Source: a virus | Strand: one strand, 5' to 3' | Virus record (IMG/VR): IMGVR_UViG_3300000101_000006 | Coordinates: 1 to 64,000 of that record | DNA: 64,000 nt | In this document: in pieces, positions 1 to 64,000 of the stretch | Numbering within the stretch: position 1 is the stretch's first letter | Layout: each line of letters opens with the position of its first letter | The notes under the pieces: model-generated | Seen by the model: only the letters and a program-made list of their open reading frames with translations | Databases searched by the model: none | What the model was told of the DNA's origin: nothing | Translations under genes and position numbers: made by a program

Positions 1-96
1 AGGGTAGCCCCTACGGATAACCTAGGCTACACCTTTGTAGTCACTCATGACGAGTTACCCGAGCGTTTCGAGCCTTTCACAATGGAGAAGAAATGA
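1..96 (+). CDS. C-terminal end of a small hypothetical protein (partial)
   Basis: An open frame enters from the left edge and ends in a TGA that overlaps the ATG of the next gene as ATGA. Only 31 residues are visible, ending TMEKK. Overlap and orientation match the short-gene operon that follows, so it is probably another member of that operon. No family can be assigned from this fragment. Confidence 0.55.
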   Translation, partial: RVAPTDNLGYTFVVTHDELPERFEPFTMEKK

Positions 97-248
97 GTTA
101 TGAGATAGGCGACCTTATCTACTCCCCTAAGTGGGGTGAGTATGCCGTTTACTTAGGCAAGGGTACGTGGGCAGGGTGGATACACATTTTTAGATTAGAG
201 ACAGGATCTCGGGATCAAGTCCACGACTTTGTTTGGGAGAAATTATGA
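93..248 (+). CDS. Small SH3-like hypothetical protein (51 aa)
   Basis: The product begins MSYEIGDLIYSPKWGEYAVY, with the 'IGDL(I/V)' start followed by a turn and a hydrophobic strand that recurs in most small genes of this region. This pattern fits a one-domain SH3/KOW-like barrel, an inference from pattern only. The gene is translationally coupled on both sides: its ATG overlaps the previous stop, and its stop overlaps the next ATG. An AATGGAGAAGAA ribosome binding site precedes the start. Confidence 0.65.
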   Translation: MSYEIGDLIYSPKWGEYAVYLGKGTWAGWIHIFRLETGSRDQVHDFVWEKL

Positions 249-391
249 TAGAGATAGGCTCATTGGTTAGGCACAAAAGGTTTGGAGACATTGGTATTAT
301 CACACATATCTATGAAACTCGTATAACCTTTGTTGTACTAGCCGACGGAAAACCTTGGAGAACATATAAAAATGCAGTGGAGGTATTATGA
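245..391 (+). CDS. Small SH3-like hypothetical protein (48 aa)
   Basis: The product starts MIEIGSLVRHKRFGDIGIIT: a basic loop between 'GSLV' and 'GIIT', which is the signature of the family repeated through this region. It overlaps both neighbours by four bases (ATGA), so it belongs to one polycistronic message. Function unknown. The near-identical MIEIG/MIEVG starts of this gene, the next one and genes near 2.8, 5.7 and 5.9 kb point to tandem duplication. Confidence 0.65.
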   Translation: MIEIGSLVRHKRFGDIGIITHIYETRITFVVLADGKPWRTYKNAVEVL

Positions 392-573
392 TTGAGGTAG
401 GAACATTAGTATTGTGGCACGGGGCTTTCGCAAGGTCGTTCCCTAAGAAAAACTGGATCGGCATAGTCAGTGGCGAGACACCTATATCGTCGCCTTTTGG
501 TCTTTACTACCCAGTTATATTCCCACACATTAAACAGAGTTGTTTGATTGATGAACTTGAGGTGCTATCATGA
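388..573 (+). CDS. Small SH3-like hypothetical protein (61 aa)
   Basis: It starts MIEVGTLVLWHG and has the second conserved strand 'WIGIVSG'. It is coupled to the upstream gene by an ATGA overlap. Its stop overlaps the ATG of a short degenerate frame, which suggests the operon once continued. Function unknown. Confidence 0.65.
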   Translation: MIEVGTLVLWHGAFARSFPKKNWIGIVSGETPISSPFGLYYPVIFPHIKQSCLIDELEVLS

Positions 574-668
574 TTTTGTTTGGGAGAAATCATGATAAGG
601 TGCGCAACTCACCGAACCTATCCCCGAACACATCAAATTATTTTTAGAAAATCAACAAATAAAACTTG
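570..668 (+). pseudogene. Remnant of an operon gene
   Basis: After the stop at 573 the sequence repeats the junction seen at 230-250 (TTTGTTTGGGAGAAAT then ATGATA), but the frames that follow are short (25 codons each) and encode nothing resembling the neighbours. I read this as debris of a duplicated family gene left by recombination between repeated junctions. It could instead encode a 25-residue peptide. Confidence 0.3.
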
Positions 669-694
669 ACAAGTGAAAACAAACAGGTTAGGTT
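666..694 (+). promoter_or_regulatory. sigma70-type promoter
   Basis: TTGACA, 17 bp, then TAGGTT, followed by an A-rich leader and GGAG before the GTG start at 720. No upstream GGWCA palindrome is visible for this copy. Confidence 0.6.
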
Positions 695-719
695 ACTTAA
701 ACCAACAAAGGAGTAAAAC

Positions 720-968
720 GTGATACAAAAAGGAGACATGGTCGGGTTCAAAATGAAAGGCGACTATCGCCTTGCAATCGTCATTGACGATCTCGGGCAA
801 GGTTACCCCTATGGGCGATACACAGGTCTGTTAATAGGTAGTGATGGAGACTATATCCCACTAAACGAGACAGAGTTGACCCTACTGAACACAAAAGCAC
901 AGGTGGATGGTTGGGAGAGACAAAAAAAGTTACAGAAATTACTTGACAAAAAGAAACAGACGAGTTAG
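720..968 (+). CDS. Small SH3-like hypothetical protein (82 aa)
   Basis: The start is GTG, seven bases after GGAGT. The product begins MIQKGDMVGFKMKGDYRLAI and continues with a longer charged C-terminus (KKLQKLLDKKKQTS). First gene after a strong promoter. The last codons contain the TTGACA box of the next promoter, so the coding end and the next regulatory cassette overlap. Function unknown. Confidence 0.7.
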   Translation: MIQKGDMVGFKMKGDYRLAIVIDDLGQGYPYGRYTGLLIGSDGDYIPLNETELTLLNTKAQVDGWERQKKLQKLLDKKKQTS

Positions 969-971
969 GTT
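943..971 (+). promoter_or_regulatory. sigma70-type promoter
   Basis: TTGACA, 17 bp, TAGGTT, with the -35 box inside the 3' end of the preceding gene. It drives the gene at 997. No palindrome upstream. Confidence 0.55.
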
Positions 972-996
972 GTCTAAACAAACAATGGAGTAACAA

Positions 997-1221
997 ATGA
1001 AATACAATGTAGGAGACTTGGTGGTTCGTCGATGGAAAGGCAACATCCTCTGGGAAATGGTCGGCATCATCACACACATTCAAGAGCACCATTGGGGCAT
1101 TGAGTGGGATAGTCACACCATCCAGTGGACAAACCCCGAGCAGAACATTGGTGGTCAAGGTTGGAGACTCGGTGAGTTCGAACTCATAGAGGATGTGGAC
1201 AAAAAATGTCCGACAAAGTAA
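997..1221 (+). CDS. Small SH3-like hypothetical protein (74 aa)
   Basis: It begins MKYNVGDLVVRRWKGN and has a second hydrophobic strand 'MVGIITHI', so it is a clear member of the repeated GDLV family. GGAG lies seven bases upstream of the ATG. The C-terminal residues VDKKCPTK are encoded by the GGACA-N5-TGTCC palindrome that belongs to the following promoter cassette, so regulatory DNA and coding end coincide. Confidence 0.7.
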   Translation: MKYNVGDLVVRRWKGNILWEMVGIITHIQEHHWGIEWDSHTIQWTNPEQNIGGQGWRLGEFELIEDVDKKCPTK

Positions 1222-1260
1222 CAAATAAAACTTGACAACTCATTCCAAACGAGTTACCTT
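1197..1260 (+). promoter_or_regulatory. Promoter cassette with upstream palindrome
   Basis: The palindrome GGACA-AAAAA-TGTCC (1197-1211) is followed after 20 bp by TTGACA (1232-1237), 17 bp and TACCTT (1255-1260). It drives the zinc-knuckle gene at 1296. Confidence 0.75.
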
Positions 1261-1295
1261 ATCTAAACAACAACCATCCAACAAACGGAGAACAC

Positions 1296-2240
1296 ATGAA
1301 AATATATGACAACAGAAACAAGAAAAGAGAAATACAATGTAACTATTGCTATGGCGAGGGACACAACAAGCGCAATTGTCCCACGATGAAAGCACATTGG
1401 GAAGCAAACAAGCATCTAGACCCCAAGACAATGGTCGGTGACGACCTTGTAGGTGTAGACACCACCATGTTCCCAAAATACTACCAAACCTATTGGGGCG
1501 ATGAAAGTGCCCATCGTCAGTATTTCACCCACCTTACCTACATGACTAAGCGTTTCGCTCCAAAGGACGAGACCAAGACAAAGAAACGCAAGAAAGTTTC
1601 CTGTGGTTTCTGTGGCTCAAAAGCCCACACCCGACGCAATTGTAAGAAGATGAAGAACTTTGTTTACGTTCTCAACGAGACCAACAAAGCATTTCGTTCT
1701 GAATACTACGACAGGTACATCGAGGGCATGGGACTAGGTGCTGGTGCTTTGGTAGAGCAACGAACAGTCCAATATTCCAGTGATGGCGAGACAACCGTTT
1801 GCATCGTAACGGAGTTTCCAACAGAGTCCATCATGTTTACGAACACATTGTACAGATGGTCTGACTATCACACCACCCACCGAATTACTACCCTACCCAA
1901 CGGAACAATTCACAAGATAGACGCAACGCAAGGGTTCTTCTTTGACGAACATGACTATCATCATGGGAGCAACTACGACAGAAACCTTAGGCTCTACGGA
2001 CACTTTGACCACATGCACTCAGGCTACGGACAGATCCTAAAGATTATCTCACCCGCACCTAACAGACCATCCAAAGAATGGTTCATGGGTCAATCGCCTT
2101 GCTTTGACTTCATAGTCAAAAAGCGAAAGATCGAACAACTCATGGCTGACCTAGGTCGCATCATCAAGAAGTTCTACCCACACGACAATTTACGATCCAA
2201 ACTAGGAGCAAAAATCTATGACCAATACTGGACTGACTAA
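1296..2240 (+). CDS. Double zinc-knuckle (CCHC) protein, copy 1
   Basis: This 314-residue protein carries two CX2CX4HX4C zinc knuckles: C15-C18-H23-C28 and C103-C106-H111-C116, the second in a very basic stretch. Such knuckles typically bind single-stranded RNA or DNA, as in retroviral nucleocapsids; they are uncommon in phages. It is paralogous to the gene at 7719: both share the knuckle spacing, a 'SxFYDxx...GxGAL' segment and a C-terminal 'DF(I/V)(V/I)KKR' motif. A likely role is RNA or ssDNA binding in early infection (inference). It has its own promoter. Its 3' end overlaps the next gene by 23 bases. Confidence 0.8.
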   Translation: MKIYDNRNKKREIQCNYCYGEGHNKRNCPTMKAHWEANKHLDPKTMVGDDLVGVDTTMFPKYYQTYWGDESAHRQYFTHLTYMTKRFAPKDETKTKKRKKVSCGFCGSKAHTRRNCKKMKNFVYVLNETNKAFRSEYYDRYIEGMGLGAGALVEQRTVQYSSDGETTVCIVTEFPTESIMFTNTLYRWSDYHTTHRITTLPNGTIHKIDATQGFFFDEHDYHHGSNYDRNLRLYGHFDHMHSGYGQILKIISPAPNRPSKEWFMGQSPCFDFIVKKRKIEQLMADLGRIIKKFYPHDNLRSKLGAKIYDQYWTD

Positions 2241-2475
2241 TTACGCAATAGGCGACCTCATCGTTCGACCTTGTTCCACAACAGGGACGAGCGTTGGGAT
2301 CATTCGACTTATCGACCACACCTGTTCGACACCTTATTTTGTTGAGTGGCTAACTGGCTACATGCAAGGCTACACCCATGCGATTGCCCGATGCCATGTT
2401 GACGAGTGGACAAAAACTGTCCGACAAAGTAACATAAAAAACTTGACAACTCATTCCAAACGAGTTACCTTATAA
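2218..2475 (+). CDS. SH3-like hypothetical protein with an end that reads through a promoter
   Basis: MTNTGLTNYAIGDLIVRPC contains the GDL(I/V) motif and a later 'VGIIRLI' strand. Unlike its relatives, which stop just after the palindrome, the frame runs through the palindrome, the TTGACA box and the -10 region of the next promoter before stopping. The last 25 or so residues are therefore translated regulatory sequence, perhaps after a small indel. Overlaps the end of the zinc-knuckle gene. Confidence 0.6.
   Translation: MTNTGLTNYAIGDLIVRPCSTTGTSVGIIRLIDHTCSTPYFVEWLTGYMQGYTHAIARCHVDEWTKTVRQSNIKNLTTHSKRVTL
2408..2471 (+). promoter_or_regulatory. Promoter cassette with upstream palindrome
   Basis: GGACA-AAAAC-TGTCC (2408-2422), 20 bp, TTGACA (2443-2448), 17 bp, TACCTT (2466-2471). 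It lies wholly inside the 3' end of the preceding gene and drives the operon from 2503. Confidence 0.75.
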
Positions 2476-2502
2476 ACACTAACCACAAGACATGGAGACA
2501 AC

Positions 2503-2772
2503 ATGCAAGTTTACGTCGGACAATTTAAATACATTCACGAGGGAGAGGTAGAAGTGTTCCTAGCCACAACCGAGGACAAGATAAGGGAACTACTAACACA
2601 ACACATGCTAGTCTATATCGACTGGACTGACGACTTTGTGCTACCACCACAACAAAACTACAATGACCTAACCCAAATAGGCTACAACAACGAATGGTTC
2701 GAGGTCACCTACGACACACAACACGTCCATTCAGATGGACACATTCTCAAGCACGTCATGGAGACAATATGA
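2503..2772 (+). CDS. Hypothetical protein (89 aa)
   Basis: First gene of a seven-gene operon, preceded by the standard leader ATGGAGACAAC. The sequence is acidic and rich in aromatic residues (MQVYVGQFKYIHEGEVEVFL) and lacks the GDLV start. The next gene's ATG overlaps its stop as ATGA. No family recognised. Confidence 0.65.
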   Translation: MQVYVGQFKYIHEGEVEVFLATTEDKIRELLTQHMLVYIDWTDDFVLPPQQNYNDLTQIGYNNEWFEVTYDTQHVHSDGHILKHVMETI

Positions 2773-2945
2773 TAGAAGTCGGAGACCTTGTGAGAATAAA
2801 AGAGACACCCAGTCAGCACATCTTAACAAAATATATCGGCAAACTGGCTATCGTCGTCGTCAAAGGCACGTGGAGCAGAGACGTTCACATTATAGACACT
2901 GGGAACAAACCACGCATCCACCTTGATAACTTGGAGAAATTATGA
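2769..2945 (+). CDS. Small SH3-like hypothetical protein (58 aa)
   Basis: It starts MIEVGDLVRIKETPS with a following 'LAIVVVKG' strand. I chose the internal ATG because it overlaps the previous stop and begins exactly at the family motif; an upstream start would add 25 out-of-family residues. The next gene starts inside its stop codon. Function unknown. Confidence 0.7.
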   Translation: MIEVGDLVRIKETPSQHILTKYIGKLAIVVVKGTWSRDVHIIDTGNKPRIHLDNLEKL

Positions 2946-3124
2946 TAGAAGTCGGAGAACTTGTAAGGATAATAGATGGTGGATGGAACGGACACCTTGC
3001 TCTTGTAGTGTTCAAACCCTACGACAATGTAGCAAGAGTAAAGATTCTTGACCCACTAGCCATTTCCACATACCAACCAAACGGCTATGTAGCCTACAAC
3101 ATCGACTCATTGGAGAAACTATGA
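2942..3124 (+). CDS. Small SH3-like hypothetical protein (60 aa)
   Basis: MIEVGELVRIIDGGWNGHLA, then 'LVVFKPYDN' and a C-terminal 'YNIDSLEKL' that matches the 'HLDNLEKL' end of the preceding gene. These two are a recent tandem duplicate pair. Both edges show four-base overlaps with the neighbours. Confidence 0.7.
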   Translation: MIEVGELVRIIDGGWNGHLALVVFKPYDNVARVKILDPLAISTYQPNGYVAYNIDSLEKL

Positions 3125-3282
3125 TACAAGTCGGAGACCTTGTAAAGAGCATGAACACTGGACACGTAGGCATTGTCGTAGGCATGGATAGCAGTGCAAA
3201 ACACGACTATTGGTTTGTTATGATGCACGACAAAACCTACTCAATTCACAAAAGAAGATTAACAAAACTGGAGACAAAATGA
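3121..3282 (+). CDS. Small SH3-like hypothetical protein (53 aa)
   Basis: MIQVGDLVKSMNTGHVGIVV has the full GDLV-loop-GIV signature. It follows two similar genes with four-base overlaps, continuing the tandem array, and ends 'RRLTKLETK', where the last codons also form the GGAGA ribosome binding site of the next gene. Confidence 0.7.
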   Translation: MIQVGDLVKSMNTGHVGIVVGMDSSAKHDYWFVMMHDKTYSIHKRRLTKLETK

Positions 3283-3485
3283 GCAACCAAATAAAACTAA
3301 CATTCGACATCAGCGACGAACTACTCGATAAACTCTTAACCGTTATGGCTATCACAAGCCAACAGAACGCCCTACAAGGGGCTATGCCTATGCTTATGGG
3401 TGCGATGGGTGGTAAGACACCCCCACCCCCACCAAAGGGCGAGGAAAAGCCATCTATGGGCTTTAAAATGGATGATAAGAAATGA
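3279..3485 (+). CDS. Small hypothetical protein with Met/Gly-rich and poly-Pro segments (68 aa)
   Basis: Start chosen at the ATG overlapping the previous stop. The N-terminal half (IKLTFDISDELLDKLLTVMA) looks like an amphipathic helix. A methionine-rich 'GAMPMLMGAMGG' stretch and a PPPPPKGEEK linker follow. The poly-Pro/acidic end suggests a flexible tail. Operon partner of the tiny lipoprotein gene that overlaps its stop. Function unknown. Confidence 0.65.
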   Translation: MSNQIKLTFDISDELLDKLLTVMAITSQQNALQGAMPMLMGAMGGKTPPPPPKGEEKPSMGFKMDDKK

Positions 3486-3643
3486 TCCTACTACTACTCG
3501 CCTGTGTGACCCCTAAACACATAGGCACGATAGACATTATGGATGGTGGTCTTTGCACTGTTGAGTTTGGAGACCATTTCCACATCTATGACGTTTCCGT
3601 TTGTAACGGACGAGAAGAAGGCGAGACAATAAAAGTTAAGTAA
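3482..3643 (+). CDS. Tiny putative lipoprotein (53 aa)
   Basis: MILLLLACVTP is a minimal hydrophobic leader with a lipobox-like LLAC at residue 8, leaving a mature chain of about 46 residues. The leader is unusually short for signal peptidase II. Coupled by ATGA overlap to the preceding poly-Pro gene; it ends the operon. Possibly a membrane-anchored accessory protein. A spanin-like role cannot be claimed without lysis neighbours. Confidence 0.6.
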   Translation: MILLLLACVTPKHIGTIDIMDGGLCTVEFGDHFHIYDVSVCNGREEGETIKVK

Positions 3644-3648
3644 AATAC

Positions 3649-3676
3649 TTGACAAACTTTTCAAACGTGTTATCTT
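3649..3676 (+). promoter_or_regulatory. sigma70-type promoter
   Basis: TTGACA, 16 bp, TATCTT, followed by the ATGGAGACATC leader of the gene at 3708. No GGWCA palindrome at the usual position. Confidence 0.65.
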
Positions 3677-3707
3677 ATAAACATCAACAACGAAACATGG
3701 AGACATC

Positions 3708-4106
3708 ATGTTACATAGAGGTTCATTCATCGCAAGGATACCGAACGATGAGAAAGCACAATCAATCATCAATGCCCTTAAGGCTCAACATGGTCAACTA
3801 CGACTACATGGTAGACACAAAGACCGTAAAGGTGCTATGAAAGCCATTGGTCGCACTTTAAACACTCATGGAGACCTACCTTGGTGGCTAGGCACAGAGA
3901 TCATGATCTATCGTGGAGAAGATGGGATGACCTTTAAGCAATTTCAGTCGGTTGGACTGGGAGACCTTGTCAAATCGTCGGCTCTCTACCCAAAGCAACA
4001 TGGCATCGGCATCGTTGTTGACAAAAGGGGCAAAAACAAACTCAAAGTAGCCATGAATGGCTCGACAAAATGGACTACGAGAAATAAACTTATCCTTTTT
4101 ACTTGA
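3708..4106 (+). CDS. Two-part hypothetical protein with C-terminal SH3-like domain (132 aa)
   Basis: The N-terminal part (residues 1-80) is basic with repeated R/K/H. The C-terminal part contains 'VGLGDLVKSSALYPKQHGIG', matching the GDLV-GIV signature seen alone elsewhere, so this looks like a fusion of a family member to another domain. Single-gene operon between two promoters. Function unknown. Confidence 0.7.
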   Translation: MLHRGSFIARIPNDEKAQSIINALKAQHGQLRLHGRHKDRKGAMKAIGRTLNTHGDLPWWLGTEIMIYRGEDGMTFKQFQSVGLGDLVKSSALYPKQHGIGIVVDKRGKNKLKVAMNGSTKWTTRNKLILFT

Positions 4107-4131
4107 CAAACAATTCACAACAGGTTACATT
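4103..4131 (+). promoter_or_regulatory. sigma70-type promoter
   Basis: TTGACA, 17 bp, TACATT. The -35 box overlaps the stop region of the previous gene. No palindrome seen upstream. Confidence 0.65.
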
Positions 4132-4161
4132 ATAGTATAACCACAAAACATGGAGAGAAAA

Positions 4162-4377
4162 ATGAACTTTCATATCGGAGACCTTGTAAAGATAGAACAA
4201 GGACAAGGCAAAAACGACATAGGCATAGTCCTAGACTATCGCTCCACAGGTCGCTTTTACCCATCAACCGAACTAACCATCAAACTGTCTTGTGGTAGAA
4301 CAATCAGAAAAGACTACAAAACAGTCGAGAAACTCGGAGACAACAATGACCAAGAAACGACAGAAGAAAAAAAATAA
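4162..4377 (+). CDS. Small SH3-like hypothetical protein (71 aa)
   Basis: MNFHIGDLVKIEQGQGKNDI followed by 'GIVLDYRS'. The ATG twelve bases upstream (in ATGGAGAG) is the ribosome binding site region shared with other leaders, so the internal ATG is preferred. The C-terminus is acidic and overlaps the next gene by about 30 bases. Confidence 0.7.
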   Translation: MNFHIGDLVKIEQGQGKNDIGIVLDYRSTGRFYPSTELTIKLSCGRTIRKDYKTVEKLGDNNDQETTEEKK

Positions 4378-4510
4378 GAAGAAAGGACTACCAAAGGAGC
4401 GCAACTGGCTTGCAGTCCATGCTCACAACCGAAAGGGTGGAGCACATGTAGACCGTAAGAAACAAGACAACAAGAGCAAGTGTCGTGGTCGACACAAGGA
4501 TAGCGAATGA
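4346..4510 (+). CDS. Very basic small hypothetical protein (54 aa)
   Basis: It starts MTKKRQKKKNKKKGLPKERN and is Lys/Arg-rich throughout, with AVHAHNRKGGAH in the middle. GGAGA lies five bases upstream of the chosen ATG. Highly basic short proteins of this sort are common in phages and may bind nucleic acid or the ribosome; nothing more specific can be said. It is in an overlapping operon with its neighbours. Confidence 0.6.
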   Translation: MTKKRQKKKNKKKGLPKERNWLAVHAHNRKGGAHVDRKKQDNKSKCRGRHKDSE

Positions 4511-4707
4511 CTAACGGAACACTATTGAGAGCCAAGAATGGGAGCACCAAGCCATTCATCATCATCAACAAAACCAAGATCAACAGGCATTTGGCTGACT
4601 TCATGATCGAAATAGATGGTTATAAAGTCGCTAGATGCGACAGGATAAACCATCCATTCATCGTAGACGAAGAAGATTTCCACGCAAGGTTCGAGGTGGT
4701 AGCATGA
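4507..4707 (+). CDS. Small hypothetical protein (66 aa)
   Basis: MTNGTLLRAKNGSTKPFIII resembles the family in having a 'GTLL' start and alternating hydrophobic strands, but the GDLV motif is degraded. Overlaps both neighbours by four bases. Function unknown. Confidence 0.6.
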   Translation: MTNGTLLRAKNGSTKPFIIINKTKINRHLADFMIEIDGYKVARCDRINHPFIVDEEDFHARFEVVA

Positions 4708-4934
4708 GCAACCATAATCCATTCTCGATAGGCGACCTTGTCTCCCACCACGATGGTAGGGGTGTGGGCATGGTGATGGGCATGCGTGAGGACACATCGT
4801 CCCTAACGATGGGAAAGTGCATCAAGATAAAGATCAAGTGGTTCGAGACACCATACCCCTCCAACAGTCAGTGGTACTTCCCCGCATTTTTGCGACACTC
4901 AACCAAAACGGACAATTTCTGTCCGACAAAGTAA
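4704..4934 (+). CDS. Small SH3-like hypothetical protein (76 aa)
   Basis: The product includes 'FSIGDLVSHHDGRGVGMVMG', a clear family signature. The start is the ATG overlapping the previous stop. The C-terminus KTDNFCPTK is encoded by the palindrome of the next cassette, as in the gene at 997. Confidence 0.65.
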   Translation: MSNHNPFSIGDLVSHHDGRGVGMVMGMREDTSSLTMGKCIKIKIKWFETPYPSNSQWYFPAFLRHSTKTDNFCPTK

Positions 4935-4973
4935 AATAAAAAACTTGACAAAGCATTCACAACAGGTTACATT
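4910..4973 (+). promoter_or_regulatory. Promoter cassette with upstream palindrome
   Basis: GGACA-ATTTC-TGTCC (4910-4924), 20 bp, TTGACA (4945-4950), 17 bp, TACATT (4968-4973); drives the genes from 5003. Confidence 0.75.
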
Positions 4974-5002
4974 ACAGTATAACCACAAAACATGGAGACA
5001 AC

Positions 5003-5164
5003 ATGGACAAAACAACACTCAAACTAAACACAGACGACTTTAGGCAACTTGCATGTGAAATTGTAGGCGAACTGGAATGTGCGATGCTCATCCATGACGA
5101 CGATTTCGAACGAGCAGTAGGCAAGGTGATTATCGCACTCACTAGTTTCTTAGACAATCAATAA
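5003..5164 (+). CDS. Small acidic hypothetical protein (53 aa)
   Basis: MDKTTLKLNTDDFRQLACEI is followed by a helical acidic segment; no GDLV motif. It directly follows the ATGGAGACAAC leader of a promoter cassette. Predicted mostly alpha-helical by eye. Function unknown. Confidence 0.6.
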   Translation: MDKTTLKLNTDDFRQLACEIVGELECAMLIHDDDFERAVGKVIIALTSFLDNQ

Positions 5165-5199
5165 CATAACCAACAACACACCCACCACATGGAGAAACC

Positions 5200-5535
5200 A
5201 TGAACAATCGAACTTGCATCCATTGCGAAGATACTTTCAACCTACACTCACAACTCAAGCAACGTGTCGGTGGTCGCATCAACGAATGTCCCGACTGTGT
5301 TGTCGAATTACAAACAGAGATCAAAGAGACCATTCGAGCCGTTTCCAGTGGGGATGGTAAGATGGCTTGCATCCAAATCCTCAAGTTTAACAACGAGGAT
5401 GATGCTGACCTTTATCGCAAGGGTTGGGATCAATGGTCGGGTTGGAACAACCAACGCAGTGGCTCAGTCCACGACGTAGCCTTTACGAAGATAGGCGAGA
5501 ACAGTGGGAACGGAAACCACAAGGGGAAAGCATGA
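5200..5535 (+). CDS. Zinc-ribbon hypothetical protein (111 aa)
   Basis: The N-terminus has a four-cysteine zinc site (C6xxC9 and C30xxC33), followed by a helix with 'ELQTEIKETIRAV'. Small zinc ribbons in phage early genes often act as nucleic-acid or transcription adaptors; that is inference here. It is preceded by its own GGAGA site, and the next gene overlaps its stop. Confidence 0.65.
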   Translation: MNNRTCIHCEDTFNLHSQLKQRVGGRINECPDCVVELQTEIKETIRAVSSGDGKMACIQILKFNNEDDADLYRKGWDQWSGWNNQRSGSVHDVAFTKIGENSGNGNHKGKA

Positions 5536-5693
5536 AAGTAGGCGACTTAGTAAGACACCCATTGTCGGGCGACATTGGGATCATCACAGATACCACAGAT
5601 GAATCTTCTTCATCGGATAATACGTATTATTCTGTAGCCTTTCCCGATGGTGGCGAGTTTTTGATACCACAAGAGCACTTGGAGTTGTTATGA
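5532..5693 (+). CDS. Small SH3-like hypothetical protein (53 aa)
   Basis: MKVGDLVRHPLSGDIGIITD has the full signature; a 'PQEHLELL' end matches other family C-termini. I chose the ATG at the stop overlap. It opens a run of three coupled family members. Confidence 0.7.
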   Translation: MKVGDLVRHPLSGDIGIITDTTDESSSSDNTYYSVAFPDGGEFLIPQEHLELL

Positions 5694-5932
5694 TAGAGAT
5701 AGGAACATTGGTTAGACTGAAGTTTAAGTCAGTCAGATACTCACAATATGACCTTAGATCCGAAAAGATAGAGCGTGATGAAGATAAGCCTGTTGGAATG
5801 GTGATTGGTCGTGGTTACAAGGGAATGAATGGCGACCTCATAGTGAAATGGATCAAGGGCAATGCCGAGATTGGACACCCGACTGGTTCTATCGCCTACT
5901 TTGATAAGTATAGTGTGGAGAAGATAGCATGA
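5690..5932 (+). CDS. Small SH3-like hypothetical protein (80 aa)
   Basis: MIEIGTLVRLKFKSVRYSQY with a longer loop than its relatives and the second strand 'VGMVIGRGYKG'. The C-terminal 'YFDKYSVEKIA' parallels the 'LEKL' ends elsewhere. Four-base overlaps with both neighbours. Confidence 0.7.
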   Translation: MIEIGTLVRLKFKSVRYSQYDLRSEKIERDEDKPVGMVIGRGYKGMNGDLIVKWIKGNAEIGHPTGSIAYFDKYSVEKIA

Positions 5933-6132
5933 TAGAGATAGGAACATTGGTAAGAATAAACGACGAGGGCTATTACAACGTAGACATGGTTGGGGTAAGC
6001 ATCGGAGACTTTGGTATCGTCGTAGAGTCCTATGTAGAGGTCGGTGAACCCGATAAACTCTACGACATTCTTGTGTCGGGGTGTACCCTAGTGCCCTACC
6101 TACTCCCCCATGAGTTCGACGTTGTAGCGTAA
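5929..6132 (+). CDS. Small SH3-like hypothetical protein (67 aa)
   Basis: MIEIGTLVRINDEGYYNVDM then 'GDFGIVVESY': another tandem copy, nearly identical to the preceding gene over the first nine residues. Ends the operon just before a promoter cassette. Confidence 0.7.
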   Translation: MIEIGTLVRINDEGYYNVDMVGVSIGDFGIVVESYVEVGEPDKLYDILVSGCTLVPYLLPHEFDVVA

Positions 6133-6133
6133 C

Positions 6134-6176
6134 GGACATTTTTTGTCCTTGACTTTTTCTCTCACCTTGTTACATT
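6134..6176 (+). promoter_or_regulatory. Promoter cassette, palindrome abutting the -35 box
   Basis: GGACA-TTTTT-TGTCC (6134-6148) is followed with no gap by TTGACT (6149-6154), 16 bp and TACATT (6171-6176). This is the short-phase arrangement, in contrast to the 20-bp form. Confidence 0.7.
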
Positions 6177-6206
6177 ACTAACACAACAACGAAACATGGA
6201 GACAAC

Positions 6207-6407
6207 ATGAACCATCCTAAAGGTGGCGAGTTATGGAGACACAAGTCAACTGGTGACCATTACATTGTGAAGTCCACTTACCCGATATGGACGCACGATG
6301 GTAAAGGCAATGCGATTTGGGTCGTCAAGACCATAAGGTTGCGAGACCAATACGAGATAGAAGAACCATTAGGAATGTTCCGATGGGAATGGGAACGGAT
6401 AAACTAG
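6207..6407 (+). CDS. Small hypothetical protein (66 aa)
   Basis: MNHPKGGELWRHKSTGDHYI recalls the short 'G(E/D)LYRH...YxV' pattern of small beta-rich phage proteins (DUF1653-like, weak). The ATGGAGACAAC leader precedes the ATG. Probably a divergent relative of the SH3-like set. Confidence 0.65.
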   Translation: MNHPKGGELWRHKSTGDHYIVKSTYPIWTHDGKGNAIWVVKTIRLRDQYEIEEPLGMFRWEWERIN

Positions 6408-6415
6408 GAGAAATT

Positions 6416-6652
6416 ATGTTACACTATGGAAACCAAGCACCACAGGTCGGTGACCTTTATGTAAGCGAGACACAGGGGAGACTACACATCCTTGTCTCTT
6501 ACGAGTTTGTCTACAAAGACAGGGTTGACTTCTACAGATACTACAAAAGCAAACTTAAACGACTCGATGATGGGGCGATAACCAGTTGGACTAAACCACA
6601 ACATGAGTTCTACAGGAAGTATAAGCCCCTACAACCCGACCCCCAAGCCTAA
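6416..6652 (+). CDS. Small SH3-like hypothetical protein (78 aa)
   Basis: Start at ATG after TAGGAGAAATT. It contains 'PQVGDLYVSETQGRLHILVS', a variant of the family motif. C-terminus rich in Lys/Pro. Second gene of the operon that starts at 6207. Confidence 0.65.
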   Translation: MLHYGNQAPQVGDLYVSETQGRLHILVSYEFVYKDRVDFYRYYKSKLKRLDDGAITSWTKPQHEFYRKYKPLQPDPQA

Positions 6653-6654
6653 AC

Positions 6655-6718
6655 GGACATAATCTGTCCGTTAAAGTAACATAAAAAACTTGACAAAGCA
6701 TTCACAACAGGTTACATT
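6655..6718 (+). promoter_or_regulatory. Promoter cassette with upstream palindrome
   Basis: GGACA-TAATC-TGTCC (6655-6669), 20 bp, TTGACA (6690-6695), 17 bp, TACATT (6713-6718). Confidence 0.75.
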
Positions 6719-6747
6719 ACAGTATAACCACAAAACATGGAGACATG

Positions 6748-6999
6748 ATGACTAAGAAAAAACTAACGAAGAAACAAAAGCAACAAATGCTTTACAACGC
6801 AACGATGATAGCCGAAGGTGCGATGGATGAGACAAGCGAAATGTCCTACATCCAAGCATGGCAACACCTTGTGGACACTGGTGTCGTTTGGGAACTCCAA
6901 GGGTTCTTTGGACGAGCAGCACATCGGATGCTTTCAGAGGGCACACTACAACCAGCACCTGTCGAGGATGAAACCCCGAACAACGAGGATGAACAATGA
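6748..6999 (+). CDS. Hypothetical protein with basic N-terminus and helical body (83 aa)
   Basis: Two adjacent ATGs occur; the second gives the four-base GGAGA-to-ATG spacing seen in the other leaders. The sequence is MTKKKLTKKQKQQMLYNATM followed by helices and an acidic tail (VEDETPNNEDEQ). The basic head and acidic tail suggest a nucleic-acid or protein adaptor. First gene of a five-gene coupled operon. Confidence 0.65.
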   Translation: MTKKKLTKKQKQQMLYNATMIAEGAMDETSEMSYIQAWQHLVDTGVVWELQGFFGRAAHRMLSEGTLQPAPVEDETPNNEDEQ

Positions 7000-7163
7000 A
7001 AGTCGGAGACTTGATAACCCACGCTAGAGAACTACACATAGTGATCGAGATAAAACATTCTACCCCAGTCGCTAGAGTGGGCTTAGAAGAATTGGTGCTG
7101 AAAAACACAAAGACACTAGAAACACGAACCATCCCCATGAAATGGATAAGGAGCCTCAAATGA
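6996..7163 (+). CDS. Small SH3-like hypothetical protein (55 aa)
   Basis: MKVGDLITHARELHIVIEIK carries the GDL motif; the second strand is 'IVIEI' rather than GIV. ATGA overlaps on both sides. Confidence 0.65.
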   Translation: MKVGDLITHARELHIVIEIKHSTPVARVGLEELVLKNTKTLETRTIPMKWIRSLK

Positions 7164-7318
7164 AAATCGGAGACCTTGTAAAAGTAGCAAGCGAAAACAA
7201 CGACTATTACGGAGAGATCGGCATCATAACCAAACGGTTGAATAACTTTTTTATCTTTGCAATGATACCGAGTGGCGAGTTTATCTTCACCCCCGAGTCA
7301 TTGGAGGTGATAGGATGA
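7160..7318 (+). CDS. Small SH3-like hypothetical protein (52 aa)
   Basis: MKIGDLVKVASENNDYYGEI then 'GIITKRL'; it ends 'PESLEVIG'. Member of the coupled array. Function unknown. Confidence 0.7.
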   Translation: MKIGDLVKVASENNDYYGEIGIITKRLNNFFIFAMIPSGEFIFTPESLEVIG

Positions 7319-7470
7319 GCATCGGAGACATCGTAACAGTCCGAAACTTCCCAAGCCAATACATCATCTGTAAGGTTCATACGGACGTATGGAGCAGATA
7401 CGACATTATCGACCTTGAAACTGGTTACTTGCACCGTTGCATTGGTGGTGGCCAACTGGAGACAACGTGA
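7315..7470 (+). CDS. Small SH3-like hypothetical protein (51 aa)
   Basis: MSIGDIVTVRNFPSQYIICK, with 'DVWSRYDIIDLETG' close to 'GTWSRDVHIIDTG' of the gene at 2769. The two are paralogues in different operons. The last codons form the GGAGA site for the next gene. Confidence 0.7.
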   Translation: MSIGDIVTVRNFPSQYIICKVHTDVWSRYDIIDLETGYLHRCIGGGQLETT

Positions 7471-7664
7471 ACATCGGAGACCTTGTAACGGATGAATGGG
7501 GCAACTTGGCTATCATTATCGCACAAGTCGGTGTTGTAGACCGTTGGGTCATTCACTACATCAAAAGTGGAGATAAGTCAGCCCTGTTCGCCTCGAAACT
7601 TTATCCCATTCGGTCAAAAAATGACCGACAAAGTAAAAGAAAAAACTTGACAAACAATTCATAA
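7467..7664 (+). CDS. Small SH3-like hypothetical protein, GTG start (65 aa)
   Basis: The GTG overlapping the previous stop gives VNIGDLVTDEWGNLAIII, in line with the family; an in-frame upstream ATG would add ten unrelated residues. The frame runs through the downstream palindrome and part of the next promoter before stopping. Confidence 0.65.
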   Translation: MNIGDLVTDEWGNLAIIIAQVGVVDRWVIHYIKSGDKSALFASKLYPIRSKNDRQSKRKNLTNNS

Positions 7665-7675
7665 CAGGTTACATT
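7612..7675 (+). promoter_or_regulatory. Promoter cassette with upstream palindrome (T variant)
   Basis: GGTCA-AAAAA-TGACC (7612-7626), 20 bp, TTGACA (7647-7652), 17 bp, TACATT (7670-7675). Both arms carry the A-to-T change at the third base. Confidence 0.75.
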
Positions 7676-7718
7676 ATAGTATAACCAATCAACTCAACCC
7701 ATTTGCATCGGAGATAAC

Positions 7719-8669
7719 ATGCGAATATACAACGACAAACAAAACAACACATCAAGCAAGGCAAAGCAATCGTGCTCTTATTGTCGTGACGAAAGTCACA
7801 AGGTAGGCGACTGTCCCCACATTGCAGGCGACTGGGCTATGTTCCAAAAGTTGACTATCCCATCATCAGACCCCGAGAACTGGACTAACAGTCCATTGAC
7901 GCAGACAGGTCGTAGACGATGGAACACACAACCTTGGACGGCATCCTACTACAAAGACCCAACTGGTTGGTCAAAGTGGTATGCTGAGTGTGAGAAAGCC
8001 CATGAAAAGCAACAGAGAGCAATAGCCCGACAGAAGAACAAGAAACAAGGCAAGAAGAAAGCATCCAAGTGTGGGTTCTGTGGTTCACTAGACCACAACC
8101 GACGCAACTGTGCTAAAATGCAAGCGTTTCGTGAGAAAGCGATCAAGGCAAACCGTAACTGGCGACAGTCTTTCTATGATGATCTCGTCACCAAGCATGG
8201 TATCAGCGAGGGTGCTTTGTTGACCGTTAAGAAAGATGAGTGGTCAGCGAGAAATACTCGCACAGAAGTCACTGGAACAGCGATAGTCACAGGCATCAAC
8301 TGGGATGAACTACACAGTGGTTGCGACTTGAACTTCAAGAACCCCAATGCCCAGTCATGGCGAACAGACTTGGACTACACCCTACAACAATTTCCAAGAC
8401 TCAAAGTGGTTATTGATGGTCAGCCAAGCGTCATTGCATTGGGTAGCGAAATGAAAATGCCTACCATTTCTTCGCGTCATTCTTCGGGTTCTTACAACTG
8501 GTCGATCAAGTCAGTCCTATCTCAGTCAAAGACCCCCAAAGGTCAAGAGTGGATTGATCAAGGTCATGCTGACGCAGTGGACTTTGTTATCAAAAAGCGT
8601 TCTCTCGAATGGCTCACCGACAAGGGCTATGTAGGACTTATCGAAAAGTGGTCAAAAATTGACCGTTAA
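7719..8669 (+). CDS. Double zinc-knuckle (CCHC) protein, copy 2
   Basis: This 316-residue paralogue of the gene at 1296 has knuckles C19-C22-H27-C32 and C118-C121-H126-C131, again with a Lys-rich stretch just before the second. The middle is Trp-rich (WAMFQK, NWTNSP, RRRWNT). The C-terminal 'DFVIKKRSLEWL' matches 'DFIVKKRKIEQL' of copy 1. It is likely a nucleic-acid-binding early protein; the target is unknown. The last two sense codons lie in the next palindrome. Confidence 0.8.
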   Translation: MRIYNDKQNNTSSKAKQSCSYCRDESHKVGDCPHIAGDWAMFQKLTIPSSDPENWTNSPLTQTGRRRWNTQPWTASYYKDPTGWSKWYAECEKAHEKQQRAIARQKNKKQGKKKASKCGFCGSLDHNRRNCAKMQAFREKAIKANRNWRQSFYDDLVTKHGISEGALLTVKKDEWSARNTRTEVTGTAIVTGINWDELHSGCDLNFKNPNAQSWRTDLDYTLQQFPRLKVVIDGQPSVIALGSEMKMPTISSRHSSGSYNWSIKSVLSQSKTPKGQEWIDQGHADAVDFVIKKRSLEWLTDKGYVGLIEKWSKIDR

Positions 8670-8713
8670 GGTGGCAGAAAAAACTTGACAACACATCAAC
8701 AACATGTTATATT
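8650..8713 (+). promoter_or_regulatory. Promoter cassette with upstream palindrome (T variant)
   Basis: GGTCA-AAAAT-TGACC (8650-8664), 20 bp, TTGACA (8685-8690), 17 bp, TATATT (8708-8713). Confidence 0.75.
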
Positions 8714-8744
8714 ATTAACACACCATTTAAACACAGGAGAAAAA

Positions 8745-9083
8745 ATGGAATACTCAGAAGAAAAAGCAGTGATTACCGCATTTATGAACCAAACCAAGGC
8801 TCAGTCTCGGACTTTAAAAACAGATGGGCAATCCCTATTCTCATTCGAGAAACTAAGGATAGCCGAACACATCCCACACCAAGAGGGTGGTGCTACGACC
8901 CTAGTGTACGACTACACCTATGGTGGAGGGGCATATGTATCCTCGGCTACGAGCAACCATGTGCGACTTACAAAAAAACAAGTACCAAAACCAAACTGGG
9001 TCTCGGTACTTGATGCGAGAGAAGTTGGGCTTGTTCCCTTGGTCACCGAGAGATACCATCATGGTTCACCTCGTAACTCATAA
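8745..9083 (+). CDS. Hypothetical protein (112 aa)
   Basis: Start chosen after AGGAGAAAAA. MEYSEEKAVITAFMNQTKAQ is a helical head; the body has a Gly/Tyr-rich beta segment (YDYTYGGGAYVSS). No family recognised. Overlaps the next gene by about 20 bases. Confidence 0.65.
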   Translation: MEYSEEKAVITAFMNQTKAQSRTLKTDGQSLFSFEKLRIAEHIPHQEGGATTLVYDYTYGGGAYVSSATSNHVRLTKKQVPKPNWVSVLDAREVGLVPLVTERYHHGSPRNS

Positions 9084-9243
9084 AAAAATAGGCACAGGTT
9101 ATGCCTTGCAAGAAACGGATGGTCGATGGGTCGTCCGTTTTCACCACAACTACAACAAACACTTCGTGTTCACAAAGGGCGCGTTCAAACATGGATACCT
9201 CAAAGACTGTGGTATCGTAAACCTCGAGGACAACAATGGATAA
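9061..9243 (+). CDS. Small SH3-like hypothetical protein (60 aa)
   Basis: MVHLVTHKKIGTGYALQETD, then 'GRWVVRFHHN' and 'YLKDCGIVNLEDNNG', a beta-rich small domain related in style to the GDLV family. The start is internal to the preceding gene's end. Moderate support only. Confidence 0.55.
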   Translation: MVHLVTHKKIGTGYALQETDGRWVVRFHHNYNKHFVFTKGAFKHGYLKDCGIVNLEDNNG

Positions 9244-9493
9244 CAATTGGAACATCATCATGAAAACGGCTCAAGAACTAGCCCAAGAGTATCACAAAGA
9301 GGGGTGGACAGGCGACTGTAACGACTTCACGCAAGCATCTTCATCGGTCTCACAGGAACTCACAAACCTAGAAGTCGAGAGACTATGGGACGAGTTTAAG
9401 GGCGAAGAACTTATCTCAGACAACGTGACCTTTACATTCACTCGACAGGGTCGAGACAAAGTGATTACAATCGAACAAACGGACAATAATTGA
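9236..9493 (+). CDS. Small hypothetical protein (85 aa)
   Basis: MDNNWNIIMKTAQELAQEYH; a second possible start is the Met nine residues in. Helical N-terminus and a basic/beta C-terminus 'VTFTFTRQGRDKVITIE'. Its last codons (TDNN) overlap the palindrome of the following cassette. Confidence 0.6.
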   Translation: MDNNWNIIMKTAQELAQEYHKEGWTGDCNDFTQASSSVSQELTNLEVERLWDEFKGEELISDNVTFTFTRQGRDKVITIEQTDNN

Positions 9494-9544
9494 CCGATAA
9501 AGTAGCAAATAAAACTTGACAAGTTAGTCCAAACGTATTACATT
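9481..9544 (+). promoter_or_regulatory. Promoter cassette with mixed palindrome
   Basis: GGACA-ATAAT-TGACC (9481-9495) has one arm of each variant. It is followed after 20 bp by TTGACA (9516-9521), 17 bp, TACATT (9539-9544). It drives the VWA/metallopeptidase gene. Confidence 0.75.
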
Positions 9545-9584
9545 ACTAATATAACAACAAAACCTCACAACAAACGGAGACGTT

Positions 9585-10820
9585 ATGTCTGACGACAAAA
9601 CAACAAACGAACCATTCGATCTCAATGCTCACACCTATCGGTTGCTAGAGTCTGAACCGTTCTTCGCCAGTCTTTCGAGACGCATCAACAAGTCCATCAT
9701 GAAGTCCATCCCAACGGCTGGTGTTCGCATTACCGAACAAGGTCAGTTTGAAATGGTCTACAATCCCGACTTCTTCGAGGCTCTATCACAGAAAGAACGT
9801 AGTGGTGTTCTCAAGCATGAGTTTTACCACATCATCTTCGAACACGTTACAGGTCGTCTACCACCCGAGGGTATGACTAAGATGTGGAACATCGCGACAG
9901 ACCTTGCGATCAACTCACACTTGATGGATGAATTGCCCGAACAAGGTTGCTTCCCAAGTCGCAAGCCCTTTGAGGACTATCCTGTCGGTCAAAGCGCAGA
10001 GTTTTACTTCAAGATGCTACAAGAGGATGAGCAGTTTCAGAACGACAAAGGCGAGGGTGAAGATGGCGATGGTGAGGGTCAAGGACAAGGTGGTCAAGGC
10101 AATGGCTTGCCCGACAGTCTCGATGACCATTCGGGTTGGGGTGGCGAACACCTCGATGAAGAACAACGCCAAGCCCTACGAGATGTAGCACAGGAGCGTC
10201 TAAAGCAAGCAGTCAAGGACGCAGTCGAGGAGATCAACTCAAACGGTCGTGGTTGGGGCACTATCGGTGCAGACACTCGCAAGGCTATCCAAGATTTCAT
10301 CAAGCCAAAAGTCAATTGGCGCAAGGTTCTTCGATACTTCATCAAGACCTCGCAACGAGCGAACAAACGGTCTACCCCTAGACGTATCAACAAGCGTTTC
10401 CCTTACGTTCACAGTGGTAAACGTGTGACCCGAACGGCTAAAATTGCTATCTCTATCGACCAGTCGGGTTCTGTTTCAGATAGCATGCTTGCCTTGTTCT
10501 TTTCGGAACTATCGGGTCTATCCAAGTATGCCGAGTTTACCGTAATTCCATTCGACACCGAGGTTGCCGAGAATGAAGTCTTTGTGTGGAAGAAAGGTAA
10601 GAAGCGAACGTGGGAACGTGTGTCCTGTGGTGGTACAAACTTCGATGCACCCACCAAATACGTCAATGAACGTCAGTTTGATGGTCACATCATCCTTACA
10701 GACATGGAAGCCCCAAAGCCCAAGCCTAGCAAGTGCCAACGAATGTGGGCTACCACCCCCGAGTATGCCGAAAACCCCTACTTCAGCACCAATGAACGCA
10801 TGTTGGTGATGGACAAGTAA
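9585..10820 (+). CDS. DUF2201-type metallopeptidase/VWA-like protein
   Basis: The 411-residue protein has a zinc-binding HEFYH (H78, E79, H82) in its N-terminal domain, an acidic Gly/Gln-rich linker (about 150-185) and a C-terminal VWA-like domain with 'IDQSGSVS' (D292, S294, S296), as in DUF2201/CobT-like proteins. Such proteins pair with a MoxR/CobS AAA+ ATPase, and exactly such an ATPase lies 1.1 kb downstream at 11906. A protein-remodelling or chelatase-like complex is expected (family knowledge); the target in infection is unknown. It has its own promoter. Confidence 0.85.
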   Translation: MSDDKTTNEPFDLNAHTYRLLESEPFFASLSRRINKSIMKSIPTAGVRITEQGQFEMVYNPDFFEALSQKERSGVLKHEFYHIIFEHVTGRLPPEGMTKMWNIATDLAINSHLMDELPEQGCFPSRKPFEDYPVGQSAEFYFKMLQEDEQFQNDKGEGEDGDGEGQGQGGQGNGLPDSLDDHSGWGGEHLDEEQRQALRDVAQERLKQAVKDAVEEINSNGRGWGTIGADTRKAIQDFIKPKVNWRKVLRYFIKTSQRANKRSTPRRINKRFPYVHSGKRVTRTAKIAISIDQSGSVSDSMLALFFSELSGLSKYAEFTVIPFDTEVAENEVFVWKKGKKRTWERVSCGGTNFDAPTKYVNERQFDGHIILTDMEAPKPKPSKCQRMWATTPEYAENPYFSTNERMLVMDK

Positions 10821-10830
10821 AATGTCCTGT

Positions 10831-10848
10831 AAGCCCCTTTGGGGGCTT
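10831..10848 (+). terminator. GC-rich hairpin after the VWA gene
   Basis: AAGCCCC and GGGGCTT pair across a four-base loop just after the stop codon. There is no T run after it, so it may be an mRNA-end or attenuator hairpin rather than a full intrinsic terminator. Confidence 0.4.
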
Positions 10849-10877
10849 GCCCTACCCCTACCCCTACGGAGATGCGA

Positions 10878-11195
10878 ATGGAACGTAAGAAGTGTATGTG
10901 TGGCTACGCAACGGACAAACCACACAAGTGGGACGTTGGTCTTGACTTATGTTGGCATTGCGCTAAGGAGAAGCGCGAAGATCAAAAGATCCAAGACTAT
11001 CTCGATACCTTTGATGTCGGTGACCTTGTCGTTTGGAAAGAGCAAGGTCACCTATTGGCGCGCAAGCACAAGTCGGGTAGGCGATGGGACATGGTGAATA
11101 CTACTACCCTATCCACCCACCCATTTTATCCACTAAACATTGAAAGGTACGATACTAGCGAGAACATAAGGGACGTAATTTACAAACGGACATAA
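10878..11195 (+). CDS. Zinc-ribbon plus SH3-like hypothetical protein (105 aa)
   Basis: C6xC8 and C25xxC28 form a likely zinc site at the N-terminus. Residues further on read 'FDVGDLVVWKEQGHLLARKH', the SH3-like signature, so a zinc ribbon appears fused to a family member. The ATG six bases after GGAG was chosen over two upstream ones. It lies between the two subunits of the VWA/AAA+ pair. Confidence 0.65.
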   Translation: MERKKCMCGYATDKPHKWDVGLDLCWHCAKEKREDQKIQDYLDTFDVGDLVVWKEQGHLLARKHKSGRRWDMVNTTTLSTHPFYPLNIERYDTSENIRDVIYKRT

Positions 11196-11251
11196 TTTGT
11201 CCGAGAAAGTAAAAGAAAAAACTTGACAAACAACTCCAAACGCATTACCTT
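11188..11251 (+). promoter_or_regulatory. Promoter cassette with upstream palindrome
   Basis: GGACA-TAATT-TGTCC (11188-11202), 20 bp, TTGACA (11223-11228), 17 bp, TACCTT (11246-11251). Confidence 0.75.
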
Positions 11252-11282
11252 ATAAACATCAACAACGAAACATGGAGACAAC

Positions 11283-11654
11283 ATGAAACAACCCACAAGG
11301 AAAGACACCATCAACTTACGAGTGTGGCGAGGTGATGGATTGGTAACAATGGAGGGTATCGTAGGCATCAATGACTATCCTCTCGCAGTCCACAGACCCA
11401 TCAGTGAGTTTGTAGAAATCCAACAAGACTTTAGAACTCGCTATGGTGGGACGTGGTGCGTAACTCACATTCCAACAGGCAAGTCATTCGGCATCCGTTC
11501 TCGTAACTGGAACGCAGTCGCTGACTACATAGACAAGGTCAAAGACCATCCAGTGTTATTGATGCTTACGGATGAAACGATGGTGCAACACCCAATGTAT
11601 AGTGACTTGTGCGACCTACACTTTAAAGCAAAGTCGGCAATCCCGACACAATAA
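11283..11654 (+). CDS. Hypothetical protein (123 aa)
   Basis: MKQPTRKDTINLRVWRGDGL, a mixed alpha/beta sequence with 'GTWCVTHIPTGKSFGIRSRN'. Monocistronic between two promoter cassettes. No family recognised. Confidence 0.65.
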   Translation: MKQPTRKDTINLRVWRGDGLVTMEGIVGINDYPLAVHRPISEFVEIQQDFRTRYGGTWCVTHIPTGKSFGIRSRNWNAVADYIDKVKDHPVLLMLTDETMVQHPMYSDLCDLHFKAKSAIPTQ

Positions 11655-11661
11655 ATCAAAC

Positions 11662-11724
11662 GGACATTTTCTGTCCGAGAAAGTAATAAAAAAACTTGAC
11701 AAGTTAATCCAAACGTATTACATT
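11662..11724 (+). promoter_or_regulatory. Promoter cassette with upstream palindrome
   Basis: GGACA-TTTTC-TGTCC (11662-11676), 19 bp, TTGACA (11696-11701), 17 bp, TACATT (11719-11724). Its former gene is reduced to a five-codon frame (see 11771). Confidence 0.7.
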
Positions 11725-11770
11725 ACTAACATAACGAACAAACAACTCAATCACAAACATTGGAGACAAA

Positions 11771-11788
11771 ATGCGTGATCCACCGTAA
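11771..11788 (+). pseudogene. Five-codon gene remnant
   Basis: After a full leader (TTGGAGACAAA) the frame is ATG plus four codons and a stop (MRDPP). The next bases 'CTCGACACAATAAAT' resemble the 3' end of the gene at 11283 (CCCGACACAATAAAT), as if a deletion had joined a start to a distant end. Then a second promoter follows at once. Confidence 0.4.
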
Positions 11789-11822
11789 CTCTCGACACAA
11801 TAAATAAACTTTCACTTTTTAC

Positions 11823-11851
11823 TTGACAACCTTTCACCAACGTGTTACACT
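11823..11851 (+). promoter_or_regulatory. sigma70-type promoter
   Basis: TTGACA, 17 bp, TACACT upstream of the AAA+ gene. It has no adjacent palindrome, though one sits about 150 bp upstream in the preceding cassette. Confidence 0.65.
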
Positions 11852-11905
11852 ATTTAGACTAGACACGTTGTCTATTTCATTCAATCCTAACAAAGGTATT
11901 TACTC

Positions 11906-12964
11906 ATGGCTATTTCTTACAAAGTTTTATTCTCGGTTCTCCCATCAATTATTGATGCAAAGTTTCCTGTCCTCATTCGTGGTCGCCACGGTATCGGTAA
12001 GTCCACTATCGTCTACCAAATCGCCAAAGAACGTGGCTTGCCTGTTATCGAGCGTCGTGCATCTCAAATGACTGAGGGTGACTTGCTTGGTCTCCCAAAG
12101 GTCGAGAACAACGTCACTCAGTGGCTTGCTCCCGAATGGTTGCACGATGCCTGTAACAACGCAGTTGTCTTGTTTCTTGACGAAGTCGACCGTGCAACAA
12201 TGGAAGTGCGTCAAGGCATCTTCGAGTTGTGCGACAGTCGCAAAATTGCAGGCTACGAACTACACAAAGACACAGTTATCTTTGCCTGTGTTAACGGTGG
12301 TGGCGATCATGGAGACCAGTATCAAGTCGGTGAGATGGATCCAGCCGAACTTGACCGTTACACTGTCTTTGACGTTAAGCCAACCGTAGAAGATTGGTTG
12401 GAATGGGCTGATGGTAACGTATCCCAAGCAATTTGGGACTTCATCAACGACAACCACAGTCACCTCGAACACAACGATGACTACGAGCCTAACAAGGTTT
12501 ACCCATCACGTCGTTCATGGGAGCGTTTGTCCCAAACCATCGGAGACAAGGACATCAAAGCATTGTCCAACACAGGTGTTCTTTACCACCTTGCAACAGG
12601 GTTCATCGGTTTCGAGGGCGCAGTAGCATTGGTTGACTACATCAAGAACTACAACAAGATCGTCACTGTCGAGGAAATCCTCGAGGGCAAGCATGCTAAG
12701 ACCTCAAAGTTTAGCATCAACGACCACAACGCAATGATCGAGCGTTTCAAGCAGTCCAAAGTATTCGACAGAGACCTCACACCAACGGAGTTATCAAACG
12801 TCGCAGAATACTTTGTAACGCTCCCTAGCGAGTTAGGTATGTTGTTCTTCCAAGTTATCTCTAAAGGTTCGTCAGTAGCCCATAACGCTCATGGTATCCA
12901 TACGGCTACCCTGTCCGATGGTTCTACCCCTAAGGACTACTTGATGAAAATCCTCGCTCAGTAA
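11906..12964 (+). CDS. MoxR/CobS-like AAA+ ATPase
   Basis: The 352-residue protein has Walker A GRHGIGKS (26-33), Walker B LFLDEVDR (89-96), a sensor-1 Asn in 'FACVNGGG' and an arginine in 'ELDRYTVF'. The layout fits MoxR/CobS-type AAA+ ATPases, which are also known from T4-like phages as 'CobS'. The DUF2201 VWA/metallopeptidase gene at 9585 is the expected partner. Two tandem promoters precede it, the first with a palindrome. Host-range or replication roles are open. Confidence 0.85.
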   Translation: MAISYKVLFSVLPSIIDAKFPVLIRGRHGIGKSTIVYQIAKERGLPVIERRASQMTEGDLLGLPKVENNVTQWLAPEWLHDACNNAVVLFLDEVDRATMEVRQGIFELCDSRKIAGYELHKDTVIFACVNGGGDHGDQYQVGEMDPAELDRYTVFDVKPTVEDWLEWADGNVSQAIWDFINDNHSHLEHNDDYEPNKVYPSRRSWERLSQTIGDKDIKALSNTGVLYHLATGFIGFEGAVALVDYIKNYNKIVTVEEILEGKHAKTSKFSINDHNAMIERFKQSKVFDRDLTPTELSNVAEYFVTLPSELGMLFFQVISKGSSVAHNAHGIHTATLSDGSTPKDYLMKILAQ

Positions 12965-12977
12965 CCCACTCACCTAC

Positions 12978-12998
12978 CCCACCCCTTGTGGGGGTGGG
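12978..12998 (+). terminator. GC-rich hairpin after the AAA+ gene
   Basis: CCCACCCC and GGGGTGGG pair with a short TTGTG loop directly after the stop codon. No T run follows; the parallel hairpin after the VWA gene suggests a shared way of ending these two transcripts. Confidence 0.4.
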
Positions 12999-13019
12999 CA
13001 TCCACTCACAGGAGCGCAC

Positions 13020-13205
13020 ATGAACTATCAGGTTGGAGACCTTGTCTCACACTCAAAGATGGGTGGCATCGCCATCATCACAGGCATAGCAGTCGATGGT
13101 GACGACCCAGTCTATCGCACCAAATGGCTTGTAGCCCCCATCAATAACTATGAACCCATCTCAGCCCCACAACGATACCTAACCCCCATACAGGAGCGCA
13201 CATGA
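13020..13205 (+). CDS. Small SH3-like hypothetical protein (61 aa)
   Basis: MNYQVGDLVSHSKMGGIAII, clear family signature, preceded by AGGAGCGCAC. The same AGGAGCGCACATG start context recurs at the next gene, indicating duplication of gene plus leader. It may be transcribed from the AAA+ promoter. Confidence 0.7.
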   Translation: MNYQVGDLVSHSKMGGIAIITGIAVDGDDPVYRTKWLVAPINNYEPISAPQRYLTPIQERT

Positions 13206-13393
13206 CCTACCCCCAAGCAGGCGACCTCTATAGTCGCAACATCAACCCTAACGAGATAATCTTGATAATTCGAATGAGTGAGTCTAAGAACCTTGTAAAG
13301 ACACAACACATCACAGACCCCATAAACAGTGGATGGCGTGGCGTAGACGACATAAAACTCAACTGGAAACCCCTAACAAAGGACAGCAAATGA
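13202..13393 (+). CDS. Small SH3-like hypothetical protein (63 aa)
   Basis: MTYPQAGDLYSRNINPNEII with 'ILIIRMSES': a variant family signature. Coupled to both neighbours by short overlaps. Confidence 0.65.
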   Translation: MTYPQAGDLYSRNINPNEIILIIRMSESKNLVKTQHITDPINSGWRGVDDIKLNWKPLTKDSK

Positions 13394-13551
13394 ACACACT
13401 ACACTTACTTATCGCATGCGACCTAGGCTTTGCCCTATTCGTTTGGTGGACTTATCGAGACCACAACCGAAAGATGGATGCGCTCTACAAGAAATACGAT
13501 AAAGACTATTCCGACAGAGACGAGAGGATAGACGGAACGGACAAAAACTGA
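13390..13551 (+). CDS. Small single-pass membrane protein (53 aa)
   Basis: MNTLHLLIACDLGFALFVWW is one transmembrane segment, followed by a charged tail (KKYDKDYSDRDERID). The start overlaps the previous stop. Last residues GTDKN lie in the next palindrome. Probably an inner-membrane accessory protein. Confidence 0.6.
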   Translation: MNTLHLLIACDLGFALFVWWTYRDHNRKMDALYKKYDKDYSDRDERIDGTDKN

Positions 13552-13602
13552 CCGTTAAAGTAACAGAAATAATTTGACAACTCAGCCCAAACGTATTACA
13601 TT
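13539..13602 (+). promoter_or_regulatory. Promoter cassette with mixed palindrome
   Basis: GGACA-AAAAC-TGACC (13539-13553), 20 bp, TTGACA (13574-13579), 17 bp, TACATT (13597-13602). Confidence 0.75.
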
Positions 13603-13632
13603 ATAAACATCACCACAAAACATGGAGACAAC

Positions 13633-13809
13633 ATGAAATACTTATCCCACGAAGAAATGATGGTAGTTTGCACTACTGTCGCAACAATGTGCCTTTTGGC
13701 TCTAACCCTATTCGCTCAACCTATCGCATCTTGCATAGCAGAAAAAGATAAACAAGCAATCAACGACTACAGACATCACCTAACAAACCAACCAAAGGAA
13801 ACAAAATGA
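13633..13809 (+). CDS. Small single-pass membrane protein (58 aa)
   Basis: MKYLSHEEMMVVCTTVATMC runs into a hydrophobic stretch (LLALTLFAQPIA), then a charged tail. It follows the standard ATGGAGACAAC leader; stop overlaps the next ATG. Could be a transmembrane or a poorly cleaved exported peptide. Function unknown. Confidence 0.6.
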   Translation: MKYLSHEEMMVVCTTVATMCLLALTLFAQPIASCIAEKDKQAINDYRHHLTNQPKETK

Positions 13810-13970
13810 ACAAGAAAAAAATCACAATCTACGACCGAGTGAAGATAACATTCTCAAACGGTACTATCCTACAACTCCCCAAGCCTACGGACTTAACTGA
13901 GAAAGAACTGGCTAAACAACTCGTCAACCTCGAGAAGAACAAACTTGTCCTCTCAGCAATCATCATCTAA
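13806..13970 (+). CDS. Small hypothetical protein (54 aa)
   Basis: MNKKKITIYDRVKITFSNGT, then a helix 'TEKELAKQLVNLEKNK'. Two-gene operon with the membrane protein before it. No family recognised. Confidence 0.6.
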   Translation: MNKKKITIYDRVKITFSNGTILQLPKPTDLTEKELAKQLVNLEKNKLVLSAIII

Positions 13971-14001
13971 AGGCTCGATGCCTTCGGGTCAAAAAGTAAA
14001 C

Positions 14002-14044
14002 GGACATTTTTTGACCTTGACTTTTCTTCTCACCTTGTTACATT
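14002..14044 (+). promoter_or_regulatory. Promoter cassette, mixed palindrome abutting the -35 box
   Basis: GGACA-TTTTT-TGACC (14002-14016), then TTGACT with no gap (14017-14022), 16 bp, TACATT (14039-14044). Confidence 0.7.
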
Positions 14045-14074
14045 ACTAACATCACCAACAAACATGGAGACCTC

Positions 14075-14440
14075 ATGCAAGGTTCATTCAAATCAATCTC
14101 TCAATTTCGTCAACTCAACTATCAACAAGGCTACCATTGGTTCGATGCATCATCCATGAAGTTCTTCGGTACTAGGCTACATGCAGACCTCTACGGTGGG
14201 TGCGTGTTCGTCACAAGCGACAAGCAATACAACGGAGACCGAAAGTATTCCGTTCGTGTCGGGATGAAAGATGGAACCATCAACTCTTATGCCTTTGTCG
14301 AATACGACACACGTTCAGAAGCCCACAGAGAAGCCAAGTGGTTGGGCAGTGCCTTGAAGAACGGCACAATGCGATGGTGCAACGACTCGTATGAGTTTGT
14401 TGGAGAACAGGCTGAGTTGTCGTTAGGCTCGGAGGAATAA
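14075..14440 (+). CDS. Hypothetical protein (121 aa)
   Basis: MQGSFKSISQFRQLNYQQGY with a beta-rich middle ('KYSVRVGMKDGTINSYAFVE') and an acidic end. Single gene after its own promoter. No family recognised. Confidence 0.65.
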   Translation: MQGSFKSISQFRQLNYQQGYHWFDASSMKFFGTRLHADLYGGCVFVTSDKQYNGDRKYSVRVGMKDGTINSYAFVEYDTRSEAHREAKWLGSALKNGTMRWCNDSYEFVGEQAELSLGSEE

Positions 14441-14446
14441 CCAAAC

Positions 14447-14489
14447 GGACATTTTCTGTCCTTGACTTTTCTGACCAACGAGATACATT
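14447..14489 (+). promoter_or_regulatory. Promoter cassette, palindrome abutting the -35 box
   Basis: GGACA-TTTTC-TGTCC (14447-14461), TTGACT with no gap (14462-14467), 16 bp, TACATT (14484-14489). Confidence 0.7.
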
Positions 14490-14529
14490 ATAAGAGAACA
14501 GAGAGAAATCTCGCAACACTGGAGACCAA

Positions 14530-14724
14530 ATGACTTTAGATCAATTCATCGCAGACTACCGTATCCCCTACTCAAACGACATACTCGACATCATTGAGGA
14601 AATCATCCATGACTTCTTCGAACAAGTCAAGGGTGACTACGATATGCACAACCTTGTTGACTGGATAGCCTGTGAACTTGACTGTAACAAGTCTGACGTT
14701 TACGATGCCTACGACGCTTATTGA
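14530..14724 (+). CDS. Small acidic helical protein (64 aa)
   Basis: MTLDQFIADYRIPYSNDILD continues with acidic helices ('EEIIHDFFEQVKGDYDMHNL') and ends 'DVYDAYDAY'. Strongly acidic, as in small phage inhibitors of host enzymes or DNA mimics, but no specific assignment is possible. Confidence 0.6.
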   Translation: MTLDQFIADYRIPYSNDILDIIEEIIHDFFEQVKGDYDMHNLVDWIACELDCNKSDVYDAYDAY

Positions 14725-14729
14725 TGGTC

Positions 14730-14793
14730 GGTCATTTTCTGTCCGAGAAAGCAACAGAAAAAACTTGACAGATGAAACCAAACGTGATACATT
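14730..14793 (+). promoter_or_regulatory. Promoter cassette with mixed palindrome
   Basis: GGTCA-TTTTC-TGTCC (14730-14744), 20 bp, TTGACA (14765-14770), 17 bp, TACATT (14788-14793). Confidence 0.75.
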
Positions 14794-14845
14794 ATAAGAG
14801 AACAGAGGGAAAAGCCCTTTACTAACCAGTCACCAAGGAAACACC

Positions 14846-15445
14846 ATGACTACTCAAACCACTCAAATCACCCCAAATGCACAGGTAATTACCATGACCG
14901 ACAAAATGAACCTTTCATCTTTTATCCGTTTATTCGACACCCCAACCGACGCAATCGACCACATCCTTGAGTGCAACGAGAAAGGTCTTGTCGAGGTGTC
15001 CGAGAACACCTTGCCTGTCTACACGTTCGTCAATGGTCGGATCATCACTTATGCAGATTGGCAACCACAGACCCATTCTTTCGACGTTCGCATCCAACGA
15101 TGGTATGAGGATGAGGAATGCTCAAAGGACGCAGTCGTTCGTTTCGATTATACCGATGGGATCGACCTCTATTGGAATCAACTGTCTCATGACTTGGATG
15201 GTGTAACCGATGAAAGCGAAATGCACTGGCAAGACAACATCGAGACCCACCACAGACGAGAGCGTGACGCACTTGCTTTACAGGTGGTGATCAATAACCG
15301 TAGGTTAGCATCGACTCGAATCTATCTCATTGAAAAGGGCGCAACCATCACCCCCAATGAGTTTGAGCAACACTGTGAAAGGGTCGCAAAAATGCGAGAA
15401 GAAAACGAAAGAGCACTTAAGCGCATCGAAGAACTCGACTACTAA
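14846..15445 (+). CDS. Hypothetical protein (199 aa)
   Basis: MTTQTTQITPNAQVITMTDK starts with a Thr/Gln-rich head; an alternative start is the Met at position 17 or 21. The body is acidic and Trp/Asp-rich, with a C-terminal coiled-coil-like helix 'CERVAKMREENERALKRIEE'. Single gene. No family recognised. Confidence 0.65.
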   Translation: MTTQTTQITPNAQVITMTDKMNLSSFIRLFDTPTDAIDHILECNEKGLVEVSENTLPVYTFVNGRIITYADWQPQTHSFDVRIQRWYEDEECSKDAVVRFDYTDGIDLYWNQLSHDLDGVTDESEMHWQDNIETHHRRERDALALQVVINNRRLASTRIYLIEKGATITPNEFEQHCERVAKMREENERALKRIEELDY

Positions 15446-15452
15446 GCCAAAC

Positions 15453-15496
15453 GGACAGTTTTTGTCCTTGACAAAGTGTCTTGGCCTTGTTACACT
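15453..15496 (+). promoter_or_regulatory. Promoter cassette, palindrome abutting the -35 box
   Basis: GGACA-GTTTT-TGTCC (15453-15467), TTGACA with no gap (15468-15473), 17 bp, TACACT (15491-15496). Confidence 0.7.
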
Positions 15497-15526
15497 ATAA
15501 ACATCACCCCAACTCATGGAGACAAC

Positions 15527-15733
15527 ATGAACATCAAACAAGTTAAAACCCTTAAAGTAGGCGACGTAGTCCGTTGCCTTTGGAACCACCCATCAGGCAA
15601 AACAATCGACAAAGTCGAGACCGTGACCGTTGCTTGGGGCGTTGATGTTGCTATGGGTGTTCCAAGCGCAACGTTAGAGACTTTGTATATCACCCCTTAT
15701 AACCACAAACACTTCACCATCGTATCCCAATAA
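15527..15733 (+). CDS. Small SH3-like hypothetical protein (68 aa)
   Basis: MNIKQVKTLKVGDVVRCLWN has the family motif a few residues in. ATGGAGACAAC leader. Starts a run of closely spaced genes through 16.7 kb. Confidence 0.65.
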   Translation: MNIKQVKTLKVGDVVRCLWNHPSGKTIDKVETVTVAWGVDVAMGVPSATLETLYITPYNHKHFTIVSQ

Positions 15734-15745
15734 CTCGGAGACAAC

Positions 15746-15943
15746 ATGGACATCTATAAAACCCCCAAAGGAACCTTGTTCCGTTTGTTCGACCAAACCT
15801 TGATCACCACAAGCGAGTATTACTATTGCCCACACCACAAGATCCACAAGGTCAAGGCACACAACATCACAAAGGGCATCGACAAGGAAATCGGAGAGAT
15901 CGCAATGCTCGATGCACACCCAATGAAACAGGAGACAAAATGA
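15746..15943 (+). CDS. Small hypothetical protein (65 aa)
   Basis: MDIYKTPKGTLFRLFDQTLI, with a Cys/His-containing middle (YYYCPHHKIHKVKAHN) that might hold a metal. CGGAGACAAC lies just before the ATG. The last codons supply GGAGA for the next gene. Confidence 0.6.
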   Translation: MDIYKTPKGTLFRLFDQTLITTSEYYYCPHHKIHKVKAHNITKGIDKEIGEIAMLDAHPMKQETK

Positions 15944-16224
15944 ACCAAGAAGAAATTATACAAGACGCTTTCGACCAACTGTTGCATGAACAACGAGTGT
16001 CCAACAAAGGCTCCATTGAGACCATAAAGCACAGAGACAACTCGGTTGAGTGCAACCTGTCGAACGGATGGATGGTCGAACGCATTCACTTCACATCTTA
16101 TTCCACAGGGTTGCCCATCGTTGCTAGCACATCCGTTTGTCTCTACGACAACAAAGGCGAGTTAGTGAGAGAGACAGTCTTTACCCACGAAAACAAGGAA
16201 ACCCCATGCAAGCACTCACATTGA
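15940..16224 (+). CDS. Hypothetical protein (94 aa)
   Basis: MNQEEIIQDAFDQLLHEQRV is helical, then a beta-rich part 'VECNLSNGWMVERIHF'. The ATG overlapping the preceding stop was chosen. Overlaps the next membrane gene by 19 bases. No family recognised. Confidence 0.6.
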   Translation: MNQEEIIQDAFDQLLHEQRVSNKGSIETIKHRDNSVECNLSNGWMVERIHFTSYSTGLPIVASTSVCLYDNKGELVRETVFTHENKETPCKHSH

Positions 16225-16361
16225 TTATCGTTAACCTCATGGCTATGGCGATTTACATTCCCTATTTACTGGACAAGGAGCGAAAGTATGACAACCAAAC
16301 CGACACTACATCCAAGCCCATTCGCACTGGACATATTCATCACCCCACCACATCCCAATAG
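16206..16361 (+). CDS. Small single-pass membrane protein (51 aa)
   Basis: MQALTLIIVNLMAMAIYIPY is one hydrophobic segment followed by a polar tail. AAGGAAACCCC lies upstream. Its second half overlaps the next gene in another frame by 74 bases, so the tail is the less constrained part. Confidence 0.55.
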   Translation: MQALTLIIVNLMAMAIYIPYLLDKERKYDNQTDTTSKPIRTGHIHHPTTSQ

Positions 16362-16446
16362 CCGAGTTGCCCGAGACCATAAAAAAAATAAAGTTAAACC
16401 ATCGAAAGTAACGACACCAAAAGAGAATACAAAGGATAAGAAATGA
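16288..16446 (+). CDS. Pro/Lys-rich small protein, overlapping gene (52 aa)
   Basis: AAGGAGCGAAAGT precedes the ATG, and the stop overlaps the next ATG (ATGA). MTTKPTLHPSPFALDIFITP goes on to a Lys-rich disordered end. The strong ribosome binding site and the coupling argue for a real gene nested partly in the previous one. Confidence 0.6.
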   Translation: MTTKPTLHPSPFALDIFITPPHPNSRVARDHKKNKVKPSKVTTPKENTKDKK

Positions 16447-16718
16447 ATATATCAAACAACTCACCAAAGCAATACGATACAGTATACCACGTAGAATACG
16501 GTAAAGGAACAATAGTAACAATCCAGTATAGAAAGGATGGAGGTTTAGCAATGTGCTACTTCCCCAAAGCAAAGGAGCATGATTGGATAACAATCCAACA
16601 GTTGTGTGTAGGTACAGGAGATATAACAATGCAACCTTTACCAACGAATAGTAATGAGAAAGTATCGGATGATCTTCAGAGCGCGTTAGAGAACCTTTTC
16701 TCGATGCCTAAGAGGTAG
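16443..16718 (+). CDS. SH3-like hypothetical protein (91 aa)
   Basis: It contains 'YHVEYGKGTIVTIQYRKDGG', a KOW/SH3-like strand-turn pattern, and a C-terminal helix 'DDLQSALENLFSMPKR' like those that end some phage early proteins. Last gene of the run. Codons are more AT-rich than in its neighbours. Confidence 0.65.
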   Translation: MNISNNSPKQYDTVYHVEYGKGTIVTIQYRKDGGLAMCYFPKAKEHDWITIQQLCVGTGDITMQPLPTNSNEKVSDDLQSALENLFSMPKR

Positions 16719-16755
16719 GACAAAAAAGACATTTGGTTTTATCCCTCAGAATGGT

Positions 16756-16911
16756 ATGAGTATTGAGTTGTACAAGAACTCCCAGTGTATAGGTGAATGT
16801 GCGAAAGAGTGGCTAGAATGGAGTGTATCAGACCCATTTTTAAGGCACAACAAGGCACATACAACGCATCCTAGCACATACACCCATACCATTACGGCCC
16901 CAAACACCTAG
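16756..16911 (+). CDS. Possible small protein (51 aa)
   Basis: An ATG frame, MSIELYKNSQCIGECAKEWL, stays open for 51 codons, and the same frame is open for about 25 codons upstream, so it might be an extension of the preceding gene by a frameshift. No clear ribosome binding site. The second half is low-complexity His/Thr-rich. Weak support. Confidence 0.3.
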   Translation: MSIELYKNSQCIGECAKEWLEWSVSDPFLRHNKAHTTHPSTYTHTITAPNT

Positions 16912-17029
16912 GCGAACGTACAGACCCATCCTTGCCCCTCCTAGACCCTATCCCTTTTCCCCTACACTCTACCCACCTACCCTACTACCCTACCCCCCGA
17001 CAACCCCACCACTACCGAGAGAATAGCAC
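16912..17029 (+). other. C-rich, G-poor pyrimidine tract
   Basis: From about 16920 to 17015 the + strand is dominated by C and T in short CCC-A/T repeats (CCCTACCC, CCTACTACCC) with very few G. It separates the short-gene run from the gene at 17030. No coding frame is credible here. Confidence 0.6.
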
Positions 17030-17203
17030 ATGACCCCACAAATAGGCACATTATTCACACACAAGTTCATAGACATGGGCTTGTTCATCGTTGTCTACCA
17101 CTCAGACAAACGACTAGGGCTTAAGTCCATAGACACAGGTAAGACACGCTACATAGACCACAGGCATCTGTCTAGCCAATACAAGCCCCTTACACACGAG
17201 TAG
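17030..17203 (+). CDS. Small SH3-like hypothetical protein (57 aa)
   Basis: MTPQIGTLFTHKFIDMGLFI with 'VVYHSDKRLGLKSID': IGTL start and strand pattern as in the family. It stands alone after the C-rich tract; only a weak GAGAG precedes the start, and no promoter is evident. Confidence 0.55.
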   Translation: MTPQIGTLFTHKFIDMGLFIVVYHSDKRLGLKSIDTGKTRYIDHRHLSSQYKPLTHE

Positions 17204-17700
17204 CAACTGATTGGGGTCTCGGACACATGAGGGCACATCATGCTACATCATCAGCATTGTTGCATTCGCAACATTCACGTGTTGTCACATACACACATGA
17301 CGCACTTGCAACAAACACGCATTAAGCGCACGAATGACGCATTATCAGCAATCAAAGATTGCCATGCACATATGACGCACATACAGCAATTAAAAATTGC
17401 TCTCCCTTACGGGCGTACCTATATAAACCTACGGTTTAAGGCTACGGATCATTAAGTTGGTCTATTGCGTCTACAGCAATTTACTTAACATAACTATGAT
17501 CTTGCGTGCGCAGCATAATAAACTTTACATAACTATGATTCTAGAGTCTTAATTGATATGTTGCATAAGCAACATTCACTTACTTTACATAACTATTAGA
17601 GGTGATTGCTCTAGGTGGAATGGAATTTCTTTTCCCTCTACGATGTGCCAGCTCCCGAGGACATAGAAGGTTTACCGACGAAAGTGTAAAAAAACTTAGC
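17204..17700. repeat. Gene-poor region with hairpins and direct repeats
   Basis: No credible gene. Present are: two hairpins TGTTGC-N4-GCAACA, each followed by TTCAC (17258-17273, 17559-17574); three ATGACGCA direct repeats at 17297, 17334 and 17372 (spacing 37-38); hairpins GCAATC-AAA-GATTGC (17348-17362) and AGCAAT-TAAAA-ATTGCT (17385-17401); and three copies of TTTACATAACTAT-like sequence (17483-17500, 17521-17540, 17579-17597). A replication origin or a noncoding RNA is possible. Confidence 0.6.
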
Positions 17701-17708
17701 CTTTCGAT

Positions 17709-17737
17709 TTGACAAGATACTCCAAACGGATTACATT
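17709..17737 (+). promoter_or_regulatory. sigma70-type promoter
   Basis: TTGACA, 17 bp, TACATT, upstream of the gene at 17790. No GGWCA palindrome. The leader 'AACAACAGAACAACTCAGTTCTCAAAACCCC' type sequence is shared with the next gene's leader. Confidence 0.65.
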
Positions 17738-17789
17738 ATAAACAACAGAACAACTCAGTTCTCAAAACCCCCGATCTAGGAGATCAACA

Positions 17790-18083
17790 ATGGCTATTAA
17801 CCATAACGTCCAACTTCAGTCAATGCTTTACTCTTTCAACAATTCTGCTTTGTATCTCGGCAACACCAAGGTCGAAAGCATGGAGATGCTTGTTCCTCAG
17901 ATGGTAAAGGCGTTCACCCAGTTAAGAGATCAAATCAGATCAATCCCAGTAAGTGACTGCCCTTATCAAAAAGAGTGGGCACAAGCGACCATTAAGGAGG
18001 CCTTCGGACTCATCGACCTCATCAGTGAGACAGGGATGATGCCACTTGTTTACGAACAAGCAACAAAGCAAGACCGTAAATAA
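17790..18083 (+). CDS. Helical hypothetical protein (97 aa)
   Basis: MAINHNVQLQSMLYSFNNSA; all-helical appearance with 'MEMLVPQMVKAFTQLRDQIR'. Single gene with its own promoter and a TAGGAGATCAACA ribosome binding site. No family recognised. Confidence 0.65.
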   Translation: MAINHNVQLQSMLYSFNNSALYLGNTKVESMEMLVPQMVKAFTQLRDQIRSIPVSDCPYQKEWAQATIKEAFGLIDLISETGMMPLVYEQATKQDRK

Positions 18084-18101
18084 GGGCAACATAGAACGAA
18101 C

Positions 18102-18165
18102 GGACAGAAAATGTCCGTTCAACTAACACTTTTCATTTGACAACTCATCCATAACAGATTACATT
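18102..18165 (+). promoter_or_regulatory. Promoter cassette with upstream palindrome
   Basis: GGACA-GAAAA-TGTCC (18102-18116), 20 bp, TTGACA (18137-18142), 17 bp, TACATT (18160-18165). Confidence 0.75.
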
Positions 18166-18215
18166 ATAAACAATAGAACAACTCAGTTCTCAAAACCCCT
18201 CGCTCAGGAGAGCAT

Positions 18216-18875
18216 ATGACTTATAAAACTTCAACCCTTAACAACTTCGTTGGAACTTCCGAGCCTACTTTCGTAGGTAACACTCAAATTGATGGTTACA
18301 TCAATGATCGCCCTGTCGTCTTGCGTCGCCTTAAGAATGGTACAGTGATGCCCTGCGTAGGTACTACCCTGCCTACCTCGATGGGTATGGGACGTGTTCG
18401 TGGTACTATGGACGGCAATCTTCTTGTAGACATCGTGTCTTTCAATGGAGCCTATATGTGGGAAAATGCCGATGGTAGCGACATCTTCGATGCCGAAGAA
18501 AAAGTCGCAATGCTTAACGGATGTCTTCGACGTTCGCTAGACTCCATCATCGCAGACTACACTAGAGTCCACAAGTCCGAGATTACGGGCAAGTTAAGCC
18601 CTAGTCGTCAAGAAAAGTTAGATGCCTACTTGCCCGAGATTACCGACCGTACCCTGTCTATGTCTTTCAGTCCTCGAGTAATTGGGATGAATACTCCAAT
18701 TATGTATGATGAAGTCAAGACTCCTAAGATGACCCCTGCTGAACGTCGTAAGCAACGAGCCTTAGAGGTTGCCGAGATCCAACGGATTGCTGATGCGATG
18801 TTAGAAGATGAGGTCGTACCGAGCGATGTCCAAGACGAGTTGGATGAAATGTTCGGTAATGATGGGGAGTTCTAA
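18216..18875 (+). CDS. Hypothetical protein (219 aa)
   Basis: MTYKTSTLNNFVGTSEPTFV; an N-terminal beta-rich half with repeated 'G(T)xx' turns ('VLRRLKNGTVMPCVGTTLPT') and a helical, Arg/Glu-rich C-terminal half ('PAERRKQRALEVAEIQRIAD'). Preceded by CAGGAGAGCAT. Monocistronic, ended by a terminator-like hairpin. No family recognised. Confidence 0.7.
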   Translation: MTYKTSTLNNFVGTSEPTFVGNTQIDGYINDRPVVLRRLKNGTVMPCVGTTLPTSMGMGRVRGTMDGNLLVDIVSFNGAYMWENADGSDIFDAEEKVAMLNGCLRRSLDSIIADYTRVHKSEITGKLSPSRQEKLDAYLPEITDRTLSMSFSPRVIGMNTPIMYDEVKTPKMTPAERRKQRALEVAEIQRIADAMLEDEVVPSDVQDELDEMFGNDGEF

Positions 18876-18913
18876 ACCCTCGACCCACAGGGGAATGTAG
18901 AAGGCTCTATGAT

Positions 18914-18946
18914 GTCGGTAGCCCCGACGTTGTAGGGCTTTTGTTT
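18914..18946 (+). terminator. Terminator-like hairpin
   Basis: AGCCC and GGGCT pair around 'CGACGTTGT' (alternatively GTCGG with CCGAC) and TTTTGTTTT follows. It fits an intrinsic terminator after the 18216 gene. Confidence 0.55.
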
Positions 18947-18956
18947 TATCCGAGAC

Positions 18957-18975
18957 ACTTACTTTACATAACTAT
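18957..18975 (+). repeat. ACTTACTTTACATAACTAT repeat
   Basis: One of two identical 19-base copies, the other at 20162; three close relatives lie at 17483-17597. Each sits shortly after a transcript end. Confidence 0.6.
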
Positions 18976-18999
18976 AAAGAGAAAAAAAGATTCCCATTC

Positions 19000-19062
19000 G
19001 GTCAGAAAGTGTCCGAAAAGAACGTCCTTTGGTTTGACAGGTAGGTCAAAACGTGATACATT
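19000..19062 (+). promoter_or_regulatory. Promoter cassette with mixed palindrome
   Basis: GGTCA-GAAAG-TGTCC (19000-19014), 19 bp, TTGACA (19034-19039), 17 bp, TACATT (19057-19062). Confidence 0.75.
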
Positions 19063-19084
19063 CTAGTATAACCAAGGAGTTCAA

Positions 19085-20113
19085 ATGACTAAACAATCTC
19101 TTCAAACTATCGCAATCATCGCAATCTATACAATCGCGATTGCCTACGTTATTCTGTGTACCTTTCAAACCATCGAGAATCTCGAACTCCTAGGAGCATC
19201 TATGCTAGCATTCAAACCATCTTTTTCTGTTGACTCACTTGTCTCAAAGTCTCGTAAGTATGGGGAGTCTAGCCACAATCGAAACTTTTGTGGTCTACAT
19301 ACCCCAATCTACCGAGTGATTAACTTTGCACAGGACTGGATCCTACAACACCGTATCGCTCGGGACTTTATGATGAATACCTCTAGAGGTCAGGCAAAGT
19401 GGATAGTTCAGAATGACGATGCTCTTTCAATCCAAATGGCATATGGCTACAGTACCGTAAAAATCGGTGCTCGCACAATCTTCGCAGTTGATGAGAACAC
19501 TCGTACCATCTATCACATCGACAGTACCGGGGTCCTACAGGTTACCGACTACTATCAAGACTACGATATGAGTGACGTCAACGCTCAAGTCCTCGAAGTT
19601 CTCGAGGTTATAGCAGATCACTACAATGCCGAGAAATACGAGGCTTTAGACAATGATGCAAAACAATATGATTGGCAGTTGATGTCCGATACTTGCGAGT
19701 TTACCGAGCGTACCGAGTGGAATAGAGCAACCGTAAAAGTATGGTGTCTTAACTTCTCTAAGACGTCGGTAGAATGGGAACGACAGTATGGTCGTATCAA
19801 TCGCAACGGCTCGGTATCATACAAGACTGAGAAAGGCGATTACCCTAAGGCATATAAGGTCGCTATTGGCGACGTCGTAGCGTGGGTTCCTCACTCTATA
19901 ATGTCGAGTCGCACGACGTTGCACGGTGGACGTGTAGTAATCCATAAAGGGGATGATAACTTTTTGGGATGTTACACACACGCTCAGCCAATCGACCTAC
20001 CTGTCTGGTGGCTCGAGAAAACCGTAGGTGTAGACTGGTCTGATAAGGTCGAGCCTATCGGACGTTCAGCATACATCAAGATGGTACAAAGAAAACGTCG
20101 TTGGAACCGATGA
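19085..20113 (+). CDS. Membrane-anchored hypothetical protein (342 aa)
   Basis: MTKQSLQTIAIIAIYTIAIA is a transmembrane anchor (residues 8-29). The rest is a soluble domain with Trp/Tyr-rich patches and no recognised motif. CAAGGAGTTCAA precedes the start. Monocistronic, followed by a strong hairpin. May act at the inner membrane during takeover (inference). Confidence 0.7.
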   Translation: MTKQSLQTIAIIAIYTIAIAYVILCTFQTIENLELLGASMLAFKPSFSVDSLVSKSRKYGESSHNRNFCGLHTPIYRVINFAQDWILQHRIARDFMMNTSRGQAKWIVQNDDALSIQMAYGYSTVKIGARTIFAVDENTRTIYHIDSTGVLQVTDYYQDYDMSDVNAQVLEVLEVIADHYNAEKYEALDNDAKQYDWQLMSDTCEFTERTEWNRATVKVWCLNFSKTSVEWERQYGRINRNGSVSYKTEKGDYPKAYKVAIGDVVAWVPHSIMSSRTTLHGGRVVIHKGDDNFLGCYTHAQPIDLPVWWLEKTVGVDWSDKVEPIGRSAYIKMVQRKRRWNR

Positions 20114-20130
20114 TGTAGAACATCCTATGA

Positions 20131-20154
20131 GGCCGGTAGCACCGGCCTTGTTCG
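20131..20154 (+). terminator. Strong hairpin after the membrane protein gene
   Basis: GGCCGGT-AGC-ACCGGCC, a seven-base perfect stem, followed by TTGTTC. Likely transcript end, with a weak T run. Confidence 0.5.
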
Positions 20155-20161
20155 AGGTCCC

Positions 20162-20180
20162 ACTTACTTTACATAACTAT
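20162..20180 (+). repeat. ACTTACTTTACATAACTAT repeat
   Basis: Second exact copy of the 19-base sequence, again directly downstream of a hairpin and upstream of a promoter cassette. Confidence 0.6.
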
Positions 20181-20204
20181 GGGGAGCGGATCCGCTTTGC
20201 AACC

Positions 20205-20268
20205 GGACATATTCTGTCCGTTAAAGTTACCCTATTTGTTTGACAGCTGTGTCTGAACGCGTTACATT
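20205..20268 (+). promoter_or_regulatory. Promoter cassette with upstream palindrome
   Basis: GGACA-TATTC-TGTCC (20205-20219), 20 bp, TTGACA (20240-20245), 17 bp, TACATT (20263-20268). Last copy of the cassette in the window. Confidence 0.75.
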
Positions 20269-20315
20269 ATTACTATGGAAACAATGTTGTTTTCACTTCG
20301 ATCGGGAGATCAACC

Positions 20316-20750
20316 ATGGACAATACACAATCAATTCAAACCATCCGTTACAACGCTAACATGATACTTAGCACCTCACGCGCTACGACTGCAACCCTGC
20401 CTAACTATCGTTACCTTTTAAATCTTGGTAAGCGCATGGATGCGATCTCTGCATCTATTCGTTCTATTGGTGAAGACTTTGAGAATGAACCAGTCGCCAA
20501 CACGGTGGCGAACTCTATCCATAAGGCTATCAGCAATTTGATCCCCATCGTTCCAGTGTTGGACTTTGATCATGATGGTGTAGGTGAAGACCTCAACATT
20601 TTGGTGAGCAAGGCTATCGCTATTCTTGATGACTGTGATGAGGGTGGTTTAGGTTCGACGTTGTCGGATAGGTTCAACACCTTTATCCGAATGATGGAGA
20701 TCCATGAAGAGTTAGAATTAGAATGGCTCGAGATGTTAGCAAACGATTAA
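20316..20750 (+). CDS. Helical acidic hypothetical protein (144 aa)
   Basis: MDNTQSIQTIRYNANMILST; long helices, with an acidic C-terminal half ('FDHDGVGEDLNILVSKAIAI'). CGGGAGATCAACC precedes the ATG. Closed by a good intrinsic terminator, so it ends the early block. No family recognised. Confidence 0.65.
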   Translation: MDNTQSIQTIRYNANMILSTSRATTATLPNYRYLLNLGKRMDAISASIRSIGEDFENEPVANTVANSIHKAISNLIPIVPVLDFDHDGVGEDLNILVSKAIAILDDCDEGGLGSTLSDRFNTFIRMMEIHEELELEWLEMLAND

Positions 20751-20772
20751 GGTTTGTTGCCTTTCCTTTTTT

Positions 20773-20800
20773 GCCTGCGCTTTTTAGCGTGGGCTTTTTT
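20773..20800 (+). terminator. Intrinsic terminator
   Basis: GCCTGCGCT pairs with AGCGTGGGC (nine base pairs including two G-U) across TTTT, followed by six T. It marks the boundary between the early block and the virion block. Confidence 0.75.
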
Positions 20801-21034
20801 GTGGGGACCCCCTCCCCCTACACCCTCGAGAGAGCCGATGAAATAAGTACTTACTAATGGGTTTTCGCCCACGAGCGCAGCGAGGTACATTTATACCCTC
20901 TACAAAATTTCCCAGAATCGAACTTACCCATTCGGACCGGCATTATAGAACTTTTGAAGAAAGGTTCCGAAAAAATTTCTTAAAAAAATTTTCAGGACTT
21001 TCACTTCCCTACTTACTTTAGGAGGGATCGCATT
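20801..21034 (+). other. Boundary region without a gene
   Basis: About 230 bases with no coding frame: a GC-rich start (GGGGACCCCCTCCCCC), a hairpin-like 'GGGTTTTCGCCC', an A/T run 'AAATTTCTTAAAAAAATTTT' and finally CTTACTTTAGGAGG, the ribosome binding site of the lipoprotein gene. No sigma70 promoter is clear. Confidence 0.5.
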
Positions 21035-22561
21035 ATGTTACTATTAGCGCTACTATGGGCATGTTCAGACATCGCCATCAATGAGGTTAAACAACCAGAG
21101 ATTATCGTCGCACCAAACACACTGGACTTCGGACACTTACTTTCGGGACATGAGTCAGATACAATGACCGTCACGATTGCGAACGGGGGCGCAGCAGATC
21201 TTGTTGTGGACCACCTAGAGCTCGACGGAGAAAATTATTTTGTTGATGAGAGTGGCTTTACAGTTCCAGCCGGTGGTTGGCACCAGATTGAAGTGGGATA
21301 TGCACCAAGAACTTTGGAGCACAACGAAGGATACTTAGATATCTATTTAGAGGGCGATGAAGAGCCTTCTGAGGGCGTCTGGTTAAATGGGAATGGTGAT
21401 GCACCTGTAATTAATGTAACGCCGTCTACGCTTGATTTTGGAAGCCCTTTGTTGGGATGTGATACAACGACTGAAATTACCATTCAGAATGATGGAAACG
21501 TTGATTTAATTGTTGACGATATTGATATTATGGCTTCAGTGCCGCCGGACATCACAATTAATTTTGGAACGTTGCCGGAATTACCATGGACATTGGCTCC
21601 AAATGCGAGAATTGAGTTTTTTGCGAGTTATGTTCCGTTAGATACGAATGATGACCTTACCATGTACGACATTTCTTCAAGCGACCCATTGACTCCGATA
21701 TATAATGCTACGGCAGAAGGTACGGCAGTGTTGTCAAACGAAAGGATCCAGCGATGGATTCAAGATTCGAAATTAATTGTCGACATTATCTGGGTTATTG
21801 ATAATTCAGGTTCTATGTCTGTCTACCAAAGTATGCTTGGACAGAATATGGCCGACTTTATGCAAGTGTTTCTATCATATTCGCCTGATTTTCAAATTAC
21901 TTTTATCACAACCGACTCGCCCGAGCTAATCGGACTAATTTCTTCGCAAAACTCTACAGATCCTTTAAATGAATCCGTTGCTGCGATTAACTCTATCGGA
22001 ATTACAGGGTCTGGTTGGGAAAAAGGGTTGCAGATGCTAAGAGATTGCATGATTGGTGGCGAATGTGCTACATGGATGAGACCGGATGCGACTCTTATCG
22101 CGATTTTTTTGTCGGATGAGCCTGACAACTCGCCTATTACGGTAAACTCACTTATCGCAGATATCGACTCTGTAAAGCCGGACAAGTTTATTCCATATGC
22201 GATCATTGGCGACGTGCCTCAAGGATGCCCATCGGGGTCTGGTTGGAATACTCAACCAGGTTGGGGCTATTACGATATTGTGCAACACTATGGTTCGCAA
22301 TGGTGGAGCATTTGTGGTGAAGATTGGGGCACAAAGATGGAAGAGATTGCTTTAGAGGTTTCGATACAAACTGTTTTCGAGCTAGATTCCGAAGATCCGC
22401 ATCTCGACACGCTTCGCGTGTGGATTAATGGACAACTAGCTGCATCTGGATGGGAATATGACGAGCTTTTAAATGCTGTTGTGTTTACTTATGAAGATGC
22501 TCCGGAACAAGGGGACACTTTGGAGATTGGATATTCTACTTGGGGCTGTGAACCTGAGTAA
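21035..22561 (+). CDS. Lipoprotein with two ASH-like domains and a VWA domain
   Basis: The 508-residue protein starts MLLLALLWACSD, a short signal with lipobox Cys10. Two ASH/Hydin-like beta-sandwiches follow (about 22-120 and 124-230; 'NTLDFGHLLSGHESDTMTV', 'STLDFGSPLLGCDTTTEIT'), then a VWA domain with intact MIDAS 'VIDNSGSMS' (D256, S258, S260). Such layouts are typical of surface lipoproteins of Myxococcota-like bacteria and unusual in phages. Possible roles: surface exclusion, adhesion or a captured host gene. The gene has a strong AGGAGG site and stands first in the second block. Confidence 0.8.
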   Translation: MLLLALLWACSDIAINEVKQPEIIVAPNTLDFGHLLSGHESDTMTVTIANGGAADLVVDHLELDGENYFVDESGFTVPAGGWHQIEVGYAPRTLEHNEGYLDIYLEGDEEPSEGVWLNGNGDAPVINVTPSTLDFGSPLLGCDTTTEITIQNDGNVDLIVDDIDIMASVPPDITINFGTLPELPWTLAPNARIEFFASYVPLDTNDDLTMYDISSSDPLTPIYNATAEGTAVLSNERIQRWIQDSKLIVDIIWVIDNSGSMSVYQSMLGQNMADFMQVFLSYSPDFQITFITTDSPELIGLISSQNSTDPLNESVAAINSIGITGSGWEKGLQMLRDCMIGGECATWMRPDATLIAIFLSDEPDNSPITVNSLIADIDSVKPDKFIPYAIIGDVPQGCPSGSGWNTQPGWGYYDIVQHYGSQWWSICGEDWGTKMEEIALEVSIQTVFELDSEDPHLDTLRVWINGQLAASGWEYDELLNAVVFTYEDAPEQGDTLEIGYSTWGCEPE

Positions 22562-22690
22562 TATTTACATAATGTGTCCGAAAATCGTATTAAGTTCGTG
22601 AATGAGAGTTTAAAGTGAAAAAAATTTGGCGAAATCTCTTTCACGGGCTTATGTCTTTCGTGTCGCACTATTTAATTCGAGGGTGCGATC
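22562..22690 (+). other. Intergenic region
   Basis: Contains 'TTTACATAATGTG', which partly matches the TTTACATAACTAT repeat, and an A/T-rich lead to GAGGG before the next start. No gene seen. Confidence 0.35.
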
Positions 22691-23050
22691 ATGAAAATTA
22701 GAATTAAAATCAAAAAGAAGCTCGAAGAGATCTCTGCAATGGGTGGAGATGGTGGTGGTGATGTTCAAGGCAGCGCAGGAAGTGCTGCTAAGCCAGCAAA
22801 GCATCCGGATGACCTTCCTGATGGCGGGCTGGTCGAAATGTTCTCCACCCAAGGGATACAAGGTGGGATTACCATATCCCTATCCGCTGGTGATGCGCAT
22901 CATTGGGGTCACGTCCAACGTTCTAAGGCTCAAGGGCTACGAAACGTCATGGAAGAAGACACGGAAGAGATGGAAGAGGAAGCTATAGACGAAAAACTTC
23001 AAGAAATTCAACAATTTCGAAAGAAAATGCTGCGAAACCTTCGAAAATAG
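22691..23050 (+). CDS. Putative virion-associated protein, basic head, Gly-rich and acidic tail (119 aa)
   Basis: MKIRIKIKKKLEEISAMGGD, a basic strand-helix start like the start of other presumed capsid-associated genes here, followed by a Gly-rich linker and an acidic coiled-coil end ('EEDTEEMEEEAIDEKLQEIQ'). Adjacent to the HAD-Nudix gene whose tail has a similar 'KIKISII' stretch. Virion location is inference from context. Confidence 0.6.
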   Translation: MKIRIKIKKKLEEISAMGGDGGGDVQGSAGSAAKPAKHPDDLPDGGLVEMFSTQGIQGGITISLSAGDAHHWGHVQRSKAQGLRNVMEEDTEEMEEEAIDEKLQEIQQFRKKMLRNLRK

Positions 23051-23076
23051 TGTATAATGTACTTAGGAGGTATGAT

Positions 23077-24369
23077 ATGAAAGAATTATTTGAAGTAATG
23101 GGGAAGCTCAAGGACGGTCGGAATGGCGATGTGGTCACTTTTGACTTTGACAACACAGTTGTTAAGTCCTTTTCCAACAAAACAGTCGATGGCGAAGAGC
23201 AATATCAGTTCGGCGGCATCAATAAAGAGATTATTAAGCGAATTAAAACGTTTAAGAAAGAGGGTAAGACGGTTTTTATCGTTACATCTCGCCAAAATCA
23301 CTTAGAAAACCCTGAGTCTTCGGTAAAATCATTACTAAGAGACTTAAAAATCGAAGTTGATGGTGTCTTCTATACTAACGGAGAACCAAAAGCACAGAAA
23401 TTGTACGAACTAGGCTCAACATTGCACTATGATGATGACCCTGCAGAGCGTGAAGCCATTGAAGCTTACAAGAATTTACATAAAAACTTCAACATATTGG
23501 TGAAAGACCCTGAAGAGTTGGTTAAAGATATTGATGCTATAGCTAAAGGCGTCATTATTACCTCCGATCACAAGATCATTATAGCTCAAAGGTCAGATTC
23601 ATACGAGTGGGATGCACCCGGTGGACATATACAGGACGGTGAAGAGGCTAATTTTGCCTTTTGGCGGGAAGTAAAAGAAGAGTTAGGTATGGAAGTCGAA
23701 GAAGTTAAGTTCCTTGACAAGGCGGAAACCACTTGGAAGGGTGTAACAAAGGATTCTTTCTATTTTTTTGGTAGAACAAGCCAACCATCAGACATGCTTG
23801 AAGGTATAATCAATCTGCAATGGGAGGTTTCTGATTGGTTCTGTGGTGATTATGAAGAAGTACTCCGGAAATGCAAGGGAAATGCAACGCAAAATCTCAC
23901 AAACGTGTTAAACATGTTGCAACATCAGCAAGAGATGATTGAATCGTATCAATACAAACCTAGAAGTAGTATTCTCAAAGAAAGGAACTATCAAAAAAAC
24001 TCTTCTAAGCTAAAGAGCTACACCAGTGATGCGAATCAGCTTCTAAGCACTGGGCCTCAGTCTGATGGGTCTCCATATAAGGACATGAGAGCTATAAAAG
24101 GCAAGTCAGCACCTCCAGGAGCTCCCGGTGGAGGCATCGGACCAGCCCTTGAAGAGTCAGAAGACAAAAAGATTCAAAAAAAAATAAAAATATCCATCAT
24201 TTCCGATCTCGATGAGAAGAAGAAGCGCAAGAAACGCAAAAAGAAGAGAAAATCTCGGAAATCTGCAGCCAAAGTAGGTTCTTTTTGGCCATACGGAGGA
24301 TATTCTACCCATCATAACGACTCTGACGGAGGAGACGGTGGTGGAGATGCCGGCGGCGGAGGTGAGTAA
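23077..24369 (+). CDS. HAD-like phosphatase / Nudix hydrolase fusion with disordered tail
   Basis: The 430-residue protein has an N-terminal HAD-like domain ('FDFDNTV', D23/D25/T27; 'LHYDDDPAER' later) and a Nudix domain with a complete Nudix box from G183 through E189 to REVKEELG (197-204). The C-terminal 140 residues are low complexity: 'SAPPGAPGGGIGP', a Lys/Arg block and an Asp/Gly end. HAD-Nudix could clean or recycle nucleotides or cap-like substrates; the tail suggests attachment to another component. AGGAGG six bases before the ATG decided the start. Confidence 0.8.
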   Translation: MKELFEVMGKLKDGRNGDVVTFDFDNTVVKSFSNKTVDGEEQYQFGGINKEIIKRIKTFKKEGKTVFIVTSRQNHLENPESSVKSLLRDLKIEVDGVFYTNGEPKAQKLYELGSTLHYDDDPAEREAIEAYKNLHKNFNILVKDPEELVKDIDAIAKGVIITSDHKIIIAQRSDSYEWDAPGGHIQDGEEANFAFWREVKEELGMEVEEVKFLDKAETTWKGVTKDSFYFFGRTSQPSDMLEGIINLQWEVSDWFCGDYEEVLRKCKGNATQNLTNVLNMLQHQQEMIESYQYKPRSSILKERNYQKNSSKLKSYTSDANQLLSTGPQSDGSPYKDMRAIKGKSAPPGAPGGGIGPALEESEDKKIQKKIKISIISDLDEKKKRKKRKKKRKSRKSAAKVGSFWPYGGYSTHHNDSDGGDGGGDAGGGGE

Positions 24370-24503
24370 TGCCAAATGAAGAGTATGCGATAGCAAAAAT
24401 GATGCAAACAACAGTTTTTATGCTATTTATGTTGTTCATCGGAGTATTTTTTGGTCCTGAGTGGTCAATTATTGCTTTGTTAAGTTTAATTTACATGAGG
24501 TAG
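24369..24503 (+). CDS. Small membrane protein (44 aa)
   Basis: MPNEEYAIAKMMQTTVFMLF leads into two short hydrophobic stretches separated by 'FFGPEW'. The ATG overlaps the previous stop (TAATG). It may be a small two-span membrane protein; a holin is possible, but no lysis gene is adjacent. Confidence 0.55.
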   Translation: MPNEEYAIAKMMQTTVFMLFMLFIGVFFGPEWSIIALLSLIYMR

Positions 24504-24511
24504 TAGCAACT

Positions 24512-24886
24512 ATGAAGATTTCAAAAGAAAAATTGATTCAAATAATCAAAGAAGAGTGCGATAATGCTATGGGTGGCAGTGCAATGGACCACATAGACAT
24601 GGAAGGGAAGATGGCTAAGAGACAATTGTCTCAAATTGCTGAATATTCAGCAGAATTAGAGCAAATGTTGATGGATGATACGCAATTAGAGGCCTGGGTT
24701 CAAGCAAAACTCACAAAAGCAGCTGATTATATCAAAACGGTGAAGCATTATGTCGAATATGGCATGAAAGAAGGCGAATATGACCAAGTTAATGGCGAAA
24801 TGGTTGACCAAGCAGTACCAAATGTTGCAAATGCAGTAGAAATGATTGATTTGAAACAAATTGGAAGCGATATTTACGAATATTAG
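24512..24886 (+). CDS. Presumed virion protein with 'MKISKEKL' N-terminal helix (124 aa)
   Basis: MKISKEKLIQIIKEECDNAM is nearly identical at its start to the gene at 30445. The rest is helical ('YSAELEQMLMDDTQLEAWVQ'). The shared start suggests a sorting signal, comparable in principle to the capsid-targeting sequences of T4 internal proteins (inference). GAGGTAG lies upstream of the chosen ATG. Confidence 0.65.
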   Translation: MKISKEKLIQIIKEECDNAMGGSAMDHIDMEGKMAKRQLSQIAEYSAELEQMLMDDTQLEAWVQAKLTKAADYIKTVKHYVEYGMKEGEYDQVNGEMVDQAVPNVANAVEMIDLKQIGSDIYEY

Positions 24887-24891
24887 ATAAA

Positions 24892-25185
24892 ATGAGCAAG
24901 AAAATCATCATAAAAGACGAAAAAAAGTTCAAATCGATGAAAAATAGCGCACTTGGATCGTCAAGAGTAGCTAATTTGGAGATTGGAGACATCGTTTCTT
25001 GGAGTTCTTGGGCTTGGGAGCTAGATCAGGACGTCTTTGAGGACAAAGAAGGCCTACTATTGGAGATAATAGAAGAAACTAGGCTCACTAATATCGTGTT
25101 AATAGCCAAAATAATGCCCTTTGGGAGCAATGAGTATGAATTTATACCACTACTTTCATTGAAAAAAAGCCTAAAAAGAGACTAA
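24892..25185 (+). CDS. Hypothetical protein with SH3-like core (97 aa)
   Basis: MSKKIIIKDEKKFKSMKNSA, then 'LEIGDIVSWSSWAWELDQDV' and 'GLLLEIIEETR', an echo of the GDLV pattern of region 1. Basic head and tail. Function unknown. Confidence 0.6.
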   Translation: MSKKIIIKDEKKFKSMKNSALGSSRVANLEIGDIVSWSSWAWELDQDVFEDKEGLLLEIIEETRLTNIVLIAKIMPFGSNEYEFIPLLSLKKSLKRD

Positions 25186-25192
25186 TTATAGT

Positions 25193-25981
25193 ATGAACTG
25201 TACAATTAAAAACCCTGCCAATCACGACTTAGGTGACCTTGAGACTCATACACACGAAATGTATGATTTTTTTGCGTCCAAATACGGCTTCAAGAAGCCC
25301 CCTACAATGGTTTTTGACTCCGACCCTAGTAATCAGTCCAATGTGCTTGGTAAAACGGCATACTACGACCCTCAGAGCCTTGAGATACATATATTCGTCG
25401 ATGGAAGACATCCGAAAGATATATTGAGATCAATTGCTCATGAATTAATACATCATAGGCAAAATTTAGAGGATAGACTGGATGTTGGTGGCTATAATGG
25501 ACCGGGATACTATTTAGAAAACGAAGAATTAAAAGATATTGAACATGAAGCTATGCTCGAAGGCAACGCTACAATGAGAGAATATGAAGATACTAAAAAA
25601 TACAAGGAGAACAAAGACATGTCTTTGAATGAATGGAAAAATAACGAGTTGAACCAACTTCTCATGAAAAAGTTCGGAATCTTAAAAGAAAATAAAACCT
25701 CTAAGCATGATGATGATCCAAAGCTAAAAGGTGGACAAAAGGATTTACCTGATGGTTTACAAAAAGCAATAATCGGTTCTACAAACGAAGAACTTGATGA
25801 ATCCAATTGCGGCGGGTCTCACAAGAGAGATGATGACGTTAGTGAAGGTAAGGACTGTGAGAAATGCAAGTCTAGTGATTGTGAATGCGAAGAAAAGCGG
25901 CAGGCAGGAGCACTAAAAGAAGCAATCACTAAGATTGCAAACGCTAAGAGAATATTTTTAAAAAATAAAAGGATTAAATAA
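25193..25981 (+). CDS. HExxH zinc metallopeptidase-like protein
   Basis: The 262-residue protein has 'SIAHELIHHRQN' (H83, E84, H87), with a Glu-rich helix downstream ('DIEHEAMLEGNATM') that could supply the third ligand. Residues beyond about 150 are low complexity with a Cys cluster ('CGGSHKRDD', 'CEKCKSSDCECEE'), and the C-terminus ends in a basic helix. HExxH proteins near virion genes in T4-like phages may process virion or host proteins; not shown here. Confidence 0.75.
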   Translation: MNCTIKNPANHDLGDLETHTHEMYDFFASKYGFKKPPTMVFDSDPSNQSNVLGKTAYYDPQSLEIHIFVDGRHPKDILRSIAHELIHHRQNLEDRLDVGGYNGPGYYLENEELKDIEHEAMLEGNATMREYEDTKKYKENKDMSLNEWKNNELNQLLMKKFGILKENKTSKHDDDPKLKGGQKDLPDGLQKAIIGSTNEELDESNCGGSHKRDDDVSEGKDCEKCKSSDCECEEKRQAGALKEAITKIANAKRIFLKNKRIK

Positions 25982-26877
25982 TGAATCGCAAAGATGAAAA
26001 GCTGTTAAGAGAGTTTGTCAGAGATAACTTGGTCAAGCCAATTGTTGAACAACAAAAAGAAGAAGACAAAGTCAGACAATGGGCTCGCTCTTTAATAAAA
26101 GAGGCTCAAGACACACTGGTCTTGGAAACTCTTTATGAAGCAAAAGATATGGCCAATCCACATCCAAATACTGGTATAAATAAGTTGCGGGATGCTCTAA
26201 GAAAAGCTAAGCCTTCGATTAAGGCAAAATATCAACAACTAACCACCAATGGTGAGCAAAGGGAGTCTTTTAGTAGTCACTTCCTAAATGCGATGGTGAG
26301 ACTCTTCGATGAACTTGATGCGCTCAGTGCTCAAGGAAAAAAAGCTGAAGATATTGATACTGCGGCTATCGCTGCGGCTGCAACAGAAATAGAAGCTCCA
26401 CCAGAGGATGTTACTTCTGATGAGATGGGTGCTGCTATTGAGGATGGGCTAAGCGATCTAGAGAATCTTCAAGAATCAATTCTTGAGAGTATTCTAAAAG
26501 AAATCGAAATTGATGTCGAAGAAGGTGGAGAGGAAGTTGATGTCGTCTCTGATGATTTGAAAGATGAGGATGAGAAAGAAAAAATCAAAAACAAAACTCA
26601 AGCAGAAAAAGATTTCGACAAGAAAAGTGATGATGAAGAAAAAAGAAAAGAGTTCTCAGGCGGTCTCGAAGGAGACATGACCGGAAGAAACCAAGCTTTC
26701 GATGCATTCAATCTAGTTCAATCATATTTCTCAGATGCTTACTTGGATTTGAATAATCCAGAAGATCAAGAAATGTTCAAAAAATGGGGATTATATAATA
26801 ACAAATTGTTACTTGGCAAGTATGAAGAAGAACTCTCCTCCAACCCCGAACAGCCAGATATCGAAAACCCAACATAA
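25981..26877 (+). CDS. Acidic helical presumed virion/scaffold-like protein (298 aa)
   Basis: MNRKDEKLLREFVRDNLVKP, with a helical head, long acidic middle ('DVEEGGEEVDVVSDDLKDED') and a C-terminal globular end. Composition resembles internal or scaffold proteins of large phages. Starts on the stop of the metallopeptidase gene (TAATG), so the two are co-translated. Confidence 0.65.
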   Translation: MNRKDEKLLREFVRDNLVKPIVEQQKEEDKVRQWARSLIKEAQDTLVLETLYEAKDMANPHPNTGINKLRDALRKAKPSIKAKYQQLTTNGEQRESFSSHFLNAMVRLFDELDALSAQGKKAEDIDTAAIAAAATEIEAPPEDVTSDEMGAAIEDGLSDLENLQESILESILKEIEIDVEEGGEEVDVVSDDLKDEDEKEKIKNKTQAEKDFDKKSDDEEKRKEFSGGLEGDMTGRNQAFDAFNLVQSYFSDAYLDLNNPEDQEMFKKWGLYNNKLLLGKYEEELSSNPEQPDIENPT

Positions 26878-26945
26878 ACCCTCCTGTACGAAAAAAACAT
26901 TTAAAAACACACTACACTCTTATAATATAACATGCTGGAGAAGGT

Positions 26946-27266
26946 TTGTCAAGGGAAACACAACAAAAAAAATCATTTATTTTATCTTTAAAAAAAGAAG
27001 GTCGAGTCAATGAGGGTTTTCTCAACATAGTATCTGATTTAACTTTGGAAGAATTGATTGCTGTAAAGCTTGAACAAAGTTCTAAAATGATGAGAGGTAA
27101 GCTATACAACTTTCCTTTGTGGTACACTATGCCTAATGTCTGTAGAGATGCTTGTATGTTATTTGTTAGAACATGTTGTAGTACTAAAGCAGATATGGCT
27201 TCCGTATTAGGTGTTCCTTATGATTACTTTATTGATTTATACAAGAAATACTATAAAGAATACTAA
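26946..27266 (+). CDS. Phage conserved-type protein with HTH-like C-terminus (106 aa)
   Basis: Start is TTG, four bases after GGAGAAGG. 'LTLEELIAVKLEQSSKMMRG' is followed by a segment 'STKADMASVLGVPYDYFIDL' resembling a helix-turn-helix. A TATAAT (26921-26926) lies just upstream, with no good -35 box. I recall similar uncharacterised proteins from marine T4-like phages. A DNA-binding role is inference. Confidence 0.65.
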   Translation: MSRETQQKKSFILSLKKEGRVNEGFLNIVSDLTLEELIAVKLEQSSKMMRGKLYNFPLWYTMPNVCRDACMLFVRTCCSTKADMASVLGVPYDYFIDLYKKYYKEY

Positions 27267-27304
27267 AGAAGAATATTAGAATAGTATTATATTATTATTA
27301 TATA

Positions 27305-27312
27305 TATAAATA
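27305..27312 (+). promoter_or_regulatory. TATAAATA late-promoter-like box
   Basis: An exact match to the T4 late promoter core, in an A/T-rich gap 126 bases before the phosphomannomutase start. The gp55-like gene at 48731 makes late promoters expected. The A/T-rich surroundings mean it could be chance. Confidence 0.35.
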
Positions 27313-27368
27313 AAATATGCTCAGATTTTTCTCGTTTTCATATTTTTTTAAAAACTTACGTATTGGAC

Positions 27369-27397
27369 TTGACAGTCCCTTCAGAATGTGATATAAT
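27369..27397 (+). promoter_or_regulatory. Consensus sigma70 promoter
   Basis: TTGACA, 17 bp, TATAAT: a perfect match. It is 40 bases upstream of the phosphomannomutase start, with no palindrome. Confidence 0.8.
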
Positions 27398-27437
27398 AAT
27401 AGTACACACAAACACACAACTTGAAGACGGAGCAGTA

Positions 27438-28226
27438 ATGAACAGGAACATTGTTTTATTTGATATGGATGGGACCTTAACAGAATCTAGGCAAAAATTT
27501 GATTCTAATATTTTGTCCTCCTCCCTAAAAGAATTGAGTCAATATGCCGAAATCGGCATAGTCACAGGTTCTGATTATGATTATTTGAATGAACAGTTGA
27601 GTCCCCTATTGAATAGTTCCATTCGTTACTGTCTCCATCTTTTACCTTGTAACGGAACAAAATACTATGCTCCGCCAAAAACCGAATCAGATGATTTTGA
27701 GTTAACGAAAGAAGCTTCCATGCAAAAGCAACTTGGAAAAGTTGCATGGAGGAGATTGATGGAGATTTTAGTAGCGAAACAATTGAAAGCATCAGAGCTC
27801 GATATTCCTCTCGCAGGACATTTCATATCAGCTCGCGGTTCAATGATCAATTGGTCCCCGTCAGGTCGCAATGCTAACAATAAAGAAAGAACAAGATTTA
27901 TGCGTTATGACAAAAAATACAATTTTAGAAAAAGAAATTTATCCGAGATACGGTCAGAACTAGCTTCTGCCTGCTTAGACAATATCACAGTAAAACTTGG
28001 AGGTGATACTTCATTTGATATCTACCCCACCGGTTGGGATAAGACATATGCTCTTCGCTACTTTGATGGTAGCAATGTTTGGTTTGTTGGTGATCGAGCT
28101 CTAACTCCTAATGGTAATGATTATGAAATCCATAAGGCATGTGAGCCTCGGTCCTTTAATACGACGGGTCCAAAAGAGACTGTGGATATCGTCGACAATA
28201 TAATTAATCAAATCAAGGGAGAATAA
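27438..28226 (+). CDS. Eukaryotic-type phosphomannomutase-like HAD enzyme
   Basis: The 262-residue protein has 'LFDMDGTLTESRQKF' (D9, D11), 'GIVTGSDYDYLNEQL', 'MINWSPSGRN', 'SFDIYPTGWDKTYALRYF' and 'GDRALTPNGNDYEI', in the order found in PMM1/PMM2-type phosphomannomutases. It would interconvert mannose-6-phosphate and mannose-1-phosphate. The internal ATG after ACGGAGCAGTA was chosen, because the longer frame would start inside the promoter. It likely feeds sugar for the glycan island 11 kb downstream (inference). Confidence 0.85.
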   Translation: MNRNIVLFDMDGTLTESRQKFDSNILSSSLKELSQYAEIGIVTGSDYDYLNEQLSPLLNSSIRYCLHLLPCNGTKYYAPPKTESDDFELTKEASMQKQLGKVAWRRLMEILVAKQLKASELDIPLAGHFISARGSMINWSPSGRNANNKERTRFMRYDKKYNFRKRNLSEIRSELASACLDNITVKLGGDTSFDIYPTGWDKTYALRYFDGSNVWFVGDRALTPNGNDYEIHKACEPRSFNTTGPKETVDIVDNIINQIKGE

Positions 28227-28229
28227 GAA

Positions 28230-28628
28230 ATGGATTCAAAATTCAGCGACATGCTTAAATTCGGTATTAACTTAAAGCTCTCAGGACCATCTGAAGATAA
28301 GTATTATGCACAAAGATTGATGTTTTTCATTATAAACAAAGAAGATTTCGATGCAGATACAGAAGATGATGAACGAATAAATATTTATGTAGGGTCTGAG
28401 TTGTCTCTGGTAGTTAGGATAGTTGATTCCGTATTGACCTTTGATCCATTGGAAGAATCTTGTTATGATGCGATAATGTTGGTTTTGGATTTTGTTGCGA
28501 ACCTACATCAACAAGTCCAAGAGGACTACTTAAAAGATGACGTCATCGAAAATGAGTTCTCTACGACAAACGAAATGGAGCAATCAGACGAAGAAGATGA
28601 GTCAGATGATGATATGGAGTGGATTTAA
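28230..28628 (+). CDS. Acidic hypothetical protein (132 aa)
   Basis: MDSKFSDMLKFGINLKLSGP; globular part to about residue 100, then an Asp/Glu-rich tail ('EQSDEEDESDDDMEW'). Three bases after the phosphomannomutase stop, same operon. No family recognised. Confidence 0.65.
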   Translation: MDSKFSDMLKFGINLKLSGPSEDKYYAQRLMFFIINKEDFDADTEDDERINIYVGSELSLVVRIVDSVLTFDPLEESCYDAIMLVLDFVANLHQQVQEDYLKDDVIENEFSTTNEMEQSDEEDESDDDMEWI

Positions 28629-28630
28629 TT

Positions 28631-28954
28631 ATGAAGATTTTTTATTTAAACAGAACTGAAGATGAATCAGGTGTATCAGGCACTGGCCGAGTCGCACAGG
28701 GTTTTATTTTTGATAATGGTAAGGTAGCAGTAACTTGGTTATCTGAACACCCGACAGTTACAGTTTACGATAACATCGGTGAAGTGCACGCAATTCACGG
28801 TCATGGCGGAAAAACAGAAGTTACGATGGAACCAGACTTCAAAAAAGCTTTTGGAGAACTTAAGTCATGTGTTGATAATTTTTCTCTTTCCGAAATCGTT
28901 AACTCCAGAATACCACAGGAAGGTGCCGCATCGAAACTATTAACTAAGAACTAG
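28631..28954 (+). CDS. Conserved phage/bacterial hypothetical protein (107 aa)
   Basis: It begins MKIFYLNRTEDESGVSGTGR, and later has 'EVHAIHGHGGKTEV'. This 'YLNRxEDxSGVSGTG...IHGH' pattern belongs to a widespread uncharacterised family found in phages and bacteria (recognised from the motif, not searched). The ATG after the preceding stop was chosen over one four codons upstream. Confidence 0.7.
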   Translation: MKIFYLNRTEDESGVSGTGRVAQGFIFDNGKVAVTWLSEHPTVTVYDNIGEVHAIHGHGGKTEVTMEPDFKKAFGELKSCVDNFSLSEIVNSRIPQEGAASKLLTKN

Positions 28955-28962
28955 TTAAAAAT

Positions 28963-29487
28963 GTGAACAATTTATACACGCTAAAGTTAGACGCATCTTG
29001 GCAACCAATCGAGATTGTCGATGCATACAAAGGTTTTTCATTGGTGTTCTCCGGAAGGGCGCGAGTCGTTGAGGATTATTCTCTTCAGGCTTGTGCCCTT
29101 TTTTACTTTCCGTCTGTAATTGTTTTGAATAATTACATTAGAAAGAAAGGATTCACCGTCCCTCCTTCAAGGAAAACAATATTCTTTAGAGACAATTATG
29201 AATGTCAATATTGCGGAAATGAATTTATGAAACATCAACTTACATTGGATCACGTCATACCGAAGTCAAGAGGGGGTCTTAAAAGCTGGGAAAACCTTTC
29301 GTCATGTTGCGTACCTTGTAATCAAAAAAAGGGCAACAAAACGCCTTCTGAGGCTCGTATGGATATACTGAAGGAACCAATGGAGCCAAGTTGGAGATTA
29401 TGGTCCTCCCCAACTTGGATGATGAGAAAACATGGATCAAAGAAAATCCCTGAATCATGGGAAAAATTTTTAGGAGAATCAAAATGA
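28963..29487 (+). CDS. HNH endonuclease-like protein
   Basis: The 174-residue protein starts with GTG. It has C81-C84 and C116-C119 zinc pairs framing the HNH core 'TLDHVIPKSRGG' (H97) and N111, and the N-terminal 'ASWQPIEIVDAYKG' seen in a common standalone HNH family. Likely a nicking or homing-type nuclease. It overlaps the next start by four bases. Confidence 0.8.
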   Translation: MNNLYTLKLDASWQPIEIVDAYKGFSLVFSGRARVVEDYSLQACALFYFPSVIVLNNYIRKKGFTVPPSRKTIFFRDNYECQYCGNEFMKHQLTLDHVIPKSRGGLKSWENLSSCCVPCNQKKGNKTPSEARMDILKEPMEPSWRLWSSPTWMMRKHGSKKIPESWEKFLGESK

Positions 29488-29723
29488 ATGAAGAATTAAT
29501 GGACAAGATTATTGAGCGCTGTCAAGAAGACCCAAAGTTTGCTGAGGCATTCGACTATTTGCTCAAAGCTTCTCAAGGAGCTGCACTTGCTGGTTTCTCG
29601 AATGAAGAGATGGCGAATGTGTGCATCATGGGTTGGCTAATCGGAATGGACCCAAGTTTAGGCGAAATGGTTAAGAGTATGGCGAAAATTAGTAAAATGG
29701 GACTAGACATTGTGGATAAGTGA
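29484..29723 (+). CDS. Helical hypothetical protein (79 aa)
   Basis: MNEELMDKIIERCQEDPKFA is followed by a Gly/Met-containing helix pair. AGGAGAATCAAA precedes the chosen ATG; an upstream in-frame ATG lies inside the HNH gene. No family recognised. Confidence 0.65.
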   Translation: MNEELMDKIIERCQEDPKFAEAFDYLLKASQGAALAGFSNEEMANVCIMGWLIGMDPSLGEMVKSMAKISKMGLDIVDK

Positions 29724-29758
29724 ACTAATTACAGCATTATTTGGGAGAAAAAAATATT

Positions 29759-30448
29759 ATGTCTAAAGAAATGAAATTAATTTTTGAAAACTACAGAGGG
29801 GGATCTTTATCTAAGAGCAAGACTCTTCTTGAGTCTTGCAACTTTAATGAAGAAGAGCTCACAATGTTTAATGGCGGAGAGGTTCTAAACGAAGGAGTTT
29901 TTCAATTCGGAGCCAATCTTTGGAATCGTGGTGTGAAGCCACTAATGACCAGCATCAAAAACTACGCTGATGAAAAGGTAATGGCGTTACTAAGGAAGAT
30001 GCGTATTGCTTATGAGGGCTTTATTAAAAAGGCTAATAAAAACTTTCCAGAAATAATGACGGATACACAAAAAAGACTTGAAAAAGCAGCAATTAGGCTT
30101 TTAAATACAAAAAGACATGCGCGCTTGGGAATCCTGATCCTTACAGCCATATTTAAAGCTCTTGGAGGAGCAGCAATCGAAGCCATTGCTGATTCTGAAG
30201 GTACTGTGAAGAAACTTAAAGACATCATGACTGAGTTGATTGAAGGTACCCCAGCTAGAGTCATAAAAGCGCTTTTCGGAGCAGCAGATATAATGGAGAT
30301 CGGAGAAATAATTAAGTTGTTTAATAATTTTCGCTCAGACATGAAATCCCCTGCACTTAGTATTGCTTCAAGTCAAGATTCTGGCGTTGTTGGTACGGAC
30401 TTGGAACTCGCTGAAATATTTAAAAAAAACATTGGAGAAATAAAATGA
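29759..30448 (+). CDS. Presumed virion protein (229 aa)
   Basis: MSKEMKLIFENYRGGSLSKS, a basic/aromatic N-terminus; then helices and a Gly/Ala-rich hydrophobic segment 'LGILILTAIFKALGGAAIEA' that might be membrane-active. A start six codons upstream is possible. Co-directional with the following presumed virion genes, which is the basis of the call. Confidence 0.6.
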   Translation: MSKEMKLIFENYRGGSLSKSKTLLESCNFNEEELTMFNGGEVLNEGVFQFGANLWNRGVKPLMTSIKNYADEKVMALLRKMRIAYEGFIKKANKNFPEIMTDTQKRLEKAAIRLLNTKRHARLGILILTAIFKALGGAAIEAIADSEGTVKKLKDIMTELIEGTPARVIKALFGAADIMEIGEIIKLFNNFRSDMKSPALSIASSQDSGVVGTDLELAEIFKKNIGEIK

Positions 30449-30759
30449 AAATATCTAAAGAAAAATTAAAACAAATCATCAAGGAAGAACTTGAACTGTT
30501 CGAAATGGATGAACCAATTCCTGACGATGAAAATAGTCCAGAAGTAGTTAAGTCAAAATCTGAGTTTGCGAAGCAATTCTTAGAATTATCAAAAACAGTA
30601 AGAGGTACTTCTGGATTGGATGCTAATGAGATGCAGATGATTATGTCTCTAACGGTTTCTTTGATTAAGTTAGCCGCTGGAAAAAGTGCTGGCCCTATCT
30701 TGAAACAAATTAGCGATATTTCTAATAAGAAAATGGGGAACACTGGAGATGTTCAATGA
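30445..30759 (+). CDS. Presumed virion protein with 'MKISKEKL' N-terminal helix (104 aa)
   Basis: MKISKEKLKQIIKEELELFE matches the gene at 24512 over the first 15 residues apart from one position. The middle is acidic, the end helical. Coupled by ATGA overlaps to both neighbours, so it is made together with the 1570-residue protein. Possibly packaged or scaffolded in the head (inference). Confidence 0.65.
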   Translation: MKISKEKLKQIIKEELELFEMDEPIPDDENSPEVVKSKSEFAKQFLELSKTVRGTSGLDANEMQMIMSLTVSLIKLAAGKSAGPILKQISDISNKKMGNTGDVQ

Positions 30760-33700
30760 ACAAAAAAGAATTAGCAAGATTATTGTTTCAACGAAAAGAC
30801 ATTAGAGCCTTGTTTGAATCTCGACGTTTTGACGCGTCAACATTGAAGAGAGTTATCTCCGAAGAAATCATGCGAGAAGCATTTGAAGAGATCCCGCAGG
30901 ATTCTGATTTTGTCATAGACAATCGCCCATCGGAGGACAATATCTCACAAATGACTTCCATGATTGAAGATCTGAAAGCTACGCTTGACGAATTTAAGGG
31001 TCGCCTGGCTGACGTGAAAAAAGAGTTCACCCAGGCTAGAACCGACAGAGATCGACCAACGCAGAGAAACCTTGCAGATGAGAAAAGAATGATCACATCC
31101 GACATCGACCGATTAGAGGTTGAAATTAGAGGACTTGAAGCAGAACTACAAATTGCCTATAAAGCTGCTGGTAAATCACCTGCGAAAGAGGATGATGTAC
31201 AGGTTGCTAGAATAGCCAAAGCGGTAAAGGATGTCGTGACTCAAGCCTCCGATAACTTGGAGCAATCTAAAGATACCCCAGAAAACGTTGAGAAAATAGT
31301 AAAATCTGCAACAGCCAAATTGGACACAGCTGCTCAAAAATCGAAAGAAGTAGCCAAGAAAGCACAGTCAGCTCCAACACCTCAGCCCACAGTTGATTAT
31401 GATAAAACCATCGACGCAATAAAGAAAGTAAGGACTCCTCAAGCTACAACACCGAATCAAGTATCTACAGAATTAATATCGTCTCAAACCGGCCTGAGTC
31501 TCGACTCATATCGAGCAACATCACTCATTATGAACCCAATTGCCGCTGCAGTTCGAAGACTGAGTTTTCTTGCTGGTTTAACTTTTGGAATCGAAAATAT
31601 AACAATCGGAGATGTGATATACTATGCCTCTGGGAAAGAAGGTTACAGCCCTAGGGCGGCCGAAGCACGCAAGCAACTGGAGAAAACCGTTAGTCCAGAA
31701 GATTGGAAGGGTCAGACCGGCCAACTCACCGATTTGGATAAGCAAAAGCGAAGCGTTCCGCTTGTAGGATTTCTGAAAAGCAATGGGAAAATAGTCAAAA
31801 CCATTATACAAAGAGAACTTGATGCAGCAAAGAGTAAATTATCAGCCGGAGGCGTTTCAATGAAACCCTTTGCTGAGCAAGAAGCGGGATCTTCCGCGCC
31901 TTCTCCTCAAGCAGCGCCAACCAAACCCAAGGGTCGGAAAAGTAGAGGTGGTGTAAGGTTGGCCTCAAAGGCAATCGATGGTGAAAATGTGGAAACATCA
32001 TCCATCACACCAGCAGATGTCAAGGCAGCTGTGGAGCAAGATGTTGAACAAATAAAATCAAATCCAGAAATGAAGCAAAATGCAAAAGACCTTATGCAAC
32101 AAGTTCAAACACCAGAAGAAGAAACCACTTCTCAACTTCCAGCAGGCAAAGGTTGGAAAGACGCCAAAGATGCAGCAAGAAAAAAGGTCACAGAAGCCAC
32201 AACCATAGAGCAAATCAAAGCATCACTAGAATCCGCAGACGCATTTAAGGCTTTCTGGGGAGTCAAAGGAGAAGTAGATACTAAGATGGAGCAAGCAAAA
32301 GCATTGTTTGACGATAAGTATTTTGCAGCCCGAATCGAAGAGTTGAAAGCTAAAGCAACCGATGAAGGCAAAAAACAAGAAGTTGCTGAAGAAGCAGCAA
32401 ATCTTGCCGCAACGGTAATGGGGTACAGCGAATTCTTAAATAACATGATGTCTCAACAACCAGATTTCAAACCTCCAGAAATGGACTTCCCACAAGCAAT
32501 TCCAGAAGATGAAGGAGAATTCAATCGCTCCTTCATTCAACCTCTCGTCAAAATCCAAGAGCCGCCCGATGCATCTGTGAACAAAGATGGTTTGAAAGAA
32601 GATCAATACATTGAATTGTTTACAACTAATGCTGAGAATAATGATGTTTTAAAGTCAATAACTGAAGAAGACTTGCAAGTCTTTGGCGGATGGTACATCA
32701 TGTCGAAACAAAGCAAGTCACTGAATGAAGCAAAAGAAGACCAACTAGTTCAAATTGAAAATTATGGAAACTTTAATGATTTTTGGAACACCACAAATGG
32801 CCCAAAGTTTGTTAATGATGAAATTAAAAAATCTATTAAACAAAGATTTAGAAAAAAAGACCCTAAACTCGAAGCAACATTGGCTGGAATTCAAACACTA
32901 ATTGATAGCGGCCAAATCTCAATTCCTGACTCTATAACGATTGGCGAAGACCCAAATAAAGAAGCAGTTGGTCTCGTAGACAAGCAAATGGTTCAAGATG
33001 TAATCCAAAACACTCCAGAAGTAGAGCCGGATGCAGATGCCGATTTGAGCCCTCTCGCAACAGAAGAGATGGATACCGCATGGGCCACAACTCTCGACAC
33101 CTTCTTCGGAAAGAGCCGAGAAAACTCAAGCTTCATGAGACAATTCTTATTAAAGAATCAAGCATCAATGCTATATGGGATGATCGACGTTCTTGGGCAA
33201 ATCACTACAGGCGGTGCAGGCAACGAAGAACGAGCTTACACTGGCGAGAAAACTCAAGTAAAACGAAAGGAAGAGCCTGTCGTACCCCCAGCAGAAGCTG
33301 ATAAGAAAGAAGCCCCACCTAAGACAGATACGACCTCTACAGATACATCTGTTGATGATGAAGAGACGGAAAAAACCACTAGCGTCATTCCAGAATCTCT
33401 CGAAGAACAAGTTATCAATGAGATCTTTGGAATGTTTGGTGGCAAAGACAATGAAGACAAGGAAATCAAGTTCTCTCCAAAGTCAACAAGTCTCATGAGA
33501 CAAGACTTGGAAGCAATGGTTGACCTTTTACGTTCATTGAAAACAGATATCGGTCAATACAAAAAGTATTCGACATCATCTTCCGTTGATCCAAGATTCG
33601 ACGGTTCAACATTGAAAAGAGCAATGGACGCGAAATTAAAGGTTGTCCAACAATCAATTGCCCACTTGACAAAGGTCATCGATATTGAAGTTCAAAGCCA

Positions 33701-35468
33701 AAAAGATCAACTTAAGGCTGACGGAGCGCAAGCAGCCCAAGACTCAGTTGATTTGCAAGAAGCAAGCGGAAGCGATAGAAAAGTTAGAATCGCCGAAGTT
33801 GAGAAAGTTTACAATGAAATGAGGAGGCAATATCTAAAAGGTCTCAAAGTTTCTTTGTCTACAAATGATGCTGAAAAGGCAAAAGCCGGAGCGAAAGAGT
33901 TGAAGGATTACGTAATGGGTCAAGAAACTTTCATGAGCTATTTCCCATCCAACATTATAACATCTAGCGGTGGAGTGATGACTTTGGGTGCTGCTCACGA
34001 ATCTATGGTAGCTATTATCGCACCATTCATTGAAACGATCCGCGACATCGTCACAATCACAAAGACACAAAAAGTTTCTGAGTCCAATTTGCAACAAGCA
34101 ATTGGAAACTTAGTTATGATATCTGATTCTATCGAAAGCATGTTCAAAGTACCGTCTTTGATCGATAGAGAATTCATGAAGAAGTACATCGAAGCAGCAA
34201 AGCAGAACCCAGAAAACCAACCATTAACAGATGAAGAGCCTGGAATGATGGATAGAATGAAAGACCTTGCAGGAAAAGGTCTCGAGAAGCTTAAGCAAGC
34301 ATTCCAGTGGATGTCTGAGAAGATGTTGGTGTTCATGATGAAGCACTTTGGTGGAGATAGTAAATTCTTAAGTCAACTTGAAGACACGGATTTGAGCGAC
34401 GACGAGAAGCAAGAGATGGTGGAAGAAGTAGAAACCGCCATTGGCTTCTTGCAAAACCTAGACGACGCGGAAGAACAGGCTGTCAACAAGTTGTTTATAG
34501 ATATGGGTAAAAGAGGTGCTCAATTAGCAGAAGAAGTTTTTAAATATACAAATGTCCGAGATTTTGAAAGGCAATTATCGAGCAAGTTTGATTCTAAACT
34601 CAAAGAAATTTTATTCATCTCTATGAATAAAGCACTTAGTGATGAAGAGAGGGATCTAGTCGTGGGAATAATGAGAAACAAGCAAGATGAATTTGTTTCA
34701 TTTATGACAACATTTTTCAAAATCAAAGAAAAACTCGGCGATGAAGCGGCAAAAGAAGTTCTAAATCCACAAGACGCCACAATCACACAAGGCAATCAAG
34801 ATCCAAGTGCAGAAGATGAAGTGCCTGAACCGGAAAATCTAGGCAAAGACAACTCCGAACTTGAAGATGTCGATGGTTTTGATGACTCTGAGAAGACTGA
34901 TGACTCAGGAACTCCGGAAGACGAAGATGATATTGCAGACTTCAATAGAGAAGTTGAATCTGTGGACGAATTCCTTCCTCGCCTTAAGAAACCAACCAAT
35001 CCCATTGCTAAACAAATCCAGCCAATTAAAGATGGATTTGTAGATGTCTTATCAAAACAGAAAAAGATCCCAGTCCGCCGTGCTACAGAAATGTTTAATA
35101 AGTTTTTTCTCTTGATTTTCAAACAAATGAATAAAGATTTGGTAATGGAAGATAAAGATCAGTTTGCGAAAACCTTGATTCCAAAAATCAAACAAGATAC
35201 AAAGAGGTTCATATCTAGCCTTGGTAGTGATGAATTAAAAATCCGAGACTTTAATATTTTCTTTAAAAATATTAAAGAAGCAGATTTGATTAAATTAATC
35301 GCATTAATTCGTAAGCACAAGGTGAAAATCGCAAAGATTGTTTATGGAGAAAAGGGACAAGTCTCTCAAGATAACTCAGAAAAAGCCGTTAGAGGCAAAG
35401 AAGTCACTCTTCAAGAAGCTCTCAGCCCAATTATCGAAAAAATGCTCAACGAGCACTACAACTACTAA
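30756..35468 (+). CDS. Very large presumed virion protein (1570 aa)
   Basis: MNKKELARLLFQRKDIRALF; the N-terminus has a basic amphipathic helix ending in 'KRVISEEIMREAFEE'. The rest alternates coiled-coil segments (about 60-135), Ala/Pro/Thr-rich linkers and acidic stretches, ending 'IIEKMLNEHYNY'. No enzyme motif was seen. Size, composition and the co-translated partner with an IIKEE helix suggest an internal head or injected protein. It could also be a tail component. Confidence 0.7.
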   Translation: MNKKELARLLFQRKDIRALFESRRFDASTLKRVISEEIMREAFEEIPQDSDFVIDNRPSEDNISQMTSMIEDLKATLDEFKGRLADVKKEFTQARTDRDRPTQRNLADEKRMITSDIDRLEVEIRGLEAELQIAYKAAGKSPAKEDDVQVARIAKAVKDVVTQASDNLEQSKDTPENVEKIVKSATAKLDTAAQKSKEVAKKAQSAPTPQPTVDYDKTIDAIKKVRTPQATTPNQVSTELISSQTGLSLDSYRATSLIMNPIAAAVRRLSFLAGLTFGIENITIGDVIYYASGKEGYSPRAAEARKQLEKTVSPEDWKGQTGQLTDLDKQKRSVPLVGFLKSNGKIVKTIIQRELDAAKSKLSAGGVSMKPFAEQEAGSSAPSPQAAPTKPKGRKSRGGVRLASKAIDGENVETSSITPADVKAAVEQDVEQIKSNPEMKQNAKDLMQQVQTPEEETTSQLPAGKGWKDAKDAARKKVTEATTIEQIKASLESADAFKAFWGVKGEVDTKMEQAKALFDDKYFAARIEELKAKATDEGKKQEVAEEAANLAATVMGYSEFLNNMMSQQPDFKPPEMDFPQAIPEDEGEFNRSFIQPLVKIQEPPDASVNKDGLKEDQYIELFTTNAENNDVLKSITEEDLQVFGGWYIMSKQSKSLNEAKEDQLVQIENYGNFNDFWNTTNGPKFVNDEIKKSIKQRFRKKDPKLEATLAGIQTLIDSGQISIPDSITIGEDPNKEAVGLVDKQMVQDVIQNTPEVEPDADADLSPLATEEMDTAWATTLDTFFGKSRENSSFMRQFLLKNQASMLYGMIDVLGQITTGGAGNEERAYTGEKTQVKRKEEPVVPPAEADKKEAPPKTDTTSTDTSVDDEETEKTTSVIPESLEEQVINEIFGMFGGKDNEDKEIKFSPKSTSLMRQDLEAMVDLLRSLKTDIGQYKKYSTSSSVDPRFDGSTLKRAMDAKLKVVQQSIAHLTKVIDIEVQSQKDQLKADGAQAAQDSVDLQEASGSDRKVRIAEVEKVYNEMRRQYLKGLKVSLSTNDAEKAKAGAKELKDYVMGQETFMSYFPSNIITSSGGVMTLGAAHESMVAIIAPFIETIRDIVTITKTQKVSESNLQQAIGNLVMISDSIESMFKVPSLIDREFMKKYIEAAKQNPENQPLTDEEPGMMDRMKDLAGKGLEKLKQAFQWMSEKMLVFMMKHFGGDSKFLSQLEDTDLSDDEKQEMVEEVETAIGFLQNLDDAEEQAVNKLFIDMGKRGAQLAEEVFKYTNVRDFERQLSSKFDSKLKEILFISMNKALSDEERDLVVGIMRNKQDEFVSFMTTFFKIKEKLGDEAAKEVLNPQDATITQGNQDPSAEDEVPEPENLGKDNSELEDVDGFDDSEKTDDSGTPEDEDDIADFNREVESVDEFLPRLKKPTNPIAKQIQPIKDGFVDVLSKQKKIPVRRATEMFNKFFLLIFKQMNKDLVMEDKDQFAKTLIPKIKQDTKRFISSLGSDELKIRDFNIFFKNIKEADLIKLIALIRKHKVKIAKIVYGEKGQVSQDNSEKAVRGKEVTLQEALSPIIEKMLNEHYNY

Positions 35469-35477
35469 GGAGCCATC

Positions 35478-36821
35478 ATGGCAAAAAAAAACTTAATCAT
35501 CGATACAAACGTTTTCCTTTCGGATAGCGAGTGCTTCGAGAAGTTCGAAAATAATGACCTGTTTGTACCAATCAAGGTCTTGGAGGAATTAGACAAACAT
35601 AAGACCCGACAAGACTCCGTTGGCTTTCATGCACGTCAAGCCATTAGGCGATTTGACGTTTTAAGAGCCTCTGGAAGCCTCTCAAAGGGTGTTAGACTTG
35701 GTAAGGGGTTAGGAGTGCTTCGCTTTGTTAAAGCGGAGGAGAACGCACTAGAGGAGCTCCCAAAGGGACTCTCACATAAGTCATCGGACAACTTGATCTT
35801 GGCTGCTGCCTTAGCAATTAGAGCCGAGAATCCAAAGAGAAAGACAATCGTTGTTTCTCAAGATGTTAACATGCGAGTTATCGCAGATGCTCTAGGGTTA
35901 TTGACTGAAGATTATGTCTCCTCACAAGTCGTTGCATCTCGAGATGTTATCTATGAAGGCTTCTCAAAGTTCCTCGTCGATGATTTTATGGTTGATGAGT
36001 TCTATGATAATCAAGACGTTTGGCTCTATGAGGAAGACGCACTAGAGCAAGGCATTGTGTTATATCTAAATCAATACGTCATGCTTGTGTCAACAGAAAA
36101 TGAAAAGAAAACAGCAATTGCTAGATTCTCCGGTTGGAACAATCCTATCAAACAAATCGCTCGTAGAGATGATACTTTCTCTTGGGGAATCAAGCCAAGA
36201 AACAAAGAACAAAAGTGTGGCTTAGACATGCTTATGAACGACGACATTCCCTTTGTAAGCATGATTGGACGTGCCGGTAGTGGTAAGACCCTTATGGCGA
36301 TGGCCGCTGGCTTAGAACAAGTCCTAGGGCTCGAGAAGGGACGTTACAATCGCATCATTATTTCGAGACCAGTCCAGCCATTAGGTAAAGACATTGGATT
36401 CCTTCCCGGAACAATGGAAGAGAAGATGGCTCCTTGGATGAAGCCTATCTTTGATAACATGCAATACATCATGGGATCTGATCGAACAATGCTTGACCTT
36501 TATCTCGAGAAAGGTGTTATTGAGATTGACGCAATCACTTATATTCGTGGACGCTCCATTTCAAATGCCTATGTCATCATTGATGAAGCACAAAATCTAA
36601 CAGCTCACGAAGTAAAGACTATTCTTACTCGAATCGGCGAGAACACCAAGATTGTTTTAACTGGAGACATCGAACAGATCGACAACGTCTACACTAACGA
36701 AACATCTAACGGTTTGACTTATGCGATTGAGAAATTCAAAGAGTCTCCATTATCTGGTCACATCACGTTTAAGAAAGGTGAAAGATCGAAATTAGCCACT
36801 GAAGCTTCAAAACTTCTTTGA
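35478..36821 (+). CDS. phoH: PIN-PhoH protein (PhoH2-type ATPase/RNase)
   Basis: The 447-residue protein has a PIN domain ('LIIDTNVFL', D9; 'VLEELD'; 'SSDN'; 'SQDVNMR') and a PhoH ATPase with Walker A GRAGSGKT (264-271) and Walker B VIIDEAQN (366-373). PhoH2-type proteins are RNA helicase/RNase enzymes; PhoH genes are common in marine phages. AAGGAGCCATC precedes the ATG. It stands after the virion block, and the next promoter overlaps its stop. Confidence 0.9.
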   Translation: MAKKNLIIDTNVFLSDSECFEKFENNDLFVPIKVLEELDKHKTRQDSVGFHARQAIRRFDVLRASGSLSKGVRLGKGLGVLRFVKAEENALEELPKGLSHKSSDNLILAAALAIRAENPKRKTIVVSQDVNMRVIADALGLLTEDYVSSQVVASRDVIYEGFSKFLVDDFMVDEFYDNQDVWLYEEDALEQGIVLYLNQYVMLVSTENEKKTAIARFSGWNNPIKQIARRDDTFSWGIKPRNKEQKCGLDMLMNDDIPFVSMIGRAGSGKTLMAMAAGLEQVLGLEKGRYNRIIISRPVQPLGKDIGFLPGTMEEKMAPWMKPIFDNMQYIMGSDRTMLDLYLEKGVIEIDAITYIRGRSISNAYVIIDEAQNLTAHEVKTILTRIGENTKIVLTGDIEQIDNVYTNETSNGLTYAIEKFKESPLSGHITFKKGERSKLATEASKLL

Positions 36822-36846
36822 CATTCATTGTTTTATATGTTATAAT
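36818..36846 (+). promoter_or_regulatory. Consensus sigma70 promoter
   Basis: TTGACA, 17 bp, TATAAT, overlapping the phoH stop, 18 bases before the next start. No palindrome. Confidence 0.8.
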
Positions 36847-36864
36847 ATATAAAAGGAGACAACT

Positions 36865-37539
36865 ATGTGGATAACTGAGTCGGCAAAAAAAGGTCGGAAA
36901 ATGAAAGATATGTTTAATTTAAATGATATAACTATAATCATAAAAGATAAGATATCGGACGACGTGGACTTTGAGTTCGTTCTCAATTACATCGCAGCAA
37001 GAGTCCCCTTCTATTTAACTTCCAATATTGAAATGATCTATGTCGGGCAGTTTCCGGAAATGAAGGAAAGAGACATTAATGCATTCTATGAAAATGACGC
37101 TATTTACGTCACAAACAAGCAAGATGGTGAGATGGATATGATTGAAGATGTTATTCATGAAATCTCACACGCCGTTGAACAATATAATCAGGAGTTCATT
37201 TATGGATCAGGAGCATTGCAAAGAGAATTTGTCGCAAAACGAAAAAGGTTGTCCGCACTGTTATCGCAGAAATATGAAGTACCTGCTGATTTTAATATTA
37301 ACTTCGAGTACGATAGGGCCATTGATGAATTTCTTTACCGTGACGTCGGATATGACGCACTCAATCAGATTTGTGTTAATATCTTTCCTTCTGCTTATGC
37401 TTGTACGTCGGTAAGCGAGTATTGGGCAAAAGGGTTCGAGGAACTATTTATTGGCGAAACAAATAATCTAAGACAAATGTGTCCTGTTTTATATAAGACA
37501 CTCGCATTGCTAATAAAAGAACTTAAAGAAAATACTTGA
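36865..37539 (+). CDS. HExxH metallopeptidase-like protein (224 aa)
   Basis: 'DVIHEISHAVEQ' (H98, E99, H102) is a zinc peptidase motif. The protein otherwise has an N-terminal beta region and a C-terminal helical part. AAGGAGACAACT before ATGTGG supports this start over an internal Met at 13. Own promoter. Third HExxH protein in the window, not obviously homologous to the other two. Confidence 0.7.
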   Translation: MWITESAKKGRKMKDMFNLNDITIIIKDKISDDVDFEFVLNYIAARVPFYLTSNIEMIYVGQFPEMKERDINAFYENDAIYVTNKQDGEMDMIEDVIHEISHAVEQYNQEFIYGSGALQREFVAKRKRLSALLSQKYEVPADFNINFEYDRAIDEFLYRDVGYDALNQICVNIFPSAYACTSVSEYWAKGFEELFIGETNNLRQMCPVLYKTLALLIKELKENT

Positions 37540-37564
37540 CAAACATTCTTCACCGTGTTACCTT
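37536..37564 (+). promoter_or_regulatory. sigma70-type promoter
   Basis: TTGACA, 17 bp ending in CACCGTGT, TACCTT. It is the region-1 type of promoter without the palindrome. Drives the Cas4-like nuclease. Confidence 0.75.
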
Positions 37565-37584
37565 ATTAAGACACGGAGGACTTT

Positions 37585-38361
37585 ATGTCAAAACAACACA
37601 TTTCTTATTCAGAATTAAAAATCTTTACGGAGTGCCCATACAAATGGAAACTTCAATACCTAGACGGACTCAAAGGCTTTACAGGTAACATATATACCGC
37701 TTTTGGATCAGCCATACATGCGGTATGCGAACAATCAGCACTAGGCAATCTAGAACCAGAGAATTATGCAGAGTACTTTGATACTGCTTTCTTGTTGGAG
37801 CTCAAGAATCTTGACGAGAAACCAAAGAACAAGATGATCGTGGAGATGCGAGAACAAAGCCGTGAGATCTTCCACAAGGTCTTTCCTGCTCTCCAAGAGA
37901 TGTTTCCGGGCTATGAGGTATACTCTTCAGAAGAAGACATCTACGAGCCGATACAAGAGCTTAAGTTCACACGCTATCTCAAAGGATTCATTGACCTTGT
38001 TATTAAAACGCCTGACGGCAAGTTTCACATCATTGACTGGAAGTCTTGCTCTTGGGGTTGGGATATGAAACGCAAAAGCGAACCAATGACCACTTACCAG
38101 TTGACGCTATATAAAAAGTTCTTCTGTGAGAAACATGACGTTGATGCGAAGATGGTTGAGACATATTTTGGACTTCTCAAGCGAACAGCGAAAAAGGACA
38201 ACGTCGAAATCTTCCGAGTCACATCCGGACCAAAGAAAACAGAGAATGCGACAAAGGTGCTTACAAATGCATGTAACTTGATCAATAAAGGCATAGCCAT
38301 CAAGAATCGAAACTCCTGCTCAAAGTGTCCTTTCAACAACACGGAGCATTGCACAAGATAA
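37585..38361 (+). CDS. Cas4/RecB-like PD-(D/E)XK nuclease
   Basis: The 258-residue protein shows H45 ('GSAIHAVC'), 'GFIDLVIK' (D137), 'IIDWKSC' (D151, K153) and 'YQLTLYKK' (Q172, Y176). One N-terminal Cys (C17) and three C-terminal Cys (C245, C248, C256) match the iron-sulfur arrangement of Cas4/AddB-type nucleases. Probably a DNA end-processing exonuclease in replication or recombination. No cas1/cas2 and no CRISPR array are present. Confidence 0.85.
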   Translation: MSKQHISYSELKIFTECPYKWKLQYLDGLKGFTGNIYTAFGSAIHAVCEQSALGNLEPENYAEYFDTAFLLELKNLDEKPKNKMIVEMREQSREIFHKVFPALQEMFPGYEVYSSEEDIYEPIQELKFTRYLKGFIDLVIKTPDGKFHIIDWKSCSWGWDMKRKSEPMTTYQLTLYKKFFCEKHDVDAKMVETYFGLLKRTAKKDNVEIFRVTSGPKKTENATKVLTNACNLINKGIAIKNRNSCSKCPFNNTEHCTR

Positions 38362-38387
38362 GAAAAATAAAAAAATAAATAAAAAAC

Positions 38388-38447
38388 TTGACAACCCCCA
38401 ACTAATGTGGTATCATTAGTAATGAAAAGTGGGGTTGTCTTTTTTTG
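38388..38447 (+). promoter_or_regulatory. Promoter nested in an intrinsic terminator
   Basis: TTGACA (38388-38393), 17 bp, TATCAT (38411-38416). The stem GACAACCCC (38390-38398) pairs with GGGGTTGTC (38431-38439), followed by seven or more T. The -10 box lies within a second inverted repeat ACTAATG-N6-CATTAGT (38401-38420). Confidence 0.7.
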
Positions 38448-38475
38448 TGCCCCAAAAAATCGATAAGGAATTAAT

Positions 38476-39741
38476 ATGACTAAGAAGATTAAAGTATTGA
38501 CCTTGAGCGATCATCCGTTGTCTCCTTCGGGCGTGGGCACTCAAACAAAATATGTTATTGAAGCTCTACTGAAGAGTGGAAAATTTGAAGTTCTATCTTT
38601 AGGTGGAGCAATGAAGCACAGAGATTATACCCCAACTGTTGTTGATCCGTACGGAGAAGATTGGAGAATCATTCCTGTAGATGGATATGGTACACAAGAG
38701 ATGATACGCTCAGTGATTCGTAATGAGAGACCAGATATATTATGGTTTATGACTGACCCTAGATTCTATGAGTGGTTGTGGGAGATGGAGAATGAAATCC
38801 GTCCACTGCTTCCAATGGTCTACTATCACGTCTGGGACAACAAGCCACTACCGATGTTCAATAAGAAATTTTATGAATCAAACGATCACATCGCTACAAT
38901 TTCTAGAATTACTCACGAATGCGTTCAAGGTGTTGCACCGGAAACTAGTTCGTCATATCTACCTCACGCGGTAGATTCTCAATACTTCTACCCTAGAACT
39001 TTGGAAGAAAAGAAAGAGTTGCGAAACCAGATAGTTCCAAAAGAAGATCAAGACAAGTTCATTGTTTTTTGGAACAATAGAAACGCTCGAAGAAAACAGT
39101 CTGGTACTTTGCTTTGGTGGTGGAAGGAATGGTTAGATAAGCGAGACCTATCCGATAAAGCTCAAATGATTATGCACACCAACCCATTTGATGTTCACGG
39201 ACAGAATTTAAATCAGATCGCAGAAGAACTTGGAATGTCCAATCGAGAAGTTGTATTTTCAACAAACAAGATTGCTTTGGATAAAATGTACTCTCTGTAC
39301 ACTATCGCAGATTGTACAGTTAATATTGCAGATGCTGAAGGTTTTGGCTTGGCAACATTGGAATCTCTTGCTTGTGGAACTCCCATTATCGTCAATATGA
39401 CCGGTGGATTGCAAGAACAAGTCATGGGTCAAGACGGACCTTTTGGTTTTCCAATTTATCCGATGGCCAAATCAATTATTGGATCTCAACAGGTTCCGTA
39501 TATTTTTGAAGATAGGATCTCAAAAGAACAATTGCATTCTGCACTTGATAAAATGTATGCCCTATCGATAGAAGAGAGACACGAACTTGGAATTAAAGGA
39601 GCAAAACATGTCGAAAACAATTATAACTTTGAACAATTTGGAAAAAAGTGGGTCAATCTTATGTCTAAGATTCACGAAGAGCATGGTTCTTGGGAGACAA
39701 GGAAAGGTTACGTTGGAGTTACGTTCAAGGAAGTCGCATGA
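38476..39741 (+). CDS. Glycosyltransferase, GT4/GT-B type (421 aa)
   Basis: 'GVGTQTKYVIEALLKSG' at the N-terminus and 'ADAEGFGLATLESLACGTPI' in the C-terminal domain fit GT-B glycosyltransferases (GT4-like) with the E-x7-E region. It would transfer a sugar from a nucleotide sugar onto a glycan. First gene of the glycan island, behind the terminator-embedded promoter. Confidence 0.8.
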   Translation: MTKKIKVLTLSDHPLSPSGVGTQTKYVIEALLKSGKFEVLSLGGAMKHRDYTPTVVDPYGEDWRIIPVDGYGTQEMIRSVIRNERPDILWFMTDPRFYEWLWEMENEIRPLLPMVYYHVWDNKPLPMFNKKFYESNDHIATISRITHECVQGVAPETSSSYLPHAVDSQYFYPRTLEEKKELRNQIVPKEDQDKFIVFWNNRNARRKQSGTLLWWWKEWLDKRDLSDKAQMIMHTNPFDVHGQNLNQIAEELGMSNREVVFSTNKIALDKMYSLYTIADCTVNIADAEGFGLATLESLACGTPIIVNMTGGLQEQVMGQDGPFGFPIYPMAKSIIGSQQVPYIFEDRISKEQLHSALDKMYALSIEERHELGIKGAKHVENNYNFEQFGKKWVNLMSKIHEEHGSWETRKGYVGVTFKEVA

Positions 39742-40049
39742 AAGTGCCGGACGAATTAAGAATGTTGCCTGACGATGGACAAATGAGAATGTGGGCTAGC
39801 CAAGGCTACATGCATCACATATCTGAAGATATATATGATAATGAGATAACTTATAATGTTAATATGCGTTGGCTAAAGGAGATCAACAATATCAAACCGG
39901 GAAACTTGGTATCAACACCAGAAGAAGAAGTTGCCCTTGTTTTGGAGTTTATCTCCAAAGACTTGCAAGGTTTTGATATATACAAGGTTCTCGTGAATGG
40001 CGAAGAGCACCTATATTCAACATTAGAGTTAGCAAATGTGGGAGATTAA
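39738..40049 (+). CDS. Hypothetical protein in the glycan island (103 aa)
   Basis: MKVPDELRMLPDDGQMRMWA; beta-rich C-terminal half with 'IKPGNLVSTPEEEVALVLEF', somewhat SH3-like. Start chosen on the ATGA overlap with the glycosyltransferase. Co-translated with its neighbours; function unknown. Confidence 0.6.
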   Translation: MKVPDELRMLPDDGQMRMWASQGYMHHISEDIYDNEITYNVNMRWLKEINNIKPGNLVSTPEEEVALVLEFISKDLQGFDIYKVLVNGEEHLYSTLELANVGD

Positions 40050-40466
40050 ATGAAAAAAACAATTATGGTATCAGGAGGTTTCGATCCTCCACACATTGGA
40101 CACATAAGAATGTTCAAAGAGGCTTCCAAGTGGGGCAAAGTTATTGTGGCTCTTAACTCTGATGAGTGGCTCATGAGAAAAAAGGGCTATGTATTCATGA
40201 CCTTTAAGGAGCGCATGGAAATCATCTCAGAATTCGCATCTGTTGAATATGTGATGGGTTTTGATGATGCAGATAATACAGCTTGTGATGCGATTATCTG
40301 TATGAAGCCCGACGCCTTTGCCAACGGCGGAGACCGCAAGAAAGAAAACACTCCGGAAATGGATGTGTGTGACGAATTAGGAATTCAAATGCTCTGGGGG
40401 ATTGGCGGACAAGATAAGCCGCAATCATCTTCATGGCTTGTTAATAAATTTTTGGAGAACAAATGA
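40050..40466 (+). CDS. Cytidylyltransferase-like nucleotidyltransferase
   Basis: The 138-residue protein has 'GGFDPPHIGHIRMF' (HIGH at 15-18) and 'NGGDRKKENTPE', the nucleotide-binding motifs of the RfaE2/TagD-like family, at the usual length. It would make a CDP- or ADP-linked alcohol or sugar (for example ADP-heptose-like or CDP-glycerol-like); the substrate cannot be fixed. Overlaps the next gene by four bases. Confidence 0.8.
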   Translation: MKKTIMVSGGFDPPHIGHIRMFKEASKWGKVIVALNSDEWLMRKKGYVFMTFKERMEIISEFASVEYVMGFDDADNTACDAIICMKPDAFANGGDRKKENTPEMDVCDELGIQMLWGIGGQDKPQSSSWLVNKFLENK

Positions 40467-41683
40467 AAAAGAAAATTTTCGTAAGAGCCCCCGTCTTAAC
40501 GGCAAGTGGCTATGGAGAACAGGCTCGTTTTGCTATGAGAGCATTGCGATCTAGAGAGGATCTGTTTGATATTTACATTCAACCCATTCCATGGGGCAAA
40601 ACTGGTTGGATCTGGGAAAACAACGAAGAACGAGAGTGGATGGATGCTAGAATTGCTGAGACTCAAATTCTTTTGCAACAAAAAAATCTCCAACCAGACA
40701 TCTCACTTCAAGTAACGATACCAAATGAGTTTCAAAAGTTGTGTCCAATAAATATTGGCTTCACTGCTGGAATCGAAACAGATCGAGTATCCCCTATTTG
40801 GTTAGAGAAAGGAAATGAGATGGACAAGATTCTTGTTGTTTCCGAACACGCCAAGACAACATATGAAGGAACAACTTCTTTACTTCAATTTGGGACAAAA
40901 TACAAACTACAAACTCCAATTGAAGTCGTCCATGAGACAACTCCACATGCACAATCACCAGAAGAGATCTTGGGTTTCAACCCTCGTCATGACTTCAACT
41001 TTTTAGTTGTATCGCAATTTGGCCCTCGAAAGAATTTTGAAAACACAATCACTTGGTTCGTTGAGAAATTTCAAGATAAAGATGTGGGACTAATTCTCAA
41101 GACATCGATTAAAGGATCATCACGTATAGACTTGGAACAAACTGAGGCTCGCTTAAAGGGTCTTCTGAGTCGTTTTCCTGATCGGAAGTGTTCTGTGTCT
41201 CTGCTTCACGGAGATCTCTCTGAGGGGCAAATGAGGGGCCTTTATGAGCATGATAAGGTGAAAGCTTTGGTGAACATTGCTCACGGAGAAGGATTTGGAC
41301 TTCCATTGTTCGAAGCTGCTCGAACAGCTCTTCCAATCATTACCATTCCTTGGTCTGGTCAAATGGACTTTTTGAGACATGGTGATAAGAACTATTTTGC
41401 CACCGTAAGTCACGTCACACGACCAGTACAACCGGAAGCAGTGTGGAAAGGCGTAATCGAAGAGAATGCAAATTGGGCATATGCTGAAGAAGGTTCGTAC
41501 AAAATGGCCCTTCAAATGGTTCATGAGCGCTGGAGTGAATATAAGACTCAAGCAGTGGAGCTTCAATGTTTGGTGAATGATAAATTCAACCCCGAAAATC
41601 TTTATGAAGGTTTTTGCAATGCGATTGAGAGTCTTTATGATGCAAATGTTGAGGTCGATGAGTGGGGCATTGAAGCAAAGTGA
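40463..41683 (+). CDS. Glycosyltransferase, GT-B type (406 aa)
   Basis: 'RAPVLTASGYGEQARFAMRA' N-terminal nucleotide-sugar region; 'VSQFGPRKNFENTI' and 'IAHGEGFGLPLFEAARTALP' in the C-terminal domain. Second glycosyltransferase of the island. Overlaps both neighbours. Confidence 0.8.
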   Translation: MKKKIFVRAPVLTASGYGEQARFAMRALRSREDLFDIYIQPIPWGKTGWIWENNEEREWMDARIAETQILLQQKNLQPDISLQVTIPNEFQKLCPINIGFTAGIETDRVSPIWLEKGNEMDKILVVSEHAKTTYEGTTSLLQFGTKYKLQTPIEVVHETTPHAQSPEEILGFNPRHDFNFLVVSQFGPRKNFENTITWFVEKFQDKDVGLILKTSIKGSSRIDLEQTEARLKGLLSRFPDRKCSVSLLHGDLSEGQMRGLYEHDKVKALVNIAHGEGFGLPLFEAARTALPIITIPWSGQMDFLRHGDKNYFATVSHVTRPVQPEAVWKGVIEENANWAYAEEGSYKMALQMVHERWSEYKTQAVELQCLVNDKFNPENLYEGFCNAIESLYDANVEVDEWGIEAK

Positions 41684-42615
41684 AAATTTTAATAATCGGA
41701 ACACCTAGAGCTCCAACGTTGAACGTTGGATCAAATGGCCTTGGGAGACATGTTTATGACTTTTTGAAATTGTTTGTTAAGCAAGGTTGTGAAATAACAA
41801 CAATCTTACACCCAGCGTCCAAGCTAGAGTGGGATAGTGTGAAACAATTACATTTCACAGATGAGGTATCATCCGTACATGACATTAGAAAGTTAATTTT
41901 GATGGAAAAATACGATGTAATACTTGACAATACCCACTTTAAGATGTTGAGTAGGAATTATCACAAAGACAATTTACCTATTGTAAATTTTATCCACGAT
42001 GAAGAGTGCCCCTATGTTCCACCCAATTGCCTGTTGGGGAATTTACATCAAAAACAAAAATATACCAGCGGAAAAGTATTTAAGACTGGAGTTATTTTTG
42101 ATAATTATAATCTATATGAAGAGAAAGAAAATTATTTTTGCTTTGCTGGTAAATTAGAACATAGAAAGGGCTTTGATATTGCCCTAGAAGTTGCAAATAG
42201 GACCGGTATAGAGATTAAGTTCGCAGGACCAGACATAGCTGGTGTCGCAGACTCTCTTCCGTCTTGGGTTGGAGAGATAAAAGATCGTGAAAAATTTTGC
42301 GATTTCGTAGGTAAATCTCAAGGCTTATTTTATCCAAGTAGGTCAGACGCTGGTGGTATGGGAATATGGGAGGCAGCTGCCTTGGGTACTCCTACAATTA
42401 CGACATTTTCATCTGGAGCAAGGTGCAATGTCATTCATGAAAAAACAGGATTTATCGCAAATAATATTGAGGATTTATGCAATGCAGTTGATAAAGTAAG
42501 AAAGTTGAATCCAAAAAGTGTAAGACAAGAGTCTTCTAAAGTTTGGGATTTGTCCGAAAACTTTAAACAAATTTATGAACTATTAAGTGAAGTCGGGATG
42601 GGAAGAAGATGGTAA
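41680..42615 (+). CDS. Glycosyltransferase-like protein, GTG start (311 aa)
   Basis: The GTG overlaps the preceding stop. 'GSNGLGRHVYDFLKLFVKQG', 'CFAGKLEHRKGFDIALEVAN' and 'GGMGIWEAAALGTPTITTFS' fit a GT-B enzyme, shorter than its neighbours. Third glycosyltransferase. Codon usage is more A/T-rich. Confidence 0.75.
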   Translation: MKILIIGTPRAPTLNVGSNGLGRHVYDFLKLFVKQGCEITTILHPASKLEWDSVKQLHFTDEVSSVHDIRKLILMEKYDVILDNTHFKMLSRNYHKDNLPIVNFIHDEECPYVPPNCLLGNLHQKQKYTSGKVFKTGVIFDNYNLYEEKENYFCFAGKLEHRKGFDIALEVANRTGIEIKFAGPDIAGVADSLPSWVGEIKDREKFCDFVGKSQGLFYPSRSDAGGMGIWEAAALGTPTITTFSSGARCNVIHEKTGFIANNIEDLCNAVDKVRKLNPKSVRQESSKVWDLSENFKQIYELLSEVGMGRRW

Positions 42616-43292
42616 AAAAAAGACCAATTATAAACTGTAGAGGCACGTTCATAAGACAAGTGTCCAATATGAGGAAATCAAATAGTTACCTGGAGATTGG
42701 ACTAAGTGAAAATCCTAGAGCTCCATATCGGTTGGTGGATATGCAAGACAAAACATCTATAGATATGAGGAAAGAAACAAATCCAGACTTTTGTATGGCC
42801 TCGGATGATTTTTTTAAAAAATTAAACGATGGCTTAACGAAATTTAATAAAGACAAGAAGTGGGATTTGATTTTTATCGATGGCGATCATTTCGCGGAGC
42901 AAGTATATAAAGACCTATGCAACTCTTTTGAGCACCTAAGTGATGATGGGATTATATTCCTCCATGATTCTCTTCCATGGAGATACGATATGACAATTGA
43001 GTGGCATGTTGGAACAAAAGAAGCTACTTGCCAAGATGCTTGGAAGGTTGTAGAATATTGCCTAAAGGAACGAGAGGATATGCACGTAGCGACCATTGAA
43101 GAGTTGGGTGGCGGCATAGGCGTTATTACCAAATCCAAAGGCTTAAGACGACCAATGCTAGAAAAATCCTTCAATAGATTTTATCAGTATGGAGTGTATG
43201 AGAGGGATAGGTTCAAAATGATGAATTGTATCCAACCATCTAGTATTTTAGATTGGTTAGATAATCCAAGTTACTCTTTCGGCAAAACTTGA
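42609..43292 (+). CDS. SAM-dependent methyltransferase (Methyltransf_24-like)
   Basis: 'SYLEIGLSE' (26-34) is motif I and 'WDLIFIDGDHFAEQV' (85-99, DGDH at 91-94) is the post-motif of glycan-cluster class I methyltransferases. Likely methylates a sugar. No clear ribosome binding site; it relies on the overlap with the preceding gene. Confidence 0.75.
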   Translation: MVKKRPIINCRGTFIRQVSNMRKSNSYLEIGLSENPRAPYRLVDMQDKTSIDMRKETNPDFCMASDDFFKKLNDGLTKFNKDKKWDLIFIDGDHFAEQVYKDLCNSFEHLSDDGIIFLHDSLPWRYDMTIEWHVGTKEATCQDAWKVVEYCLKEREDMHVATIEELGGGIGVITKSKGLRRPMLEKSFNRFYQYGVYERDRFKMMNCIQPSSILDWLDNPSYSFGKT

Positions 43293-43293
43293 T

Positions 43294-44049
43294 ATGACAA
43301 ATTTCAATTTTGATCAATTCTATAATTTGGGATATCAAGTTTTGCCTAATATCTTGAGCGACCAGCAGGTTCTACGCTTAAAACATCGATTAGATGAAAT
43401 ATACCAGATTCAACTTTCCGAATTTGGAGAAGAAGACATGGCACTGATAGGTGAATCGGATACTGTACGGGCTCCATTCCTGTATGATGATTTATTCATT
43501 AATCTTTTTAGTGGTCCATTCGCCAAGACTGTAACTACGAAAATCTTAGGAGAGCATAGAATTTTAAGTTTGCAAAATGCAATACTGGTAAGACCAGGAA
43601 AGTCACATCATCAATCTTCTTATCATCGTGATATTGTACATCAAAATTTTACCTCCTCAACTCCATTGGCAATTAATTTATACTATTGCTTGGACAACTA
43701 CAACCTAGATACTGGTGGTACTCATTTTTTAGCTTCAAGCCATAGACTTGACCATTTTCCAAAAAATCAACAGCCACATATTCCAAATATTTCAGCGGGA
43801 TCAGTAGTACTGTTTGACTCAATGATCTATCACAAATCTGGAGCCAATATTTCAAACTCAGATAGATACGGCATAAATAACATGTTTACATTACCTTTCA
43901 TAAAGCAACAAATTGACTATCCATCAATATTAAAAACCCCGACCAACGATAAAGATTTAAATCAACTTTTTGGCTTCCATAGTAGAGAATTTGATAATGT
44001 CATTGGCTTTAGGAAGTATAGACTTGAGAGGTTTGGTAATGACAAGTAA
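43294..44049 (+). CDS. PhyH-like Fe(II)/2-oxoglutarate dioxygenase
   Basis: H111-R-D113 ('SYHRDIVH'), H180 ('MIYHKSGAN') and R191 match the metal and 2-oxoglutarate ligands of phytanoyl-CoA dioxygenase-like enzymes. 'LDTGGTHFLASSHRLD' is a typical core. It would hydroxylate a sugar or lipid precursor. Overlaps the next gene by 11 bases. Confidence 0.8.
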   Translation: MTNFNFDQFYNLGYQVLPNILSDQQVLRLKHRLDEIYQIQLSEFGEEDMALIGESDTVRAPFLYDDLFINLFSGPFAKTVTTKILGEHRILSLQNAILVRPGKSHHQSSYHRDIVHQNFTSSTPLAINLYYCLDNYNLDTGGTHFLASSHRLDHFPKNQQPHIPNISAGSVVLFDSMIYHKSGANISNSDRYGINNMFTLPFIKQQIDYPSILKTPTNDKDLNQLFGFHSREFDNVIGFRKYRLERFGNDK

Positions 44050-44743
44050 AGCAATAATTACACAATCTAATTATGTACCATGGAAGGGGTATTTCACCAG
44101 TATGATTTCCGCAACTCACCTGGTGTTGTATGATGATATGCAATACACCAAAAGAGACTGGAGGAATAGAAACAAAATCATAACCAGAAGCGGCCCAAAG
44201 TGGTTATCAATTCCAGTGGATACTAAAGGCAAGTATCATCAAAAAATTAACGAAACCAAAATAAAAGACCCCGATTGGAATCTAAAACATTGGAATAATA
44301 TAAAGGAAAATTATAGAAAAGCTCCATTTTTTTCTGACTATGGAAAGGTGATTGAAGAAATTTACCTAAAAGAATTACAGGGCGTGGAATACTTATCATC
44401 TATAAATCGTAAGATTTTGGAAAGATTCATACAAATGTTGGGGTTGCAAATAGAAATTATTGACTCTAGAGATTTTGATCTAATTGGAAACAAAACAGAA
44501 AAATTAGTAAACATTTGCAAAGACTTAGATGCAACTGAATACTTTACTGGACCAGCTGCAAAATCCTATATGCAAGAGGACCTATTCACATCACAAGGTA
44601 TCAAGGTGAATTATTACAACTTAGACGGCTTTCAGGAATATAATCAAATGTGGGATGGTTTTGATCATTTTGTGAGCATTATAGATATGTTCATGAACTT
44701 AGGAGAGGACACGATAAAATATTTTAATCGGGAGATGGAATGA
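44039..44743 (+). CDS. WbqC-like family protein (234 aa)
   Basis: 'ITQSNYVPWKGYFTSMISAT' and 'WRNRNKIITRSGPKWLSIPV' are hallmark stretches of the WbqC family, found in polysaccharide clusters; the exact reaction is not settled. The ATG within the preceding gene end was chosen because earlier starts would add unrelated residues. Confidence 0.8.
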   Translation: MTSKAIITQSNYVPWKGYFTSMISATHLVLYDDMQYTKRDWRNRNKIITRSGPKWLSIPVDTKGKYHQKINETKIKDPDWNLKHWNNIKENYRKAPFFSDYGKVIEEIYLKELQGVEYLSSINRKILERFIQMLGLQIEIIDSRDFDLIGNKTEKLVNICKDLDATEYFTGPAAKSYMQEDLFTSQGIKVNYYNLDGFQEYNQMWDGFDHFVSIIDMFMNLGEDTIKYFNREME

Positions 44744-45405
44744 AAAGTAAAAAATTAATTTTATTCGGTGAAGGATTGTATACAGAAGTTGCATACCAAT
44801 ACTTCACAGATGATAGTGAATATGATGTGGTTTGTTTTACAAAAGATGATGGATACATTTCTTCCGAAGACTACTTGGGCCTACCAATGATCAAGTTTTC
44901 AGAAATACAAGATAAATATCCCCCTTCTGATTACGACATGCATGTCGCCGTAAGCTATACTGACATGAACAAGCTTAGGGAAAGAGTTTATCGTGAAGCG
45001 AAAGAGAAAGGTTACAAACTTCCTTCTTACATTAGTTCAAAATGCACTAACATGACAAAACATGACATTGGCGATAATTGCTTCATTTTTGAAGACAATA
45101 CTATTCAACCGTTTGTTAAAATAGGCGCCAATGTAATTTTGTGGAGCGGTAATCACATTGGCCACCATAGTACCATTAAATCCCATAACTTTATTAGTTC
45201 TCACGCTGTAATCTCAGGACAATGTACTGTGGAATCAAATTGTTTTATTGGAGTTAATAGCACCATAGGTCACGGAGTAACAATCGCAAAATCCACCTTG
45301 CTTGGTGCAGGTGCAATCATTACTAAAAATACAGAGAAGGAATCTGTTTATGTACCTGCTAGGTCTATAAAACTTGGGAAAAAAAGCACAGAGTTTAAAT
45401 TATGA
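44740..45405 (+). CDS. Left-handed beta-helix acyltransferase (NeuD/PglD-like)
   Basis: The 221-residue protein has an N-terminal Rossmann-like half ('LILFGEGLYTEVAYQYF') and a C-terminal hexapeptide-repeat helix ('GANVILWSGNHIGHHSTIKS', 'NCFIGVNSTIGHGVTIAKST'), as in sugar O- or N-acetyltransferases. It would acetylate an amino sugar, consistent with the aminotransferase nearby. Confidence 0.8.
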   Translation: MKSKKLILFGEGLYTEVAYQYFTDDSEYDVVCFTKDDGYISSEDYLGLPMIKFSEIQDKYPPSDYDMHVAVSYTDMNKLRERVYREAKEKGYKLPSYISSKCTNMTKHDIGDNCFIFEDNTIQPFVKIGANVILWSGNHIGHHSTIKSHNFISSHAVISGQCTVESNCFIGVNSTIGHGVTIAKSTLLGAGAIITKNTEKESVYVPARSIKLGKKSTEFKL

Positions 45406-46289
45406 ACCAGTTTGAGTGGAAAAAAAGAGGACTGATCTATTCACCAAGTAATAGTGACTCAAAACTGATGACACATGCATCTAACCCGTTGGCTACTCAT
45501 TTAGATGGCGATATTTTTAGGGTTTTTTATAGTGGCCGAGATTGCAACAATAGATCCTCGGTTTCATATGTGGATATTGACTTTAGAACATTTGATATTG
45601 TAGACGATTACAAGAAGCCAATTATCTGCTTCGGTCATAAACACAGTTTCTACTCTCATGGAATTACGATTGGAAACCTTTGGGAATCCAATGGGGAAAA
45701 GTTTGTAGGATTTATGGGCTGGCAACACAGGACAGGTCAGCATTGGAGGGGAGATATAGGAAAGTTCAACCTTTCCACAAAGGAAGTTAGTTTAGTTTTG
45801 AGTAAAAACAATGTTGACAAAGTTAGCCTCTCCTACCCATTTGTCTTAAAGGACGAGGGCATCTATAAGATGTGGTATGGTTCAACAATTTCATGGTCTT
45901 CTGAGAACAATGAGATGGTACATGTATTGAATTACGCAGAATCTTTAGATTCTATAAAGTGGGATACCAAAGGCGAAGCAATCCCATGGCAAATCGGCGA
46001 AGCCCAAGCATTTTCTAGACCAAGCGTCCTCAAGGTGAATAACGAATATCATATGTGGTACTCCTATAGAACCGGTGATGGTACACCTTATAGAATTGGG
46101 TATTCAAATAGTATAGATGGTCTTGAGTGGAAAAATTCAAAAAGCAACATTGATGTATCTGAACTTGGGTGGGACTCTGAGATGATATGTTACCCATTTG
46201 TATTTAAGCATGACAACACTCTTTTCATGTTGTACAATGGTAATGGTCACGGAAAAACAGGCTTCGGACTGGCTACTTGCAAAATTTAA
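45402..46289 (+). CDS. GH43/32-like beta-propeller protein (295 aa)
   Basis: Repeated blades such as 'FRVFYSGRDCNNRSSVSYV', 'IYKMWYGSTISWSS' and 'YHMWYSYRTGDGTPYRIGYS' fit a five-bladed propeller of glycosidase-like proteins. No catalytic acids can be assigned with confidence. Propellers of this kind occur in O-antigen-like clusters as binders or trimming enzymes. Confidence 0.7.
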   Translation: MNQFEWKKRGLIYSPSNSDSKLMTHASNPLATHLDGDIFRVFYSGRDCNNRSSVSYVDIDFRTFDIVDDYKKPIICFGHKHSFYSHGITIGNLWESNGEKFVGFMGWQHRTGQHWRGDIGKFNLSTKEVSLVLSKNNVDKVSLSYPFVLKDEGIYKMWYGSTISWSSENNEMVHVLNYAESLDSIKWDTKGEAIPWQIGEAQAFSRPSVLKVNNEYHMWYSYRTGDGTPYRIGYSNSIDGLEWKNSKSNIDVSELGWDSEMICYPFVFKHDNTLFMLYNGNGHGKTGFGLATCKI

Positions 46290-46299
46290 AAAATAAAGC

Positions 46300-46328
46300 T
46301 TGATTAATTAAGAATAATATGCTATAAT
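46300..46328 (+). promoter_or_regulatory. sigma70-type promoter
   Basis: TTGATT, 17 bp, TATAAT, between the propeller and the DegT-like genes. It gives the last two island genes their own promoter. Confidence 0.65.
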
Positions 46329-46352
46329 GATTTGTAACAATAGGAGTTTAAA

Positions 46353-46967
46353 ATGAGACATAACCCATATAGAATAGTCAAAATGTTTGAAGAGACAGTG
46401 GCCGACTACTGCGGCTCAAAATATGCAGTATCAACTGATAGTTGCACTGATGCATTGCTGCTTTGCTGTGAGTACTATCATGTTGACAACGTAACGATTC
46501 CATCCAAGACATACTTGTCTGTACCTCAGTCCATCCTCCACGCAGGAGGCACTCCAGTCTTTAGAGATTATAGTTGGAAGGGCATATATCAATTAGAACC
46601 CTATCCTATCTGGGACGCCGCGAAAAGATTTACAAGTAACATGTACATTCCGGGATCTCTAATGTGTCTATCTTTTCACATCAAGAAGCACTTGAAAATA
46701 GGAAAGGGAGGCATGATACTAACTGATAGCGAAGAAGCAGCTAAATGGTTTAGAAAGGCTCGATATGAAGGTCGCGGAGAAGTGATGTATCATGAAGACG
46801 ATATTGAGATTAATGGCTGGAATGCTTATATGTCTCCCGAACAAGCCGCAAGGGGTCTAATGCTTATGCAGAATTATCCGGACCACGTAGATGACCTACC
46901 AGAGCTACCATCCTATAGAGATCTAAGAGAGTTTCCACTGTTCAAAGACGTAGAGGTGGTAAGATGA
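46353..46967 (+). CDS. Shortened DegT/DnrJ-type aminotransferase
   Basis: It has the PLP-lysine region 'SFHIKKHLKIGKGGMI' (K112) and 'WDAAKRF' (Asp88), but is only 204 residues against about 370-400 in the family. The C-terminal domain is largely missing and the gene overlaps the next one by four bases. It may be a truncated but active minimal form or a degenerating gene. Confidence 0.75.
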   Translation: MRHNPYRIVKMFEETVADYCGSKYAVSTDSCTDALLLCCEYYHVDNVTIPSKTYLSVPQSILHAGGTPVFRDYSWKGIYQLEPYPIWDAAKRFTSNMYIPGSLMCLSFHIKKHLKIGKGGMILTDSEEAAKWFRKARYEGRGEVMYHEDDIEINGWNAYMSPEQAARGLMLMQNYPDHVDDLPELPSYRDLREFPLFKDVEVVR

Positions 46968-47920
46968 AGTTGATAGTGATAACTGGATGTTTGGGCCTTA
47001 TTGGTAACCATGTGACAAGACAATGTTTGAGCAAAGGATGGAGAGTGTTAGGGATAGATAAGATGACCTATGCTGCTAATGATTGGGCACTACAGGAATT
47101 TTCAGCCAATGAGAATTTTACATTCATGAAAAAAGATATTTGTGATCTCAAAACCCTACCTGACTGTGACTATGTAATAAACATAGCAGCAGAGTCACAT
47201 GTTGAAAATAGTATTAGAGACTCAGATGTATTCATGCAATCTAATGTGATTGGAGTAAAGAATCTCCTAAACATTATAAAAGATAAACATGGTAACGTAT
47301 TTAAGAGACCAGTGTTTTTTCACTTTAGTACCGATGAAGTGTATGGAGATATCAAAGCAGGTTCTCACATTGAAACAGATATCTTAAAACCTAGCAATCC
47401 TTATTCTGCCTCGAAAGCAGCTGCAGACATGTTAGTTCTTGCATGGTCTAGGACATATGATTTGGATTATATAATTTTGAGACCTACAAACAATTACGGC
47501 ATTGGACAATATTGTGAAAAATTGATACCGCTATCAGTGAAATTGTTGTCTTTAGGTAGAAAGATAAATCTCCACGACAAAGGTCAACCAGTTAGAAATT
47601 GGCTACATTCTTCTGATACTGCACAAGCAGTGATAAAAATCATAGAGTCAGGCAGAATTAACGAGATCTTCAATGTTGCTGGTAACTTAGAACAGAAAAA
47701 CTATGAAACTGCGACTAAAATAGTAACATCGTTTCATGCAGATATGTCATCTGACTCGGTTTCGTCTTTTTTTAATCTAGAGCATGTTCGAAAGGGTCAA
47801 GATGTTAGGTATGCCCTAGACGATTCAAAGTTAAAAAAACTAGGATGGTCTCCATCCAAAAACTTTGATGATGAAATTGTTTCTATAGTAAAATATTATA
47901 AAAATAATTTTAAATGGTAA
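46964..47920 (+). CDS. RmlB-like NAD-dependent sugar dehydratase/epimerase
   Basis: Residues 8-14 give GxxGxxG; 'STDEVYG' (122-128) and Y147xxxK151 are the active-site residues of dTDP-glucose 4,6-dehydratase-type enzymes. It probably makes a 4-keto-6-deoxy nucleotide sugar that the adjacent DegT-like enzyme would aminate. The 318-residue length is near the family norm. Confidence 0.85.
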   Translation: MKLIVITGCLGLIGNHVTRQCLSKGWRVLGIDKMTYAANDWALQEFSANENFTFMKKDICDLKTLPDCDYVINIAAESHVENSIRDSDVFMQSNVIGVKNLLNIIKDKHGNVFKRPVFFHFSTDEVYGDIKAGSHIETDILKPSNPYSASKAAADMLVLAWSRTYDLDYIILRPTNNYGIGQYCEKLIPLSVKLLSLGRKINLHDKGQPVRNWLHSSDTAQAVIKIIESGRINEIFNVAGNLEQKNYETATKIVTSFHADMSSDSVSSFFNLEHVRKGQDVRYALDDSKLKKLGWSPSKNFDDEIVSIVKYYKNNFKW

Positions 47921-47925
47921 AACAC

Positions 47926-47954
47926 TTGACAAGAGCCATTATTTGTGATATAAT
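47926..47954 (+). promoter_or_regulatory. Consensus sigma70 promoter
   Basis: TTGACA, 17 bp, TATAAT, then a TAGGAG site for the gene at 47981. Opens the next operon, which includes the late sigma factor. Confidence 0.8.
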
Positions 47955-47980
47955 GGTATTATAAATTATAGGAGATTATT

Positions 47981-48175
47981 ATGGATCATAAATTATCAAA
48001 TCAAGCCGTCGGAGCAATCATGATGGCGTTACAAAAATCACTCATGGAACAAACGGATATTACACCGGTGTTACAAGACTTCCAAATTCAAGTTGATGAC
48101 TCAGGACAATTAGTCGTGATGAATCCTCCCACTTTTGAAGTAAAGGATTCTGTTAAGGTAGACAAGGATGCCTAG
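47981..48175 (+). CDS. Small hypothetical protein (64 aa)
   Basis: MDHKLSNQAVGAIMMALQKS; helical head, then 'DFQIQVDDSGQLVVMNPPTF', a pattern seen in small proteins preceding FmdB-type genes in marine phages. Overlaps the following zinc-ribbon gene. Confidence 0.65.
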   Translation: MDHKLSNQAVGAIMMALQKSLMEQTDITPVLQDFQIQVDDSGQLVVMNPPTFEVKDSVKVDKDA

Positions 48176-48425
48176 ATACACTTACAAGTGTCTAGACTGC
48201 GAAGAGGTGTTTGATGTTGTTCATGGTATGAATGACGAGCACTTTACATGTGGATTTTGCATATCAAGAAACATCCGTAAAGTGCCTCAAATGCCTCATG
48301 TCGCTCGCCAAACTACTCCAAAGGGTGGTAAGGTAGGCGATGAAGTAAAACGCGCTATAGAAGAGAATAGGGCTATCCTAAAGGAAGAACAAAAGATAAG
48401 AGTGGAGTTGCCTGATGATGATTGA
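48168..48425 (+). CDS. FmdB-like zinc-ribbon protein (85 aa)
   Basis: C8xxC11 and C28xxC31 with 'MPRYTYKCLDCEEVFD' are the start of the FmdB/CxxC_CxxC regulatory zinc-ribbon family. In T4-like phages this type commonly lies by gp55. It could be a transcription or nucleic-acid adaptor. Confidence 0.8.
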   Translation: MPRYTYKCLDCEEVFDVVHGMNDEHFTCGFCISRNIRKVPQMPHVARQTTPKGGKVGDEVKRAIEENRAILKEEQKIRVELPDDD

Positions 48426-48801
48426 AGTTTGGCTTATTATAGCACTAGTAGTATCTGCAGCCTTGAATTGTGTTCTCTGGTGGCTCTTAAGAGCACAATC
48501 ATATGAACTAACAACAGTAGCAGACAATTCAGAAGATTTGATTGAGATGATAAATAGTTTTAAAAATCACATTAAAGCTGTCTATAGTTTGGACTCCTTC
48601 TATGGAGATGAGACACTAAAAGGCTTAATGGATCATGCCGGATCATTATCTATCATCCTAGAAGATCAATACGGCGACATAGCATCATTATCAGAACCAG
48701 TAGAATATGAAGAACAACAGGAAGATCAAAATGGCGAGAAAGAGAGCTCCGAAAAAGAAAAACATGTACTTTACGCAGGTACACGAAGACGCGATAGTTA
48801 A
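48415..48801 (+). CDS. Membrane-anchored protein (128 aa)
   Basis: MIEVWLIIALVVSAALNCVL is one transmembrane segment; the tail contains 'VYSLDSFYGDETLKGLMDHA', a stretch I recognise from genes preceding gp55 in marine T4-like phages. The acidic end overlaps the sigma gene. Two adjacent ATG codons are possible starts. Confidence 0.7.
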   Translation: MMIEVWLIIALVVSAALNCVLWWLLRAQSYELTTVADNSEDLIEMINSFKNHIKAVYSLDSFYGDETLKGLMDHAGSLSIILEDQYGDIASLSEPVEYEEQQEDQNGEKESSEKEKHVLYAGTRRRDS

Positions 48802-49423
48802 ATATTGCTCAACTGATGAGATGAGGAAAAAGGAAGAGTTATACAATTCTTTAATTCAGCCTGCATTTTCTCAAATGGTTGATAAGATTGTATTTACTTA
48901 TCGTTTCACAACGTTACCAGATATCGACGATTTACGTGAAGAGTGTAAAGGCTGGCTTGTAACCATTCTTGCGAAGTTTGATCCCAACAAGGGACACAAG
49001 GCTTTTTCATACTTTTCTGTTGTCACAAAGAATTGGTTTATTCACAAAGTAAAGAAGAACAAGAAGCGACTTGAAAGAGAAGTATCGTTTGAGTCAGTCG
49101 ATTATGATCTCGAGAGAGATCTCGCAGACAAGGGACAATCATATCAGGACCTTAAAATCCGCCGAGAAATGATGGCGAATCTGAAGGACGAAATGGCTTC
49201 TTGGAAAGTTGACTTCCAGAAAGAATCGGAAAAGAAGGTTTACGAAGCCGTATTGGTACTCTTTGAGTCAGCAGAGGAGATTGAGATATTCAATAAGAAA
49301 GCCATCTATCTTTATCTCCGAGAGCTCACGGGTATGAATACGAAACAAATCGTTGTCCAATTAAATAAAATGCGATCTCGATATAGAGACTTTAGAAAGG
49401 ACTGGGATAACGGCGAAATTTAA
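48731..49423 (+). CDS. Late sigma factor, gp55-like
   Basis: The 230-residue protein has sigma-region-2-like 'DIDDLREECKGWLVTILAKF' and 'GHKAFSYFSVVTKNWFIHKV', as in T4 gp55. It would direct host polymerase to late promoters. The ATG after CAGGAAGATCAAA was chosen, and the gene starts inside the previous one. Its presence implies late promoters for the structural genes, though I find only one TATAAATA. Confidence 0.8.
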   Translation: MARKRAPKKKNMYFTQVHEDAIVKYCSTDEMRKKEELYNSLIQPAFSQMVDKIVFTYRFTTLPDIDDLREECKGWLVTILAKFDPNKGHKAFSYFSVVTKNWFIHKVKKNKKRLEREVSFESVDYDLERDLADKGQSYQDLKIRREMMANLKDEMASWKVDFQKESEKKVYEAVLVLFESAEEIEIFNKKAIYLYLRELTGMNTKQIVVQLNKMRSRYRDFRKDWDNGEI

Positions 49424-49442
49424 GCTGGAACTAATTATTACC

Positions 49443-49727
49443 ATGAGCAGCAAAAAATTTATCGATGAAGCCATAGAAAACATTAGGGAGGACCGAGAAA
49501 CTACTCGAGAACTCCTTGATGATGCTATGCGTTATTTGTCACAAGACCAATCTCGACATAGAGACATAGGACAAACTCTTGCGAAATATGTAGAGACTCT
49601 ACAACGATCCAACGAACAACTTGTAAAGCTTTGTGGATTATTATCAAAGAACGAAAAGACCGAGGAGTTGACCGATAAAGACTTTGCTCAAATATTTGAT
49701 CAAATTCAAGAATCGGAGGATAAGTAG
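49443..49727 (+). CDS. Helical conserved-type phage protein (94 aa)
   Basis: MSSKKFIDEAIENIREDRET and 'YVETLQRSNEQLVKLCGLLS' resemble small helical proteins found between gp55 and baseplate genes in marine T4-like phages. Coiled-coil look. Stop overlaps the next GTG. Confidence 0.65.
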   Translation: MSSKKFIDEAIENIREDRETTRELLDDAMRYLSQDQSRHRDIGQTLAKYVETLQRSNEQLVKLCGLLSKNEKTEELTDKDFAQIFDQIQESEDK

Positions 49728-51037
49728 TGTCTTTAAAAAAGTATGTCCCAAGGTCCATTCAAAATATCTTTAACCGCCTCGAAGCTTTCAATGAGAGCTT
49801 AACTGAAAAGCTGTTCTCTGAACAACTGCCCGAGACCTTCGAGGTGGTCGTGTACTGCTCGAAGAATCCCGAGACCAGCACACCAACATCTGAGGATCCT
49901 GCAGATTTATCCCCAGATGTTGCGAATTACAACTTTTTCAAGGCACGATCACTAGCTGGACATCATGATCTTTTGGTCGCACCAGAGAATGCAAGATTTG
50001 TTGATGAATATGAAAGGTTACGCAATTTGCACTTTCAAGCAATCCAAAAGAAATCCTCAGGAATGACGCTCCCGGAAACTGGGGATGTATACTTGGCGAC
50101 ACAAGTAGGCGGCAATATGGTTTCTCTGATAAGTTTTGAGAGAAGCGGTGATCCCAATAAGTTTAAAATCCCAGAAGGTGATGGACCAGCACAGGCTGCT
50201 TACACAAATGGTACCTCGCCAACAACAACTGTAGGCGCTGCAACAACACCAGCTGGAACTACACAAGCATCATCGTATACGCCAATATCACCATCCGGTA
50301 ATCTTCCGACAAGCGCCCTTCCGTTGCCCACACTCGATGCTACTCAGCGAAAACTTCTTGACTTTATTTCATCCGGCGAAGGTAAATACGACGCGTCCAA
50401 CAATGGAACCAAGAAAAATGGAACACAAGGGCCATGGTTCGTCAATTCGATTGGTACAACATCTTGGGTAGCCTACATGAATGTTACAGAAACAAAAATA
50501 AACCAAGATCAGAAGTTGCTATCCACATTAACAATCGGAGAGATAAAAGCCTTTCAAGGTTGGAACACCAACGAAGGAAACAGCCTCAAGAATCATACCT
50601 TTGCACCACGAGCCGATGCAACCCGAACTTTGTTCGCAGTGGGAAGGTATCAGATAATCCCATCAACAATGATACATGTCTTGGGAGACACTGGATATGA
50701 TGATAGTGTAGTTTTCGCCAAAGAAATACAAGACCAGATGGGGTTGACTCTGGTATATGGTACAAAAAAGAAAAACTTGAGAAAATACCTAAAAGGATCA
50801 AGTGCTGTAACTTTACGCGCTGCATGTTTGGCCATCGCACAAGAATGGGCGTCGTTCCCAGACCCGGATAAGTACTACGATGGCTACGTGGATGCTGCCG
50901 GTGACCAGCAGCCCCCTGGACAAAATGTATCTTTCCATGGTTCCGGTAACAAAGCCAAACACACAATTCCTGAAGTCGAAAAACTCCTCAAAGAAATTAG
51001 AGACTACAACATCTCCCAAGGATATACGGAAACATAA
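49727..51037 (+). CDS. Baseplate-associated lysozyme-like protein, GTG start (436 aa)
   Basis: N-terminal 'YNFFKARSLAGHHDLLVAPE' fits an OB-like tail protein; a Thr/Pro-rich linker follows (about 150-200); the C-terminal half has 'FISSGEGKYDASNNG' (Glu219) and 'FAVGRYQIIPSTM', a lysozyme/transglycosylase-like fold. Together this suggests a gp5-type hub with a cell-wall enzyme for penetration. The order with the baseplate genes supports it. Confidence 0.75.
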   Translation: MSLKKYVPRSIQNIFNRLEAFNESLTEKLFSEQLPETFEVVVYCSKNPETSTPTSEDPADLSPDVANYNFFKARSLAGHHDLLVAPENARFVDEYERLRNLHFQAIQKKSSGMTLPETGDVYLATQVGGNMVSLISFERSGDPNKFKIPEGDGPAQAAYTNGTSPTTTVGAATTPAGTTQASSYTPISPSGNLPTSALPLPTLDATQRKLLDFISSGEGKYDASNNGTKKNGTQGPWFVNSIGTTSWVAYMNVTETKINQDQKLLSTLTIGEIKAFQGWNTNEGNSLKNHTFAPRADATRTLFAVGRYQIIPSTMIHVLGDTGYDDSVVFAKEIQDQMGLTLVYGTKKKNLRKYLKGSSAVTLRAACLAIAQEWASFPDPDKYYDGYVDAAGDQQPPGQNVSFHGSGNKAKHTIPEVEKLLKEIRDYNISQGYTET

Positions 51038-52050
51038 TGAAAAACATAAACTACAAAAACAAGGCTGCATATAATGCGATCTCTCACGAAAACCGATGCA
51101 ATATAGAAGAAGAAGTTGAGGAAATACTTGAGCACCAATTGGAAGATTGCGTCGGAATTTTCTTGACAGACAACAAAGAATCTCTACCAGTGTTCGCACC
51201 TGTTGGGTCTTGCGAGAGAGTCATTTCTAGGAAGAAAAGCTTGAGAGGAGATCACACCGGAGCTAGAATTGTTCTCACAAGAGACAATCATGGCCACAGA
51301 GCTACAGGTCTTGGTGGTGCTGGTGCGACAAAGTGTGAAGCAATTGATATTGTCGCAGGATCTTTATCGTGCGCAAAGGATATCAAAACAGGCAAAACTC
51401 AGTCACGAGCTAACTTTGCTGAAGACGGAGCAAGACTTTATCTCACAGAACGTGGAGATGTGAATGCATACTTCGCAACTGCGAAATCTGATACTGCTGG
51501 CGTTTACGCTTCTTCAAAGTTTAAATCTGGTCTAGGTTTAAAATCCGACCACACACTGATTATTGGCCGAGAGAGAGTTAGGATACTTGCTGGAGTATCA
51601 AAATACGATAATGGCGAGCGACTTGTGACAGGTAACGAACCAGCTAAACCAGTTATTGAAATTGGATCAACTTCTTCAGAAAAGCATCATCCAGCAGTTC
51701 TTGGAACCAATTTAGTAAAATACTTGAAGAAAGTCAATGAACAAATGAACAAAATGAATGCGAAGATAACAAATCTTGAAATTGCTCTCTTGCAATACAA
51801 GTTGGCTATGGCCAGTCATCAACATCTTGGTGCAGGCGTTGGAGCCATTGTAACTTTTCCAGATGTTATACAGGCAGTTCCTGAGTTCCTAGAGGAAGTT
51901 CCCAAAACAATAAACAGCATTACAACGACAGTAACGGATCAATACAACAAGATCGTTAGTGACTATTCTTATTTTGGAATGCCTGAAATTGGTTTAGAGG
52001 GTTCGATTGATGAAAAAATACTCAGCTCAACAGTTTACTTAGGAGAATGA
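51037..52050 (+). CDS. Presumed baseplate hub/spike protein (337 aa)
   Basis: 'GDHTGARIVLTRDNHGHRAT' and 'TKCEAIDIVAGSLSCAKDIK' are beta-rich; a helical segment (about 225-275) and a C-terminal helical end follow. Sits between the lysozyme-like hub gene and the giant baseplate protein. The role is inferred from position only. Confidence 0.65.
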   Translation: MKNINYKNKAAYNAISHENRCNIEEEVEEILEHQLEDCVGIFLTDNKESLPVFAPVGSCERVISRKKSLRGDHTGARIVLTRDNHGHRATGLGGAGATKCEAIDIVAGSLSCAKDIKTGKTQSRANFAEDGARLYLTERGDVNAYFATAKSDTAGVYASSKFKSGLGLKSDHTLIIGRERVRILAGVSKYDNGERLVTGNEPAKPVIEIGSTSSEKHHPAVLGTNLVKYLKKVNEQMNKMNAKITNLEIALLQYKLAMASHQHLGAGVGAIVTFPDVIQAVPEFLEEVPKTINSITTTVTDQYNKIVSDYSYFGMPEIGLEGSIDEKILSSTVYLGE

Positions 52051-52051
52051 C

Positions 52052-55000
52052 ATGTCCGAGACTAATTTTAAAAATCTACAGAAAGAAGTGTGTGCTCCAG
52101 AGCTCGAACCACCACCGTTAAAGAAATTTTGCGCTCCTTGCGTCCCCAATCAAAACTATATTGAACCAGATTGGGAATTTGTAGAGATTGGCGAACCTTA
52201 TTTAAACGAAAAACAGTGTGAGTACCAAGCTACCCTTACAGTAAATAAGTTCGGCGATTCATTTACTGCGAGAGAATTTAGAGACCTCCAAGGAAGACAG
52301 GAAGGCTTCGCCTCTAGAGATCTTTTACTTAGAAGCTTTATCCATCCAGCCATAGTTCTCATCTTAGAGGAGTACGGCAAGCTTGTTGCAGATCAAATCA
52401 TCTGTGCGACCTTTCCGGGTCTCGAAGAGATTGGAACACCTCAAGAGATCGTCTCTCAATTTGACTCCTTCGAAGGGGCCTTCATTAAATTGTCGGAACA
52501 ACAAATCGACAGGAATCGTGTAAGATGCAAGGACTTACCGATAGCCACGGTTACAAAGACCGACCCTTCAGAACCTTTTGACTTTCAGCAGGCAATCGCA
52601 AATAATGGTTCGATATCACAGGTTCAAAATCCTTTTGCTTTGGAGCTTTACGCACAGGTAAATGACTTCTATATCGACCCAATAGAGAACGTACTAAAGG
52701 TGCATATCGGAATCCCCGCATTTATAGTAGATCAAGTCCCAACACTGCCTTCGAAAGAAGAGTTGGAAGAAGAAGCGATGACCACTCAAAAATCCGCTGC
52801 TCTTGATGTTAAAAGTCTATTTGGGCAAATAAAGAGACTTAGCGTCTCTCTTCAGACTTTTGGTAAGTACCAATCTAACTTCTATCAAACCCAAGACGGA
52901 TTCTTAAAGTTTAAAGAAAATGGAAAAGACTATTATGCCACCAGAATGTCCTCAAAAGTAGATCAATTTTACTCAGACCTAAAGCAACTAGCTACCAAGA
53001 ATGATATGAATATCAGATCTAATACCCCCAGCCTCAACAAGTTGAATGCAGACAATGTTCGTATAGATTTTAAAACAGGTCCAAACGGCAACCCATATAC
53101 AATCAAAGCAATATATGCATGGAAAGAAGGTTGTGATGAACAAAAGCTCCGAAAGGGGATTAAGAAATTTAAAAAGAAATACGATAAGCGCCCAACATTG
53201 TTGAACTATATTGCGAAGATAGGCGACATAGATATGACTCTCCAAGCACGAGAGACTCTACCTTGGCTTGATTTTCTTGTGAAATATACATATCCGCTAA
53301 TTACCGTAGACTATGGAAATCTAAACATGCAATCCGTTGGAGATTCACTCGGAAAGTGCGTAGAGGAAAATGTTAGAGAGTTCGGTGGAGAACTGCGAGA
53401 CTACGTTCTCAACGAAGCACTGTCTTTCATGGAAAGCTTATCATTCCAATATTCCTCAGCTGCATCATGCGAAGACCTGTACTCAGCAGAAAATCAACCA
53501 GAAAAGAAAGAGTTTGAGAAGGTTGACTATGGATATGGAGAACAAAGAGCCGCCAAAAAAGCATTGAAAGAACAGCAAGATGCACGCCCAGATGATAAGC
53601 AGGAAATCATCGACACCATAATTGTTTTGGATCGAAGGATAACTCTAATCAGAACTCAACAAGAAAACATGCAGATTCTCATAGGCGAAACACAAGGGCA
53701 GCTGGCGATACTCGACAATGCTGCTTTACGAGCAAAAATAGTCGAGTACGATAAAGCACTCAACACCTTGAGGGAAACAGAGCTTAGTACAAAACTAGAA
53801 AGAGCCCGACTTAACTCAAAACTTAGAACTCTAAATAAGGATGATGGCGAAAAGCTGCAACGCAAAAAGGAGAGAACTCAAAGAAAAAATGTGGGCAAAA
53901 AAGCACGACGCAATGCGAAATCTCACCCATACACGAAGAAAGCGCACAAAATCGCTAGAGAAGAGATGAAGAAGAGTGATACCTTGCTCTCATCTTTGAT
54001 CGACTGGGAGGAGTATGAGAAGACCGGCAAGCCATCGTTTAAAAAAATGGAGCAAAAAATAGGGTCGTTGGACGACATGAAGGATCTCTTAGCTAGATTA
54101 TCGATTTGCAATTTAAACGCCATCACAATAAATGCTATTCGCTGCTTATTCTCCGGAGTAACAAAAGAACGAGCCTTTGACAAGATGTTTCGAGCAGCAA
54201 TGCAAGCTATGGATTTGGATGTGTTCGGATTCTTTATCGGTGGCCTCCCTCCAGACAAGCAGGCAGAGCTCCGTAAAAAGATGGAAGCAGAATTCGGAAA
54301 CATTCCTTTACCATGGGAAGACGATTATGATAGTGGAGCAGCAAATCAGAATGCTTACAAGAGCTATTTGTCTGCAGATGCAACAGGAGCTAAAGATAAG
54401 AGCAAAGAGAAGAATGCCCTACGTCAACAGATAAGGACGCTAAAAGGCAACATTAGAGATTTGGAAAAGAGCATCGGCTCCGAAGCTGTAAATGCCGAAG
54501 AGGAACTTAAGGCTGTAAATCTTACAATAAAAGAGTTTGAAGATTTCTTTGCGCTGTCTAATGAACAAAGGCTTGCTAGCGATAATGACCCAACCACCAG
54601 CAGTTCTGGGCAACAACAATTTGATTTGTATACAGCAGCGAAAGAGCGGAAAAAGTATCTAACAGGCTTAGTTGATAACCCTCAGTCAAAACTCTTGGCA
54701 GAGTTAGCTAACAAGTTAGAAACTCTTGAATCTCAAGCAGCAGCTATTCAGCCGGTTGAAATAAGGCAGACCGGCCTCGGAGAAGAATTCGACGCAATGA
54801 CTGACGAAGAGAAGAGTGAATTATTGGAAGAGCAAAAGAAGGCGCAAGGGACTTTTGGTAAGCCACTAGGAAATATCCAAGAAGCAGTCGTTGAGGCCTA
54901 TATGGATTATATTTTTGACGTAATGAATGTTGATGAAATTGGAGATTATCTATCGCAAGTTCCCGGTGGAACTTTAGTGTTTAACACCTTAGATCAGATA

Positions 55001-58000
55001 TTTAAGTGCTCAACCCAAGGGCAATTTAATCCTCCAATAAAAAGCTTTCTAAGCTCTTTGTCTTTGGATGTATGTGGCCCTACTCGTCACGTTGGCCTTG
55101 CGTGGCCAGAGAAAATTAAAGAAATTAAGGAGCCACTGTCTTTCAATAGGGCATTTTTTCTCACAAAACTTAGAAATGCATTTATTACCAAGGTCGAGAC
55201 CGTAATTACAAAAGTCATCACGATGTTGATCTTAAAACTATTCGAGACTTTAGACAATGCTCTGTGCAAGTCACTAAATGCGATTAGCCAAGCAGCCATT
55301 GGAACATTAACTGGTGGGTCTTCATCGGGATTAGATGAGGCATTTGCTGACGCTTTCTGTGCTGATGCCAATGCTGACGAATTGAAAAATGTTCAAAGGA
55401 ACGCTTTTGGAAATGCCCTTGGTGAAGGTGCAGCTCCCGATTCTGCTTATGATTGCCTATTCAAAGCTATTAATGGCACAATGTCCAAGAGAGAAATAAT
55501 CGATCTATTAACAAATACTCCAAGCAATATGGATGATCAGATAGCTTCTAAGTTCTCACTATTGGTGAACTCAAAGTGTCCAGAGCTGTCTGACTTGCTT
55601 GGTGATGTAGAAGCTGTCAAAGATGCTTTTGGTTCAATGGGAAAATACATACCACCAGACTTAAAAGATTTTCTTAAAAAGCAGTCCGAAGAAGACTTGG
55701 ACGCTCCGATATATGATGCGATCTGTCTCACACAGCCTGAGTTGGACCTTTGGAATGCTAATAGGAAAAATCTTTATTTAGACAATGGACTTGATGAAGC
55801 TACGGCTGACGACATGATAAATAAGGCTAATGATCGCGCACTTGATAACCTTGGCTCTTTAGCCGATATCCTTCAAAAAGGTCCTGACGGGCTACTGGGG
55901 GAAGCACTAGACGCCATTCTGAAACAAGCGGACCCTGCATGTGCGAATGATCCTTCTGCTATCATTATGGAAGATGAATCACTGGCGAAAGACAAACAGG
56001 ACTTGCTCAACGGCTATTTTAAAAGAATTGAATCCTCGTTTCTTCAGGATTTAATTGGAGAAAGACGATCTTTGATTGGAAATATTTTGATCGACACTCG
56101 AGGCAATCATCTGCAACAACACAACAGGCAAGTAAAAATTGGTGATCGTACCTTTTTGTACGCCAATTATGTTGATACAGAAGAGCAGTGGGACAAGAGA
56201 AAGGATGATGCTGGCTTCATTAAGAATAAGATCATGGATAAGGGTGACGAACGAGGAATGTTGCCTGAAACTGTTGGATTGCAAACGATGAACCAAATAA
56301 GAGAGTTGTCTCTCGACTATAAGACCAACAAGCATGAACCACAATTGAGGATGCGATTCCAGGACTCGGAAAATCCAAACTATGAATCATTATTATCATA
56401 CGAACTCTCGCACGATGAAAAATCAACACAAAGAATACGCATCAAAGAAACCAATATTGTAAAACTATTGGGCATCAAACTGTCTGAGGACACAGAAACT
56501 GTTTTAAATACCACCAAGGAGAATCATTTCAACAAGAAAGAGATTGGTCTGGTAAACTATGAAGTCGCCCCTAACGAAATTAAGTTATTCTCTGACCTCT
56601 TGAAACAGAAGTCTGGCTCTAGTAAGCCACCTATCACATCTAAGATAATCGAATTGTTTGATAGGCTGAACACCAAGGCCTTGAGGACTATACGAAACAC
56701 AATTGTTGAAACCCCAAATGGCAACACCCCTGTCGGATTTAATTTTGGATACGATCAACAACAAGCGATAGGGTTTGAAGACATGATTTATGTTGACCCA
56801 ACAGCAGACCCTAATGATCAAAGTACGTGGAAATATACTCATGATGAGGAAGACTCAGTACTTGGCAAATCAGCAACAGAAAATCCAAGAGTATATTTCT
56901 TGGATCCAATAGTCCATGGCGGCAGATTCAAAGCTCCAAAGATATATATCGAACCCGCGACCTATAATGGTTGGCTTGGAACGATCAAAACATTTGTTCC
57001 ACAACTTGAAGCATGTGAAGACAAAGATAATGGATTCCTAAATATGACTGAGATCGCCGAGAGGGCAAAGCAAGTTGAGTCAAACCTCCCACTGGATGAG
57101 AGACTAAGTCAACCTTTGGAGTGTCGTCTTGAAGTTCCATACGACAGACAAGTTATGCCTGCGAACCATGGGCTCATTGAAGGAATTATGATTTCAACAA
57201 TACGAACTTATGCTACAGAGTTTATGGTTAGAACCTTCCCTGTGTTTGGTTCGATTCGATTCTCAGATTTAAATGTGGATTCTTTGATTACAAAATCTAT
57301 AGCAGACGTAATGCAGAGAGAGATGTCGGAGGCTGGCTATCTTTCAAGCATCTCGCGATTAGCATATTACTTATTGTTTTTAGAACAAGCTGTTCAAGTC
57401 GTCCAACGACAGATCATTGATGGTCTGATGGAAGAAACGGAAGAAATAAGAGAAGCTTCAAAGGTAATAAATAAAGCTCAAAATAATTATGAGAGACTGA
57501 AAGTGTCTGAATTGTTGTTCGGAGAAATACCTAGCACAATCGGCACTCAGTTGTTAAATGGGTCACGAATACTTGCCTATGGAAACAAGTGGCCATCCAA
57601 CACAACAGATTATCCATTAAACTTTAAAACTTTAAATGGGTACAAAATCAATCTCGCACGAAAGGTTGCAGTCATATATGATACACAGGACGCCGCAAAG
57701 GTGTTTCTAGCCGCTTTGATTGAGAAGGAGACTGTTATCCTATCCAAGAAGTTAAACCTCAACCTAAGACCACGACCGCACGTCTTCGACATCAAAAAGT
57801 TCATGTTGTCAACTGAAGGCATGTTAGACCAATCAGCCATCAAATCCGGATTTACCACTGTAGAGCAAGAGGTTATCGAAGGCGGTAGCAAGCCTGATTA
57901 TGGCGACATCCTAAGTTGTGCATCTGAAGATCTCGAAAGTCCTTTAGGGACAATAACTAAGACTCTAGAAGATATCGAAAAAACAGGCGTAATGTATCTA

Positions 58001-58831
58001 GAGAAATATATAAGAGTTATTAACAAGGATGCTACCCAACAAGTAATGAAAGTATCAGAGTTTCAGTCGATGATGTCGGATAGGACAATTTATGACGAAA
58101 ACTTAAAACTATCAGATTACTTTGGTAACGCTTTCGTCATTTTAGGAGACAAGCTAGGAGGGTCCATTGGAGTAAAATTCGGAGTCAGACTCATGATGTG
58201 CCTACCTGAAACAATTGGTCTAGAACCAGATTTAGATTCAAACATCGAACGTCTCCCTCAATCTATAATATCTGGAGAAGACACTGTTGCTCTCCATCAC
58301 ATACCTGTCTCCTCATATGAGCTTGACGTGATGGATGTTGAAATCAAGGAACTCGATTTGGAAGATCCAAATATGGGAGAAGATATTAAGTGTTACGTTG
58401 ATAGGTTGTCCGAGGAAGATAGTTTCACTACCTTGTTTGAGAAGATATTTAAGATAAAAAGCTTCACCTCTTTGTTTGGAGTGTACTCTTACCAAAACTT
58501 TATTGAGTCCATTGGAAAATTAGAAGTTGAAGAGGATCGACAAATGTTTATTGAGAACGGCTGGAAAAAGAGAATATTTAATGATACAAAGCGATTATTG
58601 CGAAAGCAATTTCGTTCTGTATATAATTCTCAAGACGATACCAATGATGGTCGATCATCAAGAAATAGACAATCGAACATAAACTTCTTAAAGAATTTGA
58701 TACCGGACCTCTACTTAAATATAAGTGGAGTAGGTTTCTTGCAGAGACTTAGGATTGTTGATGCAAAACCATTTGATGAAGATGGCAAGCCTTGTGTGAA
58801 TGAATTCCAAAAACTATTTGAGGATGATTAA
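52052..58831 (+). CDS. Giant presumed baseplate/tail protein (2259 aa)
   Basis: The largest gene in the window. Its N-terminus 'APELEPPPLKKFCAPCVPNQ' is Cys/Pro-rich; a long charged coiled-coil region (about 490-660) and another (about 790-830) follow, with mixed alpha/beta between, and it ends acidic. It starts one base after the previous stop and ends on the base before the gp25-like start, so it is a core baseplate component by context. No enzyme motif found. Confidence 0.75.
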   Translation: MSETNFKNLQKEVCAPELEPPPLKKFCAPCVPNQNYIEPDWEFVEIGEPYLNEKQCEYQATLTVNKFGDSFTAREFRDLQGRQEGFASRDLLLRSFIHPAIVLILEEYGKLVADQIICATFPGLEEIGTPQEIVSQFDSFEGAFIKLSEQQIDRNRVRCKDLPIATVTKTDPSEPFDFQQAIANNGSISQVQNPFALELYAQVNDFYIDPIENVLKVHIGIPAFIVDQVPTLPSKEELEEEAMTTQKSAALDVKSLFGQIKRLSVSLQTFGKYQSNFYQTQDGFLKFKENGKDYYATRMSSKVDQFYSDLKQLATKNDMNIRSNTPSLNKLNADNVRIDFKTGPNGNPYTIKAIYAWKEGCDEQKLRKGIKKFKKKYDKRPTLLNYIAKIGDIDMTLQARETLPWLDFLVKYTYPLITVDYGNLNMQSVGDSLGKCVEENVREFGGELRDYVLNEALSFMESLSFQYSSAASCEDLYSAENQPEKKEFEKVDYGYGEQRAAKKALKEQQDARPDDKQEIIDTIIVLDRRITLIRTQQENMQILIGETQGQLAILDNAALRAKIVEYDKALNTLRETELSTKLERARLNSKLRTLNKDDGEKLQRKKERTQRKNVGKKARRNAKSHPYTKKAHKIAREEMKKSDTLLSSLIDWEEYEKTGKPSFKKMEQKIGSLDDMKDLLARLSICNLNAITINAIRCLFSGVTKERAFDKMFRAAMQAMDLDVFGFFIGGLPPDKQAELRKKMEAEFGNIPLPWEDDYDSGAANQNAYKSYLSADATGAKDKSKEKNALRQQIRTLKGNIRDLEKSIGSEAVNAEEELKAVNLTIKEFEDFFALSNEQRLASDNDPTTSSSGQQQFDLYTAAKERKKYLTGLVDNPQSKLLAELANKLETLESQAAAIQPVEIRQTGLGEEFDAMTDEEKSELLEEQKKAQGTFGKPLGNIQEAVVEAYMDYIFDVMNVDEIGDYLSQVPGGTLVFNTLDQIFKCSTQGQFNPPIKSFLSSLSLDVCGPTRHVGLAWPEKIKEIKEPLSFNRAFFLTKLRNAFITKVETVITKVITMLILKLFETLDNALCKSLNAISQAAIGTLTGGSSSGLDEAFADAFCADANADELKNVQRNAFGNALGEGAAPDSAYDCLFKAINGTMSKREIIDLLTNTPSNMDDQIASKFSLLVNSKCPELSDLLGDVEAVKDAFGSMGKYIPPDLKDFLKKQSEEDLDAPIYDAICLTQPELDLWNANRKNLYLDNGLDEATADDMINKANDRALDNLGSLADILQKGPDGLLGEALDAILKQADPACANDPSAIIMEDESLAKDKQDLLNGYFKRIESSFLQDLIGERRSLIGNILIDTRGNHLQQHNRQVKIGDRTFLYANYVDTEEQWDKRKDDAGFIKNKIMDKGDERGMLPETVGLQTMNQIRELSLDYKTNKHEPQLRMRFQDSENPNYESLLSYELSHDEKSTQRIRIKETNIVKLLGIKLSEDTETVLNTTKENHFNKKEIGLVNYEVAPNEIKLFSDLLKQKSGSSKPPITSKIIELFDRLNTKALRTIRNTIVETPNGNTPVGFNFGYDQQQAIGFEDMIYVDPTADPNDQSTWKYTHDEEDSVLGKSATENPRVYFLDPIVHGGRFKAPKIYIEPATYNGWLGTIKTFVPQLEACEDKDNGFLNMTEIAERAKQVESNLPLDERLSQPLECRLEVPYDRQVMPANHGLIEGIMISTIRTYATEFMVRTFPVFGSIRFSDLNVDSLITKSIADVMQREMSEAGYLSSISRLAYYLLFLEQAVQVVQRQIIDGLMEETEEIREASKVINKAQNNYERLKVSELLFGEIPSTIGTQLLNGSRILAYGNKWPSNTTDYPLNFKTLNGYKINLARKVAVIYDTQDAAKVFLAALIEKETVILSKKLNLNLRPRPHVFDIKKFMLSTEGMLDQSAIKSGFTTVEQEVIEGGSKPDYGDILSCASEDLESPLGTITKTLEDIEKTGVMYLEKYIRVINKDATQQVMKVSEFQSMMSDRTIYDENLKLSDYFGNAFVILGDKLGGSIGVKFGVRLMMCLPETIGLEPDLDSNIERLPQSIISGEDTVALHHIPVSSYELDVMDVEIKELDLEDPNMGEDIKCYVDRLSEEDSFTTLFEKIFKIKSFTSLFGVYSYQNFIESIGKLEVEEDRQMFIENGWKKRIFNDTKRLLRKQFRSVYNSQDDTNDGRSSRNRQSNINFLKNLIPDLYLNISGVGFLQRLRIVDAKPFDEDGKPCVNEFQKLFEDD

Positions 58832-59209
58832 ATGTCTTTATCGATAATATTTCCAATCAACATGAACAGCGATAGTAATGCTGGTATCGATTCGTATCCA
58901 AATACAGACACAACAGGCGCCATCAAACAGAATATGAGAATGTTGTTGTTGACGCGAAAAGGTGAATATGTTTGGGATCCAAACTTCGGAGTTGGCTTGC
59001 ATGCATATTTGTTTGAAAACGACTCAACAATATCAACAGGTTTTCTAGAAGGGGAAATAAGAAACCAGTCTGCGACTTACATGCCATACGTACAAATTGA
59101 CGGAATAAACATAGAGATTGATTCAAACATTCAACTATTAAAGGTTCAAATAAGATTTAGATACAATGGACTGAGCATTCCAGAGCTTTTTGAGGTCGAG
59201 GTGTCTTAA
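58832..59209 (+). CDS. Baseplate wedge protein, gp25/W-like
   Basis: The 125-residue protein contains 'IKQNMRMLLLTRKGEYVWDP', the start of the gp25-like lysozyme-related wedge fold found in T4 gp25, phage P2 W and contractile injection systems. Length is normal for the family. Starts directly after the giant gene. Confidence 0.9.
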   Translation: MSLSIIFPINMNSDSNAGIDSYPNTDTTGAIKQNMRMLLLTRKGEYVWDPNFGVGLHAYLFENDSTISTGFLEGEIRNQSATYMPYVQIDGINIEIDSNIQLLKVQIRFRYNGLSIPELFEVEVS

Positions 59210-59261
59210 ACAACAATCGCTTTTCCTTGAATAACTATTTAGTTCATGATGAGGGTCCCAT

Positions 59262-61064
59262 ATGTCTAAACAAAAGAAAACACCAATAAAATATACCAGT
59301 AGAGATTTCGATACAATTCGGCAAGATTTAATAGAACACGCTAAACGATTCTATCCAGACGAATGGAAAGATTTTTCCAAATCAACAATCAACTCTTTAA
59401 TGATTGATTCTGTTGCCTATGTTGGAGACGTACTTTCTTTCTATTTGGATTATCAAGCAAACGAATCATTTCTTGACACAGCTATCGAATTTAACAATGT
59501 CCGAAAACACGCAAGAACCTTGGGATTTAAATATGCAGGCTCTCCAAGCACTTACGGTCTTATTTCTATCTTTTGCATGATACCTGCTAACAATGACGGT
59601 ACAGCACCTGACTTAACTTATATGCCCATTCTTCAACAAGGTGCGACTTTTTCAAGTACAAATGGTGGAAACTTCATACTAACCGAAGATGTCGATCTCG
59701 GAGACTTGAATAACGACATCGTAGCAGCAAGATTCGATAATACCACAGGCGCAACAACATTTTTTGCCGTCAAGGCATTCGGCCAAATATCTTCTGGCCT
59801 ATTTTCTAGAGCAACGGTTGACTTAACAAACTCTTCATTTGAAAGATTTAAAAGAGTCCGCATCGGCGGCGACGATGTTGTCGAGGTCACATCAGTTGTA
59901 GATTCAGATGGTAACAAATATTACGAAGTCGACAACCTATCTCAAGAAGTCGTATTCGAAGAGACCACAAACAGAAACGCAACATCTGAAGGTGTAAGGA
60001 GCATCCTCAAACCATTCTCCGCAGCTCGAAGATTTGTAATGGAACAAGATGATACTGGAACATATCTCCAGTTTGGCTTCGGTTCTGAAGATTCTGACGA
60101 AGAAGATTTGATTGACCCATCGAAAGTCGCGATGCAAATGCACGGAAAGACCTATGTGTCTAATTTTAGATTTGACCCCTCAAAGTTAGTAGGTACCTCT
60201 AAACTTGGACTCTCTCCTTCTGGTACGAAGTTAACCATCCTAATGAAGACAAATGACTCTAATTCAGCCAACGCCTCCTCAAATACCGTCAACAAGGTGC
60301 AACTCGCAAGTTTTAAGTTTCCAAATGAATTGACTTTGAACCAAGCAAAAAAGAACTCCGTCATAAGTTCTCTCGAAATAACAAATGAAGAGCCAATCGT
60401 TGGAGCAACGGAGCAAATCACAACAGAAGAACTAAAGCAGAGAGCAAAGGGATACTACACCACTCAATCAAGAGCAGTAACTCGACAAGACTATGAATCA
60501 ATGATTTATAATATGCCTAACAAGTTTGGAATCATCAAGCGTGTAAGTGTAGTGAATGATCCTTCTTCAACCAATAGAAGAATGGCCACCTATGTTATCT
60601 CTGAAGATCAAAACGGAAACCTAGTAACAGCTGGGTCCTCTTTGAAGACTAATATGAAAAACTGGATCTCTCAATACAAGGCAATGAATGATATAGTGGA
60701 TATTTTCGACGCTAAAATTGTAAACTTTGGAATCGACTATAAAGTTGTCTTGGACACAAGATTTAAAGCAATAAATATTGTTGGTAAGTGCAACTCTGCC
60801 CTTAGGGAGTACTTCTCTAACCAATTGTATATTGGAGAGCCAATCTATATTACAAGACTATATTCTATCCTTGGCAAGGTCGAGGGCGTTGCCGATGTTA
60901 AGACTGTTAGGGTAATGCAAAAGCGCGGAGCTGATTATTCATCAGTCAATATTAATTTTGACGATGCACTTTCTGCAGATGGAACATATATTATGACTCC
61001 AAAGAATGCTATTATGGAATTGAAATATCCTAACAGAGATATTAAGGGGACACTAATCCGATGA
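59262..61064 (+). CDS. Baseplate wedge protein, gp6/J-like
   Basis: The 600-residue protein starts with 'PIKYTSRDFDTIRQDLIEHA' and 'YVGDVLSFYLDYQANESFLD', the signature N-terminus of gp6/baseplate J proteins. Follows gp25-like, as is usual. GAGGGTCCCAT precedes the ATG; a weak 'GAATAACTATTTAG' lies in the gap. Confidence 0.9.
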   Translation: MSKQKKTPIKYTSRDFDTIRQDLIEHAKRFYPDEWKDFSKSTINSLMIDSVAYVGDVLSFYLDYQANESFLDTAIEFNNVRKHARTLGFKYAGSPSTYGLISIFCMIPANNDGTAPDLTYMPILQQGATFSSTNGGNFILTEDVDLGDLNNDIVAARFDNTTGATTFFAVKAFGQISSGLFSRATVDLTNSSFERFKRVRIGGDDVVEVTSVVDSDGNKYYEVDNLSQEVVFEETTNRNATSEGVRSILKPFSAARRFVMEQDDTGTYLQFGFGSEDSDEEDLIDPSKVAMQMHGKTYVSNFRFDPSKLVGTSKLGLSPSGTKLTILMKTNDSNSANASSNTVNKVQLASFKFPNELTLNQAKKNSVISSLEITNEEPIVGATEQITTEELKQRAKGYYTTQSRAVTRQDYESMIYNMPNKFGIIKRVSVVNDPSSTNRRMATYVISEDQNGNLVTAGSSLKTNMKNWISQYKAMNDIVDIFDAKIVNFGIDYKVVLDTRFKAINIVGKCNSALREYFSNQLYIGEPIYITRLYSILGKVEGVADVKTVRVMQKRGADYSSVNINFDDALSADGTYIMTPKNAIMELKYPNRDIKGTLIR

Positions 61065-63256
61065 TTAAAAGATACTTTGCTACACAAGACAATACAATTA
61101 CAAACGCATTTGATGAATCTCTAACTACAAGAGGTGTCTCTGGTAGTATGGGTCTTTCCGACATACTAGAGGTATTCAGTATATATGGGCAAGTATCATC
61201 TTCTGCGAGTGGATTTTCAAAAGAAGAGGCTAGAGTCTTGGTTGAATTTGATTTAACTCAAATCGAAGCAGATATAGCCAATAAAACAATCCCCTCAAAT
61301 GCAAAATACTTTCTTAGATTGTTCAACGCCGAACATGGAGAGACCATCCCTAGGGAATATAATCTGAATGTAAACAGTGTTAACGGCGCTTGGCAGGAAG
61401 GCCTGGGGTTGGACATGGAAGGGTACAAGGATTTATCTTCAGGTTTTGGATCTAACTGGATTGTCCGATCAGGCTCAACAGCGTGGGCTGCCGAAGGTGG
61501 TGATATACACGCATCTCCTACTGCTACTCAATTTTTAGACACTGGATTGGAAGATTTAAATGTGGATGTAACATCTCAAGTCGCATTGTGGCTAGATAGT
61601 ACCAAGGCAAATAATGGCTTTCTAGTTAAACTTCCAACTTCATTAACCGACGGCAGCCAACAGAGATCTTATTATACCAAAAGATTCTTCGCAAGGGGAA
61701 CTGAATTTTTCCACAAACGACCATGCTTGGAAGTCCGATGGAATTCGCAAGTGATGGATGATAGAGTTAATTTCTATTCTTCGTCCTCATTAGCACCAGC
61801 AGTAGATAACTTGAATACTCTCTATCTTTATAACTATCACCGTGGTCAACTCACCAACATCCCAAGCATAGGAGAGGGCAATATATATGTAAATCTCTAC
61901 GAAACATTGGGGGGATCCCCTCTTGCCCAATGCATAGATACTCCTGCGACTGGAGGATATGTGTCTACTGGAATATATACTGCTAGTGTCTGTCTACAAA
62001 CAACAGCCTCAACCATTCACGACGTGTGGCATAGTGGCTCTCAAGCCTCAACAGTATTGACTTTCGGACCAAATGTGCCCTCTAACGGGCCTTTGGCCAT
62101 AAATTTTAGCCAACTAGGGACTTTTACTCTCACCTTTGATAATACAGCAGCGTCAACTGATGCAGATGTTGGAAACAAAGCTTCTACAGTTCTGACTTTT
62201 GGACCAGAAGTGCCTTCCAATGGTCCGCTAGTAATAGCCTTCGGCGAAGTTGGTACGTTTACTCTCACTTTTGATAGTGCAGCCGGCTCAACAGATCCCG
62301 ATATCGGATCTGATAATGCTGCAACAATAGACCCATCCGCGGAAAGAGATTCAGCAGGCAACGCTCAGAGAGTCTTATTGTTGTTGAGAGATGGTGTAGA
62401 AGGAGATGTGATTAAAAACGCTTATGATTTTGCTTATGATGGGTCGAGTGTTGGCGCCGAGACTGTGACGATTACTGCTAAAGAAAAAGGTTCAACGCAC
62501 AACATTACTGTGACGGAAACATTAAGCAACATTTCTTCTGTTGTAACTACTGGCTCTGATAATACTGCGACAATAAATCAATCGATAGAGGGAGACTCAG
62601 CTGGAAACGCCCAGAGAACATTGTTGTTGTTACGAGACGGAGTCACTGGCGATAGGATTAAAAATGCTTATGATTTTGCTTATGATGGATCGAGTGTCGG
62701 TGCTGAAACTGTTACAATTACTGCTAAAGAAAAAGGACCGACACACAATATAGTCGTAACGGAAACATTGGACTATGTTTCTTCCGTTGTGTCCAACGGA
62801 AGTATGATCAATTATCACTCTGGAACCATTGACGTTAAGCAATCCACAGCAATCACTGCTGCACCCGATAATAATCTAGTGGTAACGGTATCAAACAATC
62901 GAAGCTTCCACTATAAAGATCAGACAAGTAGATTCTATCTCTACATTAGACAGAAGAATTGGTCACCCAACATCTTCACCACAGCAACAACCGTGCCTCA
63001 AACTGAAGTGTTTGAGAACCTTTATTATAAAATTATTAAAGTTGCCACAGATGAAACAATCTTTGACTACGACACAACAAACAACTCGACTTTGCTATCA
63101 TACGATTCTCGAGGGAACTATTTTGATTTGGACATAGGAATGTTGGAGCCCAACTACACTTACCAAGTTGAACTATCCTTGTATAACGTCGCGACCAAGT
63201 CGTATGAACAACTTTCTTTCAAGCACAAGTTTAGAGTGGTGAACAATGAGTATTAA
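61061..63256 (+). CDS. Tail/baseplate protein with internal tandem repeats (731 aa)
   Basis: Its first 330 or so residues are beta-rich ('FLRLFNAEHGETIPREYNLN'). Then come two copies of a 45-residue unit ('STVLTFGP(N/E)VPSNGPL') and two of an 82-residue unit ('AYDFAYDGSSVGAETVTITA'), then a C-terminal domain with 'FHYKDQTSRFYLYIRQKNWS'. Likely a tail-fibre-connector or baseplate periphery protein. Overlaps both neighbours. Confidence 0.75.
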   Translation: MIKRYFATQDNTITNAFDESLTTRGVSGSMGLSDILEVFSIYGQVSSSASGFSKEEARVLVEFDLTQIEADIANKTIPSNAKYFLRLFNAEHGETIPREYNLNVNSVNGAWQEGLGLDMEGYKDLSSGFGSNWIVRSGSTAWAAEGGDIHASPTATQFLDTGLEDLNVDVTSQVALWLDSTKANNGFLVKLPTSLTDGSQQRSYYTKRFFARGTEFFHKRPCLEVRWNSQVMDDRVNFYSSSSLAPAVDNLNTLYLYNYHRGQLTNIPSIGEGNIYVNLYETLGGSPLAQCIDTPATGGYVSTGIYTASVCLQTTASTIHDVWHSGSQASTVLTFGPNVPSNGPLAINFSQLGTFTLTFDNTAASTDADVGNKASTVLTFGPEVPSNGPLVIAFGEVGTFTLTFDSAAGSTDPDIGSDNAATIDPSAERDSAGNAQRVLLLLRDGVEGDVIKNAYDFAYDGSSVGAETVTITAKEKGSTHNITVTETLSNISSVVTTGSDNTATINQSIEGDSAGNAQRTLLLLRDGVTGDRIKNAYDFAYDGSSVGAETVTITAKEKGPTHNIVVTETLDYVSSVVSNGSMINYHSGTIDVKQSTAITAAPDNNLVVTVSNNRSFHYKDQTSRFYLYIRQKNWSPNIFTTATTVPQTEVFENLYYKIIKVATDETIFDYDTTNNSTLLSYDSRGNYFDLDIGMLEPNYTYQVELSLYNVATKSYEQLSFKHKFRVVNNEY
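62045..62314 (+). repeat. Tandem 135-base coding repeat (two copies)
   Basis: Two in-frame copies (62045-62179, 62180-62314) each encode 'A-STVLTFGPxVPSNGPL'. The second copy's end merges into the next repeat. Confidence 0.75.
62306..62797 (+). repeat. Tandem 246-base coding repeat (two copies)
   Basis: Two in-frame copies (62306-62551, 62552-62797) with near-identical DNA in the 'AYDFAYDGSSVGAETVT' part; differences are mostly third-position. Confidence 0.8.
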
Positions 63257-64000
63257 AAATCTTTTCGGAAAAACCGTAACAAGCTACAATGACGTAGCAG
63301 CAGATGTAGAATCAACTGACTTTATCGACGAAGTTGTTGCTAAAAGAGATACCTACTTACCACCAATCGACTTTTCTGATCCAAAGAACTTTGTATTCTA
63401 CGGCTCAGCAGAGCTTTACTATGAAGCAGCCATCAAGAGAATCTATGAAGACTATCCTTATGATGGATCAAAAGCCGAACAGATTGACTTTGAAGAGCGG
63501 TCATCATACTTGGAACGTTGGCTATACGACAACAAGTATCCAAAGACAACCGGGCATGTTGTGCTCGGAACTTCTGCTAACCTAACTGCAGCCACTGGCG
63601 ATTATTTAAACACAACAGTACCTGAGTACATCCGAGTCTGGGGTGGGTTGCATACCGATTCAACATCCAATGATTTGGATTATCAACTAGACAACTCTGC
63701 AAAGTATGACGCAGAAAATAACAGAACTCAAAATTTCAATTGCGACTTTGGAAACAAAGGTATTACTATCGAATTTTGGATGAAAAAGTCTACATACACC
63801 TCTACAAACAAAGAGGTCATCTTGGATCTTTCTAACGGCATCACTGGCCCAACACCAAGCCGCTCTAGGATACTTGTTGAGACTTTTGACGATGCCGGAA
63901 TTAAGAAGATGGCCATAACTATCGCCCAAGGCGCAGCATCTACAACTGTGACTTTTGCAATGGGCACCACTGAGACCGATTGGAACCATTATGCAATCTC
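63246..64000 (+). CDS. LamG-like tail protein (partial, N-terminal 251 aa)
   Basis: MSIKNLFGKTVTSYNDVAAD; after a helical head a concanavalin/LamG-like stretch appears ('GNKGITIEFWMKKSTYTSTN', 'EVILDLSNG'), then the window ends in frame. Jelly-roll domains of this kind are typical of tail and adhesin proteins that bind surface sugars. Starts inside the preceding gene's end. Confidence 0.8.
   Translation, partial: MSIKNLFGKTVTSYNDVAADVESTDFIDEVVAKRDTYLPPIDFSDPKNFVFYGSAELYYEAAIKRIYEDYPYDGSKAEQIDFEERSSYLERWLYDNKYPKTTGHVVLGTSANLTAATGDYLNTTVPEYIRVWGGLHTDSTSNDLDYQLDNSAKYDAENNRTQNFNCDFGNKGITIEFWMKKSTYTSTNKEVILDLSNGITGPTPSRSRILVETFDDAGIKKMAITIAQGAASTTVTFAMGTTETDWNHYAI

Follow-up and report, generated by a model that had tools for sequence, protein, structure and literature searches.

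A helically phased palindrome array at early promoters of marine phages: a probable activator operator with a possible link to a host DNA-damage regulator

Introduction

At class I and class II promoters of the CRP type, one dimer site lies helically phased upstream of the -35 element, and the -35 element is weak in the proximal class. Mycobacteriophage L5 carries stoperators, which are asymmetric, repressive and present in many copies genome-wide. T4 MotA and P2 Ogr are phage-encoded factors of lytic phages that use the host polymerase. In Caulobacter, the consensus site of DriD is ATACGAC-N7-GTCGTAT, and a DriD site is found upstream of driD itself. DriD binds over the -35 element and, through contacts with beta and an alpha-CTD, activates promoters whose -35 and -10 elements are poor (PMC12340889). 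The WYL regulators MXAN_1359/1360 of Myxococcus xanthus are damage-induced and LexA-dependent (PMC12288472), and the WYL protein BrxR acts as a repressor (PMC9122601). The PeSLs of T4-type phages sit between genes in variable early regions (PMC4503421, PMC3950731). A literature search for WYL domains in connection with phage early genes and their promoters gave one review, on a different subject, and no paper on the combination.

The array of palindromes described here resembles each of these systems in part. It shares the palindromic GAC-N7-GTC core with the DriD operator, together with the poor -35 elements of promoters that would be activated and, on the bacterial side, an operator 5' of the regulator's own gene and an HTH-WYL-WCX architecture. 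It differs from DriD in that the phage sites lie upstream of the -35 element, with a gap of 0, about 10 or about 20 bp, instead of over it, and in that the operator is used by phages. A phased upstream dimer site with a weak proximal -35 is common to the phages and the CRP class I/II promoters, but the sequence in the phages is not that of a CRP site, a CRP-like protein was not found and the one-turn position (-53) is also used. Like the L5 stoperators, one operator occurs in many copies, whereas the phage sites are palindromic and locked to the promoter. Similarly, repeated cassettes of an inverted repeat and an early promoter lie between small early genes as in T4-type PeSLs, though the phage dyad is not conserved as an RNA stem-loop and has no terminator tail.

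Results

The window, which is the whole stretch of DNA analysed, covers the first 64,000 nucleotides of the 127,431-base phage record IMGVR_UViG_3300000101_000006 (G+C 41%). The initial annotation had read a 15-bp palindrome, GGWCA-N5-TGWCC, at 18 positions of its early region, and a pattern scan of the window found every one of them to be exact. It had also suggested counting hits near TTGACA against shuffled sequence: the 18 exact matches stand against a mean of 0.26 and a maximum of 2 in 100 dinucleotide shuffles of the window, and all 18 end 0-20 bp before a -35 element. All of them are confined to 1.2-20.2 kb, and there is no further exact copy in the whole record, the other 107 kb being empty. 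The claimed absence after 21 kb is borne out by ten later promoters without the palindrome (27369, 36818, 37536, 38388, 47926, 83194, 84141, 85119, 88520 and 88830).

Each of the 18 palindromes is followed on the + strand by a sigma-70-type promoter (TTGACA/T-16/17-TACATT-like) and then by the start of a gene, in most cases preceded by a GGAG-type ribosome site. The gap between palindrome and -35 element is 20 bp at 12 sites, all on the + strand: 1197-1211 (GGACAAAAAATGTCC; TTGACA at 1232, promoter for 1296-2240), 2408-2422 (TTGACA at 2443), 4910-4924 (4945), 6655-6669 (6690), 7612-7626 (7647), 8650-8664 (8685), 9481-9495 (9516; promoter for the metallopeptidase/vWA gene 9585-10820), 11188-11202 (11223), 13539-13553 (13574), 14730-14744 (14765), 18102-18116 (18137; promoter for 18216-18875) and 20205-20219 (20240; promoter for 20316-20750). 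It is 19 bp at two further + strand sites, 11662-11676 (TTGACA at 11696) and 19000-19014 (TTGACA at 19034; promoter for 19085-20113). The remaining four, likewise on the + strand, abut the -35 element: 6134-6148 (TTGACT at 6149, 16-bp spacer), 14002-14016 (TTGACT at 14017), 14447-14461 (TTGACT at 14462) and 15453-15467 (TTGACA at 15468). The cassettes are intergenic, often straight after a stop codon, among the small early genes of a variable early region. The description of a palindrome in each promoter cassette of this region holds for all 18 sites, but at least six early promoters of the same region lack it (666, 943, 3649-3676 on the + strand, 4103, 11823 and 17709).

The first 20 kb had no megablast match among phage records. 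A pattern scan of viral contigs, on the other hand, detected cassettes of this kind in three relatives: there are 25 sites at 14-31 kb of a 184-kb phage, 8 at 0.4-10 kb of a 49-kb contig and 6 at 39-42 kb of a 42-kb contig. All three have core genes in common with the window's phage. T4-like terminase, portal, prohead protease and tail tube are among the 25 families listed for the non-early genes of the latter, which also encodes a late-sigma-like protein at 48731-49423. A wider set of 160 loci was collected with the early AAA and metallopeptidase/vWA proteins as queries. The site is at high copy in many of them, with a maximum of 27 per locus and 29 per contig; early clusters of 5-29 copies are present in at least 15 related marine myophages, and other relatives have zero to three. 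In the tree of the AAA protein, the site-bearing rows need three changes, and a group that has lost the site (L144, L150 and L154) is nested inside the site-bearing clade. When L144 and L154 were read, AT-rich UP-like tracts were found immediately 5' of TTGACA. In the near relatives G035 and G038, the single sites are not followed by a promoter. Other phages have a GGACA-N5-TGTCC site 5' of a YqaJ-like exonuclease gene.

A clear -10 element was recognized for 227 of 251 sites in 16 phages. The distance from palindrome to -10 was 22-23 bp at 136 sites, 31-33 bp at 52, 42-43 bp at 27 and 53 bp at one, and 11 sites fell elsewhere; the phased classes therefore hold 216 of the 227 scorable sites, which are not independent events because the sites within each phage are partly duplicated cassettes. 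The opposite-strand control yielded a -10 at only 19 of 251 sites, with scattered distances. Since the distances differ in one-turn steps, the site appears to shift by whole DNA turns, keeping the fixed helical phase to the core promoter that is expected of an upstream activator. In terms of position, the gap between site and promoter is 0, about 10, about 20 and rarely about 30 bp in the phage and its relatives, which places the site centres at about -43, -53, -63 and rarely -73 on the assumption that the -10 element ends at -7. The palindrome overlapped neither the -10 element nor the start site, and no site was found within the core promoter.

Moreover, the quality of the -35 element depends on this position. 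TTGACA is kept at 3 of 136 abutting sites vs 26 of 27 two-turn sites in the 16 phages, as would be expected if an upstream activator compensated for a weak -35 at the proximal site, and the decay in the abutting class was also evident in four phages (Fisher 4e-8). The degenerate elements were TTGACT, TTTACA and TTGACG in G1, TCGACA in L148 and TGGACA in L156; the abutting sites of L158 have TACCC(A) in place of the -35 element, and the -10 remains 23 bp away. The site itself extends to CGGWCA-N5-TGWCCG, with the upstream C at 46 of 53 sites and the downstream G at 35 of 39. At W positions 3 and 13 the two bases could pair in no more than 26 of 53 sites, which speaks against an RNA hairpin.

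The earlier remark that the regulator gene is not obvious in the phage agrees with our searches: nothing was found in a WYL search of the 16 site-bearing phage records, in which positive controls were detected, and no HTH family is among the Pfam matches listed for the early genes. Phyletic profiling gave early families that are common to the five near-complete phages with the site and rare in five relatives without it, including 8745-9083 and the zinc-knuckle-like proteins 1296-2240 and 7719-8669, although this profile is confounded by descent. The 18216-18875 protein was considered as an autoregulated regulator and rejected, its only homolog among the fetched phage loci being in G1.

Bacterial genomes were searched with the early AAA protein, and related phage contigs were found in a few MAGs. 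One of these, the Deltaproteobacteria MAG SP124, whose organism name is placed in Myxococcota by NCBI, holds two related-phage contigs with one phage-like site each. These two contigs and the cell-like lipoproteins encoded in the phages suggest that the phages may be linked to this phylum. A scan with CGGWCAWWWWNTGWCCG of 141 genomes of the phylum gave, by our count from the scan table, 18 distinct sites outside SP124 vs 4 reversed controls; the control phylum (148 genomes) had about 10 sites vs about 17 reversed controls and thus no excess.

Two of the bacterial sites are exact matches 34 and 55 bp 5' of orthologous HTH-WYL-WCX regulators (L428, gene 4399-5367, and L435, gene 4315-5316). Among proteins of solved structure, PafBC and other WYL proteins are the closest to these regulators; one of them is the DeoR-family entry 8tp8, a structure which we take to be DriD. 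Orthologs of these WYL proteins occur in 9 of 12 genomes with the site vs 14 of 128 others (p=3e-6), and none was found in the SP124 MAG at E<=1e-40. With a matrix built from phage sites only, a site was detected 5' of 14 of 23 WYL orthologs at p<=0.01 (combined 4e-20, over related genomes that are not independent). A site upstream of the regulator's own gene is thus found in bacteria of SP124's phylum, which may not include the host of the phage.

Two other sites precede ImuA-like genes (imuA-imuB) and five precede a conserved small ORF with no Pfam or PDB match. Most of these sites lie near GTTCAG/CTGAAC boxes, which resemble the Myxococcus LexA motif. In four of five genomes, the site at the small-ORF promoter is followed by a -35-like hexamer after 18-19 bp and by a -10-like one after 41-42 bp, as in the phages; at one imuA, a -10-like hexamer follows after 22 bp, the spacing of the abutting phage class. 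The G+C content of the host loci is 64-70% where measured, vs 41% in the phage.

Discussion

The palindrome is very probably the operator of a transcription activator, judging from its placement in the sequence. Three features fit an activator: the sites lie outside the core promoter, they move in steps of one helical turn, and the -35 element is weakened in the abutting class. A phased site that replaces the -35 element and UP elements points to an upstream activator, and a repressor or a terminator leaves this pattern unexplained. The initial annotation had proposed that a single, shared regulator controls most of the early region and guards its promoters. The shared regulator is well supported, with the site recurring in early clusters of at least 15 relatives at phased distances; the guarding, in the sense of repression, gives way to an activator on account of the geometry. 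C-GGWCA-N5-TGWCC-G would be bound by a dimeric activator that aids the host sigma-70-type RNA polymerase at early promoters from the same helix face, upstream of the core promoter. At the abutting position the activator would partly or wholly take over the -35 contact, and one or two turns away it would add to a full TTGACA.

The best candidate for the activator is host-encoded, most likely the host's own HTH-WYL-WCX DNA-damage regulator of the DriD/PafBC type. Since the same site fronts DNA-damage genes and a WYL regulator gene in bacteria of SP124's phylum, the phages may use the host damage sensor, and the injected phage DNA would then be transcribed with the help of the host damage-response machinery. 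Whether a host WYL protein binds the phage site and drives early transcription is, from these sequence comparisons, an evenly balanced matter. As counterpoints, the SP124 MAG gave no WYL ortholog at E<=1e-40, DriD binds over the -35 element (PMC12340889), and the G+C contents of phage and host loci are far apart. The WYL gene could also be a target of the site and not encode its binder, and the site could be autorepressive in the bacteria. It is a tentative further step that the early promoters respond to ssDNA or damage during infection. Similarly speculative is the fuller picture, in which a widespread group of lytic marine myophages would have most early promoters wired to a host ssDNA-sensing WYL activator and switched on by phage DNA entry or host damage.

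A less favored but serious possibility is that the operator serves an activator made by the phage itself, of unrecognised fold, which is either virion-borne or made first. Factors of the MotA and Ogr kind are often encoded by lytic phages that use the host polymerase, the palindrome-less promoters at 666, 943, 3649, 4103, 11823 and 17709 could express such a protein first, and early families that track the site-bearing phages do exist (8745-9083, 1296-2240 and 7719-8669). However, no HTH appeared among the early-gene Pfam matches listed (the other genes being judged on the 25 families listed), phyletic profiles are confounded by descent, and the presence of the operator in bacterial damage-response promoters would have to be explained separately.

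It is improbable that the palindrome is instead the operator of a repressor that switches the early genes off in the manner of the L5 stoperators, even though one operator is present in many copies, all within early operons. Some WYL proteins, such as BrxR (PMC9122601), do repress, but the -10 element and start site are free of the palindrome, the -35 element decays at abutting sites and is missing in L158, and site-free relatives have UP-like tracts at the same place. Finally, a stem-loop of a PeSL-like promoter-terminator cassette, ending upstream transcripts or serving gene shuffling, is very unlikely despite the PeSL-like setting between genes of a variable early region, often after a stop codon (PMC4503421, PMC3950731), because W positions 3 and 13 pair in barely half of the sites, the stem has 5 bp and, in the 20-bp class, is not followed by a T-run on the + strand, and a terminator needs no helical phasing.

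Repeated phage operators and the use of host factors by phages are known already; what is new is the phased operator array and its possible link to a host damage regulator. The upstream activator reading offers a natural series of activator positions at 0, 10, 20 and 30 bp; it also predicts which operator an as yet unstudied WYL regulator of Myxococcota-like bacteria would use. If the activator is indeed the host protein, a host DNA-damage regulator would become the early activator of abundant uncultured marine phages, and a regulator family otherwise tied to DNA repair and phage defence would serve the phage.

Gene families accompanying the palindrome

Two gene families of the window tend to occur together with the GGWCA-N5-TGWCC palindrome among the related marine myophages compared. 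A lipoprotein-like gene (21035-22561) encodes HYDIN-type Ig domains together with a vWA-like segment; each of the five near-complete site-bearing phages compared has a member of its family, and no member was found in the five site-free ones. A paralog pair of about 315 aa (1296-2240 and 7719-8669), each member with two zinc-knuckle-like motifs, is represented in every near-complete site-bearing phage compared but seldom in site-free relatives. In phages of another kind (loci L023, L047, L056 and L074), one GGACA-N5-TGTCC is followed by the promoter of a YqaJ-like exonuclease gene.

Regulator-like and other proteins

With regard to sigma-like genes, the window encodes a late-sigma-like (gp55-type) protein of PHROG 234 (48731-49423), and a distant relative (L243, 15602-17115) carries five sites, two of them directly upstream of an ECF-sigma-like gene. 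A relative with hardly any sites (L157) encodes at 8878 (+ strand) a 176-aa protein weakly similar (E=1e-3) to WYL regulators, the candidate host binders of the palindrome.

About 12 tiny early proteins, encoded by many ORFs at 93-7664 and by 13020-13205, have the motif M-x-x-GDLV...GIV in common and appear to be SH3/tudor-like paralogs. Moreover, scattered proteins of the window (24512-24886, 30445-30759) and of another phage locus, L006 (3782-4126, 6819-7130, 14493-14786, 14857-15213), start with MKLTKETLKRIIKEE / MKISKEKLIQIIKEE; this N-terminal sequence may be a leader that targets them to the capsid and is removed by the prohead protease.

Follow-up and report, generated by a model that had tools for sequence, protein, structure and literature searches.

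Marine-phage glycan clusters are customarily classed as host LPS genes, which is a vague annotation. A lineage-wide variable sugar locus without export machinery lets one ask instead, in testable form, whether tailed phages change the sugars on their own coat in the way that bacteria change O-antigens. If true, this would have consequences for phage adsorption and decoy receptors as well as for predation and immune recognition. The question is raised here by a locus in a window of 64,000 nucleotides, the whole stretch of DNA that was analysed (positions 1 to 64,000 of the IMG/VR record IMGVR_UViG_3300000101_000006); the source record is a 127-kb virus of the T4 superfamily, of the "far-T4" type.

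Layout and gene content of the island

Between positions 38476 and 47920 we found twelve ORFs, all on the same strand and with junctions mostly of 0–4 bp, confirming the original prediction of a twelve-gene glycan island inside a phage genome. The gene types that it had named (three glycosyltransferases (GT), a nucleotidyltransferase, a methyltransferase, PhyH, WbqC, an acyltransferase, a propeller, DegT and RmlB) agree with the Pfam, PHROGs and NCBIfam profile matches from which the domain calls across the island were made. The features of the island and of its flanks are the following:

35478..38361, + strand: conserved left flank with PhoH, a 224-aa gene and a PD-(D/E)XK (Cas4/RecB-like) exonuclease
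38388..38416, + strand: predicted sigma70-type promoter ahead of GT1, TTGACA-17-TATCAT, extended −10, 11/12 consensus
38476..39741, + strand: GT1, GT-B/GT4 glycosyltransferase (Glycos_transf_1, phrog_2170)
39738..40049, + strand: 103-aa ORF without functional assignment, its ATG overlapping the GT1 stop
40050..40466, + strand: NT, HIGH-superfamily nucleotidyltransferase, HldE2/TagD-like (CTP_transf_like, E 5e-11)
40463..41683, + strand: GT2, GT-B glycosyltransferase (Glycos_transf_1; phrog_2170, E 3e-14)
41680..42615, + strand: GT3, variable GT-B glycosyltransferase (Glycos_transf_1, E 1e-11)
42609..43292, + strand: MT, SAM methyltransferase (Methyltransf_24, E 2e-9)
43294..44049, + strand: PhyH-type Fe(II)/2OG oxygenase (profile E 2e-16)
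44039..44743, + strand: WbqC-like protein (PF08889, E 6e-71)
44740..45405, + strand: HEX, NeuD/PglB/VioB-family left-handed beta-helix sugar N-acyltransferase (TIGR03570)
45402..46289, + strand: PROP, GH130-like beta-propeller (PF04041, Glyco_hydro_130, 27.3 bits, cut-off 26)
46300..46328, + strand: predicted sigma70-type promoter in the 63-bp gap upstream of mini-DegT, TTGATT-17-TATAAT, extended −10 (TG before)
46353..46967, + strand: mini-DegT, compact DegT/DnrJ/EryC1/StrS-fold protein of 204 aa (PF01041)
46964..47920, + strand: RmlB-like dTDP-glucose 4,6-dehydratase (phrog_540; TIGR01181)
47926..47954, + strand: perfect sigma70 promoter predicted for the following operon, marking the right border of the island
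47981..51037, + strand: conserved right flank with small ORFs, a zinc-ribbon-like ORF, a late-sigma-like factor and a lysozyme-like protein

The island was also described as an overlapping operon, which is correct for most junctions but not for the one before mini-DegT, where the 63-bp gap and the sigma70-like promoter interrupt it. Host-type (sigma70-like) promoters are predicted at both island ends, and the one ahead of GT1 sits within an inverted repeat followed by T7. Perfect sigma70 sites are in excess in the window (3 observed against 0.05 expected), instead of T4-type late promoters (TATAAATA), which are not. The island goes beyond chance, because its homologues are under purifying selection and its gene order is repeated in independent contigs.

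The only near-full-length PDB profile match of GT1 was the chlorovirus glycosyltransferase B736L (E 2e-15), whose own acceptor is unsettled according to PMC9614988. Relatives of GT3 occur in loci L011, L028 and L031. For NT the top curated model was heptose-1-P adenylyltransferase (rfaE_dom_II), with 63 bits, below the cut-off of 181. HEX passes the NeuD/PglB/VioB model TIGR03570 (166.3 bits, cut-off 160.8) and its nearest PDB relatives are PglD-type acetyltransferases, while PROP matched a beta-1,2-oligomannan phosphorylase in the PDB (E 3e-5). Bacterial homologues of the WbqC-like protein (41–44%) adjoin DegT, RmlB and propeller genes; a literature search on WbqC function gave no useful lead. 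The 103-aa ORF matched no Pfam or PHROG family and was not found in the other complete islands.

The compact DegT protein and the RmlB-like dehydratase

The most unusual part of the island is its compact, conserved DegT. Mini-DegT matches PF01041 in two stretches (E 9e-23, 81.5 bits, cut-off 19.8), and its AF2 model (pLDDT 92, pTM 0.90) superposes on the full-size DegT chains listed with Z of 17.7–20.1 over 191–201 of its 204 residues. By sequence, it keeps the Schiff-base (PLP) lysine motif SFHxxK, the xDAA Asp and the GxN Asn; across 34–35 sequences D88, S107, F108 and K112 are invariant, and N157 and H109 are conserved in at least 90%. The lysine and GxN motifs were placed by HMM alignment and the Asp by pattern only; the role of D88 thus rests on the motif pattern together with the fold, since MAFFT alone misaligned this region against full-size DegTs. 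The fold and SFHxxK are common to full-size sugar aminotransferases (the GDP-perosamine synthases 3dr7/3bn1, ArnB, PseC, WecE and Archaeoglobus 7b0d), but those listed have at least 357 residues, whereas mini-DegT lacks the C-terminal domain and one internal segment, so that the two-domain full-length architecture (about 360–440 aa) is absent. The C-terminal domain of full-size DegT enzymes contributes to nucleotide-sugar binding and, since it is missing, the aminotransferase activity of mini-DegT is only putative.

A truncation by frameshift or assembly error was ruled out by the 74 distinct sequences in the fetched loci, nearly all of ~200 aa (73 of them 196–236 aa long), by purifying selection (pN 0.10 against pS 0.8) and by the high-confidence fold. 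The protein is not confined to phages either: it also turned up in contigs of Bacteroidota, in 2 of the 296 genomes sampled, and in single-cell contigs of Prochlorococcus, one of which has it beside an ABC exporter. A conserved half-size DegT would show the limit to which the sugar-aminotransferase fold can be reduced, and might be a handy enzyme.

The adjoining RmlB-like protein scored 298.5 bits against TIGR01181, below the NCBI equivalog cut-off of 365.1 bits. It is a putative 4,6-dehydratase with the motifs GxxGxxG (G8/G11/G14), T123-D124-E125 and YxxxK (Y147/K151), invariant across 7 sequences; its PDB matches are RmlB enzymes (to E 2.5e-81), including Mimivirus R141 (6vlo). Together with the NeuD-type N-acyltransferase, RmlB and DegT make up the coherent amino-deoxy-sugar gene set that had been proposed.

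A constant frame with exchanged cargo

A nucleotide search of phage records gave zero matches, so relatives were sought by protein search. The half-size DegT is encoded on at least 80 contigs of IMG/VR, many of which have it at the matching syntenic site, where the shared order is PhoH, PD-(D/E)XK exonuclease, GT1, GT2, a variable segment, RmlB, sigma and lysozyme-like gene. Eighteen non-redundant complete islands contain 311 genes in 97 families, 56 of them singletons, and only four families are constant or nearly so: GT1 and GT2 (each in 18 of 18), mini-DegT and RmlB. Within the cargo, the idea that a GNAT and the NeuD-type acyltransferase are strict alternatives was unsupported, some islands with PhyH, WbqC, HEX and PROP also holding a GNAT-size gene at the usual place.

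Similar islands occur in isolated phages, i.e. Flavobacterium phage immuto and Microcystis phage Mel-JY01. The island of immuto 2-6A (NC_055915, 49.2–60.0 kb) shares the anchor of PD-(D/E)XK nuclease and two GTs, a mini-DegT (44%), a PglD-type acyltransferase, an epimerase and zero polytopic proteins, but has different GTs, an additional full-size DegT and no annotated WbqC, PhyH or propeller.

Where the glycan may be placed

The locus had been said to resemble an O-antigen locus. The comparison is good for the cargo, which combines nucleotide-sugar genes (RmlB, DegT, NeuD-type, NT) with several GTs, as O-antigen loci do, and has a match in bacterial loci holding a full-size DegT, WbqC and propeller module. 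It fails for export and polymerisation because, unlike these bacterial loci, which include polytopic membrane proteins and, in L126, an ABC exporter, the island is missing membrane and export genes: none of the complete islands has a recognised initiating transferase, flippase, polymerase or ABC exporter, and no polytopic membrane protein was predicted among 379 island ORFs (311 non-redundant). The same predictor detected both wzy (6 TM) and wzx (9 TM) of E. coli K-12, and found a single polytopic protein among 1929 ORFs of related viral loci. The initiating transferases PF02397 (WbaP type) and PF00953 (WecA type) were absent from 17–18 related phage records, with the controls matching, and PF01943 (Wzx type) from 18, with 13 of 14 controls matching.

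The original prediction left the glycan on the virion or on the infected cell; as far as gene content can tell, the absence of export genes appears to tip the balance towards the virion, a virion coat being likelier than a new cell surface because genes for shipping sugars to the surface are missing. The explanation towards which we lean, with modest confidence, is that this hypervariable fixed-site island makes in the cytosol an N-acylated amino-deoxyhexose glycan put on a phage (virion) protein, in the style of the viosamine cluster of Mimivirus. The host-type promoters at both ends of the island count in its favour. We infer a reaction order in which RmlB (4,6-dehydratase) and mini-DegT (PLP aminotransferase) would convert host NDP-glucose into an NDP-4-amino-4,6-dideoxyhexose, which the NeuD-type enzyme would then N-acylate; MT, PhyH, WbqC and the propeller may tailor the amino sugar or its acyl group, and NT may activate a second sugar. 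The constant GT1 and GT2 plus the variable GT3 would build the chain on the phage protein in the cytoplasm, giving progeny virions a strain-specific glycan coat that could mask the particle or alter adsorption. Exchange of the inner cassette would change the coat chemistry, while the site and the four genes stay.

A rather unlikely alternative, although one with published counterparts, is that lipid-linked O-antigen or capsule intermediates of the host receive an unusual sugar from the cytosolic enzymes and are exported by host flippases, so that superinfecting phages could not bind or progeny would be spared trapping on debris. The cargo is like that of bacterial surface-glycan loci, similar clusters were interpreted in this way in pelagimyophages (PMC7029224) and jumbo cyanophages (PMC7824862), and with host-like promoters expression may start ahead of the late genes. 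Host flippases or polymerases, as well as the initiating transferase, could be borrowed, and this counts against the virion as acceptor. On the other hand, complete islands have none of the four export and assembly functions recognised, whereas the bacterial counterparts that share the module do encode membrane proteins; a single lineage would have to depend on host machinery across hosts as unlike as Flavobacterium and Microcystis; and for a lytic phage the payoff from a surface already built would come late.

That the product is instead a small diffusible metabolite, antibiotic-like or a signal, is very unlikely: DegT, PhyH and methyltransferases do occur in secondary-metabolite clusters, and such a role is proposed for a second cyanophage cluster in PMC7824862, but the islands hold two constant and at least one variable GT, and carrier or scaffold enzymes were not recognised in them. 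That the sugars go onto modified bases in the phage DNA seems highly improbable, even though DNA-acting phage glycosyltransferases exist, the reading was raised for related moraphages (PMC12619734) and the cassette includes a 2OG oxygenase. A thymidylate-synthase-fold hydroxymethylase is absent from this record, which may be incomplete, and present in only 3 of 17 records; the cargo of multiple GTs, N-acyltransferase, WbqC and propeller, which differs wholesale among relatives, fits surface glycans. The original prediction had likewise judged the island to be less like phage DNA-modification genes. A Tet/JBP search was uninformative on this point, since its controls gave no match.

The glycan coat on the virion has its closest model in Mimivirus. 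PMC9614988 describes in APMV a 12-gene cluster in which R141 (dehydratase), L136 (DegT), L142 (PglB-like) and R132, with a methyltransferase and GTs, make Vio4NAc for the virion fibrils. Both loci are virus-encoded, have clade-specific content and combine a 4,6-dehydratase, DegT, a PglB/NeuD-type N-acyltransferase, a methyltransferase and several GTs. Mimivirus, however, is a giant eukaryotic virus with a full-size DegT (352 aa), whose product and virion location are established, whereas the island is known from its genes; the PhyH, WbqC and propeller genes of the island are not described for the cluster in the passages considered. With soluble GTs and sugar-nucleotide enzymes and no export machinery, the island fits a trait of virus-encoded virion glycosylation of the Mimivirus/chlorovirus type, and the chlorovirus match of GT1 and the Mimivirus relative of RmlB speak for this reading as well. 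More tentatively, and somewhat against our own expectation, a T4-related lineage might possess its own "serotype locus", in which four constant genes and swappable cassettes yield distinct amino-sugar virion coats made in the cytoplasm; mini-DegT would then represent a new minimal DegT architecture, and the locus a prokaryotic counterpart to the Mimivirus glycogene clusters.

Among phages, the host-recognition cluster of pelagimyophages and cyanomyophages (PMC7029224) is likewise hypervariable, of LPS type, found in the T4 superfamily and rich in GTs and rfaE-type genes. Its place is between VrlC and gp14, in the company of tail fibres. The neighbours of the island are the PD-(D/E)XK exonuclease on one side and the sigma and lysozyme genes on the other; four of its genes are constant, and a tail fibre was not recognised in it. 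The jumbo-cyanophage "capsular polysaccharide modification systems" of PMC7824862 are interpreted there as changing the host O-antigen and come without a description of a half-size DegT; they share with the island an NAD-dependent epimerase/dehydratase, a HIGH nucleotidyltransferase, diverse GTs and a polymorphic organisation. They also include a PfkB kinase, which was found in one relative of the island.

Gene content and shared position of the island

The source virus record is 127,431 bp long, the window being its first 64 kb. All twelve open reading frames of the original prediction were recovered on the plus strand, each at its predicted coordinates, and the domain roles proposed for them were borne out by profile searches:

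38476 (start), plus strand: GT1, GT-B glycosyltransferase
39738-40049, plus strand: ORF with no match in Pfam and PHROG searches
40050 (start), plus strand: NT, HIGH-type nucleotidyltransferase, HldE2 being the nearest
40463 (start), plus strand: GT2, GT-B glycosyltransferase
41680 (start), plus strand: GT3, GT-B glycosyltransferase
after GT3, plus strand, in this order: methyltransferase (MT), PhyH, WbqC (family match E 6e-71), HEX (NeuD/PglB/VioB-type acyltransferase, over the curated cut-off), PROP (GH130-like propeller)
46353-46967, plus strand: mini-DegT, compact DegT-type protein
46964-47920, plus strand: RmlB-type dehydratase

The proposed overlapping operon holds for most junctions, which are overlapping or short; the exception is a 63-bp gap 5' of the mini-DegT gene, containing a sigma70-like promoter. 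A second such promoter lies ahead of GT1 and a perfect one downstream of RmlB, thus the island is bounded by promoters; perfect TTGACA/TATAAT sites in the window were 3, against 0.05 in shuffles. The GT1 promoter is located within a nested inverted repeat (GACAACCCC...GGGGTTGTC; 38385-38445), followed by a T run, as if the same bases were common to a terminator and a promoter.

The search of IMG/VR with mini-DegT identified 128 confirmed relatives, from which 80 loci were kept for analysis. Gene-order maps revealed a recurrent frame, namely PhoH, a 224-aa gene, a PD-(D/E)XK exonuclease, GT1, GT2, the cargo, RmlB, small ORFs, a sigma-like and a lysozyme-like gene. Both borders were present in 18 non-redundant islands, which span 9.4-18.9 kb and contain 12-24 genes each. 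Their 311 genes form 97 families, 56 being singletons; GT1, GT2 and mini-DegT were each present in 18/18 and RmlB in 17/18, the next commonest family occurred in 15 and most families in four or fewer. The inner cassette PhyH-WbqC-HEX-PROP(-MT) keeps its order in seven further viral contigs, and the mean G+C from GT3 to PROP is 0.36, against 0.40 for the region's remaining genes (p 0.008), as expected if the cargo was imported. In the isolates immuto and Mel-JY01, glycosyltransferase islands sit behind the same exonuclease.

Known phage glycan islands include the pelagimyophage host-recognition cluster (PMC7029224) and jumbo-cyanophage clusters (PMC7824862), and core glycosyltransferases have already been reported in moraphages (PMC12619734). 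As far as those papers show, what would be new here is a slot, shared over many contigs, with four constant genes, together with a systematic absence of export genes and a compact DegT.

The compact DegT-type protein

All but one of the 74 distinct mini-DegT sequences from the fetched loci measure 196-236 aa. Their profile matched the DegT enzymes of the PDB over two disjoint stretches, indicating that mini-DegT is devoid of an internal segment and of the C-terminal domain. Its AlphaFold2 model (pLDDT 92.3, pTM 0.90) aligned 191-201 of its 204 residues with sugar aminotransferases (Z 17.7-20.1; Foldseek was also run), the listed matches being chains of at least 357 residues each. D88, S107, F108 and K112 are among the conserved residues, H109 and N157 falling just short; these positions correspond to the DegT motifs 'DAA', 'SFHxxK' and 'GxN', whose retention supports a predicted working PLP site.

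Of 296 genomes sampled from a single phylum, to which a Sediminibacterium genome belongs, only two had a compact form (59-66% identity, 205-219 aa), and the remaining matches were mostly full-size DegTs (best E-value 7e-11); on these sequence comparisons, therefore, mini-DegT is a discrete subfamily, common in these phages and scarce in cellular genomes. In the Bacteroidota contigs L096 (7989-8594), L097, L099, L102 and L120 mini-DegT stands alone, with no evident prophage around, and in a Prochlorococcus single-cell contig (L100, 7905-10376) a relative adjoins a flippase-like ABC transporter, with a SIS-domain gene near, giving a cellular setting with an exporter. A related island (L021, 12171-15387) encodes HAD, PfkB, a protein with a C-terminal RpiB/LacAB domain and, at 215 aa, an isolated transketolase N-domain, the latter a second case of shortened enzyme in such islands.

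Proposed pathway and glycan acceptor

On the basis of family functions, RmlB would produce an NDP-4-keto-6-deoxyhexose, mini-DegT would aminate it at C4, HEX would N-acylate the aminated sugar, MT, PhyH, WbqC and PROP would tailor it, and GT1-3 would assemble the chain, probably in this order. A parallel is the Mimivirus cluster R141-L136-L142-R132, responsible for the (2-O-methyl) N-acetyl-viosamine of virion fibrils (PMC9614988). R141 (6vlo) is among the PDB relatives of RmlB, and chlorovirus B736L is the only PDB relative of GT1 to match it across nearly its full length, the acceptor of B736L itself being undecided. These likenesses support an island that works like the two systems, without making it a member of either.

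An O-antigen locus, which the island had been said to resemble, requires an initiating transferase and membrane export/polymerisation, by the Wzx/Wzy or ABC pathways. By a simple hydropathy scan, which detected 6 segments in Wzy and 9 in Wzx of E. coli K-12, none of the 379 ORFs of 22 complete islands had more than one predicted membrane segment, and a single polytopic ORF was found among 1929 in related viral loci. Pfam models of WbaP, Wzx and WecA type had zero matches across 17-18 phage records (metagenomic ones may be incomplete), and were positive in 9, 13 and 12 of 14 control genomes, respectively. Bacterial chromosomal loci are a natural control: two of them combine full-size DegT, WbqC homologues (41-42%) and propeller homologues (50-53%) with polytopic membrane proteins, including, in one, an ABC exporter. 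Thus, the phages hold the sugar chemistry without export, and the resemblance to an O-antigen locus is limited to that chemistry, the initiating transferase and the export/polymerisation genes not having been found. The simplest acceptor would be a cytoplasmic protein, most plausibly one belonging to the virion; alternatively, the phage may borrow host exporters for the island product. DNA glycosylation would be a further role, but the lack of a thymidylate-synthase-type hydroxymethylase in the source record, possibly incomplete, speaks against it.

The phage and its other genes

The terminase, portal, major head protein and baseplate wedge matched PHROG families that we take to belong to the T4 superfamily. 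When named relatives were ranked by portal protein, Flavobacterium phage immuto, Microcystis phage Mel-JY01 and a huge-phage contig came first and Rhodothermus phage RM378 next, which on sequence grounds places the phage in the 'far-T4' sphere. Glycosyl-, sugar or epimerase genes go unmentioned in the far-T4 genome paper (PMC4360716).

Giant proteins flank the island on both sides, of 1570 aa (30756-35468; no match in Pfam and PHROG searches) and 2259 aa (52052-58831), and could possibly be structural proteins or glycan acceptors. A HAD-phosphatase-like and NUDIX fusion (23050-24369), whose PHROG match is a phosphoheptose-isomerase family, might supply sugar phosphate to the island. Finally, the protein at 9585-10820 combines DUF2201 metallopeptidase and VWA-like domains, so that its PHROG label, 'HNH endonuclease', looks wrong.
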